The notes below the pieces were generated by a model that saw only the letters and a program-made list of their open reading frames with translations, was not told the origin of the DNA and did no database searches. A program made the translations under genes and the position numbers. This document shows, one piece after another, positions 1 to 64,000 of a DNA stretch of 64,000 nt (position 1 is its first letter; the number at the start of each line of letters is the position of its first letter). This DNA comes from Odiellus spinosus. Taxonomy: Eukaryota > Arthropoda > Arachnida > Opiliones > Phalangiidae. Location of the stretch: positions 1,984,001 to 2,048,000 of the forward strand of contig CAWUCO010000268.1 in the NCBI GenBank assembly GCA_963920705.1. The letters are read 5' to 3'.

Positions 1-2799
1 TTGTAGGTCCTGGCCTTCAGTCTTTCCTTTGATCATCAAGTTTTTCAGGGTCTGTATCATTCGTTCTGCCAACCCGTTAGATCTTGGATAGTATGGGCTT
101 GATGTGATATGTTCGATGTTCATCTGTGCTAAGTAATTCTTGAGGATGTGGGAGTTGAAAGGTGGTCCATTGTCCGATACCATTCGTCGAGGTATGCCAT
201 ACCTGGAAAAGTTTTCGGCTAGGAATTTTATAATGGCTTCTGCGTTAGTACTTTTAAGCTCCTGCGCCTCTATATACTTTGAATAATAATCTACTAATAT
301 TATGTAGGTTTTTGAGTCTAGATGGAAAAGGTCCGTAGCCACTGCTTCAAATGGTAATGTTGGAACTGGATGTGGTTTTATTGGTAATGGCGTGTTCATC
401 CTGTCTCGTGCACGGCATATTGAACATTGTGCTATGTAGTTTGTAATGTCTGTTGACATCTGGGGCCAATAGACGTGTAATTTTGCCTTTGAAAGACAAG
501 ATGTTGTTCCTTGGTGTATTAAATGCAGTTGTCTCATGACGTCTTGCCGTTGTGATTTTGGAATTAGTAAGGTGTTGCCTCGGAATATCATTCCATCGTC
601 CTTGAAAAGTTCTTCCTGGTGTGGCCAATATGATTGTATCTCCTTGGGTACGTTGTTCTTGTGTTTTGGCCAACCTTCACGGATATAGGATCGTACGGTT
701 CGGCTCTCTACGTCATTTTCAATAGCTAGTTTCATTTCTTTTGTTTTTTCTTCTGACATGACCGTTAGCGAGTGGAGTGCAACATAAGGACCATTCAAGT
801 AATCCGTATCGATGTCTTCCTGCTTTCTCGGCGCTCGTGATAGCGTGTCCGCAATGTAGAGTTGCGTTCCAGGCACGTATATTAGTTTAGGTGAATAATG
901 CATCAATTTTAGAACGAGTCGTTGGAGACGGGGTGATAATAAGTGCATCGGTTTATGTAGTATCGCAAGTAGAGGCTTGTGGTCTGTCTCCACTGTGAAT
1001 TGTGTTCCGACTAGATAATACCGAAAATGTTCACATGCGTATACGATCGCCAAAAGTTCTTTCTCAATCTGGGCGTAGTTCTGTTGCGTGGAATTGAATG
1101 TAGACGATGCATATTCAATAGGGTGTGTATCCTGTAATAATGCTGCTCCTATGCCGATTTGGCTTGCGTCAACTGATACCACGCATGGTTTGTTTGGGTC
1201 GAAGAAGGCTAGCACTGGAGAGGTTGTAATGGCTTGTTTTAGTTGGTGGAAGGCGGCATCCATACTTTTAGTCCAGTCAAATACAGTTTCTTTTTTTAAG
1301 AGTAGTCGTAGTGATGCCGTTTGTTGAGAATGTTCTGGAATAAATTTGGCGACGTAGTTTATCATTCCCAGAAAACGTTGTAGGCTCTTCTTGTCAGTTG
1401 GTGTCGGGATTGCAGTTATCGCTTGTTTTCTATGCTGGTCGATGGAAACGCCTTCAGGGGTGATAGTGTGACCCAAATATTTCAGTTGAGAGCGTGCTAA
1501 CTGTATTTTCCGAGAGCTAAATTTCAGGCCTACCGCCCGTGCTCGCTCTAGAGTATTAATCAGGTGTTCGTTGTGCTGTATTCTCGTTCTTGCTGCAATT
1601 AGGAAATCGTCAGTCGATATATGGAGGAACGGATATTGATGTGGAGGAAACAGGCTTAGCATAAATTGTTGGAATATTTCCGATGCAGTCATTATACCAT
1701 ATGGTAATCGCAAGAATCGAAATAGTCCCCATGGTGTAGCGAACGTACATAGAAACGAGCTTTCTTCCGTGAGTTCGACTTGCCAAAAGGCACTTTTCGC
1801 GTCAAGTACGGTGAAGACAGTGGAGCCATGTAGATCAGCAAATATCTCTTTCGTGGTTGGCATTGGAAATTTTTCTCGTTTTATTGCTTTATTTAGCTTC
1901 CGAGGATCCAGGCAAATTCGCAGGTCTCCGTTTGGTTTTAGTACTATAACCATTGGGTGCACCCACTCGGTCTGTTGCGTTACTGGTTTTATGACACCCT
2001 GTTTTACCATTCGTTGGAGTTCTTCATAAGCCGGTTTTCGGAGAGCTTGTGGAATCTTTCGAGCCGCCGTTTTCGAAGACTGGGCGTTGGGATGTAATGT
2101 TATAGCGTGTTTTCCTGGAAGCTTGCCCATTGTATCAAAGACGTCGTCGTATTGTTGTATTATTTCTTCCGGGGTTTGATAAGGTGATGTTGATGCCGGT
2201 GGTCGTCTTTGTCGTTGAGTGTCCGTTATGCCTGTTGGATCACTATTCGTAGGTGCTTGTGTAAGTAGTGTAGGTTCGATGACTTGATCTTGCGATGCTA
2301 AGTAGTGTGCCGTTAGGTTCGGTGTGTTAGTGATGTGGCTATTTTTTAAGTTCCGTAGGCTTGGATTAGCGTGATGAAGTTCTTTTGTTAGTCGGAGGAT
2401 AAATCCCAGGACTGTACAAGATCGAGCGCCGAGGATAGGAGTTGTCTTATGAGGTGTTACGTAAAATCGGCATGTCTCCGTTGCTACTTCAGACGAGCAT
2501 GGAACGTCAATCACACCAATAATGTCGACGGGGTGACCTGAATATGCCATTACCCGGTGCCTGGGTTGTTGTAATGGAGGTTTGTTATTGAGTACGTCAT
2601 AAATTTCGCTGTGTATAATGTTCACTTGTGAACCTGTGTCTAATTTGACGGTGACTTTAGTGTCATTTATGGTAATGGTATCAAGCCAGTCTTCTTCTAG
2701 ATGGTGTGCTACATCGGTCATGTTGCAGTATAGATTGTACAGCTGGAGATCTGTAGTTCCGTCATCATAACCTTGCAATTCGGGGGCGTCGTGGCTTGC
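1..2799 (-). CDS. pol: pol region of the Gypsy element: protease, RT, RNase H, integrase (partial)
   Basis: An aspartic protease motif DTGSQVN lies at about 2620-2640. The reverse transcriptase core spans roughly 1450-2160, RNase H about 840-1330, and integrase begins near 700. Integrase shows an HHCC zinc-binding region at about 410-630. Its catalytic core includes the typical SNGLAERM segment at about 50-85, just before the window edge. The chromodomain or GPY/F end of integrase, if any, is outside. Short open frames on the opposite strand here (1088-1327, 1769-2029, 2796-3753) are shadows. This is an element part, not a host gene. Confidence 0.9.
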
Positions 2800-3759
2800 T
2801 GTTCGTTGTGGTTGAAGGTAATAGCTTCTGGCTATTGGGCTGGTTTCCTGCAAAGCGTAAGTCGTACGGCAAACAGTTTTCCAGTGACCAACTTGATGGC
2901 ACTGGTTGCACGTTGAATTGCGTGCTGGACAATAATTGGGTGTGCGGTGAACTAGGCCGCAGTCTTGGCAGCGTTGAGTGTTATGGTTTCTTGAGCCTTC
3001 ATGTCGTCCTTCCGAGCGTGATTGTCGAAAGCTGTCGAACGTTGAGCGTTGGTCATGCCTTTGGTTTGATGTACCTCGAGAAAATGAGTGTGATCGACCT
3101 CGATTTTCTCCCGGATTATGTCTACTTGGTGGTCTTGAGCGTGAATTATATTTTAGCGCATCAATGGTGGCAATATCCGGTATTGAGGCCCGTGATTGTG
3201 ATCTGGCTATAGAAGTTGAGTGGCGTGTGGATGACTCATCAGCTTGGCACATAGCAATAGCCTTGGGTAGGTCGATATTTGAACGAGATAACATCTGTCT
3301 GCGTAATTCGTTGTTCCGGATCCCTCGTATAAGCTGTGTGCAGGTGAGAGAATCAGTGTGTGTGCCCAAGTCACAATACTTGGCTAGCGACTTCAATTCG
3401 GTTAGATATTCCTCGAACGATTGGTGTTCACTTTGTTTAGTTTCGAAGAATGAGTTCCTGTAGTTTGTTACATTTCTGTACGGGGCGTAGTGATCATCAA
3501 ATGCTTGATAAATCAGATCCAGTGTCAATGTGGGGACCTCAGGAAGTACTGCTGCTGGGAGTACGATGTTAAATGTGTCGTAGAGTTTGCGGCCAACGGG
3601 TCCTACGACGTAGAGAAAAGTGGCTATTTGGGTTTCGTGAGTTTCTGCTCCCAATCTTGTTGCCAAGGCGTACATCTTGAATTCTTCTTTATATTCCTTC
3701 CATGCAGCTGCTGGATTTGTACCTGGATTAAAAGGCGCTGGGCTTTTAAATGATGACAT
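2800..3759 (-). CDS. gag: gag region of the Gypsy element (capsid and nucleocapsid)
   Basis: The likely start is the ATG at 3759 (MSSFKSPAPF...), 40 bases inside the primer-binding site. The N-terminal half has a tryptophan- and tyrosine-rich segment (AAWKEYKEEF) typical of Gypsy gag. Near the C-terminal side is a basic, Arg/Ser-rich stretch followed by two cysteine-histidine zinc-knuckle-like motifs at about 2868-2976. The second has the clear CxxCxxxGHW form of a nucleocapsid RNA-binding knuckle. The frame continues directly toward protease. The gag end is approximate because no separate boundary is visible. Confidence 0.85.
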
Positions 3760-3798
3760 CGTTGGTTCTTGAGCTTTTTTAATTTCAGTCTAGGCGTA

Positions 3799-3816
3799 AT
3801 CCCACTTCTGTCACCA
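3799..3816 (-). promoter_or_regulatory. Primer-binding site of the retroelement
   Basis: Just inside the LTR, the minus strand reads TGGTGACAGAAGTGGGAT. It begins with TGG, the complement of tRNA CCA, and resembles the complement of the 3' end of a leucine tRNA (my recollection of the tRNA-Leu 3' arm). Its place between LTR and gag fits minus-strand priming. Confidence 0.7.
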
Positions 3817-3819
3817 TGT

Positions 3820-3972
3820 TGTAACGTAATAAATAACTCTTTAAGTTTAAATTAGTTATCTTAGTAAAGTTTATTGTTCTACTTCGTTTAGGGTTACATT
3901 TAATCTGCCCGCGTGAATCAAGTTCGATATCCTTTTATACTCATAGTTTAGACAATTTAAACTCGCGTTACA
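3820..3972 (-). repeat. LTR (5' LTR of the Gypsy element)
   Basis: On the minus strand this 153-bp segment starts TGTAACG and ends CGTTACA, giving matched inverted ends of TG...CA type. It contains a TATAAAAGG box (about 3931-3939) and a CAATAAA signal (about 3869-3875), as expected for promoter and polyadenylation functions. The LTR is short for the family. The 3-bp gap to the primer-binding site could mean the true end is 3817. No target duplication can be tested because the other end is outside the window. Confidence 0.8.
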
Positions 3973-4047
3973 AAGGTCATGTTTTTTTAGTATCTTTCTT
4001 TATCAGTGATTAAGGTTATTATTAAAGTGCTAATGAAATAATATAAC
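3973..4047. other. Spacer between retroelement and satellite
   Basis: This 75-bp AT-rich stretch resembles neither the LTR nor the satellite. The satellite starts around 4048, in its linker (AAAGTTTTGTGTCC). It marks the left edge of the visible array. No promoter, repeat or RNA was seen. Confidence 0.6.
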
Positions 4048-7000
4048 AAAGTTTTGTGTCCATTTGAATCCAATAATCTTGGATTTTTAAGCGTTTTTGC
4101 TTAATTTTAACCAATTTTATATTGGTCACAATTTTGCAATTTAGACAAAACCAAAGTCATTCGAAAGAGCAATTAATGGACAGTCTAAATAATAAGAATT
4201 TTTTAAAAATCCGTTGAAAAACAAGAAAAATATGGCCAATTCAAGAAACCATACAATATCAAAATAGTCAAATTTCAGATTTTAAAAATTCGCTTTTTGA
4301 TATTAGATGTTTTTTGAATTGGCTATATTTTCCATGTTTTTTAACGGATTTTCCAAAACTCTTGTTTTTTAAATAGACCAATATTTGCTCTTTCGAGTGG
4401 TCTTAATTTTGTCTAAATCGCTTAAAAATCAAAAGTTTTGTGTCCATTTGAATCCAATAATCTTGGATTTTTAAGTGTTTTTGCTTAATTTTAACCAATT
4501 TTATAATTGTCACAATTTTGCAATTTAGACAAAACCAAAGTCATTCGAAAGAGCAATTAATGGACAGTCTAAATAATAAGAGTTTTCAAACATCCGTTGA
4601 AAAACAAGAAAAATATGGACAATTCAAGAAATCATAGAATATCAAAATAGTCAAATTTCAGATTTTCAAAATTCGCTTTTTGATATTAGATGTTTTTTGA
4701 ATTGGATATATTTTCCATGTTTTTCAACGGATTTTCCAAAACTCTTGTTTTTTAGATTGACCAATATTTGCTCTTTCGTGTGGTCTTAATTTTGTCTAAA
4801 TCGCTTAAAAATCAAAAGTTTTGTGTCCATTTGAATCCAATAATCTTGGATTTTCAAGTGTTTTTGCTTAATATAACCAATTTTATAATTGTCACAATTT
4901 TGCAATTTAGACAAAACCAAAGTCATTCGAAAGAGCAATTAACGGACAGTCTAAATAATAAGAGTTTTCAAAAATCCGTTGAAAAACAAGAAAAATATGG
5001 CCAATTCAAGAAACCATACAATATCAAAATAGTCAAATTTCAGATTTTAAAAATTCGCTTTTTGATATTAGATGTTTTTTGAATTGGCTATATTTTCCAT
5101 GTTTTTCATCGGATTTTCCAAAACTCTTGATTTTTAGATAGACCAATATTTGCTCTTTCGAGTGGTCTTAATTTTGTCTAAATCGCTTAAAAATCAAAAG
5201 TTTTGTGTCCATTTGAATCCAATAATCTTGGATTTTTAAGCGTTTTTGCTTAATTTTAACCAATTTTATATTGGTCACACTTTTGCAATTTAGACAAAAC
5301 CAAAGTCATTCGAAAGAGCAATTAATGGACAGTCTAAATAATAAGAATTTTTTAAAAATCCGTTGAAAAACAAGAAAAATATGGCCAATTCAAGAAACCA
5401 TAGAATATCAAAATAGTCAAATTTCAGATTTTCAAAATTCGCTTTTTGATATTAGATGTTTTTTTGAATTGGATATATTTTTCATGTTTTTCAACGGATT
5501 TTCCAAAACTCTTGTTTTTTAGATAGACCAATATTTGCTCTTTCGAGTGGTCTTAATTTTGTCTAAATCGCTTAAAAATCAAAAGTTTTGTGTCCATTTG
5601 AATCCAATAATCTTGGATTTTCAAGTGTTTTTGCTTAATTTTAACCAATTTTATAATTGTCACAATTTTGCAATTTAGACAAAACCAAAGTCATTCGAAA
5701 GAGCAATTAACGGACAGTCTAAATAATAAGAGTTTTCAAAAATCCGTTGAAAAACAAGAAAAATATGGCCAATTCAAGAAACCATACAATATCAAAATAG
5801 TCAAATTTCAGATTTTAAAAATTCGCTTTTTGATATTAGATGTTTTTTGAATTGGCTATATTTTCCATGTTTTTCATCGGATTTTCCAAAACTCTTGATT
5901 TTTAGATAGACCAATATTTGCTCTTTCGAGTGGTCTTAATTTTGTCTAAATCGCTTAAAAATCAAAAGTTTTGTGTCCATTTGAATCCAATAATCTTGGA
6001 TTTTTAAGCGTTTTTGCTTAATTTTAACCAATTTTATATTGGTCACACTTTTGCAATTTAGACAAAACCAAAGTCATTCGAAAGAGCAATTAATGGACAG
6101 TCTAAATAATAAGAATTTTTTAAAAATCCGTTGAAAAACAAGAAAAATATGGCCAATTCAAGAAACCATAGAATATCAAAATAGTCAAATTTCAGATTTT
6201 CAAAATTCGCTTTTTGATATTAGATGTTTTTTTGAATTGGATATATTTTTCATGTTTTTCAACGGATTTTCCAAAACTCTTGTTTTTTAGATAGACCAAT
6301 ATTTGCTCTTTCGAGTGGTCTTAATTTTGTCTAAATCGCTTAAAAATCAAAAGTTTTGTGTCCATTTGAATCCAATAATCTTGGATTTTCAAGTGTTTTT
6401 GCTTAATTTTAACCAATTTTATAATTGTCACAATTTTGCAATTTAGACAAAACCAAAGTCATTCGAAAGAGCAATTAATGGACAGTCTAAATAATAAGAG
6501 TTTTCAAAAATCCGTTGAAAAACAAGAAAAATATGGCCAATTCAAGAAACCATACAATATCAAAATAGTCAAATTTCAGATTTTAAAAATTCGCTTTTTG
6601 ATATTAGATGTTTTTTGAATTGGCTATATTTTCCATGTTTTTCATCGGATTTTCCAAAACTCTTGTTTTTTAGATAGACCAATATTTGCTCTTTTGAGTG
6701 GTCTTAATTTTGTCTAAATCGCTTAAAAATCAAAAGTTTTGTGTCCATTTGAATCCAATAATCTTGGATTTTTAAGGGTTTTTGCTTAATTTTAACCAAT
6801 TTTATATTTGTCACAATTTTGCAATTTAGACAAAACCAAAGTCATTCGAAAGAGCAATTAATGGACAGTCTAAATAATAAGAGTTTTCAAAAATCCGTTG
6901 AAAAACAAGAAAAATATGGCTAATTCAAGAAATCATAGAATATCAAAATAGTCAAATTTCAGATTTTAAAAATTCGCTTTTTGATATTAGATGTTTTTGA

Positions 7001-7680
7001 ATTGTCCATATTTTCCATGTTTTTCAACGGATTTTCCAAAACTCTTGATTTTCAGATAGACCAATATTTGCTCTTTCGAGTGGCCTTAATTTTGTCTAAA
7101 TCGCTTAAAAATCAAAAGTTTTGTGTCCATTTGAATCCAATAATCTTGGATTTTTAAGTGTTTTTGCTTAATTTTAACCAATTTTATAATTGTCACAATT
7201 TTGCAATTTAGACAAAACCAAAGTCATTCGAAAGAGCAATTAATGGACAGTCTAAATAATAAGAGTTTTCAAAAATCCGTTGAAAAACAAGAAAAATATG
7301 GCCAATTCAAGAAACCATACAATATCAAAATAGTCAAATTTCAGATTTTAAAAATTCGCTTTTTGATATTAGATGTTTTTTGAATTGGCTATATTTTCCA
7401 TGTTTTTCAACGGATTTTCCAAAACTCTTGTTTTTTAGATAGACCAATATTTGCTCTTTCGAGTAGTCTTAATTTTGTCTAAATCGCTTAAAAATCAAAA
7501 GTTTTGTGTCCATTTGAATCCAATAATCTTGGATTTTTAAGTGTTTTTGCTTTTTTTTAACCAATTTTATATTTGTCACAATTTTGCAATTTAGACAAAA
7601 CCAAAGTCATTCGAAAGAGCAATTAATGGACAGTCTAAATAACAAGAGTTTTCAAAAATCCGTTGAAAAACAAGAAAAAT
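4048..7680 (+). repeat. Satellite array, segment A, forward, ~9.5 monomers
   Basis: The linker motif GTTTTGTGTCC recurs at 4051, 4435, 4818, 5200, 5585, 5968, 6353 and 6736, a period of 382-385 bp. Between 4818 and 6353 alternate monomers are more alike than neighbours (767-768 bp), so there is a two-monomer higher-order unit. The types differ at ACCATACAAT versus ATCATAGAAT and GGCTATATT versus GGATATATT. All monomers run forward. The last monomer is cut in its left-arm core at 7680 by the 6.8-kb insertion. Confidence 0.95.
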
Positions 7681-8458
7681 TATACAAAAACGTTGTTTTG
7701 CTTCGCACTTCAAAAAAGTGCATTTATAGGTAAGAATTTCAACCCGTGAAGGGACAGAAATTATAAATTCACAGTGAAAGAAATATGAAAGTCACAGTCT
7801 AAGAAATCATAAAGCTATAATTATTATACAAAAACGTTGTTTTGCTTCGTACTTCAAAAATGTGCATTTAAAGGTTAGAATTTCAAACCCGTGAAGGGAC
7901 AGAAATTATAAATTCACAGTGAAAGAAATATGAAAGTCACAGTCTAAGAAATCATAAAGCTATAATTATAATAATTAATATGAATAAAAAATTTACAAAA
8001 AAATGACGTATAAATTCGGCCTATCGAAACTTTTACTTATGTAGATTTAATGATTAGAAATTTTATAAAGAGGTGAATGTTTCCTTTTACTAACTGAAAA
8101 CTGCAACCATCCATCCTAACAACTAAACATTTTAAAAACGCGGGCAGGAACTATTTGGTATTATGCTATTCTACCTTTCCACGCATAGTTGGCTTTTAGT
8201 TACCCTTACCAAGAGTGAATTCTACAACAGAATGATTTCGCATAATTAAAAGTTTCGATAGGCCGAATTTATACGTCATTCTTTTGTAAATTTTTTATTC
8301 ATATTAATGATTATAATTATAGCTTTATGATTTCTTAGACTGTGACTTTCATATTTCTTTCACTGTGAATTTATAATTTCTGTCCCTTCACGGGTTTGAA
8401 ATTCTTACCTATAAATGCACTTTTTTGAAGTGCGAAGCAAAACAACGTTTTTGTATAA
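7680..8458. mobile_element. MITE-1, foldback element with ~212-bp inverted ends
   Basis: The left inverted repeat (7824-8035) and right inverted repeat (8247-8458) match almost completely over about 212 bp around a 211-bp loop. The ends read TTATACAAAAACGTTG. The left end carries an extra tandem copy of the terminal 144 bp (7681-7824). No transposase is present, so it is non-autonomous. The flanks allow a 2-bp AT or TA target duplication; the palindromic end makes the choice ambiguous. TA would suit a Tc1/mariner relative, but this is a guess. A subterminal motif CCCGTGAAGGGACAGAAAT is shared with MITE-2. Confidence 0.85.
7681..7968 (+). repeat. Tandem duplication of the MITE-1 left terminus (2 x 144 bp)
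   Basis: TATACAAAAACGTTGTTTTG begins at 7681 and again at 7825. The two 144-bp copies differ at a few positions, e.g. CGCACTTC versus CGTACTTC and CATTTATAGG versus CATTTAAAGG. The right end of the element has only one copy. The differences show the duplication is not the latest event, or that the copies came from different elements. Confidence 0.9.
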
Positions 8459-10645
8459 TTTGTGTTTGCTTTTGGAAAAATTAAACACTTGTAAATCAAT
8501 TAACCCATTTTTTTAATTTAGTGGTAGGAATTAAAATTGCAAATTTACAAGTTTAAATTGAAATGATTTAATATATATGATTATTTTATATTGTACAAAC
8601 TTTATAATCGGTTATTGTTGTTCTAAATTATGGGGCCCTATAACTGTGGTTTAAGATTAAATATCCTATGGTGCACGCGACATCTTTTTTAATCTCGATC
8701 GCAGCACGTTATTCGATCTTTTTAAAAGTAAATTGATTAAGTTCTTGTTTTTGCCATATTCAAAAATATTCCCTCGAGCTCCCGCAGAACGAACACGTCA
8801 ATACTCTCAGCATAAAACTATAGTTCTTAAATTTCATTTCACACAGTTTAATTCAGAAGTGCTTTCGATTTAGATGAATATTAACATCGCTTAAGCCGTT
8901 GTTTTCATTTTGATGGTTTATACCGTTTAATTTTCATTTTTCACTTAGATTTAAAATGAAACCATTCAGTTTATTTGCCGGTCTATGAAAATTATTAACA
9001 ACACTTAATAAATACTGGTCTGCCATGGTGCACCTCATGGGCTATTAGATTAATAGTTTTGACCTAATTAATTGGTACCCTTTTAAAATAGCTTTGAACT
9101 CACTCGTTTTCCTGTGAGGACGCGTTACACGACGCGCACAATTAAAGATTGAAATGTATACAGAATACTGGTCGCTGACGTCTCGTCATCGCGTGATTTC
9201 GAATCATCTGATTGCCCGGTTAGATTTTATTTTGTACATGGCGATCAAGCCTTTTTCTTACTCCGTATATTTAAACTCAATTTAAAAATTATGACCTCTC
9301 GCTTTTAAGTCTCCAGTCCAACCTCAGGATACCAGTAAGTAGGAAAATATATAATTGGTACCATGACGCGGCATACGCGGGCATGGCAACTAAAAGGAAT
9401 TTAAAGTTTTCTTAAAATTGAGTACACATGGGACCGATTTATAAAAAAAAGGAAGTCCATGTGCAAGAAGAACCATTACAACTCTAACCTCCGACCTCGC
9501 GCTAGCTAGATACGCGTATCGGAAGACCTAAAAGAAAAAACACCCTACGACTGTAATTGTTCTGGGGGGGGGGGGCGGAGTCTCTGCCGTTTACAAATAA
9601 AAGTATTTACGAATTAAAGGGTAGGAGTCAAAGATTTTAAAGGTTATATAAGAAAATATAAATAAAGTCCGAATTTGCCGTTACATATAATATGATGACT
9701 CTTTCTTTGTTTCCATCCATGTATTCATCCACTACGCTTAGTTTAGAATAAGAACGACGAAAGCGGCATAACGATGTTATACCTCAATCGCGCCATGGCT
9801 CTGGAAGATTCGCTTCAATTCCGAACTCGTCAATTATAAGAGAGAAGGGTGATACCAAGGGGTTACTAGCTAAAGGGATATTGGCTAATTCGAATGATAA
9901 AATATACTAGCCTGACGTGACCTTACTAGCGTTGTTTTAATCTGCTAACTTAAAGATAACAAAAAGTGATTACCATGAACATCCACTAAGATACTAAAAT
10001 ATCTACTCGAGAATTAACGAGACGATCGAGACCAGAATAAACATTAAACTTTATTATTACAAGTATAATTCTCATAAATTCAAAGAGCCCTGCAAAAAAA
10101 AGCAAACGAAGTCGTAAAAACAACATCGCGTTAAAGAACATATTTGCAAAAAACTATGCCAAGTCCTCCGCACTGTTCCTAAAGAAACGTAAGTCTTCCT
10201 TTACTCTGCTGTCCAAGAGATGTACAGGATGATGGCCCCAGGCATCTATCCACTACTTGCCCTCTACTTGGCCTATCCTAATCCTTGAAGGCTAAGACAT
10301 TCTAGGCGTCACCACGGAACTTCCACCTCTGCAGCAGGCTAGAGACGTCAACTTTTTTTTTTACGCGATGTTGAACGCATGAATGACAGAGAGAGAATGT
10401 GTTCTATCCATAGGCGCAAATGACTTTTATCTCTCGAAAAACTACGTCGACTTCCCTTAAAAAACGGATTTGGCCTACTGGCGATAGGCCAACTGAAAAA
10501 CGTATTTACATCCCATTGTAAGAATTGGACGACGAGTCCGAAAGTTCGTTATGTCGAACACATGATAGTACCGAAAGTTCGAATACTCAAAAGGGGCTGA
10601 CTTCGCGTCGACTGCAACTAAATCAGACTGAGACTGTTGCACTCT
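8459..10645. other. AT-rich non-coding stretch, no gene seen
   Basis: About 2.2 kb between MITE-1 and the CCTAA-like repeats. I see no long frame, tRNA-like fold, terminal repeat or family motif. It has a 12-G run (9564-9575) and scattered homopolymers. A short minus-strand frame near 10158-10225 reads protein-like (LLDSRVKEDLRFF) but is only some 20 codons and unrecognised. Confidence 0.5.
9564..9575 (+). repeat. Run of 12 G
   Basis: A homopolymer of 12 guanines followed by CGGAG, striking in DNA that is otherwise strongly AT-rich. It could form quadruplex structure and is a likely place for length error in sequencing. Confidence 0.95.
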
Positions 10646-10800
10646 ACTAACGTAACCTTACCTATAATATTATAAGAGGAATGGGTTAGAGAAAGTGTTT
10701 AACTAGTTGGAGGGATGACGTAGTTTGAGTGATAAACTAACGTAACCTTACCTAAAATATTACAAGGGCAAGGAAACAAAATGTCCTTTCGAGGTTGTGA
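10646..10800 (+). repeat. Degenerate CCTAA/CCTTA-type repeat, first block
   Basis: ACTAACGTAACCTTACCT occurs twice 90 bp apart (near 10646 and 10736), each followed by a TAATATTATAAG- or AAATATTACAAG-like segment and a GGGTTAGAG- or GGGCAAGG-like segment. The same motifs build the larger block at 11518-11975. MITE-2 lies between the two blocks. Confidence 0.7.
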
Positions 10801-10841
10801 ACTATCGATAAAGATTCCACTTGAGATTATGTACATGAAGA

Positions 10842-11346
10842 TTATACAAAAAAGAGGTTGCTTCGCACCCTTAAAAAAACTCTTTATCTAACTCGAATCA
10901 AACCCGTGAAGGGACAGAAATTATTTGTTAGAGAAAGAGCAATTTCATATCTTTAAAATTATAGTTAGTAGATTTAGTCTACTACTTCAAAGATTTTATT
11001 ACTATTATATATTTTCCAAAAAACGGATAAAGACGACCTAGGACTAATGATAAATATATATACATTAAAGGAACTCCATCTTTAGCTAATTTTATTAGTG
11101 ATACTGATAGAATTTAAAATTAACATCAATGGGAGAGGATGGTTAACTAGGTCGTCTTTATCCGTTTTTTGGAAAATATATAATAGTAATAAAATCTTTG
11201 AAGTAGTAGACTAAATCTACTAACTATAATTTTAAAGATATGAAATTGCTCTTTCTCTAACAAATAATTTCTGTCCCTTCACGGGTTTGATTCGAGTTAG
11301 ATAAAGAGTTTTTTTAAGGGTGCGAAGCAACCTCTTTTTTGTATAA
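10842..11346. mobile_element. MITE-2, foldback element with 200-bp near-perfect inverted ends
   Basis: The left repeat 10842-11041 and right repeat 11147-11346 are inverted copies that I read as identical over 200 bp, with a 105-bp loop. The ends are TTATACAAAAAAGAGGTTGC. It shares with MITE-1 the outer TTATACAAAAA, the TTGCTTCGCAC motif and CCCGTGAAGGGACAGAAAT, but not the inner sequence. It is non-coding and non-autonomous. The near-identity of the arms implies a recent origin or arm-to-arm conversion. The flanking TTTCTGTCC at 11347-11355 echoes the internal motif and may be a remnant of a neighbouring terminus. Confidence 0.88.
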
Positions 11347-11517
11347 TTTCTGTCCTTTTTTCTCCAAAAATATACACCTTTTCCACATTTCACTATTTTG
11401 CTTTATAGGTTTATTGAACTTTAATTCTTACTAATGCTGAATAAAAATTAAAGCGTTTAATTGAGGCTTCAATCTATTCGTAATTGAGACCCTGGTACAA
11501 ATCTCGAAAGGCAGAGA

Positions 11518-11975
11518 TTAACTAACCTAACCTTACCTAAGTTGTAAAACAGGGATGGGCTAGTTCAATTGATAAAATAACCTAAACTAATCTTACCTAA
11601 AATACTACAAGAGGAACGGGTTAGCCCGAGTTATAGGGATTACCTAGTTGGAGGGATGGGCTATTTCTAGTGTTTAATTAATCTAATTTAACCTTAAAGA
11701 TTACTTGATGGAATGGGTAACCCGAGGGATTAACTAGTTGGAACGATGGGCTAATTCGAGGAATTAACTAACCTAACCTAGCCTTACCTAAAATATTACA
11801 AATAGCCCGAGCTAAGGATTAACTAGTTGGAAGGATTGGCTAATTAGAGGGATTAACTAACCTAACCTCACCTTAAAGATTACCAGATGGACGGGGGAGG
11901 TCGAGGGATTAACTAACCTAGCCTTACCTAAAATATTACAAGAGGGACGGGCTAGACCGAGCTAGAGATTAAATT
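11518..11975 (+). repeat. Degenerate CCTAA/CCTTA-type minisatellite, second block
   Basis: Motifs AACTAACCTAACCTTACCT, AAAATATTACAAGAGG, GACGGGCTAG, and AACTAGTTGGAGGGATGGGC recur irregularly, with about five to six copies of each type. CCTTACCT-like elements sit near 11531, 11591, 11782 and 11923, with CCTTAAAG variants near 11692 and 11871. CCTAA is the complement of the insect telomere unit TTAGG, but the repeat is a long composite unit, not a pure telomere tract. Confidence 0.75.
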
Positions 11976-12894
11976 TATAATATTGAATCGCATCGACAAA
12001 AAATGAGCATGGAAAGCGAAACAATTCTTTAAAGCAGCATGAGAACATAATTCTGGAGACCAGAAGTATGTGGCCGTTTATTTAACTCGCCGACATCAAT
12101 TTCCGTTTCGTATATCCTATTTAAAATTCTAAATCTTTATTTTTTATTATAATTGAGTTAGACGTGATTTAGACACAGACTTCAATAATTGGTCAACTAC
12201 TTAATAGCAACGTTATTACGTAGTTGTAATGACGAAGCTATTGGATCTAAAGCACATCCTAGTCGCAAAACTCAAGTATTTTAAAAAATAAAGTAGAGAT
12301 TGAAAACGTTAAACTATAAATTTCATGTGTAATCGAGCACTTGGCAGGATATGAAGTCCAACTCGAGTGATATTTAATCCCTAGAACTCTCATTGTGAAA
12401 TGTTTTTACAGTGACTTACTATATTATATTGGCCACATTTCTAGGTAAGGCGATTTACATTCAATCGCTTCGGTTTATTCGAGTACTCTACCCAAAAGAT
12501 CGTGAGAAATGAGTCTCTTATCACCGAAATATAGGTGAGAAACGATTGCCTAAACAATCGAAGACGTCACCATTGCACAAACGAGAGGGCTCGCCACAAT
12601 TTTAAACGCTAACGTAAACCACGCATTGGTACAGTGCATCTGTGACTACTGAATATGCAAATCTCGTTTATATAGGCCGAGAAGAGATATATTATTAAAG
12701 TTAAAAAATCAAATGATAAGAAAATCATTCCAACTTTTTAATTACGGTGAATTAGGGTGAATATAATGGGATACTCATGATATGACATAATAGTCAAAAT
12801 TAGACGGCTGAAGAGGGCTACCCTAGTAAAAGAACCCAATAAATGCAATTTTCCGTTAACGATAAAAAATGCCATTAAAAAAAAACTTATCAAC
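11976..12894. other. AT-rich non-coding stretch, nothing recognised
   Basis: Some 900 bp with no long frame, no terminal repeats and no tandem structure that I could find on either strand. Confidence 0.5.
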
Positions 12895-13300
12895 TGTTTA
12901 ATAAAATCAATTTTTGTTTATCAATTTAAAGCCAATTAATAAAGCTCGGCTAGTTATATGTTTTACCCTTTTCGTCACCCATACAGGCATCTGTCTCTCT
13001 ATTAACTCGAATTCGATGGATATTCATTATCATTCTACTGTTTAAGAAATAAACTTTTGTTTACCATTTTGAAGCAATTAATAAAGCTCGGCTAAGCTTA
13101 TGATTTCACCCTTTTGTAACCCATTCAGGCGCCTTACTTTCTATTAACTCGAATTCGATGGATATTCCTTATCATTCTACTGTTTAAGAAATAAAATTTT
13201 TGTTTATTCATTTTGAAGCAATTAGTAAAGCTCGGCTAAGCTTAAGATTTCACCCTTTTGTAACCCATTCAGGTACCTTACTTTCTATTACTTCGTATAC
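12895..13300 (+). repeat. Tandem repeat, 142-144 bp, about 2.8 copies
   Basis: AAAGCTCGGCTA starts at 12941, 13083 and 13227 (spacing 142 and 144). Each copy carries the series TTTTTGTTTA, AGCAATTAATAAAGCTCGGC, TTTCACCCTTTTGTAACCC, and CTATTAACTCGAATTCGATGG. Copies 2 and 3 are closer to each other than to copy 1. A weaker echo, ATTAATTCGAATTCAGTGGA, occurs near 13400. Confidence 0.85.
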
Positions 13301-13433
13301 TTAATCAACATTTCATTATTGAAATCTGTGTTTAACTAGAGATACTCTTGTACCTGATCGAAGTCTTATCAAATTTTTTCAAAAGTACCTTTGTCTGTAT
13401 TAATTCGAATTCAGTGGACGGTGGGAAGAGGGA

Positions 13434-13459
13434 AACGACGACGACGACGACGACGACGC
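13434..13459 (+). repeat. Trinucleotide microsatellite (ACG)n, n about 8
   Basis: About eight ACG triplets in a row. They create a run of threonines in a short plus-strand frame (13348-13539), which I do not regard as a gene. Confidence 0.95.
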
Positions 13460-13566
13460 TTTCAGTTATCAAGCGCCGCGGGTCCATTGGAAAAGACATT
13501 ACGGTTTCTGATGAAATTCGAGTTCAGATAAAGGGATAAACACGAACGTGTTTATCCTAATTACGG

Positions 13567-13662
13567 TCTATCAAGATTGTGTTGCATCGACATTATGTTC
13601 TGTCGAGATTGCGTCCCATCGAGATTATATCCCATCGATATTGTGTCCTATCGCGCGTGTGT
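13567..13662 (+). repeat. 16-bp minisatellite, six copies
   Basis: Six exact-length 16-bp units run without gaps; the consensus is close to CCTATCGAGATTGTGT. Units differ at several positions (AAGATT, GACATT, GAGATT, GATATT, GCGCGT), so it is old or fast-evolving. CG dinucleotides recur in nearly every unit. Confidence 0.9.
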
Positions 13663-14084
13663 CCAATTTTCTTCTTATATCCGTATCCTTTCTAGACTCC
13701 TTTAAATTCTGCAGCATCATTTAAATTTCCCGCCAACTTTTATAACTAAATCAATTTATTGTACGTCTGTCTCAGAGTCCATTTTCTAAGACATTTCAAA
13801 ATCTCACCGTTATATACCATTTGGGCTAATGTATAATACCCAAGTTTATGTACCCTGCGGCTTATAATCATTGATAAAAAAAAATTCAATACGCACTATA
13901 AACGTTAAAAACACTGTTTTGCATTTGACTCAATACGTAGAATTCTAGGCATCGTCCTATATCTTTTAAACCAAAACATATATCGTTTGTATCTCTCGCG
14001 TTCTGCTTTATTATTTATATTTAATTATTCAACTGCATACACCAACGTTATCTTTTTATCCGTCTTTCTATCCAACGTAATCAA
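13663..14084. other. AT-rich non-coding stretch
   Basis: About 420 bp with no long frame, repeat or RNA-like structure seen. Confidence 0.5.
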
Positions 14085-14345
14085 AGCTACTGTTATTCAG
14101 TCTTAGTATTCAACATAATAAAAGTATAATAAAAATATAATAGAACACCCTTGTAAATCTAACACATTTCTCTCTTTCTAATGCAAACTCCCAATGAAAC
14201 GCCGTCTTTCACGGTGTTTCAACCTTATCTACAGCTTTTGTTATCTCAGTCTTAGTATTCATCCGAAACGTATAAAAAAATATAGAGTACCCCCACGAGC
14301 CTAACAAATTTTTCTCTCTCGAATGCAAACACTCAATGAAACGGA
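14085..14345 (+). repeat. Diverged direct duplication, ~149-bp offset
   Basis: CAGTCTTAGTATTCA starts at 14098 and again at 14247. Further matches follow in order (ATAT-A-AGA-ACCC, TCTAACA, TTTCTCTCT, AATGCAAACTC and CAATGAAACG), so the two stretches are old tandem copies. Confidence 0.8.
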
Positions 14346-14358
14346 CTCGCGGTCGGAC

Positions 14359-14390
14359 GAAGAAGAAGAAGAAGAAGAAGAAGAAGAAGG
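14359..14390 (+). repeat. Trinucleotide microsatellite (GAA)n, n about 10
   Basis: Ten or so GAA triplets. Read on the minus strand they give the poly-Phe run of the short frame 14209-14475, which is therefore not a credible gene. Confidence 0.95.
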
Positions 14391-14483
14391 AGAAAACCTC
14401 AGTTATCATTGACAAAAAATATTCCACCTCATAAGACAAATCTCCATAGACTTTTCTAATGAAATTTTGAGACACCTATAAAT

Positions 14484-14507
14484 AAAACAGGCCAGCTGGC
14501 CTGTTTT
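14484..14507. repeat. Perfect 24-bp palindrome at the right insertion junction
   Basis: AAAACAGGCCAG is followed at once by its own reverse complement, with no loop, centred between 14495 and 14496. The inner 16 bases are GC-rich in AT-rich surroundings. It ends one base before the inserted segment stops and the satellite resumes. The sequence plus T-run looks like a bacterial terminator, but the setting is eukaryotic. Confidence 0.95.
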
Positions 14508-14508
14508 T

Positions 14509-17500
14509 AATATGGCCAATTCAAGAAACCATACAATATCAAAATAGTCAAATTTCAGATTTTCAAAATTCGCTTTTTGATATTAGATGTTTTTTGAATT
14601 GTCCATATTTTTCTTGTTTTTCAACGGATTTTTGAAAACTCTTGTTTTTTAGATAGACCAATATTTGCTCTTTCGAGTGGTCTTAATTTTGTCTAAATCG
14701 CTTAAAAATCAAAAGTTTTGTGTCCATTTGAATCCAATAATCTTGGATTTATAAGCGTTTTTGCTTAATTTTAACCAATTTTATATTTGTCACAATTTTG
14801 CAATTTAGACAAAACCAAAGTCATTCGAAAGAGCAATTAATGGACAGTCTAAATAATAAGAATTTTTTAAAAATCCGTTGAAAAACAAGAAAAATATGGC
14901 CAATTCAAGAAACCATACAATATCAAAATAGTCAAATTTCAGATTTTAAAAATTCGCTTTTTGATATTCTATGATTTCTTGAATTGGCCATATTTTCCAT
15001 GTTTTCAACGGATTTTCCAAAACTCTTGTTTTTTAGATAGACCAATATTTGCTTTTTCGAGTGGTCTTAATTTTGTCTAAATCGCTTAAAAATCAAAAGT
15101 TTTGTGTCCATTTGAATCCAATAATCTTGGATTTTTAAGCGTTTTTGCTTAATTTTAACCAATTTTATATTGGTCACAATTTTGCAATTTAGACAAAACC
15201 AAAGTCATTCGAAAGAGCAATTAATGGACAGTCTAAATAATAAGAATTTTTTAAAAATCCGTTGAAAAACAAGAAAAATATGGCCAATTCAAGAAACCAT
15301 AAAATATCAAAATAGTCAAATTTCAGATTTTAAAAATTCGCTTTTTGATATTAGATGTTTTTTGAATTGGCTATATATTCCATGTTTTACAACGGATTTT
15401 CCAAAACTCTTGTTTTTTAGATAGACCAATATTTGCTCTTTCGAGTAATCTTAATTTTGTCTAAATCGCTTAAAAATCAAAAGTTTTGTGTCCATTTGAA
15501 TCCAATAATCTTGGATTTTTAAGTGTTTTTGCTTAATTTTAACCAATTTTATAATTGTCACAATTTTGCAATTTAGACAAAACCAAAGTCATTCGAAAGA
15601 GCAATTAATGGACAGTCTAAATAATAAGAATTTTTTAAAAATCCGTTGAAAAACAAGAAAAATATGGCCAATTCAAGAAACCATACAATATCAAAATAGT
15701 CAAATTTCATATTTTAAAAATTCGCTTTTTGATATTAGATGTTTTTTGAATTGGCTATATTTTCCATGTTTTTCAACGGATTTTCCAAAACTCTTGTTTT
15801 TTAGATAGACCAATATTTGCTCTTTCGAGTGGTCTTAATTTTGTCTAAATCGCTTAAAAATCAAAAGTTTTGTGTCCATTTGAATCCAATAATCTTGGAT
15901 TTTTAAGCGTTTTTGCTTAATTTTAACCAATTTTATATTGGTCACAATTTTGCAATTTAGACAAAACCAAAGTCATTCGAAAGAGCAATTAATGGACAGT
16001 CTAAATAATAAGAATTTTTTAAAAATCCGTTGATAAACAAGAAAAATATGGCCAATTCAAGAAACCATACAATATCAAAATAGTCAAATTTCAGATTTTA
16101 AAAATTCGCTTTTTGATATTAGATGTTTTTTGAATTGGCTATATTTTCCATGTTTTTCAACGGATTTTCCAAAACTCTTGTTTTTTAGATAGACCAATAT
16201 TTGCTTTTTCGAGTGGTCTTAATTTTGTCTAAATCGCTTAAAAATCAAAAGTTTTGTGTCCATTTGAATCCAATAATCTTGGATTTTTAAGTGTTTTTGC
16301 TTAATTTTAACCAATTTTATAATTGTCACAATTTTGCAATTTAGACAAAACCAAAGTCATTCGAAAGAGCAATTAATGGACAGTCTAAATAATAAGAATT
16401 TTTTAAAAATCCGTTGAAAAACAAGAAAAATATGGCCAATTCAAGAAACCATACAATATCAAAATAGTCAAATTTCAGATTTTAAAAATTCGCTTTTTGA
16501 TATTAGATGTTTTTTGAATTGGCTATATTTTCCATGTTTTTCAACGGATTTTCCAAAACTCTTGTTTTTTAGATAGACCAATATTTGCTTTTTCGAGTGG
16601 TCTTAATTTTGTCTAAATCGCTTAAAAATCAAAAGTTTTGTGTCCATTTGAATCCAATAATCTTGGATTTTTAAGTGTTTTTGCTTAATTTTAACCAATT
16701 TTATAATTGTCACAATTTTGCAATTTAGACAAAACCAAAGTCATTCGAAAGAGCAATTAATGGACAGTCTAAATAATAAGAGTTTTCAAAAATCCGTTGA
16801 AAAACAAGAAAAATATGGCCAATTCAAGAAACCATACAATATCAAAATAGTCAAATTTCAGATTTTAAAAATTCGCTTTTTGATATTAGATGTTTTTTGA
16901 ATTGGCTATATTTTCCATGTTTTTCAACGGATTTTCCAAAACTCTTGTTTTTTAGATAGACCAATATTTGCTCTTTCGAGTAGTCTTAATTTTGTCTAAA
17001 TCGCTTAAAAATCAAAAGTTTTGTGTCCCTTTGAATCCAATAATCTTGGATTTTTAAGTGTTTTTGCTTTATTTTAACCAATTTTATATTTGTCACAATT
17101 TTGCAATTTAGACAAAACCAAAGTCATTCGAAAGAGCAATTAATGGACAGTCTAAATAATAAGAATTTTTTAAAAATTCGTTGAAAAACAAGAAAAATAT
17201 GGCCAATTCAAGAAACCATACAATATCAAAATAGTCAAATTTCAGATTTTAAAAATTCGCTTTTTGATATTAGATGTTTTTTGAATTGGCTATATTTTCC
17301 ATGTTCTTCAACGGATTTTCCAAAACTCTTGTTTTTTAGATAGACCAATATTTGCTTTTTCGAGTGGTCTTAATTTTGTCTAAATCGCTTAAAAATCAAA
17401 AGTTTTGTGTCCATTTGAATCCAATAATCTTGGATTTTTAAGTGTATTTGCTTTATTTTAACCAATTTTATATTTGTCACAATTTTGCAATTTAGACAAA

Positions 17501-18710
17501 ACCAAAGTCATTCGAAAAAGCAATTAATGGACAGTCTAAATAACAAGAGTTTTCAAAAATCCGTTGAAAAACAAGAAAAATATGGCCAATTCAAGAAATC
17601 ATAGACCAATATTTTCTCTTTCGAGTGGTCTTAATTTTGTCTAAATCGCTTAAAAATCAAAATTTTGTGTCCATTTGAATCCAATAATCTTGGATTTTTA
17701 AGCGTTTTTGCTTAATTTTAACCAATTTTATATTGGTCACAATTTTGCAATTTAGACAAAACCAAAGTCATTCGAAAGAGCAATTAATGGACAGTCTAAA
17801 TAACAAGAGTTTTCAAAAATCCGTTGAAAAACAAGAAAAATATGGCCAATTCAAGAAATCATAGAATATCAAAATAGTCAAATTTCAGATTTTCAAAATT
17901 CGCTTTTTGATATTAGATGCTTTTTGAATTGTCCATATTTTCCATGTTTTTCAACGGATTTTCCAAAACTCTTGTTTTTTAGATAGACCAATATTTGCTT
18001 TTTCGAGTGGTCTTAATTTTGTCTAAATCGCTTAAAAATCAAAAGTTTTGTGTCCATTTGAATCCAATAATCTTGGATTTTTAAGTGTTTTTGCTTAATT
18101 TTAACCAATTTTATAATTGTCACAATTGTGCAATTTAGACAAAACCAAAGTCATTCGAAAGAGCAATTAATGGACAGTCTAAATAATAAGAGTTTTCAAA
18201 AATCCGTTGAAAAACAAGAAAAATATGGCCAATTCAAGAAACCATACAATATCAAAATAGTCAAATTTCAGATTTTAAAAATTCGCTTTTTGATATTAGA
18301 TGTTTTTTGAATTGGCTATATTTTCCATGTTTTTCAACGGATTTTCCAAAACTCTTGTTTTTTAGATAGACCAATATTTGCTCTTTCGAGTAGTCTTAAT
18401 TTTGTCTAAATCGCTTAAAAATCAAAAGTTTTGTGTCCATTTGAATCCAATAATCTTGGATTTTTAAGTGTTTTTGCTTTATTTTAACCAATTTTATATT
18501 TGTCACAATTTTGCAATTTAGACAAAACCAAAGTCATTCGAAAGAGCAATTAATGGACAGTCTAAATAATAAGAATTTTTTAAAAATCCGTTGAAAAACA
18601 AGAAAAATATGGCCAATTCAAGAAACCATACAATATCAAAATAGTCAAATTTCAGATTTTAAAAATTCGCTTTTTGATATTAGATGTTTTTTGAATTGGC
18701 CATATTTTTC
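14509..18710 (+). repeat. Satellite block 1, forward, ~11 monomers
   Basis: The array resumes in mid monomer after the insertion. One monomer is short: at about 17600 the left arm jumps from AATCATAGA into CCAATATTTTC, losing roughly 120 bp at an ATAGA microhomology. Some copies are hybrids; at 14601-14645 the right arm carries left-arm sequence (GGATTTTTGAAAACTC) before returning to right-arm sequence. Right junction class c. Confidence 0.93.
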
Positions 18711-19365
18711 TTGTTTTTCAACGGATTTTTGAAAACTCTTATTATTTAGACTGTCCATTAATTGCTCTTTCGAATGACTTTGGTTTTGTCTAAATTGCAA
18801 AATTGTGACAAATATAAAATTGGTTAAAATAAAGCAAAAACACTTAAAAATCCAAGATTATTGGATTCAAATGGACACAAAACTTTTGATTTTTAAGCGA
18901 TTTAGACAAAATTAGACCACTCGAAAGAGCAAATATTGGTCTATCTAAAAAACAAGAGTTTTGGAAAATCCGTTGAAAAACAAGAAAAATATGGTCAATT
19001 CAAAAAACATCTAATATCAAAAAGCGAATTTTTAAAATCTGAAATTTGACTATTTTGATATTGTATGGTTTCTTGAATTGGCCATATTTTTCTTGTTTTT
19101 CAACGGATTTTTGAATACTCTTATTATTTAGACTGTCCATTAATTGCTCTTTCGAATGACTTTGGTTTTGTCTAAATTGCAAAATTGTGACAAATATAAA
19201 ATTGGTTAAAATTAAGCAAAAACACTTAAAAATCCAAGATTATTGGATTCAAATGGACACAAAACTTTTGATTTTTAAGCGATTTAGACAAAATTAAGAC
19301 CACTCGAAAGAGCAAATATTGGTCTATCTGAAAATAAAGAGTTTTGGAAAATCCGTTGAAAAACA
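18711..19365 (-). repeat. Satellite block 2, reversed, ~1.7 monomers
   Basis: Class c entry at 18692-18735, class g exit at 19347-19388. This pair of classes is what a single inversion predicts. A 60-codon minus-strand frame at 19000-19182 is the usual left-arm byproduct. Confidence 0.92.
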
Positions 19366-19858
19366 AGAAAAATATGGCCAATTCAAGAAATCATAGAATA
19401 TCAAAATAGTCAAATTTCAGATTTTAAAAATTCGCTTTTTGATATTAGATGTTTTTTGAATTGGCTATATTTTCCATGTTTTTCAACGGATTTTCCAAAA
19501 CTCTTGTTTTTTAGATAGACCAATATTTGCTCTTTCGATTGGTCTTAATTTTGTCTAAATCGCTTAAAAATCAAAAGTTTTGTGTCCATTTGAATCCAAT
19601 AATCTTGGATTTTTAAGTGTTTTTGCTTAATTTTAACCAATTTTATAATTGTCACAATTTTGCAATTTAGACAAAACCAAAGTCATTCGAAAGAGCAATT
19701 AATGGACAGTCTAAATAATAAGAGTTTTCAAAAATCCGTTGAAAAACAAGAAAAATATGGCCAAATCAAGAAACCATACAATATCAAAATAGTCAAATTT
19801 CAGATTTTAAAAATTCGCTTTTTGATATTAGATGTTTTTTGAATTGGCCATATTTTTC
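19366..19858 (+). repeat. Satellite block 3, forward, ~1.3 monomers
   Basis: Entered by class g, left by class c at 19840-19880. It carries a private variant, CTTTCGATTGGTC, seen again in blocks 5 and 7, showing that the three were copied from one another. Confidence 0.92.
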
Positions 19859-20896
19859 TTGTTTTTCAACGGATTTTTGAAAACTCTTATTATTTAGACT
19901 GTCCATTAATTGCTCTTTCGAATGACTTTGGTTTTGTCTAAATTGCAAAATTGTGACAAATATAAAATTGGTTAAAATTGAGCAAAAACGCTTAAAAATC
20001 CAAGATTATTGGATTAAAATGGACACAAAACTTTTGATTTTTAAGCGATTTAGACAAAATTAAGACCACTCGAAAGAGCAAATATTGGTCTATCTGAAAA
20101 TCAAGAGTTTTGGAAAATCCGTTGAAAAACATGGAAAATATGGACAATTCAAAAAACATCTAATATCAAAAAGCGAATTTTTAAAATCTGAAATTTGACT
20201 ATTTTGATATTCTATGATTTCTTGAATTGGCCATATTTTTTTGTTTTTCAACGGATTTTTAAAAAATTCTTATTATTTAGACTGTCCATTAATTGCTCTT
20301 TCGAATGACTTTGGTTTTGTCTAAATTGCAAAATTGTGACAAATATAAAATTGGTTAAAATAAAGCAAAAACACTTAAAAATCCAAGATTATTGGATTCA
20401 AATGGACACAAAACTTTTGATTTTTAAGCGATTTAGACAAAATTAGACCACTCGAAAGAGCAAATATTGGTCTATCTAAAAAACATGAGTTTTGGAAAAT
20501 CCCTTGAAAAACATGGAAAATATGGACAATTCAAAAAACATCTAATATCAAAAAGCGAATTTTGAAAATCTGAAATTTGACTATTTTGATATTGTATGGT
20601 TTCTTGAATTGGCCATATTTTTCTTGTTTTTCAACGGATTTTTGAATACTCTTATTATTTAGACTGTCCATTAATTGCTCTTTCGAATGACTTTGGTTTT
20701 GTCTAAATTGCAAAATTGTGACAAATATAAAATTGGTTAAAATTAAGCAAAAACACTTAAAAATCCAAGATTATTGGATTCAAATGGACACAAAACTTTT
20801 GATTTTTAAGCGATTTAGACAAAATTAAGACCACTCGAAAGAGCAAATATTGGTCTATCTGAAAATAAAGAGTTTTGGAAAATCCGTTGAAAAACA
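19859..20896 (-). repeat. Satellite block 4, reversed, ~2.7 monomers
   Basis: Class c in, class g out at 20876-20918. Contains the variant AACATGAGTTTTGGAAAATC with CCCTTG, found again at the equivalent place near 22740. Confidence 0.92.
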
Positions 20897-21390
20897 AGAA
20901 AAATATGGCCAATTCAAGAAATCATAGAATATCAAAATAGTCAAATTTCAGATTTTAAAAATTCGCTTTTTGATATTAGATGTTTTTTGAATTGGCTATA
21001 TTTTCCATGTTTTTCAACGGATTTTCCAAAACTCTTGTTTTTTAGATAGACCAATATTTGCTCTTTCGATTGGTCTTAATTTTGTCTAAATCGCTTAAAA
21101 ATCAAAAGTTTTGTGTCCATTTGAATCCAATAATCTTGGATTTTTAAGTGTTTTTGCTTAATTTTAACCAATTTTATAATTGTCACAATTTTGCAATTTA
21201 GACAAAACCAAAGTCATTCGAAAGAGCAATTAATGGACAGTCTAAATAATAAGAGTTTTCAAAAATCCGTTGAAAAACAAGAAAAATATGGCCAAATCAA
21301 GAAACCATACAATATCAAAATAGTCAAATTTCAGATTTTAAAAATTCGCTTTTTGATATTAGATGTTTTTTGAATTGGCCATATTTTTCT
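20897..21390 (+). repeat. Satellite block 5, forward, ~1.3 monomers
   Basis: Near copy of block 3, 1531 bp downstream, including the GATTGGTC variant and the AAATCAAG change in the left arm. Right junction class c at 21371-21412. Confidence 0.92.
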
Positions 21391-23154
21391 TGTTTTTCAA
21401 CGGATTTTTGAAAACTCTTATTATTTAGACTGTCCATTAATTGCTCTTTCGAATGACTTTGGTTTTGTCTAAATTGCAAAATTGTGACAAATATAAAATT
21501 GGTTAAAATTAAGCAAAAACGCTTAAAAATCCAAGATTATTGGATTAAAATGGACACAAAACTTTTGATTTTTAAGCGATTTAGACAAAATTAAGACCAC
21601 TCGAAAGAGCAAATATTGGTCTATCTGAAAATCAAGAGTTTTGGAAAATCCGTTGAAAAACATGGAAAATATGGACAATTCAAAAAACATCTAATATCAA
21701 AAAGCGAATTTTTAAAATCTGAAATTTGACTATTTTGATATTCTATGATTTCTTGAATTGGCCATATTTTTTTGTTTTTCAACGGATTTTTAAAAAATTC
21801 TTATTATTTAGACTGTCCATTAATTGCTCTTTCGAATGACTTTGGTTTTGTCTAAATTGCAAAATTGTGACAAATATAAAATTGGTTAAAATTAAGCAAA
21901 AACACTTAAAAATCCAAGATTATTGGATTCAAATGGACACAAAACTTTTGATTTTTAAGCGATTTAGACAAAATTAAGACCACTCGAAAGAGCAAATATT
22001 GGTCTATCTGAAAATAAAGAGTTTTGGAAAATCCGTTGAACAACATGGAAAATATGGACAATTCAAAAAACATCTAATATCAAAAAGCGAATTTTTAAAA
22101 TCTGAAATTTGACTATTTTGATATTCTATGATTTCTTGAATTGGCCATATTTTTCTTGTTTTTCAACGGATTTTTGAAAACTCTTATTATTTAGACTAAA
22201 TTGCAAAATTGTGACAAATATAAAATTGGTTAAAATTAGGCAAAAACGCTTAAAAATCCAAGATTATTGGATTAAAATGGACACAAAACTTCTGATTTTT
22301 AAGCGATTTAGACAAAATTAAGACCACTCGAAAGAGCAAATATTGGTCTATCTGAAAATCAAGAGTTTTGGAAAATCCGTTGAAAAACATGGAAAATATG
22401 GACAATTCAAAAAACATCTAATATCAAAAAGCGAATTTTTAAAATCTGAAATTTGACTACTTTGATATTCTATGATTTCTTGAATTGGCCATATTTTTTG
22501 TTTTTCAACGGATTTTTAAAAAATTCTTATTATTTAGACTGTCCATTAATTGCTCTTTCGAATGACTTTGGTTTTGTCTAAATTGCAAAATTGTGACAAA
22601 TATAAAATTGGTTAAAATAAAGCAAAAACACTTAAAAATCCAAGATTATTGGATTCAAATGGACACAAAACTTTTGATTTTTAAGCGATTTAGACAAAAT
22701 TAGACCACTCGAAAGAGCAAATATTGGTCTATCTAAAAAACATGAGTTTTGGAAAATCCCTTGAAAAACATGGAAAATATGGACAATTCAAAAAACATCT
22801 AATATCAAAAAGCGAATTTTGAAAATCTGAAATTTGACTATTTTGATATTGTATGGTTTCTTGAATTGGCCATATTTTTCTTGTTTTTCAACGGATTTTT
22901 GAATACTCTTATTATTTAGACTGTCCATTAATTGCTCTTTCGAATGACTTTGGTTTTGTCTAAATTGCAAAATTGTGACAAATATAAAATTGGTTAAAAT
23001 TAAGCAAAAACACTTAAAAATCCAAGATTATTGGATTCAAATGGACACAAAACTTTTGATTTTTAAGCGATTTAGACAAAATTAAGACCACTCGAAAGAG
23101 CAAATATTGGTCTATCTGAAAATAAAGAGTTTTGGAAAATCCGTTGAAAAACAA
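21391..23154 (-). repeat. Satellite block 6, reversed, ~4.6 monomers
   Basis: Class c in, class g out at 23133-23176. One monomer lacks 39 bp near 22196 (TTTAGACT joined directly to AAATTGC), between two CT repeats. Confidence 0.92.
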
Positions 23155-23648
23155 GAAAAATATGGCCAATTCAAGAAATCATAGAATATCAAAATAGTCA
23201 AATTTCAGATTTTAAAAATTCGCTTTTTGATATTAGATGTTTTTTGAATTGGCTATATTTTCCATGTTTTTCAACGGATTTTCCAAAACTCTTGTTTTTT
23301 AGATAGACCAATATTTGCTCTTTCGATTGGTCTTAATTTTGTCTAAATCGCTTAAAAATCAAAAGTTTTGTGTCCATTTGAATCCAATAATCTTGGATTT
23401 TTAAGTGTTTTTGCTTAATTTTAACCAATTTTATAATTGTCACAATTTTGCAATTTAGACAAAACCAAAGTCATTCGAAAGAGCAATTAATGGACAGTCT
23501 AAATAATAAGAGTTTTCAAAAATCCGTTGAAAAACAAGAAAAATATGGCCAAATCAAGAAACCATACAATATCAAAATAGTCAAATTTCAGATTTTAAAA
23601 ATTCGCTTTTTGATATTAGATGTTTTTTGAATTGGCCATATTTTTCTT
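23155..23648 (+). repeat. Satellite block 7, forward, ~1.3 monomers
   Basis: Third copy of the block 3/5 type, 2257 bp after block 5. Right junction class c at 23628-23669. Confidence 0.92.
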
Positions 23649-25905
23649 GTTTTTCAACGGATTTTTGAAAACTCTTATTATTTAGACTGTCCATTAATTG
23701 CTCTTTCGAATGACTTTGGTTTTGTCTAAATTGCAAAATTGTGACAAATATAAAATTGGTTAAAATTAAGCAAAAACGCTTAAAAATCCAAGATTATTGG
23801 ATTAAAATGGACACAAAACTTTTGATTTTTAAGCGATTTAGACAAAATTAAGACCACTCGAAAGAGCAAATATTGGTCTATCTGAAAATCAAGAGTTTTG
23901 GAAAATCCGTTGAAAAACATGGAAAATATGGACAATTCAAAAAACATCTAATATCAAAAAGCGAATTTTTAAAATCTGAAATTTGACTATTTTGATATTC
24001 TATGATTTCTTGAATTGGCCATATTTTTTTGTTTTTCAACGGATTTTTAAAAAATTCTTATTATTTAGACTGTCCATTAATTGCTCTTTCGAATGACTTT
24101 GGTTTTGTCTAAATTGCAAAATTGTGACAAATATAAAATTGGTTAAAATTAAGCAAAAACACTTAAAAATCCAAGATTATTGGATTCAAATGGACACAAA
24201 ACTTTTGATTTTTAAGCGATTTAGACAAAATTAAGACCACTCGAAAGAGCAAATATTGGTCTATCTGAAAATAAAGAGTTTTGGAAAATCCGTTGAACAA
24301 CATGGAAAATATGGACAATTCAAAAAACATCTAATATCAAAAAGCGAATTTTTAAAATCTGAAATTTGACTATTTTGATATTCTATGATTTCTTGAATTG
24401 GCCATATTTTTCTTGTTTTTCAACGGATTTTTGAAAACTCTTATTATTTAGACTAAATTGCAAAATTGTGACAAATATAAAATTGGTTAAAATTAGGCAA
24501 AAACGCTTAAAAATCCAAGATTATTGGATTAAAATGGACACAAAACTTCTGATTTTTAAGCGATTTAGACAAAATTAAGACCACTCGAAAGAGCAAATAT
24601 TGGTCTATCTGAAAATCAAGAGTTTTGGAAAATCCGTTGAAAAACATGGAAAATATGGACAATTCAAAAAACATCTAATATCAAAAAGCGAATTTTTAAA
24701 ATCTGAAATTTGACTACTTTGATATTCTATGATTTCTTGAATTGGCCATATTTTTTGTTTTTCAACGGATTTTTAAAAAATTCTTATTATTTAGACTGTC
24801 CATTAATTGCTCTTTCGAATGACTTTGGTTTTGTCTAAATTGCAAAATTGTGACAAATATAAAATTGGTTAAAATTAAGCAAAAACACTTAAAAATCCAA
24901 GATTATTGGATTCAAATGGACACAAAACTTTTGATTTTTAAGCGATTTAGACAAAATTAAGACCACTCGAAAGAGCAAATAATGGTCTATCTAAAAAACA
25001 AGAGTTTTGGAAAATCCGTTGAAAAACATGGAAAATATAGCCAATTCAAAAAACATCTAATATCAAAAAGCGAATTTTTAAAATCTGAAATTTGACTATT
25101 TTGATATTCTATGATTTTTTGAATTGGCCATATTTTTCTTGTTTTTCAACGGATTTTTGAAAACTCTTATTATTTAGACTGTCCGTTAATTGCTCTTTCG
25201 AATGACTTTGGTTTTGTCTAAATTGCAAAATTGTGACAAATATAAAATTGGTTAAAATTAAGCAAAAACGCTTAAAAATCCAAGATTATTGGATTAAAAT
25301 GGACACAAAACTTTTGATTTTTAAGCGATTTAGACAAAATTAAGACCACTCGAAAGAGCAAATATTGGTCTATCTGAAAATCAAGAGTTTTGGAAAATCC
25401 GTTGAAAAACATGGAAAATATGGACAATTCAAAAAACATCTAATATCAAAAAGCGAATTTTTAAAATCTGAAATTTGACTATTTTGATATTCTATGATTT
25501 CTTGAATTGGCCATATTTTTTTGTTTTTCAACGGATTTTTAAAAAATTCTTATTATTTAGACTGTCCATTAATTGCTCTTTCGAATGACTTTGGTTTTGT
25601 CTAAATTGCAAAATTGTGACAAATATAAAATTGGTTAAAATTAAGCAAAAACACTTAAAAATCCAAGATTATTGGATTCAAATGGACACAAAACTTTTGA
25701 TTTTTAAGCGATTTAGACAAAATTAAGACCACTCGAAAGAGCAAATATTGGTCTATCTGAAAATAAAGAGTTTTGGAAAATCCGTTGAAAAACATGGAAA
25801 ATATAGCCAATTCAAAAAACATCTAATATCAAAAAGCGAATTTTTAAAATCTGAAATTTGACTATTTTGATATTGTATGATTTCTTGAATTGGCCATATT
25901 TTTCT
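23649..25905 (-). repeat. Satellite block 8, reversed, ~5.9 monomers
   Basis: Begins as a copy of block 6, with the same 39-bp deletion near 24453, then continues further. Exit is class t at 25886-25925, so this block pairs c with t, which a single simple inversion does not predict. Confidence 0.92.
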
Positions 25906-26090
25906 TGTTTTTCAACGGATTTTCCAAAACTCTTGATTTTCAGATAGACCAATATTTGCTCTTTCGAGTGGTCTTAATTTTGTCTACATCGCTTAAAAAT
26001 CAAAAGTTTTGTGTCCATTTGAATCCAATAATCTTGGATTTTTAAGTGTTTTTGCTTAATTTTAACCAATTTTATATTTGTCACAATTTT

Positions 26091-26473
26091 GCAATTTAGA
26101 CAAAACCAAAGTCATTCGAAAGAGCAATTAATGGACAGTCTAAATAATAAGAGTTTTCAAAAATCCGTTGAAAAACAAGAAAAATATGGCCAATTCAAGA
26201 AATCATACAATATCAAAATAGTCAAATTTCAGATTTTAAAAATTCGCTTTTTGATATTAGATGTTTTTTGAATTGTCCATATTTTCCATGTTTTTCAACG
26301 GATTTTCCAAAACTCTTGATTTTCAGATAGATCAATATTTGCTCTTTCGAGTGGTCTTAATTTTGTCTAAATCGCTTAAAAATCAAAAGTTTTGTGTCCA
26401 TTTTAATCCAATAATCTTGGATTTTTAAGCGTTTTTGCTTAATTTTAACCAATTTTATATTTGTCACAATTTT
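26091..26473 (+). repeat. Reference satellite monomer showing dyad symmetry
   Basis: This 383-bp copy shows the unit's structure. Positions 26091-26375 form an imperfect palindrome centred on 26233 with equal 142-bp arms. Left arm starts GCAATTTAGACAAAA; the right arm read in reverse complement starts GCGATTTAGACAAAA. By my count 87 of the outer 110 positions agree. The best part is 26161-26200 against its partner 26266-26305, with 36 of 40 agreeing, including AAATCCGTTGAAAAACA. The 98-bp linker (26376-26473) has a second dyad, AATCCAATAATCTTGGATT (7-bp arms, 5-nt loop). The monomer therefore looks like two half-units of about 191 bp in opposite orientation. A 60-codon frame in the left arm (26089-26271) is a byproduct. 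Confidence 0.9.
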
Positions 26474-29377
26474 GCAATTTAGACAAAACCAAAGTCATTC
26501 GAAAGAGCAATTAATGGACAGTCTAAATAATAAGAGTTTTCAAAAATCCGTTGAAAAACAAGAAAAATATGGCCGATTCAAGAAATCATAGAATATCAAA
26601 ATAGTCAAATTTCAGATTTTAAAAATTCGCTTTTTGATATTAGATGTTTTTTGAATTGGCTATATTTTCCATGTTTTTCAACGGATTTTCCAAAACTCTT
26701 GTTTTTTAGATAGACCAATATTTGCTCTTTCGAGTGGTCTTAATTTTGTCTAAATCGCTTAAAAATCAAATTTTTGTGTCCATTTGAATCCAATAATCTT
26801 GGATTTTTAAGTGTTTTTGCTTAATTTTAACCAATTTTATAATTGTCACAATTTTGCAATTTAGACAAAACCAAAGTCATTCGAAAGAGCAATTAATGGA
26901 CAGTCTAAATAATAAGAGTTTTCAAAAATCCGTTGAAAAACAAGAAAAATATGGCCAATTCAAGAAACCATACAATATCAAAATAGTCAAATTTCAGATT
27001 TTAATAATTCGCTTTTTGATATTAGATGTTTTTTGAATTGGCTATATTTTCCATGTTTTTCAACGGATTTTCCAAAACTCTTGTTTTTTAGATAGATCAA
27101 TATTTGCTCTTTCGAGTAGTCTTAATTTTGTCTAAATCGCTTAAAAATCAAAAGTTTTGTGTCCATTTGAATCCAATAATCTTGGATTTTTAAGCGTTTT
27201 TGCTAATTTTAACCAATTTTATATTGGTCACAATTTTGCAATTTAGACAAAACCAAAGTCATTCGAAAGAGCAACTAATGGACAGTCTAAATAATAAGAG
27301 TTTTCAAAAATCCGTTGAAAAACAAGAAAAATATGGCCAATTCAAGAAATCATAGAATATCAAAATAGTCAAATTTCAGTATTTAAAAATTCGCTTTTTG
27401 ATATTAGATGTTTTTTGAATTGTCCATATTTTCCATGTTTTTCAACGGATTTTCCAAAACTCTTGATTTTCAGATAGACCAATATTTGCTCTTTCGAGTG
27501 GTCTTAATTTTGTCTAAATCGCTTAAAAATCAAAAGTTTTGTGTCCATTTTAATCCAATAATCTTGGATTTTTAAGTGTTTTTGCTTAATTTTAACCAAT
27601 TTTATAATTGTCACAATTTTGCAATTTAGACAAAACCAAAGTCATTCGAAAGAGCAATTAATGGACAGTCTAAATAATAAGAGTTTTCAAAAATCCGTTG
27701 AAAAACAAGAAAAATATGGCCAATTCAAGAAACCATACAATATCAAAATAGTCAAATTTCAGATTTTAAAAATTCGCTTTTTGATATTAGATGTTTCTTG
27801 AATTGGCTATATTTTCCATGTTTTTCAACGGATTTTCCAAAACTCTAGTTTTTTAGATAGACCAATATTTGCTCTTTCGAGTGGTCTTAATTTTGTCTAA
27901 ATCGCTTAAAAATCAAAAGTTTTGTGTCCATTTGAATCCAATAATCTTGGATTTTTAAGTGTTTTTGCTTAATTTTAACCAATTTTATATTTGTCACAAT
28001 TTTGCAATTTAGACAAAACCAAAGTCATTCGAAAGAGCAATTAATGGACAGTCTAAATAATAAGAGTTTTCAAAAATCCGTTGAAAAACAAGAAAAATAT
28101 GGCCAATTCAATAAATCATAGAATATCAAAATAGTCAAATTTCAGATTTTAAAAATTCGCTTTTTGATATTAGATGTTTTTTGAATTGTCCATATTTTCC
28201 ATGTTTTTCAACGGATTTTCCAAAACTCTTGATTTTCAGATAGACCAATATTTGCTCTTTCGAGTGGTCTTAATTTTGTCTAAAACGCTTAAAAATCAAA
28301 AGTTTTGTGTCCATTTGAATCCAATAATCTTGGATTTTTAAGTGTTTTTGCTTAATTTTTACCAATTTTATAATTGTCTCAATTTTGCAATTTAGACAAA
28401 ACCAAAGTCATTCGAAAGAGCAATTAATGGACAGTCTAAATAATAAGAGTTTTCAAAAATCCGTTGAAAAACAAGAAAAATATGGCCAATTCAAGAAATC
28501 ATAGAATATCAAAATAGTCAAATTTCAGATTTTAAAAATTCGCTTTTTGATATTAGATGTTTTTTGAATTGTCCATATTTTCCATGTTTTTCAACGGATT
28601 TTCCAAAACTCTTGTTTTTTAGATAGACCAATATTTGCTCTTTCGAGTAGTCTTAATTTTGTCTAAATCGCTTAAAAATCAAAAGTTTTGTGTCCATTTG
28701 AATCCAATAATCTTGGATTTTTAAGTGTTTTTGCTTTTTTTTAACCAATTTTATATTTGTCACAATTTTGCAATTTAGACAAAACCAAAGTCATTCGAAA
28801 GAGCAATTAATGGACAGTCTAAATAATAAGAGTTTTCAAAAATCCGTTGAAAAACAAGAAAAATATGGCCAATTCAAGAAATCATAGAATATCAAAATAG
28901 TCAAATTTCAGATTTTCAAAATTCGCTTTTTGATATTAGATGTTTTTTGAATTGTCCATATTTTCCATGTTTTTCAAGGGATTTTCCAAAACTCATGTTT
29001 TTTAGATAGAGCAATATTTGCTCTTTCGAGTGGTCTAATTTTGTCTAAATCGCTTAAAAATCAAAAGTTTTGTGTCCATTTTAATCCAATAATCTTGGAT
29101 TTTTAAGCGTTTTTGCTTAATTTTAACCAATTTTATATTTGTCACAATTTTGCAATTTAGACAAAACCAAAGTCATTCGAAAGAGCAATTAATGGACAGT
29201 CTAAATAATAAGAGTTTTCAAAAATCCGTTGAAAAACAAGAAAAATATGGCCAATTCAAGAAATCATAGAATATCAAAATAGTCAAATTTCAGATTTTAA
29301 AAATTCGCTTTTTGATATTAGATGTTTTTTGAATTGGCTATATTTTCCATGTTTTTCAACGGATTTTCCAAAACTCT

Positions 29378-31675
29378 TGATTTTCAGATAGACCAATATT
29401 TGCTCTTTCGAGTGGTCTTAATTTTGTCTAAATCGCTTAAAAATCAAAAGTTTTGTGTCCATTTTAATCCAATAATCTTGGATTTTTAAGTGTTTTTGCT
29501 TAATTTTTACCAATTTTATAATTGTCTCAATTTTGCAATTTAGACAAAACCAAAGTCATTCGAAAGAGCAATTAATGGACAGTCTAAATAATAAGAGTTT
29601 TCAAAAATCCGTTGAAAAACAAGAAAAATATGGCCAATTCAAGAAATCATAGAATATCAAAATAGTCAAATTTCAGATTTTAAAAATTCGCTTTTTGATA
29701 TTAGATGTTTTTTGAATTGTCCATATTTTCCATGTTTTTCAACGGATTTTCCAAAACTCTTGTTTTTTAGATAGACCAATATTTGCTCTTTCGAGTAGTC
29801 TTAATTTTGTCTAAATCGCTTAAAAATCAAAAGTTTTGTGTCCATTTGAATCCAATAATCTTGGATTTTTAAGTGTTTTTGCTTTATTTTAACCAATTTT
29901 ATATTTGTCACAATTTTGCAATTTAGACAAAACCAAAGTATTTCGAAAGAGCAATTAATGGACAGTCTAAATAATAAGAGTTTTCAAAAATCCGTTGAAA
30001 AACAAGAAAAATATGGCCAATTCAAGAAATCATAGAATATCAAAATAGTCAAATTTCAGATTTTAAAAATTCGCTTTTTGATATTAGATGTTTTTTGAAT
30101 TGGCTATATTTTCCATGTTTTTCAACGGATTTTCCAAAACTCTTGATTTTCAGATAGACCAATATTTGCTCTTTCGAGTGGTCTTAATTTTGTCTAAATC
30201 GCTTAAAAATCAAAAGTTTTGTGTCCATTTTAATCCAATAATCTTGGATTTTTAAGTGTTTTTGCTTAATTTTTACCAATTTTATAATTGTCTCAATTTT
30301 GCAATTTAGACAAAACCAAAGTCATTCGAAAGAGCAATTAATGGACAGTCTAAATAATAAGAGTTTTCAAAAATCCGTTGAAAAACAAGAAAAATATGGC
30401 CAATTCAAGAAATCATAGAATATCAAAATAGTCAAATTTCAGATTTTAAAAATTCGCTTTTTGATATTAGATGTTTTTTGAATTGTCCATATTTTCCATG
30501 TTTTTCAACGGATTTTCCAAAACTCTTGTTTTTTAGATAGACCAATATTTGCTCTTTCGAGTAGTCTTAATTTTGTCTAAATCGCTTAAAAATCAAAAGT
30601 TTTGTGTCCATTTGAATCCAATAATCTTGGATTTTTAAGTGTTTTTGCTTTATTTTAACCAATTTTATATTTGTCACAATTTTGCAATTTAGACAAAACC
30701 AAAGTATTTCGAAAGAGCAATTAATGGACAGTCTAAATAATAAGAGTTTTCAAAAATCCGTTGAAAAACAAGAAAAATATGGCCAATTCAAGAAATCATA
30801 GAATATCAAAATAGTCAAATTTCAGATTTTAAAAATTCGCTTTTTGATATTAGATGTTTTTTGAATTGGCTATATTTTCCATGTTTTTCAACGGATTTTC
30901 CAAAACTCTTGATTTTCAGATAGACCAATATTTGCTCTTTCGAGTGGTCTTAATTTTGTCTAAATCGCTTAAAAATCAAAAGTTTTGTGTCCATTTTAAT
31001 CCAATAATCTTGGATTTTTAAGTGTTTTTGCTTAATTTTTACCAATTTTATAATTGTCTCAATTTTGCAATTTAGACAAAACCAAAGTCATTCGAAAGAG
31101 CAATTAATGGACAGTCTAAATAATAAGAGTTTTCAAAAATCCGTTGAAAAACAAGAAAAATATGGCCAATTCAAGAAATCATAGAATATCAAAATAGTCA
31201 AATTTCAGATTTTAAAAATTCGCTTTTTGATATTAGATGTTTTTTGAATTGTCCATATTTTCCATGTTTTTCAACGGATTTTCCAAAACTCTTGTTTTTT
31301 AGATAGACCAATATTTGCTCTTTCGAGTAGTCTTAATTTTGTCTAAATCGCTTAAAAATCAAAAGTTTTGTGTCCATTTGAATCCAATAATCTTGGATTT
31401 TTAAGTGTTTTTGCTTTATTTTAACCAATTTTATATTTGTCACAATTTTGCAATTTAGACAAAACCAAAGTATTTCGAAAGAGCAATTAATGGACAGTCT
31501 AAATAATAAGAGTTTTCAAAAATCCGTTGAAAAACAAGAAAAATATGGCCAATTCAAGAAATCATAGAATATCAAAATAGTCAAATTTCAGATTTTAAAA
31601 ATTCGCTTTTTGATATTAGATGTTTTTTGAATTGGCTATATTTTCCATGTTTTTCAACGGATTTTCCAAAACTCT
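29378..31675 (+). repeat. Three near-identical 766-bp dimer units
   Basis: CTTGATTTTCAG starts at 29378, 30144 and 30910. The private variants AAAGTATTTCG (29935, 30701, 31467) and AATTGTCTCAATT recur at the same 766-bp step. Confidence 0.9.
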
Positions 31676-33942
31676 TGATTTTCAGATAGACCAATATTTG
31701 CTCTTTCGAGTGGTCTTAATTTTGTCTAAATCGCTTAAAAATCAAAAGTTTTGTGTCCATTTTAATCCAATAATCTTGGATTTTTAAGCGTTTTTGCTTA
31801 ATTTTAACCAATTTTATATTTGTCACAATTTTGCAATTTTGACAAAACCAAAGTCATTCGAAAGAGCAATTAATTGACAGTCTAAATAATAAGAGTTTTC
31901 AAAAATCCGTTGAAAAACAAGAAAAATATGGCCAATTCAAGAAACCATACAATATCAAAATAGTCAAATTTCAGATTTTCAAAATTCGCTTTTTGATATT
32001 TGATGTTTTTTGAATTGGCTATATTTTCCATGTTTTTCAACGGATTTCCAAAACTCTTGTTTTTTAGATAGACCAATATTTGCTCTTTCGAGTGGTCTTA
32101 ACTTTGTCTAAATCGCTTAAAAATCAAAAGTTTTGTGTCCATTTGAATCCAATAATCTTGGATTTTTAAGTGTTTTTGCTTTATTTTAACCAATTTTATA
32201 TTTGTCACAATTTTGCAATTTAGACAAAACCAAAGTCATTCGAAAGAGCAATTAATGGACAGTCTAAATAATAAGAGTTTTCAAAAATCCGTTGAAAAAC
32301 AAGAAAAATATGGCCAATTCAAGAAATCATAGAATATCAAAATAGTCAAATTTCAGATTTTCAAAATTCGCTTTTTGATATTAGATGTTTTTTGAATTGT
32401 CCATATTTTCCATGTTTTTCAAGGGATTTTCCAAAACTCATGTTTTTTAGATAGAGCAATATTTGCTCTTTCGAGTGGTCTAATTTTGTCTAAATCGCTT
32501 AAAAATCAAAAGTTTTGTGTCCATTTGAATCCAATAATCTTGGATTTTTAAGCGTTTTTGCTTAATTTTAACCAATTTTATATTTGTCACAATTTTGCAA
32601 TTTAGACAAAACCAAAGTCATTCGAAAGAGCAATTAATGGACAGTCTAAATAATAAGAGTTTTCAAAAATCCGTTGAAAAACAAGAAAAATATGGCCAAT
32701 TCAAGAAATCATAGAATATCAAAATAGTCAAATTTCTGATTTTAAATATTCGCTTTTTGATATTAGATGTTTTTTGAATTGGCTATATTTTCCATGTTTT
32801 TCAACGGATTTTCCAAAACTCTTGATTTTCAGATAGACCAATATTTGGTCTTTCGAGTGGTCTTAATTTTGTCTAAATCGCTTAAAAATCAAAAGTTTTG
32901 TGTCCATTTTAATCCAATAATCTTGGATTTTTAAGCGTTTTTGCTTAATTTTAACCAATTTTATATTTGTCACAATTTTGCAATTTTGACAAAACCAAAG
33001 TCATTCGAAAGAGCAATTAATTGACAGTCTAAATAATAAGAGTTTTCAAAAATCCGTTGAAAAACAAGAAAAATATGGCCAATTCAAGAAACCATACAAT
33101 ATCAAAATAGTCAAATTTCAGATTTTCAAAATTCGCTTTTTGATATTTGATGTTTTTTGAATTGGCTATATTTTCCATGTTTTTCAACGGATTTCCAAAA
33201 CTCTTGTTTTTTAGATAGACCAATATTTGCTCTTTCGAGTGGTCTTAACTTTGTCTAAATCGCTTAAAAATCAAAAGTTTTGTGTCCATTTGAATCCAAT
33301 AATCTTGGATTTTTAAGTGTTTTTGCTTTATTTTAACCATTTTATATTTGTCACAATTTTGCAATTTAGACAAAACCAAAGTCATTCGAAAGAGCAATTA
33401 ATGGACAGTCTAAATAATAAGAGTTTTCAAAAATCCGTTGAAAAACAAGAAAAATATGGCCAATTCAAGAAATCATAGAATATCAAAATAGTCAAATTTC
33501 AGATTTTAAAAATTCGCTTTTTGATATTAGATGTTTTTTGAATTGTCCATATTTTCCATGTTTTTCAACGGATTTTCCAAAACTCTTGTTTTTTAGATAG
33601 ACCAATATTTGCTCTTTCGAGTGGTCTTAATTTTGTCTAAATCGCTTAAAAATCAAAAGTTTTGTGTCCATTTTAATCCAATAATCTTGGATTTTTAAGC
33701 GTTTTTGCTTAATTTAAACCAATTTTATATTTGTCACAATTTTGCAATTTAGACAAAACCAAAGTCATTCGAAAGAGCAATAAATGGACAGTCTAAATAA
33801 TAAGAGTTTTCAAAAATCCGTTGAAAAACAAGAAAAATATGGCCAATTCAAGAAATCATAGAATATCAAAATAGTCAAATTTCAGATTTTAAAAATTCGC
33901 TTTTTGATATTAGATGTTTTTTGAATTGGCCATATTTTTCTT

Positions 33943-34979
33943 GTTTTTAAACGGATTTTTGAAAACTCTTATTATTTAGACTGTCCATTAATTGCTCTTT
34001 CGAATGACTTTGGTTTTGTCTTAATTGCAAAATTGTGACCAATATAAAATTGGTTAAAATTAAGCAAAAACGCTTAAAAATCCAAGATTATTGGATTCAA
34101 ATGGACACAAAACTTTTGATTTTTAAGCGATTTAGACAAAATTAGACCACTCGAAAGAGCAAATATTGGTCTATCTTAAAAACATGACTTTTGGAAAATC
34201 CCTTGAAAAACATGGAAAATATGGACAATTCAAAAAACATCTAATATCAAAAAGCGAATTTTTAAAATCTGAAATTTGACTATTTTGATATTGTATGGTT
34301 TCTTGAATTGGCCATATTTTTCTTGTTTTTCAACGGATTTTTAAAAAATTCTTATTATTTAGACTGTCCATTAATTGCTCTTTCGAATGACTTTGGTTTT
34401 GTCTAAATTGCAAAATTGTGACAATTATAAAATTGGTTAAAATTAAGCAAAAACACTTAAAAATCCAAGATTATTGGATTCAAATGGACACAAAACTTTT
34501 GATTTTTAAGCGATTTAGACAAAATTAAGACCACTCGAAAAAGCAAATATTGGTCTATCTAAAAAACAAGAGTTTTGGAAAATCCGTTGAAAAACATGGA
34601 AAATATAGCCAATTCAAAAAACATCTAATATCAAAAAGCGAATTTTTAAAATCTGAAATTTGACTATTTTGATATTGTATGGTTTCTTGAATTGGCCATA
34701 TTTTTCTTGTTTTTCAACGGATTTTTGAAAACTCTTATTATTTAGACTGTCCATTAATTGCTCTTTCGAATGACTTTGGTTTTGTCTAAATTGCAAAATT
34801 GTGACAATTATAAAATTGGTTAAAATTAAGCAAAAACGCTTAAAAATCCAAGATTATTGGATTAAAATGGACACAAAACTTTTGATTTTTAAGCGATGTA
34901 GACAAAATTAAGACCACTCGAAAGAGCAAATATTGGTCTATCTAAAAAACAAGAGTTTTGGAAAATCCGTTGAAAAACA
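33943..34979 (-). repeat. Satellite block 10, reversed, ~2.7 monomers
   Basis: Class c in, class g out at 34958-35001: a concordant inversion pair. Size almost equals block 4, but its variants differ (GACTTTTGGAAAATCCC, GTCTTAATTGC). Confidence 0.92.
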
Positions 34980-35472
34980 AGAAAAATATGGCCAATTCAA
35001 GAAATCATACAATATCAAAATAGTCAAATTTCAGATTTTCAAAATTCGCTTTTTGATATTAGATGTTTTTTGAATTGTCCATATTTTCCATGTTTTTCAA
35101 GGGATTTGCCAAAACTCATGTTTTTTAGATAGACCAATATTTGCTCTTTCGAGTAGTCTTAATTTTGTCTAAATCGCTTAAAAATCAAAAGTTTTGTGTC
35201 CATTTGAATCCAATAATCTTGGATTTTTAATCGTTTTTGCTTAATTTTAACCAATTTTATATTTGTCACAATTTTGCAATTTAGACAAAACCAAAGTCAT
35301 TCGAAAGAGCAATTAATGGACAGTCTAAATAATAAGAGTTTTCAAAAATCCGTTGAAAAACAAGAAAAATATGGCCAATTCAAGAAACCATACAATATCA
35401 AAATAGTCAAATTTCAGATTTTAAAAATTCGCTTTTTGATATTAGATGTTTTTTGAATTGGCCATATTTTTC
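34980..35472 (+). repeat. Satellite block 11, forward, ~1.3 monomers
   Basis: Same size and junction classes (g then c) as blocks 3, 5 and 7, but without the GATTGGTC marker. It is either an independent event or an older copy. Confidence 0.92.
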
Positions 35473-36127
35473 TTGTTTTTCAACGGATTTTTGAAAACTC
35501 TTATTATTTAGACTGTCCATTAATTGCTCTTTCGAATGACTTAGGTTTTGTCTAAATTGCAAAATTGTGACCAATATAAAATTGGTTAAAATTAAGCAAA
35601 AACGCTTAAAAATCCAAGATTATTGGATTCAAATGGACACAAAACTTTTGATTTTTAAGCGATTTAGACAAAATTAAGACCACTCGAAAGAGCAAATATT
35701 GGTCTATCTAAAAAACAAGAGTTTTGGAAAATCCGTTGAAAAACATGGAAAATATGGACAATTCAAAAAGCATCTAATATCAAAAAGCGAATTTTGAAAA
35801 TCAGAAATTTGACTATTTTGATATTCTATGATTTCTTGAATTGGCCATATTTTTCTTGTTTTTCAACGGATTTTTGAAAACTCTTGTTATTTAGACTGTA
35901 AATTAATTGCTCTTTCGAATGACTTTGGTTTTGTCTAAATTGCAAAATTGTGACAATTATAAAATTGGTTAAAATTAAGCAAAAACACTTAAAAATCCAA
36001 GATTATTGGATTCAAATGGACACACAACTTTTGATTTTTAAGCGATTTAGACAAAATTAAGACCACTCGAAAGAGCAAATATTGGTCTATCTGAAAATCA
36101 AGAGTTTTGGAAAATCCGTTGAAAAAC
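35473..36127 (-). repeat. Satellite block 12, reversed, ~1.7 monomers
   Basis: Class c in at 35452-35492, class g out at 36105-36150. Same size as block 2. Confidence 0.9.
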
Positions 36128-36235
36128 AAGAAAAATATGGCCAATTCAAGAAACCATACAATATCAAAATAGTCAAATTTCAGATTTTAAATATTCGCTT
36201 TTTGATATTAGATGTTTTTTGAATTGGCCATATTT
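36128..36235 (+). repeat. Satellite block 13, forward, part of one monomer
   Basis: Only the centre of one dyad, from the left-arm core to the right-arm core. It is bounded by class g and class c (36215-36256). With both outer arms replaced by left- and right-arm partners it can be read as a local centre flip rather than a full block. Confidence 0.8.
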
Positions 36236-37005
36236 TTCTTATTTTTCAACGGATTTTTGAAAACTCTTATTATTTAGACTGTCCATTAATTGCTCTTTCG
36301 AATGACTTTGGTTTTGTCTAAATTGCAAAATTGTGACAATTATAAAATTGGTTAAAATTAAGCAAAAACGCTTAAAAATCCAAGATTATTGGATTAAAAT
36401 GGACACAAAACTTTTGATTTTTAAGCGATGTAGACAAAATTAAGACCACTCGAAAGAGCAAATATTGGTCTATCTAAAAAACAAGAGTTTTTGAAAATCC
36501 GTTGAAAAACATGGAAAATATGGACAATTCAAAAAGCATCTATATCAAAAAGCGAATTTTGAAAATCTGAAATTTGACTATTTTGATATTCTATGATTTC
36601 TTGAATTGGCCATATTTTTCTTGTTTTTCAACGGATTTTTGAAAACTCTTGTTATTTAGACTGTTCATTAATTGCTCTTTCGAATGACTTTGGTTTTGTC
36701 TAAATTGCAAAATTGTGACAAATATAAAATTGGTTAAAATAAAGCAAAAACACTTAAAAATCCAAGATTATTGGATTAAAATGGACACAAAACTTTTTAT
36801 TTTTAAGCGATTTAGACAAAATTAAGACTACTCGAAAGAGCAAATATTGGTCTATCTGAAAATCAAGAGGTTTGGAAAATCCGTTGAAAAACAAGAAAAA
36901 TATGGCCAATTCAAAAAACATCTAATATCAAAAAGCGAATTTTTAAAATCTGAAATTTGACTATTTTGATATTGTATGGTTTCTTGAATTGGCCATATTT
37001 TTCTT
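36236..37005 (-). repeat. Satellite block 14, reversed, ~2 monomers
   Basis: Class c in, class t out at 36985-37025: a discordant pair. One core (about 36886-36905) has left-arm type sequence inside a reversed right arm, a conversion-like patch. Confidence 0.9.
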
Positions 37006-38424
37006 GTTTTTCAACGGATTTTCCAAAACTCTTGATTTTCAGATAGACCAATATTTGCTCTTTCGAGTGGTCTTAATTTTGTCTAAATCGCTTAAAAATC
37101 AAAAGTTTTGTGTCCATTTTAATCCAATAATCTTGGATTTTTAAGCGTTTTTGCTTAATTTTAACCAATTTTATATTTGTCACAATTTTGCAATTTAGAC
37201 AAAACCAAAGTCATTCGAAAGAGCAATTAATGGACAGTCTAAATAATAAGTTTTCAAAAATCCGTTGAAAAACAAGAAAAATATGGCCAATTCAAGAAAC
37301 CATACAATATCAAAATAGTCGAATTTCAGATTTTCAAAATTCGCTTTTTGATATTAGATGTTTTTTGAATTGGCTATATTTTCCATGTTTTTCAACGGAT
37401 TTTCCAAAACTCTGGTTTTTTAGATAGACCAATATTTGCTCTTTCGAATAGTCTTAATTTTGTCTAAATCGCTTAAAAATCAAAAGTTTTGTGTCCATTT
37501 GAATCCAAAAATCTTGGATTTTTAAGTGTTTTTGCTTTATTTTAACCAATTTTATATTTGTCACAATTTTGCAATTTAGACAAAACCAAAGTCATTCGAA
37601 AGAGCAATTAATGGACAGTCTAAATAATAAGAGTTTTCAAAAATCCGTTTGAAAAACAAGAAAAATATGGCCAATTCAAGAAATCATAGAATATCAAAAT
37701 AGTCAAATTTCAGATTTTCAAAATTCGCTTTTTGATATTAGATGTTTTTTGAATTGTCCATATTTTCCATGTTTTCAAGGGATTTTCCAAAACTCATGTT
37801 TTTTAGATAGACCAATATTTGCTCTTTCGAGTGGTCTAATTTTGTCTAAATCGCTTAAAAATCAAAAGTTTTGTGTCCATTTGAATCCAATAATCTTGGA
37901 TTTTTAAGCGTTTTTGCTTAATTTTAAAAAATTTTATATTTGTCACAATTTTGCAATTTAGACAAAACCAAAGTCATTCGAAAGAGCAATTAATGGACAG
38001 TCTAAATAATAAGAGTTTTCAAAAATCCGTTGAAAAACAAGAAAAATATGGCCAATTCAAGAAATCATACAATATCAAAATAGTCAAATTTCTGATTTTA
38101 AAAATTCGCTTTTTGATATTAGATGTTTTTTGAATTGTCCATATTTTCCATGTTTTTCAACGGATTTTCCAAAACTCTTGTTTTTTAGATAGACCAATAT
38201 TTGCTCTTTCGAGTGGTCTTAATTTTGTCTAAATCGCTTAAAAATCAAAAGTTTTGTGTCCATTTTAATCCAATAATCTTGGATTTTTAAGCGTTTTTGC
38301 TTAATTTTAACCAATTTTATATTTGTCACAATTTTGCAATTTAGACAAAACCAAAGTCATTCGAAAGGGCAATTAATGGACAGTCTAAATAATAAGAGTT
38401 TTCAAAAATCCGTTGAAAAACAAG
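37006..38424 (+). repeat. Satellite block 15, forward, ~3.7 monomers
   Basis: From here on, all F-to-R exits are class l rather than class c. Exit at 38403-38445. Confidence 0.92.
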
Positions 38425-39300
38425 AAAAATATGGCCAATTCAAAAAACATCTAATATCAAAAAGCGAATTTTTAAAATCTGAAATTTGACTATTTTTATA
38501 TTGTATGGTTTCTTGAATTGGCCATATTTTTCTTATTTTTCAACGGATTTTTGAAAACTCTTATTATTTAGACTGTCCATTAATTGCTCTTTCGAATGAC
38601 TTTGGTTTTGTCTAAATTGCAAAATTGTGACAATTATAAAATTGGTTAAAATTAAGCAAAAACGCTTAAAAATCCAAGATTATTGGATTAAAATGGACAC
38701 AAAACTTTTGATTTTTAAGCGATGTAGACAAAATTAAGACCACTCGAAAGAGCAAATATTGGTCTATCTAAAAAACAAGAGTTTTGGAAAATCCGTTGAA
38801 AAACATGGAAAATATGGACAATTCAAAAAGCATCTAATATCAAAAAGCGAATTTTGAAAATCTGAAATTTGACTATTTTGATATTCTATGATTTCTTGAA
38901 TTGGCCATATTTTTCTTGTTTTTCAACGGATTTTTGAAAACTCTTATTATTTAGACTGTCCATTAATTGCTCTTTCGAATGACTTTGGTTTTGTCTAAAT
39001 TGCCAAGACGTGACAAATATAAAATTGGTTAAAATAAAGCAAAAACACTTAAAAATCCAAGATTATTGGATTCAAATGGACACAAAACTTTTGATTTTTA
39101 AGCGATTTAGACAAAATTAAGAATACTCGAAAGAGCAAATATTGGTCTATCTAAAAAACAAGAGTTTTGGAAAATCCGTTGAAAAACATGGAAAATATGG
39201 ACAATTCAAAAAACATCTAATATCAAAAAGCGAATTTTTAAAATCTGAAATTTGACTATTTTGATATTGTATGATTTCTTGAATTGGCCATATTTTTCTT
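38425..39300 (-). repeat. Satellite block 16, reversed, ~2.3 monomers
   Basis: Class l in, class t out at 39282-39318. Carries the linker variant TGCCAAGACGTGAC at about 39001 in place of TGCAAAATTGTGAC; the same variant recurs near 46490, 48400, 50311 and 61973. Confidence 0.92.
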
Positions 39301-39574
39301 GTTTTTCAACGGATTTTCCAAAACTCTTGTTTTTTAGATAGACCAATATTTGCTCTTTCGAGTGGTCTTAATTTTGTCTAAATCGCTTAAAAATCAAAAG
39401 TTTTGTGTCCATTTGAATCCAATAATCTTGGATTTTTAAGTGTGTTTGCTTTATTTTAACCAATTTTATATTTGTCACAATTTTGCAATTTAGACAAAGC
39501 CAAAGTCATTCGAAAGGGCAATTAATGGACAGTCTAAATAATAAGAGTTTTCAAAAATCCGTTGAAAAACAAGA
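39301..39574 (+). repeat. Satellite block 17, forward, ~0.7 monomer
   Basis: A right arm, a linker and part of a left arm, between class t and class l (39553-39595). Confidence 0.9.
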
Positions 39575-42500
39575 AAAATATGGCCAATTCAAAAAACATC
39601 TAATATCAAAAAGCGAATTTTTAAAATCTGAAATTTGACTATTTTTATATTGTATGGTTTCTTGAATTGGCCATATTTTTCTTGTTTTTCAACGGATTTT
39701 TGAAAACTCTTATTATTTAGACTGTCCATTAATTGCTCTTTCGAATGACTTTGGTTTTGTCTAAATTGCAAAATTGTGACAATTATAAAATTGGTTAAAA
39801 TTAAGCAAAAACGCTTAAAAATCCAAGATTATTGGATTAAAATGGACACAAAACTTTTGATTTTTAAGCGATGTAGACAAAATTAAGACCACTCGAAAGA
39901 GCAAATATTGGTCTATCTAAAAAACAAGAGTTTTGGAAAATCCCTTGAAAAACATGGAAAATATGGACAATTCAAAAAACATCTAATATCAAAAAGCGAA
40001 TTTTTAAAATCTGAAATTTGACTATTTTGATATTGTATGGTTTCTTGAATTGGCCATATTTTTCTTGTTTTTCAACGGATTTTTGAAAACTCTTATTATT
40101 TAGACTGTCCATTAATTGCTCTTTCGAATGACTTTGGTTTTGTCTAAATTGCAAAAATCCGTTGAAAAACAAGAAAAATATGGCCAATTCAAAAAACATC
40201 TAATATCAAAAAGCGAATTTTTAAAATCTGAAATTTGACTATTTGATATTGTATGGTGTCTTGAATTGGAGATATTTTTCTTGTTTTTCAACGGATTTTT
40301 GAAAACTCTTATTATTTAGACTGTCCATTAATTGCTCATTCGAATGACTTTGGTTTTGTCTAAATTGCAAAATTGTGACAAATATAAAATTGGTTAAAAT
40401 TAAGCAAAAACGCTTAAAAATCCAAGATTATAGGATTCAAATGGACACAAAACTTTTGATTTTTAAGCGATTTAGACAAAATTAAGACCACTCGAAAGAG
40501 CAAATATTGGTCTATCTGAAAATCAAGAGTTTTGGAAAATCCGTTGAAAAACATGGAAAATATGGACAATTCAAAAAACATCTAATATCAAAAAGCGAAT
40601 TTTTAAAATCTGAAATTTGACTATTTTGATATTGTATGATTTCTTGAATTGGCCATATTTTTCTTGTTTTTCAGCGGATTTTTGAAAACTCTTGTTATTT
40701 AGACTGTCCATTAATTGCTCTTTCGAATGACTTTGGTTTTGTCTAAATTGCAAAATTGTGACCAATATAAAATTGGTTAAAATAAAGCAAAAACGCTTAA
40801 AAATCCAAGATTATTGGATTCAAATGGACACAAAACTTTTGATTTTTAAGCGATTTAGACAAAATTAAGACCACTCGAAAGAGCAAATATTGGTCTATCT
40901 GAAAATCAAGAGTTTTGGAAAATCCGTTGAAAAACATGGAAAATATGGACAATTCAAAAAACATCTAATATCAAAAAGCGAATTTTTAAAATCTGAAATT
41001 TGACTATTTTGATATTGTATGATTTCTTGAATTGGCCATATTTTTCTTGTTTTTCAACGGATTTTTGAAAACTCTTGTTATTTAGACTGTCCATTGATTG
41101 CTCTTTCGAATGACTTTGGTTTTGTCTAAATTGCAAAATTGTGACAAATATAAAATTGGTTAAAATTAAGCAAAAACGCTTAAAAATCCAAGATTATAGG
41201 ATTCAAATGGACACAAAACTTTTGATTTTTAAGCGATTTAGACAAAATTAAGACCACTCGAAAGAGCAAATATTGGTCTATCTGAAAATCAAGAGTTTTG
41301 GAAAATCCGTTGAAAAACATGGAAAATATGGACAATTCAAAAAACATCTAATATCAAAAAGCGAATTTTTAAAATCTGAAATTTGACTATTTTGATATTG
41401 TATGATTTCTTGAATTGGCCATATTTTTCTTGTTTTTAACGGATTTTTGAAAACTCTTGTTATTTAGACTGTCCATTAATTGCTCTTTCGAATGACTTTG
41501 GTTTTGTCTAAATTGCAAAATTGTGACCAATATAAAATTGGTTAAAATTAAGCAAAAACGCTTAAAAATCCAAGATTATTGGATTCAAATGGACACAAAA
41601 CTTTTGATTTTTAAGCGATTTAGACAAAATTAAGACCACTCGAAAGAGCAAATATTGGTCTATCTAAAAAACAAGAGTTTTGGAAAATCCGTTGAAAAAC
41701 ATGGAAAATATGGACAATTCAAAAAGCATCTAATATCAAAAAGCGAATTTTGAAAATCTGAAATTTGACTATTTTGATATTCTATGATTTCTTGAATTGG
41801 CCATATTTTTCTTGTTTTTCAAAGGATTTTTGAAAACTCTTGTTATTTAGACTGTCCATTAATTGCTCTTTCGAATGACTTTGGTTTTGTCTAAATTGCA
41901 AAATTGTGACCAATATAAAATTGGTTAAAATTAAGCAAAAACGCTTAAAAATCCAAGATTATTGGATTCAAATGGACACAAAACTTTTGATTTTTAAGCG
42001 ATTTAGACAAAATTAAGACCACTCGAAAGAGCAAATATTGGTCTATCTGAAAATCAAGAGTTTTGGAAAATCCGTTGAAAAACATGGAAAATATGGACAA
42101 TTCAAAAAACATCTAATATCAAAAAGCGAATTTTTAAAATCTGAAATTTGACTTTTTTGATATTGTATGATTTCTTGAATTGGCCATATTTTTCTTGTTT
42201 TTCAACGGATTTTTGAAAACTCTTGTTATTTAGACTGTCCATTAATTGCTCTTTCGAATGACTTTGATTTTGTCTAAATTGCAAAATTGTGACAAATATA
42301 AAATTGGTTAAAATTAAGCAAAAACGCTTAAAAATCCAAGATTATAGGATTCAAATGGACACAAAACTTTTGATTTTTAAGCGATTTAGACAAAATTAAG
42401 ACCACTCGAAAGAGCAAATATTGGTCTATCTGAAAATCAAGAGTTTTGGAAAATCCGTTGAAAAACATGGAAAATATGGACAATTCAAAAAACATCTAAT

Positions 42501-45500
42501 ATCAAAAAGCGAATTTTTAAAATCTGAAATTTGACTATTTTGATATTGTATGATTTCTTGAATTGGCCATATTTTTCTTGTTTTTCAACGGATTTTTGAA
42601 AACTCTTGTTATTTAGACTGTCCATTGATTGCTCTTTCGAATGACTTTGGTTTTGTCTAAATTGCAAAATTGTGACAAATATAAAATTGGTTTAAATTAA
42701 GCAAAAACGCTTAAAAATCCAAGATTATAGGATTCAAATGGACACAAAACTTTTGATTTTTAAGCGATTTAGACAAAATTAAGACCACTCGAAAGAGCAA
42801 ATATTGGTCTATCTGAAAATCAAGAGTTTTGGAAAATCCGTTGAAAAACATGGAAAATATGGACAATTCAAAAAACATCTAATATCAAAAAGCGAATTTT
42901 TAAAATCTGAAATTTGACTATTTTGATATTGTATGATTTCTTGAATTGGCCATATTTTTCTTGTTTTTAACGGATTTTTGAAAATTCTTGTTATTTAGAC
43001 TGTCCATTAATTGCTCTTTCGAATGACTTTGGTTTTGTCTAAATTGCAAAATTGTGACCAATATAAAATTGGTTAAAATTAAGCAAAAACGCTTAAAAAT
43101 CCAAGATTATTGGATTCAAATGGACACAAAACTTTTGATTTTTAAGCGATTTAGACAAAATTAAGACCACTCGAAAGAGCAAATATTGGTCTATCTAAAA
43201 AACAAGAGTTTTGGAAAATCCGTTGAAAAACATGGAAAATATGGACAATTCAAAAAGCATCTAATATCAAAAAGCGAATTTTGAAAATCTGAAATTTGAC
43301 TATTTTGATATTCTATGATTTCTTGAATTGGCCATATTTTTCTTGTTTTTCAAAGGATTTTTGAAAACTCTTGTTATTTAGACTGTCCATTAATTGCTCT
43401 TTCGAATGACTTTGGTTTTGTCTAAATTGCAAAATTGTGACCAATATAAAATTGGTTAAAATTAAGCAAAAACGCTTAAAAATCCAAGATTATTGGATTC
43501 AAATGGACACAAAACTTTTGATTTTTAAGCGATTTAGACAAAATTAAGACCACTCGAAAGAGCAAATATTGGTCTATCTGAAAATCTAGAGTTTTGGAAA
43601 ATCCGTTGAAAAACATGGAAAATATGGACAATTCAAAAAACATCTAATATCAAAAAGCGAATTTTTAAAATCTGAAATTTGACTTTTTTGATATTGTATG
43701 ATTTCTTGAATTGGCCATATTTTTCTTGTTTTTCAACGGATTTTTGAAAACTCTTGTTATTTAGACTGTCCATTAATTGCTCTTTCGAATGACTTTGATT
43801 TTGTCTAAATTGCAAAATTGTGACAAATATAAAATTGGTTAAAATTAAGCAAAAACGCTTAAAAATCCAAGATTATAGGATTCAAATGGACACAAAACTT
43901 TTGATTTTTAAGCGATTTAGACAAAATTAAGACCACTCGAAAGAGCAAATATTGGTCTATCTGAAAATCAAGAGTTTTGGAAAATCCGTTGAAAAACATG
44001 GAAAATATGGACAATTCAAAAAACATCTAATATCAAAAAGCGAATTTTTAAAATCTGAAATTTGACTATTTTGATATTGTATGATTTCTTGAATTGGCCA
44101 TATTTTTCTTGTTTTTCAACGGATTTTTGAAAACTCTTGTTATTTAGACTGTCCATTGATTGCTCTTTCGAATGACTTTGGTTTTGTCTAAATTGCAAAA
44201 TTGTGACAAATATAAAATTGGTTAAAATTAAGCAAAAACGCTTAAAAATCCAAGATTATAGGATTCAAATGGACACAAAACTTTTGAGTTTTAAGCGATT
44301 TAGACAAAATTAAGACCACTCGAAAGAGCAAATATTGGTCTATCTGAAAATCAAGAGTTTTGGAAAATCCGTTGAAAAACATGGAAAATATGGACAATTC
44401 AAAAAACATCTAATATCAAAAAGCGAATTTTTAAAATCTGAAATTTGACTATTTTGATATTGTATGATTTCTTGAATTGGCCATATTTTTCTTGTTTTTA
44501 ACGGATTTTTGAAAATTCTTGTTATTTAGACTGTCCATTAATTGCTCTTTCGAATGACTTTGGTTTTGTCTAAATTGCAAAATTGTGACCAATATAAAAT
44601 TGGTTAAAATTAAGCAAAAACGCTTAAAAATCCAAGATTATTGGATTCAAATGGACACAAAACTTTTGATTTTTAAGCGATTTAGACAAAATTAAGACCA
44701 CTCGAAAGAGCAAATATTGGTCTATCTGAAAATCAAGAGTTTTGGAAAATCCGTTGAAAAACATGGAAAATATGGACAATTCAAAAAACATCTAATATCA
44801 AAAAGCGAATTTTTAAAATCTGAAATTTGACTTTTTTGATATTGTATGATTTCTTGAATTGGCCATATTTTTCTTGTTTTTCAACGGATTTTTGAAAACT
44901 CTTGTTATTTAGACTGTCCATTAATTGCTCTTTCGAATGACTTTGATTTTGTCTAAATTGCAAAATTGTGACAAATATAAAATTGGTTAAAATTAAGCAA
45001 AAACGCTTAAAAATCCAAGATTATAGGATTCAAATGGACACAAAACTTTTGATTTTTAAGCGATTTAGACAAAATTAAGACCACTCGAAAGAGCAAATAT
45101 TGGTCTATCTGAAAATCAAGAGTTTTGGAAAATCCGTTGAAAAACATGGAAAATATGGACAATTCAAAAAACATCTAATATCAAAAAGCGAATTTTTAAA
45201 ATCTGAAATTTGACTATTTTGATATTGTATGATTTCTTGAATTGGCCATATTTTTCTTGTTTTTCAACGGATTTTTGAAAACTCTTGTTATTTAGACTGT
45301 CCATTAATTGCTCTTTCGAATTACTTTGGTTTTGTCTAAATTGCAAAATTGTGACAAATATAAAATTGGTTAAAATAAAGCAAAAACACTTAAAAATCCA
45401 AGATTATTGGATTCAAATGGACACAAAACTTTTGATTTTTAAGCGATTTAGACAAAATTAAGACCACTCGAAAGAGCAAATATTGGTCTATCTAAAAAAA

Positions 45501-45527
45501 AAGAGTTTTGGAAAATCCGTTGAAAAA
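39575..45527 (-). repeat. Satellite block 18, reversed, ~15.6 monomers
   Basis: The longest reversed run. At about 40152 the left arm end (TCTAAATTGC) joins AAAAATCCGTTG, losing about 166 bp at an A-rich microhomology. Beyond this, a four-monomer unit of 1531 bp repeats: the marker CCATTGATTGCTC recurs near 41092, 42623 and 44154. Class l in and class g out (45505-45550) do not pair as a simple inversion would. Confidence 0.93.
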
Positions 45528-46293
45528 CAAGAAAAATATGGCCAATTCAAGATATCATACAATATCAAAATAGTCAAATTTCAGATTTTAAAAATTCGCT
45601 TTTTGATATTAGATGTTTTTTGAATTGTCCATATTTTCCATGTTTTTCAACGGATTTTCCAAAACTCTTGAATTTCAGATAGACCAATATTTGCTCTTTC
45701 GAGTGGTCTTAATTTTGTCTAAATCGCTTAAAAATCAAAAGTTTTGTGTCCATTTGAATCCAATAATCTTGGATTTTTAAGAGTTTTTGCTTTATTTTAA
45801 CCAATTTTATATTTGTCACAATTTTGCAATTTAGACAAAACCAAAGTCATTCGAAAGAGCAATTAATGGACAGTCTAAATAATAAGAGTTTTCAAAAATC
45901 CGTTGAAAAACAAGAAAAATATGGGCAATTCAAGAAACCATACAATATCAAAATAGTCAAATTTAAGATTTTAAAAATTCGCTTTTTGATAGTAGATGTT
46001 TTTTGAATTGTCCATATTTTCCATGTTTTTCAAGGGATTTTCCAAAAGTCATGTTTTTAAGATAGACCAATATTTGCTCTTTCGAGTGGTCTAATTTTGT
46101 CTAAATCGCTTAAAAATCAAAAGTTTTGTGTCCATTTGAATCCAATAATCTTGGATTTTTAAGTGTTTTTGCTTTATTTTAACCAATTTTATATTTGTCA
46201 CAATTTTGCAATTTAGACAAAACCAAAGTCATTCGAAAGAGCAATTAATGGACAGTCTAAATAATAAGTTTTCAAAAATCCGTTGAAAAACAA
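45528..46293 (+). repeat. Satellite block 19, forward, ~2 monomers
   Basis: Has the variant TTTTCCAAAAGTCATG near 46036, seen again in blocks 21, 23 and 29. Exit class l at 46272-46315. Confidence 0.92.
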
Positions 46294-47553
46294 GAAAAAT
46301 ATGGCCAATTCAAAAAACATCTAATATCAAAAAGCGAATTTTGAAAATCTGAAATTTGACTATTTTGATATTGTATGGTTCCTCGAATTGGCCATATTTT
46401 TCTTGTTTTTCAACGGATTTTTGAAAACTCTTGTTATTTAGACTGTCCATTAATTGCTCTTTCGAATGACTTTGGTTTTGTCTAAATTGCCAAGACGTGA
46501 CAAATATAAAATTGGTTAAAATAAAGCAAAAACACTTAAAAATCCAAGATTATTGGATTCAAATGGACACAAAACTTTTGATTTTTGAGCGATTTAGACA
46601 AAATTAAGACTACTCGAAAGAACAAATATTGGTCTATCTAAAAAACAAGAGTTTTGGAAAATCCGTTGAAAAACATGGAAAATATAGCCAATTCAAAAAA
46701 CATCTAATATCAAAAAGCGAATTTTTAAAATCTGAAATTTGACTATTTTGATATTGTATGGTTTCTTGAATTGGCCATATTTTTCTTGTTTTTCAACGGA
46801 TTTTTGAAAACTCTTATTATTTAGACTGTCCATTAATTGCTCTTTCGAATGACTTTGGTTTTGTCTAAATTGCAAAATTGTGACAATTATAAAATTGGTT
46901 AAAATTAAGCAAAAACACTTAAAAATCCAAGATTATTGGATTAAAATGGACACAAAACTTTTGATTTTTAAGCGATTTAGACAAAATTAAGACCACTCGA
47001 AAGAGCAAATATTGGTCTATCTGAAAATCAAGAGTTTTGGAAAATCCGTTGAAAAACATGGAAAATATAGCCAATTCAAAAAACATCTAATATCAAAAAG
47101 CGAATTTTTAAAATCTGAAATTTGACTATTTTGATATTGTATGGTTTCTTGAATTGGCCATATTTTTCTTGTTTTTCAACGGATTTTTGAAAACTCTTAT
47201 TATTTAGACTGTGCATTAATTGCTCTTTCGAATGACTTTGGTTTTGTCTAAATTGCAAAATTGTGACCAATATAAAATTGGTTAAAATTAGGCAAAACGC
47301 TTAAAAATCCATGATTATTGGATTCAAATAGACACAAAACTTTTGATTTTTAAGCGATTTAGACAAAATTAAGACCACTCGAAAGAGCAAATATTGGTCT
47401 ATCTGAAAATCAAGAGTTTTGGAAAATCCGTTGAAAAACATGGAAAATATAGCCAATTCAAAAAACATCTAATATCAAAAAGCGAATTTTTAAAATCTGA
47501 AATTTGACTATTTTGATATTGTATGATTTCTTGAATTGGCCATATTTTTCTTG
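46294..47553 (-). repeat. Satellite block 20, reversed, ~3.3 monomers
   Basis: Class l in, class t out at 47535-47572. Contains the TGCCAAGACGTGAC linker and the marker TTCCTCGAATTGG near 46380. Confidence 0.92.
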
Positions 47554-48203
47554 TTGTTCAACGGATTTTCCAAAACTCTTGATTTTCAGATAGACCAATA
47601 TTTGCTCTTTCGAGTGGTCTTAATTTTGTCTAAATCGCTTAAAAATCAAAAGTTTTGTGTCCATTTTAATCCAATAATCTTGGATGTTTAAGCGTTTTTG
47701 CTTAATTTTAACCAATTTTATATTTGTCACAATTTTGCAATTTAGACAAAACCAAAGTCATTCGAAAGAGCAATTAATGGACAGTCTAAATAATAAGAGT
47801 TTTCAAAAATCCGTTGAAAAACAAGAAAAATATGGCTAATTCAAGAAACCATACAATATCAAAATAGTCAAATTTCAGATTTTAAAAATTCGCTTTTTGA
47901 TAGTAGATGTTTTTTGAATTGTCCATATTTTCCATGTTTTTCAAGGGATTTTCCAAAAGTCATGTTTTTAAGATAGACCAATATTTGCTCTTTCGAGTGG
48001 TCTAATTTTGTCTAAATCGCTTAAAAATCAAAAGTTTTGTGTCCATTTGAATCCAATAATCTTGGATTTTTAAGTGTTTTTGCTTTATTTTAACCAATTT
48101 TATATTTGTCACAATTTTGCAATTTAGACAAAACCAAAGTCATTCGAAAGAGCAATTAATGGACAGTCTAAATAATAAGTTTTCAAAAATCCGTTGAAAA
48201 ACA
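47554..48203 (+). repeat. Satellite block 21, forward, ~1.7 monomers
   Basis: Entry has the variant TTGTTGTTCAACGG, and the linker has TTGGATGTTTAAGC. The block is repeated 1911 bp downstream as block 23. Confidence 0.92.
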
Positions 48204-49463
48204 AGAAAAATATGGCCAATTCAAAAAACATCTAATATCAAAAAGCGAATTTTGAAAATCTGAAATTTGACTATTTTGATATTGTATGGTTCCTCGAATT
48301 GGCCATATTTTTCTTGTTTTTCAACGGATTTTTGAAAACTCTTGTTATTTAGACTGTCCATTAATTGCTCTTTCGAATGACTTTGGTTTTGTCTAAATTG
48401 CCAAGACGTGACAAATATAAAATTGGTTAAAATAAAGCAAAAACACTTAAAAATCCAAGATTATTGGATTCAAATGGACACAAAACTTTTGATTTTTGAG
48501 CGATTTAGACAAAATTAAGACTACTCGAAAGAACAAATATTGGTCTATCTAAAAAACAAGAGTTTTGGAAAATCCGTTGAAAAACATGGAAAATATAGCC
48601 AATTCAAAAAACATCTAATATCAAAAAGCGAATTTTTAAAATCTGAAATTTGACTATTTTGATATTGTATGGTTTCTTGAATTGGCCATATTTTTCTTGT
48701 TTTTCAACGGATTTTTGAAAACTCTTATTATTTAGACTGTCCATTAATTGCTCTTTCGAATGACTTTGGTTTTGTCTAAATTGCAAAATTGTGACAATTA
48801 TAAAATTGGTTAAAATTAAGCAAAAACACTTAAAAATCCAAGATTATTGGATTAAAATGGACACAAAACTTTTGATTTTTAAGCGATTTAGACAAAATTA
48901 AGACCACTCGAAAGAGCAAATATTGGTCTATCTGAAAATCAAGAGTTTTGGAAAATCCGTTGAAAAACATGGAAAATATAGCCAATTCAAAAAACATCTA
49001 ATATCAAAAAGCGAATTTTTAAAATCTGAAATTTGACTATTTTGATATTGTATGGTTTCTTGAATTGGCCATATTTTTCTTGTTTTTCAACGGATTTTTG
49101 AAAACTCTTATTATTTAGACTGTGCATTAATTGCTCTTTCGAATGACTTTGGTTTTGTCTAAATTGCAAAATTGTGACCAATATAAAATTGGTTAAAATT
49201 AGGCAAAACGCTTAAAAATCCAAGATTATTGGATTCAAATAGACACAAAACTTTTGATTTTTAAGCGATTTAGACAAAATTAAGACCACTCGAAAGAGCA
49301 AATATTGGTCTATCTGAAAATCAAGAGTTTTGGAAAATCCGTTGAAAAACATGGAAAATATAGCCAATTCAAAAAACATCTAATATCAAAAAGCGAATTT
49401 TTAAAATCTGAAATTTGACTATTTTGATATTGTATGATTTCTTGAATTGGCCATATTTTTCTT
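48204..49463 (-). repeat. Satellite block 22, reversed, ~3.3 monomers
   Basis: Near-identical copy of block 20 at +1911 bp, with the same TTCCTCGAATTGG marker and same junction classes (l, t). Confidence 0.93.
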
Positions 49464-50121
49464 GTTGTTCAACGGATTTTCCAAAACTCTTGATTTTCAG
49501 ATAGACCAATATTTGCTCTTTCGAGTGGTCTTAATTTTGTCTAAATCGCTTAAAAATCAAAAGTTTTGTGTCCATTTTAATCCAATAATCTTGGATGTTT
49601 AAGCGTTTTTGCTTAATTTTAACCAATTTTATATTTGTCACAATTTTGCAATTTAGACAAAACCAAAGTCATTCGAAAGAGCAATTAATGGACAGTCTAA
49701 ATAATAAGAGTTTTCAAAAATCCGTTGAAAAACAAGAAAAATATGGCTAATTCAAGAAACCATACAATATCAAAATAGTCAAATTTCAGATTTTAAAAAT
49801 TCGCTTTTTGATATTAGATGTTTTTTGAATTGTCCATATTTTCCATGTTTTTCAAGGGATTTTCCAAAAGTCATGTTTTTAAGATAGACCAATATTTGCT
49901 CTTTCGAGTGGTCTAATTTTGTCTAAATCGCTTAAAAATCAAAAGTTTTGTGTCCATTTGAATCCAATAATCTTGGATTTTTAAGTGTTTTTGCTTTATT
50001 TTAACCAATTTTATATTTGTCACAATTTTGCAATTTAGACAAAACCAAAGTAATTAGAAAGAGCAATTAATGGACAGTCTAAATAATAAGAGTTTTCAAA
50101 AATCCGTTGAAAAACAAGAAA
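49464..50121 (+). repeat. Satellite block 23, forward, ~1.7 monomers
   Basis: Copy of block 21 at about +1911 bp. Exit class l at 50100-50142. Confidence 0.92.
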
Positions 50122-51251
50122 AATATGGACAATTCAAAAAACATCTAATATCAAAAAGCGAATTTTGAAAATCTGAAATTTGACTATTTTGATATTGTAT
50201 GGTTTCTCGAATTGGCCATATTTTTCTTGTTTTTCAACGGATTTTTGAAAACTCTTGTTATTTAGACTGTCCATTAATTGCTCTTTCGAATGACTTTGGA
50301 TTTGTCTAAATTGCCAAGACGTGACAAATATAAAATTGGTTAAAATAAAGCAAAAACACTTAAAAATCCAAGATTATTGGATTCAAATGGACACAAAACT
50401 TTTGATTTTTAAGCGATTTAGACAAAATTAAGACTACTCGAAAGAGCAAATATTGGTCTATCTAAAAAACAAGAGTTTTGGAAAATCCGTTGAAAAACAT
50501 GGAAAATATAGCCAATTCAAAAAACATCTAATATCAAAAAGCGAATTTTTAAAATCTGAAATTTGACTATTTTGATATTGTATGGTTTCTTGAATTGGCC
50601 ATATTTTTCTTGTTTTTCAACGGATTTTTGAAAACTCTTATTATTTAGACTGTCCATTAATTGCTCTTTCGAATGACTTTGGTTTTGTCTAAATTGCAAA
50701 ATTGTGACAATTATAAAATTGGTTAAAATTAAGCAAAAACACTTAAAAATCCAAGATTATTGGATTCAAATGGACACAAAACTTTTGATTTTTAAGCGAT
50801 TTAGACAAAATTAAGACCACTCGAAAGATCAAATATTGGTCTATCTGAAAATCAAGAGTTTTGGAAAATCCGTTGAAAAACATGGAAAATATGGACAATT
50901 CAAAAAACATCTAATATCAAAAAGCGAATTTTTAAAATCTGAAATTTGACTATTTTGATATTGTATGATTTCTTGAATTGGCCATATTTTTTCTTGTTTT
51001 TCAACGGATTTTTGAAAACTCTTGTTATTTAGACTGTCCATTAATTGCTCTTTCGAATGACTTTGGTTTTGTCTAAATTGCAAAATTGTGACCAATATAA
51101 AATTGGTTAAAATTAGGCAAAACGCTTAAAAATCCAAGATTATTGGATTCAAATAGACACAAAACTTTTGATTTTTAAGCGATTTAGACAAAATTAAGAC
51201 CACTCGAAATATTTTGATATTGTATGATTTCTTTAATTGGCCATATTTTTC
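50122..51251 (-). repeat. Satellite block 24, reversed, ~3 monomers
   Basis: Starts like blocks 20 and 22. Ends with a shortened monomer: at about 51208 CCACTCGAAA joins TATTTTGATATTG, losing roughly 135 bp. Class t exit at 51232-51270. Confidence 0.92.
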
Positions 51252-53056
51252 TTGTTTTTCAAGGGATTTTCCAAAACTCTTGATTTTCAGATAGACCAAT
51301 ATTTGCTCTTTCGAGTGGTCTAATTTTGTCTAAATCGCTTAAAAATCAAAAGTTTTGTGTCCATTTGAATCCAATAATCTTGGATTTTTAAGCGTTTTTG
51401 CTTAATTTTAACCAATTTTATATTGGTCACAATTTTGCAATTTAGACAAAACCAAAGTCATTCGAAAGAGCAATTAATGGACAGTCTAAATAATAAGAGT
51501 TTTCAAAAATCCGTTGAAAAACAAGAAAAATATGGCCAATTCAAGAAATCATAGAATATCAAAATAGTCAAATTTCAGATTTTCAAAATTCGCTTTTTGA
51601 TATTAGATGTTTTTTGAATTGTCCATATTTTCCATGTTTTTCAACGGATTTTCCAAAACTCATGTTTTTTAGATAGACCAATATTTGCTCTTTCGAGTGG
51701 TCTAATTTTGTCTAAATCGCTTAAAAATCAAAAGTTTTGTGTCCATTTGAATCCAATAATCTTGGATTTTTAAGCGTTTTTGCTTAATTTTAACCAATTT
51801 TATATTGGTCACAATTTTGCAATTTAGACAAAACCAAAGTCATTCGAAAGAGCAATTAATGGACAGTCTAAATAATAAGAGTTTTCAAAAATCCGTTGAA
51901 AAACAAGAAAAATATGGCCAATTCAAGAAACCATACAATATCAAAATAGTCAAATTTCAGATTTTAAAAATTCGCTTTTTGATATTAGATGTTTTTTGAA
52001 TTGGCTATATTTTCCATGTTTTTCAACGGATTTTCCAAAACTCTTGTTTTTTAGATAGACCAATATTTGCTCTTTCGAGTGGTCTTAATTTTGTCTAAAT
52101 CGCTTAAAAATCAAAAGTTTTGTGTCCATTTGAATCCAATAATCTTGGATTTTTAAGCGTTTTTGCTTAATTTTAACCAATTTTATATTTGTCACAATTT
52201 TGCAATTTAGACAAAACCAAAGTCATTCGAAAGAGCAATTAATGGACAGTCTAAATAATAAGAGTTTTCAAAAATCCGTTGAAAAACAAGAAAAATATGG
52301 CCAATTCAAGAAATCATAGAATATCAAAATAGTCAAATTTCAGATTTTCAAAATTCGCTTTTTGATATTAGATGTTTTTTGAATTGTCCATATTTTCCAT
52401 GTTTTTCAACGGATTTTCCAAAACTCATGTTTTTTAGATAGACCAATATTTGCTCTTTCGAGTGGTCTAATTTTGTCTAAATCGCTTAAAAATCAAAAGT
52501 TTTGTGTCCATTTGAATCCAATAATCTTGGATTTTTAAGCGTTTTTGCTTAATTTTAACCAATTTTATATTGGTCACAATTTTGCAATTTAGACAAAACC
52601 AAAGTCATTCGAAAGAGCAATTAATGGACAGTCTAAATAATAAGAGTTTTCAAAAATCCGTTGAAAAACAAGAAAAATATGGCCAATTCAAGAAACCATA
52701 CAATATCAAAATAGTCAAATTTCAGATTTTAAAAATTCGCTTTTTGATATTAGATGTTTTTTGAATTGTCCATATTTTCCATGTTTTTCAACGGATTTTC
52801 CAAAACTCATGTTTTTTAGATAGACCAATATTTGCTCTTTCGAGTGGTCTAATTTTGTCTAAATCGCTTAAAAATCAAAAGTTTTGTGTCCATTTGAATC
52901 CAATAATCTTGGATTTTTAAGTGTTTTTGCTTTATTTTAACCAATTTTATATTTGTCACAATTTTGCAATTTAGACAAAACCAAAGTCATTCGAAAGAGC
53001 AATTAATGGACAGTCTAAATAATAAGAGTTTTCAAAAATCCGTTGAAAAACAAGAA
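51252..53056 (+). repeat. Satellite block 25, forward, ~4.7 monomers
   Basis: Alternates monomers with AAAACTCATG and AAAACTCTTG in the right arm. Exit class l at 53035-53078. Confidence 0.92.
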
Positions 53057-55169
53057 AAATATGGCCAATTCAAAAAACATCTAATATCAAAAAGCGAATT
53101 TTGAAAATCTGAAATTTGACTATTTTGATATTGTATGGTTTCTTGAATTGGCCATATTTTTCTTGTTTTTCAACGGATTTTTGAAAACTCTTATTATTTA
53201 GACTGTCCATTAATTGCTCTTTCGAATGACTTTGGTTTTGTCTAAATTGCAAAAATCCGTTGAAAAACAAGAAAAATATGGCCAATTCAAAAAACATCTA
53301 ATATCAAAAAGCGAATTTTTAAAATCTGAAATTTGACTATTTGATATTGTATGGTGTCTTGAATTGGAGATATTTTTCTTGTTTTTCAACGGATTTTTGA
53401 AAACTCTTATTATTTAGACTGTCCATTAATTGCTCATTCGAATGACTTTGGTTTTGTCTAAATTGCAAAATTGTGACAAATATAAAATTGGTTAAAATTA
53501 AGCAAAAACGCTTAAAAATCCAAGATTATAGGATTCAAATGGACACAAAACTTTTGATTTTTAAGCGATTTAGACAAAATTAAGACCACTCGAAAGAGCA
53601 AATATTGGTCTATCTGAAAATCAAGAGTTTTGGAAAATCCGTTGAAAAACATGGAAAATATGGACAATTCAAAAAACATCTAATATCAAAAAGCGAATTT
53701 TTAAAATCTGAAATTTGACTATTTTGATATTGTATGATTTCTTGAATTGGCCATATTTTTCTTGTTTTTCAACGGATTTTTGAAAACTCTTGTTATTTAG
53801 ACTGTCCATTAATTGCTCTTTCGAATGACTTTGGTTTTGTCTAAATTGCAAAATTGTGACCAATATAAAATTGGTTAAAATAAAGCAAAAACGCTTAAAA
53901 ATCCAAGATTATTGGATTCAAATGGACACAAAACTTTTGATTTTTAAGCGATTTAGACAAAATTAAGACCACTCGAAAGAGCAAATATTGGTCTATCTGA
54001 AAATCAAGAGTTTTGGAAAATCCGTTGAAAAACATGGAAAATATGGACAATTCAAAAAACATCTAATATCAAAAAGCGAATTTTTAAAATCTGAAATTTG
54101 ACTATTTTGATATTGTATGATTTCTTGAATTGGCCATATTTTTCTTGTTTTTCAACGGATTTTTGAAAACTCTTGTTATTTAGACTGTCCATTGATTGCT
54201 CTTTCGAATGACTTTGGTTTTGTCTAAATTGCAAAATTGTGACAAATATAAAATTGGTTAAAATTAAGCAAAAACGCTTAAAAATCCAAGATTATAGGAT
54301 TCAAATGGACACAAAACTTTTGATTTTTAAGCGATTTAGACAAAATTAAGACCACTCGAAAGAGCAAATATTGGTCTATCTGAAAATCAAGAGTTTTGGA
54401 AAATCCGTTGAAAAACATGGAAAATATGGACAATTCAAAAAACATCTAATATCAAAAAGCGAATTTTTAAAATCTGAAATTTGACTATTTTGATATTGTA
54501 TGATTTCTTGAATTGGCCATATTTTTCTTGTTTTTAACGGATTTTTGAAAACTCTTGTTATTTAGACTGTCCATTAATTGCTCTTTCGAATGACTTTGGT
54601 TTTGTCTAAATTGCAAAATTGTGACCAATATAAAATTGGTTAAAATTAAGCAAAAACGCTTAAAAATCCAAGATTATTGGATTCAAATGGACACAAAACT
54701 TTTGATTTTTAAGCGATTTAGACAAAATTAAGACCACTCGAAAGATCAAATATTGGTCTATCTGAAAATCAAGAGTTTTGGAAAATCCGTTGAAAAACAT
54801 GGAAAATATGGACAATTCAAAAAACATCTAATATCAAAAAGCGAATTTTTAAAATCTGAAATTTGACTATTTTGATATTGTATGATTTCTTGAATTGGCC
54901 ATATTTTTTCTTGTTTTTCAACGGATTTTTGAAAACTCTTGTTATTTAGACTGTCCATTAATTGCTCTTTCGAATGACTTTGGTTTTGTCTAAATTGCAA
55001 AATTGTGACCAATATAAAATTGGTTAAAATTAGGCAAAACGCCTAAAAATCCAAGATTATTGGATTCAAATAGACACAAAACTTTTGATTTTTAAGCGAT
55101 TTAGACAAAATTAAGACCACTCGAAATATTTTGATATTGTATGATTTCTTTAATTGGCCATATTTTTCT
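53057..55169 (-). repeat. Satellite block 26, reversed, ~5.5 monomers
   Basis: Carries the ~166-bp deletion of block 18 near 53250 and the ~135-bp deletion of block 24 near 55125, so it joins segments derived from both. Class t exit at 55150-55188. Confidence 0.92.
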
Positions 55170-57356
55170 TGTTTTTCAAGGGATTTTCCAAAACTCTTGA
55201 TTTTCAGATAGACCAATATTTGCTCTTTCGAGTGGTCTAATTTTGTCTAAATCGCTTAAAAATCAAAAGTTTTGTGTCCATTTGAATCCAATAATCTTGG
55301 ATTTTTAAGCGTTTTTGCTTAATTTTAACCAATTTTATATTGGTCACAATTTTGCAATTTAGACAAAACCAAAGTCATTCGAAAGAGCAATTAATGGACA
55401 GTCTAAATAATAAGAGTTTTCAAAAATCCGTTGAAAAACAAGAAAAATATGGCCAATTCAAGAAATCATAGAATATCAAAATAGTCAAATTTCAGATTTT
55501 CAAAATTCGCTTTTTGATATTAGATGTTTTTTGAATTGTCCATATTTTCCATGTTTTTCAACGGATTTTCCAAAACTCATGTTTTTTAGATAGACCAATA
55601 TTTGCTCTTTCGAGTGGTCTAATTTTGTCTAAATCGCTTAAAAATCAAAAGTTTTGTGTCCATTTGAATCCAATAATCTTGGATTTTTAAGCGTTTTTGC
55701 TTAATTTTAACCAATTTTATATTGGTCACAATTTTGCAATTTAGACAAAACCAAAGTCATTCGAAAGAGCAATTAATGGACAGTCTAAATAATAAGAGTT
55801 TTCAAAAATCCGTTGAAAAACAAGAAAAATATGGCCAATTCAAGAAACCATACAATATCAAAATAGTCAAATTTCAGATTTTAAAAATTCGCTTTTTGAT
55901 ATTAGATGTTTTTTGAATTGGCTATATTTTCCATGTTTTTCAACGGATTTTCCAAAACTCTTGTTTATTAGATAGACCAATATTTGCTCTTTCGAGTGGT
56001 CTTAATTTTGTCTAAATCGCTTAAAAATCAAAAGTTTTGTGTCCATTTGAATCCAATAATCTTGGATTTTTAAGCGTTTTTGCTTAATTTTAACCAATTT
56101 TATATTGGTCACAATTTTGCAATTTAGACAAAACCAAAGTCATTCGAAAGAGCAATTAATGGACAGTCTAAATAATAAGAGTTTTCAAAAATCCGTTGAA
56201 AAACAAGAAAAATATGGCCAATTCAAGAAACCATACAATATCAAAATAGTCAAATTTCAGATTTTAAAAATTCGCTTTTTGATATTAGATGTTTTTTGAA
56301 TTGGCTATATTTTCCATGTTTTTCAACGGATTTTCCAAAACTCTTGTTTTTTAGATAGACCAATATTTGCTCTTTCGAGTGGTCTTAATTTTGTCTAAAT
56401 CGCTTAAAAATCAAAAGTTTTGTGTCCATTTGAATCCAATAATCTTGGATTTTTAAGCGTTTTTGCTTAATTTTAACCAATTTTATATTTGTCACAATTT
56501 TGCAATTTAGACAAAACCAAAGTCATTCGAAAGAGCAATTAATGGACAGTCTAAATAATAAGAGTTTTCAAAAATCCGTTGAAAAACAAGAAAAATATGG
56601 CCAATTCAAGAAATCATAGAATATCAAAATAGTCAAATTTCAGATTTTCAAAATTCGCTTTTTGATATTAGATGTTTTTTGAATTGTCCATATTTTCCAT
56701 GTTTTTCAACGGATTTTCCAAAACTCATGTTTTTTAGATAGACCAATATTTGCTCTTTCGAGTGGTCTAATTTTGTCTAAATCGCTTAAAAATCAAAAGT
56801 TTTGTGTCCATTTGAATCCAATAATCTTGGATTTTTAAGCGTTTTTGCTTAATTTTAACCAATTTTATATTGGTCACAATTTTGCAATTTAGACAAAACC
56901 AAAGTCATTCGAAAGAGCAATTAATGGACAGTCTAAATAATAAGAGTTTTCAAAAATCCGTTGAAAAACAAGAAAAATATGGCCAATTCAAGAAATCATA
57001 GAATATCAAAATAGTCAAATTTCAGATTTTCAAAATTCGCTTTTTGATATTAGATGTTTTTTGAATTGTCCATATTTTCCATGTTTTTCAACGGATTTTC
57101 CAAAACTCATGTTTTTTAGATAGACCAATATTTGCTCTTTCGAGTGGTCTAATTTTGTCTAAATCGCTTAAAAATCAAAAGTTTTGTGTCCATTTGAATC
57201 CAATAATCTTGGATTTTTAAGTGTTTTTGCTTTATTTTAACCAATTTTATATTTGTCACAATTTTGCAATTTAGACAAAACCAAAGTCATTCGAAAGAGC
57301 AATTAATGGACAGTCTAAATAATAAGAGTTTTCAAAAATCCGTTGAAAAACAAGAA
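55170..57356 (+). repeat. Satellite block 27, forward, ~5.7 monomers
   Basis: Copy of block 25 with one extra monomer of about 383 bp (near 56108-56490). Class l exit at 57335-57378. Confidence 0.92.
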
Positions 57357-60300
57357 AAATATGGCCAATTCAAAAAACATCTAATATCAAAAAGCGAATT
57401 TTGAAAATCTGAAATTTGACTATTTTGATATTGTATGGTTTCTTGAATTGGCCATATTTTTCTTGTTTTTCAACGGATTTTTGAAAACTCTTATTATTTA
57501 GACTGTCCATTAATTGCTCTTTCGAATGACTTTGGTTTTGTCTAAATTGCAAAAATCCGTTGAAAAACAAGAAAAATATGGCCAATTCAAAAAACATCTA
57601 ATATCAAAAAGCGAATTTTTAAAATCTGAAATTTGACTATTTGATATTGTATGGTGTCTTGAATTGGAGATATTTTTCTTGTTTTTCAACGGATTTTTGA
57701 AAACTCTTATTATTTAGACTGTCCATTAATTGCTCATTCGAATGACTTTGGTTTTGTCTAAATTGCAAAATTGTGACAAATATAAAATTGGTTAAAATTA
57801 AGCAAAAACGCTTAAAAATCCAAGATTATAGGATTCAAATGGACACAAAACTTTTGATTTTTAAGCGATTTAGACAAAATTAAGACCACTCGAAAGAGCA
57901 AATATTGGTCTATCTGAAAATCAAGAGTTTTGGAAAATCCGTTGAAAAACATGGAAAATATGGACAATTCAAAAAACATCTAATATCAAAAAGCGAATTT
58001 TTAAAATCTGAAATTTGACTATTTTGATATTGTATGATTTCTTGAATTGGCCATATTTTTCTTGTTTTTCAACGGATTTTTGAAAACTCTTGTTATTTAG
58101 ACTGTCCATTAATTGCTCTTTCGAATGACTTTGGTTTTGTCTAAATTGCAAAATTGTGACCAATATAAAATTGGTTAAAATAAAGCAAAAACGCTTAAAA
58201 ATCCAAGATTATTGGATTCAAATGGACACAAAACTTTTGATTTTTAAGCGATTTAGACAAAATTAAGACCACTCGAAAGAGCAAATATTGGTCTATCTGA
58301 AAATCAAGAGTTTTGGAAAATCCGTTGAAAAACATGGAAAATATGGACAATTCAAAAAACATCTAATATCAAAAAGCGAATTTTTAAAATCTGAAATTTG
58401 ACTATTTTGATATTGTATGATTTCTTGAATTGGCCATATTTTTCTTGTTTTTCAACGGATTTTTGAAAACTCTTGTTATTTAGACTGTCCATTGATTGCT
58501 CTTTCGAATGACTTTGGTTTTGTCTAAATTGCAAAATTGTGACAAATATAAAATTGGTTAAAATTAAGCAAAAACGCTTAAAAATCCAAGATTATAGGAT
58601 TCAAATGGACACAAAACTTTTGATTTTTAAGCGATTTAGACAAAATTAAGACCACTCGAAAGAGCAAATATTGGTCTATCTGAAAATCAAGAGTTTTGGA
58701 AAATCCGTTGAAAAACATGGAAAATATGGACAATTCAAAAAACATCTAATATCAAAAAGCGAATTTTTAAAATCTGAAATTTGACTATTTTGATATTGTA
58801 TGATTTCTTGAATTGGCCATATTTTTCTTGTTTTTAACGGATTTTTGAAAACTCTTGTTATTTAGACTGTCCATTAATTGCTCTTTCGAATGACTTTGGT
58901 TTTGTCTAAATTGCAAAATTGTGACCAATATAAAATTGGTTAAAATTAAGCAAAAACGCTTAAAAATCCAAGATTATTGGATTCAAATGGACACAAAACT
59001 TTTGATTTTTAAGCGATTTAGACAAAATTAAGACCACTCGAAAGAGCAAATATTGGTCTATCTAAAAAACAAGAGTTTTGGAAAATCCGTTGAAAAACAT
59101 GGAAAATATGGACAATTCAAAAAGCATCTAATATCAAAAAGCGAATTTTGAAAATCTGAAATTTGACTATTTTGATATTCTATGATTTCTTGAAGAGGCC
59201 ATATTTTTCTTGTTTTTCAAAGGATTTTTGAAAACTCTTGTTATTTAGACTGTCCATTAATTGCTCTTTCGAATGACTTTGGTTTTGTCTAAATTGCAAA
59301 ATTGTGACCAATATAAAATTGGTTAAAATTAAGCAAAAACGCTTAAAAATCCAAGATTATTGGATTCAAATGGACACAAAACTTTTGATTTTTAAGCGAT
59401 TTAGACAAAATTAAGACCACTCGAAAGAGCAAATATTGGTCTATCTGAAAATCAAGAGTTTTGGAAAATCCGTTGAAAAACATGGAAAATATGGACAATT
59501 CAAAAAACATCTAATATCAAAAAGCGAATTTTTAAAATCTGAAATTTGACTTTTTTGATATTGTATGATTTCTTGAATTGGCCATATTTTTCTTGTTTTT
59601 CAACGGATTTTTGAAAACTCTTGTTATTTAGACTGTCCATTAATTGCTCTTTCGAATGACTTTGATTTTGTCTAAATTGCAAAATTGTGACAAATATAAA
59701 ATTGGTTAAAATTAAGCAAAAACGCTTAAAAATCCAAGATTATAGGATTCAAATGGACACAAAACTTTTGATTTTTAAGCGATTTAGACAAAATTAAGAC
59801 CACTCGAAAGAGCAAATATTGGTCTATCTGAAAATCAAGAGTTTTGGAAAATCCGTTGAAAAACATGGAAAATATGGACAATTCAAAAAACATCTAATAT
59901 CAAAAAGCGAATTTTTAAAATCTGAAATTTGACTATTTTGATATTGTATGATTTCTTGAATTGGCCATATTTTTCTTGTTTTTCAACGGATTTTTGAAAA
60001 CTCTTGTTATTTAGACTGTCCATTGATTGCTCTTTCGAATGACTTTGGTTTTGTCTAAATTGCAAAATTGTGACAAATATAAAATTGGTTAAAATTAAGC
60101 AAAAACGCTTAAAAATCCAAGATTATAGGATTCAAATGGACACAAAACTTTTGATTTTTAAGCGATTTAGACAAAATTAAGACCACTCGAAAGAGCAAAT
60201 ATTGGTCTATCTGAAAATCAAGAGTTTTGGAAAATCCGTTGAAAAACATGGAAAATATGGACAATTCAAAAAACATCTAATATCAAAAAGCGAATTTTTA

Positions 60301-61126
60301 AAATCTGAAATTTGACTATTTTGATATTGTATGATTTCTTGAATTGGCCATATTTTTCTTGTTTTTAACGGATTTTTGAAAACTCTTGTTATTTAGACTG
60401 TCCATTAATTGCTCTTTCGAATGACTTTGGTTTTGTCTAAATTGCAAAATTGTGACCAATATAAAATTGGTTAAAATTAAGCAAAAACGCTTAAAAATCC
60501 AAGATTATTGGATTCAAATGGACACAAAACTTTTGATTTTTAAGCGATTTAGACAAAATTAAGACCACTCGAAAGAGCAAATATTGGTCTATCTGAAAAT
60601 CAAGAGTTTTGGAAAATCCGTTGAAAAACATGGAAAATATAGCCAATTCAAAAAACATCTAATATCAAAAAGCGAATTTTTAAAATCTGAAATTTGACTA
60701 TTTTGATATTGTATGGTTTCTTGAATTGGCCATATTTTTCTTGTTTTTCAACGGATTTTTGAAAACTCTTATTATTTAGACTGTGCATTAATTGCTCTTT
60801 CGAATGACTTTGGTTTTGTCTAAATTGCAAAATTGTGACCAATATAAAATTGGTTAAAATTAGGCAAAACGCTTAAAAATCCAAGATTATTGGATTCAAA
60901 TAGACACAAAACTTTTGATTTTTAAGCGATTTAGACAAAATTAAGACCACTCGAAAGAGCAAATATTGGTCTATCTGAAAATCAAGAGTTTTGGAAAATC
61001 CGTTGAAAAACATGGAAAATATAGCCAATTCAAAAAACATCTAATATCATAAAGCGAATTTTTAAAATCTGAAATTTGACTATTTTGATATTGTATGATT
61101 TCTTGAATTGGCCATATTTTTCTTGT
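57357..61126 (-). repeat. Satellite block 28, reversed, ~9.9 monomers
   Basis: Third copy of the ~166-bp deletion (near 57550), then the 1531-bp unit again (CCATTGATTGCTC near 58490 and 60021). From about 60600 it changes to the block 22 type. Class t exit at 61108-61145. Confidence 0.93.
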
Positions 61127-61778
61127 TGTTCAACGGATTTTCCAAAACTCTTGATTTTCAGATAGACCAATATTTGCTCTTTCGAGTGGTCTTAATTTTG
61201 TCTAAATCGCTTAAAAATCAAAAGTTTTGTGTCCATTTTAATCCAATAATCTTGGATGTTTAAGCGTTTTTGCTTAATTTTAACCAATTTTATATTTGTC
61301 ACAATTTTGCAATTTAGACAAAACCAAAGTCATTCGAAAGAGCAATTAATGGACAGTCTAAATAATAAGAGTTTTCAAAAATCCGTTGAAAAACAAGAAA
61401 AATATGGCTAATTCAAGAAACCATACAATATCAAAATAGTCAAATTTCAGATTTTAAAAATTCGCTTTTTGATATTAGATGTTTTTTGAATTGTCCATAT
61501 TTTCCATGTTTTTCAAGGGATTTTCCAAAAGTCATGTTTTTAAGATAGACCAATATTTGCTCTTTCGAGTGGTCTAATTTTGTCTAAATCGCTTAAAAAT
61601 CAAAAGTTTTGTGTCCATTTGAATCCAATAATCTTGGATTTTTAAGTGTTTTTGCTTTATTTTAACCAATTTTATATTTGTCACAATTTTGCAATTTAGA
61701 CAAAACCAAAGTCATTAGAAAGAGCAATTAATGGACAGTCTAAATAATAAGAGTTTTCAAAAATCCGTTGAAAAACAA
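61127..61778 (+). repeat. Satellite block 29, forward, ~1.7 monomers
   Basis: Copy of block 23, 11.66 kb downstream, with TTGTTGTTCAACGG and TTGGATGTTTAAGC. Class l exit at 61757-61800. Confidence 0.92.
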
Positions 61779-62268
61779 GAAAAATATGGCCAATTCAAAA
61801 AACATCTAATATCAAAAAGCGAATTTTGAAAATCTGAAATTTGACTATTTTGATATTGTATGGTTTCTCGAATTGGCCATATTTTTCTTGTTTTTCAACG
61901 GATTTTTGAAAACTCTTGTTATTTAGACTGTCCATTAATTGCTCTTTCGAATGACTTTGGATTTGTCTAAATTGCCAAGACGTGACAAATATAAAATTGG
62001 TTAAAATAAAGCAAAAACACTTAAAAATCCAAGATTATTGGATTCAAATGGACACAAAACTTTTGATTTTTAAGCGATTTAGACAAAATTAAGACTACTC
62101 GAAAGAGCAAATATTGGTCTATCTAAAAAACAAGAGTTTTGGAAAATCCGTTGAAAAACATGGAAAATATAGCCAATTCAAAAAACATCTAATATCAAAA
62201 AGCGAATTTTTAAAATCTGAAATTTGACTATTTTGATATTGTATGGTTTCTTGAATTGTCCATATTTT
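61779..62268 (-). repeat. Satellite block 30, reversed, ~1.3 monomers
   Basis: Holds the TGCCAAGACGTGAC linker at 61973. Its class t exit (62252-62285) lies slightly earlier in the arm than others. Confidence 0.92.
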
Positions 62269-64000
62269 CCATGTTTTTCAACGGATTTTCCAAAACTCTT
62301 GTTTTTTAGATAGACCAATATTTGCTCTTTCGAGTGGTCTTAATTTTGTCTAAATCGCTTAAAAATCAAAAGTTTTGTGTCCATTTGAATCCAATAATCT
62401 TGGATTTTTAAGCGTTTTTACTTAATTTTAACCAATTTTATATTGGTCACAATTTTGCAATTTAGACAAAACCAAAGTCATTCGAAAGAGCAATTAATGG
62501 ACAGTCTAAATAATAAGAGTTTTCAAAAATCCGTTGAAAAACAAGAAAAATATGGCCAATTCAAGAAATCATAGAATATCAAAATAGTCAAATTTCAGAT
62601 TTTCAAAATTCGCTTTTTGATATTAGATGTTTTTTGAATTGTCCATATTTTCCATGTTTTTCAAGGGATTTTCCAAAACTCATGTTTTTTAGATAGACCA
62701 ATATTTGCTCTTTCGAGTGGTCTAATTTTGTCTAAATCGCTTAAAAATCAAAAGTTTTGTGTCCATTTGAATCCAATAATCTTGGATTTTTAAGCGTTTT
62801 TGCTTAATTTTAACCAATTTTATATTGGTCACAATTTTGCAATTTAGACAAAACCAAATTCATTCGAAAGAGCAATTAATGGACAGTCTAAATAATAAGA
62901 GTTTTCAAAAATCCGTTGAAAAACAAGAAAAATATGGCCAATTCAAGAAATCATAGAATATCAAAATAGTCAAATTTCAGATTTTCAAAATTCGCTTTTT
63001 GATATTAGATGTTTTTTTAATTGGCTATATTTTCCATGTTTTTCAACGGATTTTCCAAAACTCTTGTTTTTTAGATAGACCAATATTTGCTCTTTCGAGT
63101 GGTCTTAATTTTGTCTAAATCGCTTAAAAATCAAAAGTTTTGTGTCCATTTGAATCCAATAATCTTGGATTTTTAAGCGTTTTTGCTTAATTTTAACCAA
63201 TTTTATATTTGTCACAATTTTGCAATTTAGACAAAACCAAAGTCATTCGAAAGAGCAATTAATGGACAGTCTAAATAATAAGAGTTTTCAAAAATCCGTT
63301 GAAAAACAAGAAAAATATGGCCAATTCAAGAAATCATAGAATATCAAAATAGTCAAATTTCAGATTTTCAAAATTCGCTTTTTGATATTAGATGTTTTTT
63401 GAATTGTCCATATTTTCCATGTTTTTCAACGGATTTTCCAAAACTCATGTTTTTTAGATAGACCAATATTTGCTCTTTCGAGTGGTCTAATTTTGTCTAA
63501 ATCGCTTAAAAATCAAAAGTTTTGTGTCCATTTGAATCCAATAATCTTGGATTTTTATGCGTTTTTGCTTAATTTTAACCAATTTTATATTGGTCACAAT
63601 TTTGCAATTTAGACAAAACCAAAGTCATTCGAAAGAGCAATTAATGGACAGTCTAAATAATAAGAGTTTTCAAAAATCCGTTGAAAAACAAGAAAAATAT
63701 GGCCAATTCAAGAAACCATACAATATCAAAATAGTCAAATTTCAGATTTTAAAAATTCGCTTTTTGATATTAGATGTTTTTTGAATTGGCTATATTTTCC
63801 ATGTTTTTCAACGGATTTTCCAAAACTCTTGATTTTCAGATAGACCAATATTTGCTCTTTCGAGTGGTCTTAATTTTGTCTAAATCGCTTAAAAATCAAA
63901 AGTTTTGTGTCCATTTGAATCCTATAATCTTGGATTTTTAAGCGTTTTTGCTTAATTTTAACCAATTTTATATTTGTCACAATTTTGCAATTTAGACAAA
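62269..64000 (+). repeat. Satellite block 31, forward, ~4.5 monomers, runs off the window
   Basis: Uniform forward monomers to the right edge, so the array continues beyond. The 75-codon frame at 63557-63784 is a left-arm frame extended through the linker by chance. Confidence 0.94.

Follow-up and report, generated by a model that had tools for sequence, protein, structure and literature searches.

Satellites are commonly described as head-to-tail arrays. In the 64,000-nucleotide stretch of Odiellus spinosus DNA analyzed here (the window), a long satellite array instead changes strand repeatedly, which raises the question of where in the monomer these switches occur and how they arose. The monomer is 383 bp long, AT-rich and palindromic, and consists of a left arm core (C1), a short loop (S), an inverted right arm core (C2) and a long loop (L), that is, two diverged half-units placed head-to-head. 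The long inverted halves inside a single monomer make it a dyad satellite, and over their whole length the half-units are identical at 138 of 202 aligned columns. Between the arm cores, 36 of 39 consensus columns agree in a count made by eye, close to the 36 of 40 given in an earlier reading made from the sequence alone (the sequence-only reading). The longest exact match between the arms (18 bp) lies within the core, and the runners-up elsewhere measure 12, 12, and 10 bp. The window contains no matches to Rfam families at gathering scores and no tRNA genes. Exact-pattern scans of viral and genome contig collections found no relatives of the satellite, as expected because it is eukaryotic.

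Arms and loops were labeled with a jumping-profile HMM (a 384-column monomer trained on the window, with jumps from any state to any state), run on positions 3901–64000. It labeled 281 arms and replaced an exact-regex census, which gave just 116 cores and was unreliable. The S/L loop alternation is unbroken through the array, deletions excepted, and the strand changes exactly 30 times between 18699 and 62252, each time inside the arm core of approximately 40 bp (Table 1; 18.69–62.29 kb when whole cores are considered). Number and position thus agree with the sequence-only reading, which had counted 30 switches between 18.7 and 62.3 kb, all in this core. Its estimate that about half of 14.5–64 kb lies in each orientation is likewise borne out, with 24,461 aligned bases on the plus and 25,027 on the minus strand from 14509 on. 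Interior blocks between switches are 1 to 42 loop segments long, and both junction readings are present (S/l and l/S, L/s and s/L). Together with the blocks that have an even segment number (5 of 29), these readings mean that overlapping or large later inversions are needed.

Table 1. Coordinates of the array sections, the reference monomer, unswitched C2 arms with a C1-type core, and switch cores in the window.
Feature	Position	Strand	Basis
Satellite array, single orientation, without switch	4048..7680	+	HMM
Satellite array, single orientation until first switch	14509..18690	+	HMM
Switching region, 30 orientation switches, S/L loops alternating	18691..62289	.	HMM
Satellite array beyond last switch, continues past window end	62290..64000	+	HMM
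Reference monomer, C1 (left) arm core	15255..15292	+	profile columns 0-37
Reference monomer, short loop S	15293..15361	+	profile columns 38-106
Reference monomer, C2 (right, inverted) arm core	15362..15400	+	profile columns 107-145
Reference monomer, long loop L	15401..15638	+	profile columns 146-383
Unswitched C2 arm, C1-type core and C1 inner L flank	14594..14632	-	HMM
Unswitched C2 arm with C1-type core	18965..19003	+	HMM
Unswitched C2 arm with C1-type core	36876..36914	+	HMM
Switch core X (+ to -)	18691..18729	-	HMM
Switch core Y (- to +)	19348..19386	+	HMM
Switch core X	19839..19877	-	HMM
Switch core Y	20879..20917	+	HMM
Switch core X	21370..21408	-	HMM
Switch core Y	23136..23174	+	HMM
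Switch core X	23627..23665	-	HMM
Switch core Y	25885..25923	-	HMM
Switch core X	33921..33959	-	HMM
Switch core Y	34962..35000	+	HMM
Switch core X	35453..35491	-	HMM
Switch core Y; single flipped S loop between it and 36219	36111..36149	+	HMM
Switch core X	36219..36257	-	HMM
Switch core Y	36984..37022	-	HMM
Switch core X	38405..38443	+	HMM
Switch core Y; single flipped L loop between it and 39554	39279..39317	-	HMM
Switch core X	39554..39592	+	HMM
Switch core Y	45512..45550	+	HMM
Switch core X	46275..46313	+	HMM
Switch core Y	47531..47569	-	HMM
Switch core X	48186..48224	+	HMM
Switch core Y	49442..49480	-	HMM
Switch core X; sole X with A at column 67	50099..50137	+	HMM
Switch core Y; ~125-bp deletion 20 bp off	51232..51270	-	HMM
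Switch core X	53035..53073	+	HMM
Switch core Y; copy of 51232, same deletion	55149..55187	-	HMM
Switch core X	57335..57373	+	HMM
Switch core Y	61103..61141	-	HMM
Switch core X	61760..61798	+	HMM
Switch core Y; sole C2-type core among 30	62251..62289	-	HMM

When the HMM was run on 14401–64000 with a cheaper jump penalty, it again called 30 switches, all in the core; a dearer penalty gave 30 switches with 28 in the core, and the two off-core calls (51212 and 55129) are copies of one junction adjoining a deletion. As a power control, we simulated one array with register-keeping switches at uniform positions. The HMM placed each of the 30 interior switches to within 6 bp of its true position (the list of true events has a 31st entry, which is the end of the simulated sequence), and in this single replicate 7 of the 30 called switches fell in the core, versus 30 of 30 in the window. 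Uniformly placed breakpoints are thereby rejected, the switches not being spread evenly through the monomer. A bias of the HMM toward the core is rejected as well, because of the simulation and because direct-orientation deletions were called outside the core (17604, 22197, 24455, 51210, and 55127). Register and length are kept at 28 of the 30 junctions, for which the earlier statement that junctions keep register and lose nothing holds; it fails at 51252 and 55169, where the same junction occurs twice and approximately 125 bp are missing at a distance of 20 bp from the switch.

Arm-diagnostic bases make each switch readable at base level, and recurrent inversion versus copied junctions can therefore be addressed directly. 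In the X switches the break lies at the core edge facing the S loop (15/15), and columns 54 and 57 carry C1 alleles while column 76 carries the C2 allele in 15/15. The Y switches break at the L-loop edge (14/15), with C2 alleles at 33/34 and C1 alleles at 54 and 57 in 14/15. Within this one window the inversion sites are therefore conserved in core type and breakpoint side (X 15/15, Y 14/15). The C1-type (left-arm) core is found in both classes, at 29 of 30 junctions, where simple reciprocal crossovers predict half. No private variant is common to all X or all Y junctions among the 30 junction cores. With regard to site-specific recombination, the window contains nine open frames of at least 90 aa, including a Ty3/gypsy-type gag-pol frame on the minus strand (1–3789), and a Pfam scan of this one of the nine detected no tyrosine or serine recombinase. 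The products do not share one fixed crossover point, as X and Y break at opposite core edges.

A C1-type core also occurs in 6 of 126 C2 arms, where three of the six are copies adjoining a deletion and the 126 C2-labeled rows include three core-less deletion joints (17603, 51209, and 55126). The C1-type core at 18965 is possibly the scar of a non-crossover conversion or of a reversion. The core type of 29 of the 30 junctions could be explained without conversion if the switches were old, dating from when a C1-type core was common to both arms, and if a later C2 change (T54, G57) had spread among C2 arms only. The low nucleotide diversity of the C1 core (pi of 0.0136 versus 0.028 overall) is consistent with this, with the C2-side S arm lower still (0.0093). 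However, one Y core is of C2 type and variants that segregate in the pool at large also occur in the junction flanks, and we consider this explanation decidedly unlikely.

Clustering of the junctions with a 1% divergence limit across roughly 380 bp on either side reduced the 30 switches to 20 junction contexts (10 X and 10 Y clusters), with 17 of the 30 in multi-copy clusters. The 30 switches thus represent fewer than 30 events, and copying has been recent. Among the longest matches listed, higher-order copies that are 98.5–99.3% identical carry switches and deletions along, and those with recurrent switches differ by 0.7–1.5% over 2.5–3.9 kb; mean L-loop divergence is otherwise 3.0%. Several higher-order copy pairs among the matches listed have a switch at a core in one copy that is absent in the partner, and some rearrangement at cores is therefore recent.

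The flank haplotypes of X and Y are not reciprocal. An S-side "TC" is present in 6 of 10 Y clusters versus 24 of 105 C1 arms (P 0.013). Across the region, it goes together with C at column 22 in 22 of 24 intact C1 arms. Reciprocity would predict this column-22 C in about 6 of 10 X clusters, but none of the 10 has it, the clusters being taken as independent draws. When flank uniformity was compared with 300 control samples, the fraction as uniform or more was 0.100 for the X L-flank, 0.58 for the X S-flank, 0.02 for the Y L-flank, and 0.063 for the Y S-flank (13 of 15 junctions, 51252 and 55169 being dropped for the deletion). The diversity of the junction flanks thus almost reaches that of ordinary arms, which requires either thorough reshuffling of the flanks or a larger number of founders. 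With flanks this diverse, descent from a single founder is not shown.

If replication folded back or switched template at the palindrome, inverted duplications would result, and one 383-base stretch spanning a switch is indeed predicted to fold far better than shuffled sequences (−96.5 kcal/mol, z −15). No excess identity of mirrored units was found at the 30 switches, however. In tests restricted to L loops with more than 200 aligned bases, which drops those with deletions, the first mirrored L pair is 3.3%/3.9% divergent, versus 3.3% for any opposite-orientation pair, and 1 of 175 mirrored opposite-orientation L pairs lies within 1%, with about 3 expected; several very low values among mirrored pairs are same-orientation copies reached across short blocks. 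The nearest relatives of L loops (n = 113) are mostly in the same orientation (94, versus 5 opposite and 14 tied). Old events would lose the mirror signal, but we dropped fold-back duplication as very improbable. An assembly artefact, from inverted chimaeric reads or misjoined contigs, is the least credible explanation, since chimaeric reads would give the mirrored sequence that is absent here, the breakpoints are confined to two fixed edges, and switches recur in the diverged higher-order copies described above for the matches listed.

The explanation we favor, with confidence somewhat above even, is that exchange between opposite arms, in which the right-arm core was replaced, produced a few founder inversions that then spread by same-orientation processes. 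Judging from the form of the junctions, a C1 arm and an inverted C2 arm would exchange inside the core, inverting the interval with register kept; the core would be the exchange site because the longest arm-arm identity lies there. For classical homologous recombination, however, a match of 40 bp is short. At the founding step the C1 core would have taken the place of the C2 core, either because a break in the C2 core was repaired from C1 with crossover or because the C2 partner had already been converted. The founders were probably few (one X or more, with one or two Y), and ordinary same-orientation unequal exchange together with higher-order duplication may then have raised their number and changed their flanks, the copying itself being observed. 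Points against this explanation are the flank diversity, which is almost as high as in ordinary arms, the overlapping or large later inversions required by the junction readings and the even-numbered blocks, and the recent rearrangement at some cores among the matches listed. No function is needed to account for the switching. If conversion toward the core of one arm is true, it provides a concrete route from a dyad satellite to a long mixed-orientation array.

The crossover between opposite arms proposed in the sequence-only reading is partly supported: the kept register, the site of longest identity and the lack of mirror duplication agree with it, but independent simple crossovers do not fit the opposite core edges, the C1-type cores, the non-reciprocal flanks, and the recent copies. 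Many independent crossovers (up to 15 inversions), each with conversion of the C2 to the C1 core, would accommodate the 20 distinct junction contexts and the flank diversity, and continuing inversion would balance the orientations, as seen. Such crossovers are also in line with one sequence pool for both orientations (L-loop divergence of 3.3 and 3.0%), the otherwise-C2 arms with C1-type cores, the single-loop flips at 36111–36257 and 39279–39592, and, among the matches listed, the copy pairs switched in one copy only. Against this stand the non-reciprocal haplotypes, the uniform breakpoints with 29 of 30 cores of C1 type, and the 17 switches in multi-copy clusters, which make many independent crossovers rather doubtful. 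It is less likely still that the core acts as a directional hotspot, in which breaks or invasion focus on the C2 core and convert it to C1; each inversion would then leave a perfect 40-bp match that eases later ones, giving a self-reinforcing, orientation-scrambling satellite.

Judged by sequence organization, the closest known system appears to be the macro-dyad satellite arrays of Tribolium, of which TmSat1 and TmSat2 of T. madens are examples and which are documented only in this genus according to PMC13081366. For TmSat2, its authors put forward ectopic recombination involving those inverted subunits that are most alike, and they propose that mixed orientation matters for (peri)centromeric chromatin. 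The Odiellus satellite resembles TmSat2 in its related inverted subunits inside the monomer, and the Tribolium macro-dyad arrays in the changes of monomer orientation within the array (here 30 switches, with inverted subarrays) and in a conserved inversion-site sequence, here within one window (PMC13081366). The Tribolium arrays mostly have two subarrays, in contrast to 30 switches in 44 kb plus single-loop flips here, and their inversion sites have diverged subunits of their own, whereas here the cores are simple left/right-arm chimaeras. Going by its description, the satellite of Trichogramma brassicae (385 bp, with 80-bp inverted repeats; cited in PMC13081366) is similar in length and in its internal inverted repeats, and the citing passage of PMC13081366 describes no orientation switches for it. 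The Tribolium brevicornis satellite (1061 bp, with inverted segments of ~470 bp; cited in PMC13081366) shares the intra-monomer dyad and differs in unit length.

The array consists of AT-rich satellite DNA that repeats every 383–384 bp and occupies positions 4048–7680 and 14509 to the end of the window. Its half-units are diverged inverted copies, with 138 of 202 aligned consensus columns identical. As the sequence-only reading had it, the left (C1) and right, inverted (C2) arms agree best in the core, where 36 of 39 consensus columns match and the longest exact run is 18 bp; exact arm-arm runs outside the core measure 12, 12 and 10 bp. DNA folding of one 383-base stretch, which includes the switch at 20897, gave -96.5 kcal/mol (z -15). 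Within the switching region (18691–62289) the C1 core (profile columns 0–37) ranks with the less variable segments of the monomer (pi 0.0136, minor allele above 5% in none of its 38 columns). The C2-side S arm is lower still (pi 0.0093), and the C2 core is not among the low-variability parts (pi 0.035). Low C1-core variation without the same in the C2 core could hint at constraint on C1 alone.

Using a jumping-profile HMM, in which jumps were permitted from any state to any other, we detected 30 changes of strand in the interval 18699–62252, the number counted previously; the approximately 20 monomers left of 18.69 kb share a single orientation. Short (S) and long (L) loops alternate over the entire array, deletions excepted, and the estimate of about half per orientation holds from 14509 onward (24,461 bases aligned +, 25,027 aligned -). 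All 30 switches fall within the core at the default jump cost, as had been proposed, and also when jumps are made cheaper. With dearer jumps two calls shift, to 51212 and 55129; these are duplicates of a single junction, which adjoins a deletion of ~125 bp. By comparison, when register-keeping switches were placed uniformly in a single simulated array, only 7 fell in the core, and all 30 interior switches were recovered to within 6 bp (a 31st "true" event was merely the point where the simulated sequence stopped). Since copied switches are not independent of each other, clusters were counted as well as switches, giving 20 junction contexts (clustered at 1% over about ±380 bp). The two core copies together make up 21% of the monomer, so that the chance of an all-in-core placement is 4e-14 with each of the 20 contexts counted as an event of its own, and 0.046 with just two events.

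To resolve the junctions at base level, 281 arms were cut from the array: 125 C1, 126 C2 (including three deletion joints without a core) and the two switch classes X and Y (see table). C1 and C2 are told apart by profile columns 33/34, 54, 57 and 76. Every X is C1 up to column 57 and becomes C2 before or at column 76, with C at column 67 in all but the one at 50118, which has A. In 14 of 15 Y the change from C2 to C1 falls between columns 34 and 54; the remaining one (62271) is C2 as far as column 67. X and Y thus break at opposite edges of the core, and the core type at columns 54 and 57 is C1 in 29 of 30 switches, whereas a simple crossover, giving one product per core type, would leave half of them C2. 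In arms without a switch, the C1 alleles of columns 54 and 57 are found together in 6 of 126 C2 arms (three of these being copies beside one deletion), and the C2 alleles in 0 of 125 C1 arms; given the copies, this asymmetry is weak.

Reciprocity was assessed from linkage in the intact C1 arms of the region, where 22 of 24 arms with the S-side haplotype TC have C at column 22 on the L side. TC is present in 6 of 10 Y clusters; if X and Y were paired products, the C would be expected in about 6 of 10 X clusters, and none of the 10 has it. The probability is about 2e-7 with clusters taken as independent draws, 0.011 by Fisher's test (expected 6/10 against 0/10) and 0.03 against the plain regional frequency. 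The earlier proposal of homologous crossover between opposite arms is partly supported: exchange between such arms agrees with the form of the junctions, but simple independent crossovers agree neither with the C1-type cores nor with the non-reciprocal flanks of X and Y.

Features of the satellite array and its interruptions (copy pairs are the longest among the matches listed)
Feature	Position	Orientation	Details
C1 core			38 bp
S loop			69 bp, after C1
C2 core		inverted	after S loop
L loop			238 bp, after C2
X junction		+ to -	n=15; L side C1, S side C2
Y junction		- to +	n=15; L side C2, S side C1
Copy pair	19938–23174 / 22196–25432		99.3%; switches 20897, 21389 recur at 23154, 23646
Copy pair	45620–49295 / 47531–51209		99.2%; 46294, 47551, 48205 recur at 48205, 49462, 50118
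Copy pair	51235–55126 / 55534–59426		99.2%; 53054 recurs at 57354
Copy pair	50088–53073 / 54006–56991		98.5%; 51252 recurs at 55169
Copy pair	48186–50639 / 59848–62300		98.5%; 49462, 50118 recur at 61123, 61779
Copy pair	39926–43756 / 57324–61153		99.1%; deletion in common, no switch in common
Ty3/gypsy-type gag-pol open frame	1–4047	-	RT, RNase H, integrase by Pfam
Non-satellite interruption	7681–14508		6.8 kb
Fold-back elements in interruption	about 7672–8466 and 10841–11347		arms 96–99% and 100%
Tandem repeat in interruption	12893–13290		~142 bp
Degenerate ACCTAACCT-like repeats in interruption	near 10.6–12 kb		

Many switches are copies: 17 of 30 belong to multi-copy clusters, and further copy pairs may exist beyond those in the table. 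In the last pair, one copy is flanked by switches 57354 and 61123 and the other continues in one orientation; pairs in which just one copy is switched show that some core rearrangement came after duplication. Both junction readings (S/l with l/S, and L/s with s/L) occur, and 5 of 29 interior blocks have an even length, so later overlapping inversions or larger rearrangements are needed. S/l and l/S readings lie mostly on the left (18691–36257) and L/s and s/L on the right (36984–62289), with exceptions at 25885 and 45512, a distribution suggestive of a large later inversion, or of a few.

Mirrored units at the switches are no closer to each other than any opposite-orientation pair is (divergence 3.3% and 3.9%, against 3.3%). 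The few mirrored positions at 0.0–0.4% turn out to be copies in the same orientation, met across short blocks, and of 175 mirrored pairs in opposite orientation 1 lies within 1% (about 3 expected), which weighs against recent fold-back copying. Of 113 L loops, 94 have a nearest relative that shares their orientation, 5 have one of opposite orientation, and 14 are tied. We therefore favour, with moderate confidence, a model of opposite-arm exchange within the core in which the C2 core is lost, founders are few and spread is by direct orientation. C1 and inverted C2 arms would exchange inside the core, producing an orientation switch; the C2 core would be lost, presumably through a break in C2 and conversion; and a few founder switches, the original inversions, would then spread via direct-orientation exchange. 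The sequence itself shows the arm chimaeras, the core type and the copying, from which the break in C2, the conversion and the number of founders are inferred. That junction flanks are almost as diverse as ordinary arms is a point against founders being so few, and so are the two junction readings and the even-length blocks.

The core-bound switches resemble satellites of Tribolium madens, which show array orientation changes with conserved inversion sites; for one of these satellites, the authors suggest that ectopic recombination took place between those inverted subunits that are most alike (PMC13081366). Such arrays have so far been documented in Tribolium only, according to the same paper (PMC13081366). 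Satellite DNA patterns gave no matches in a virus and a prokaryote collection.

The same 167-bp L-loop deletion is found in three copies (40156, 53254, 57554), ending in a C1-type core with a C2 S side; its joint has a short A-run overlap. The other satellite deletions (17604; 22197 and 24455; 51210 and 55127) have, unlike the switches, both ends outside the core. The apparent LTR side of the Ty3/gypsy-type element stops at the satellite, at 4048, and the element looks like an insertion into it. A frame of this type beside the satellite would be compatible with an animal host. Across the 6.8-kb interruption the satellite profile column is 24 before and 22 after, and the interruption holds 17 occurrences of CCTAA against about 8 expected.
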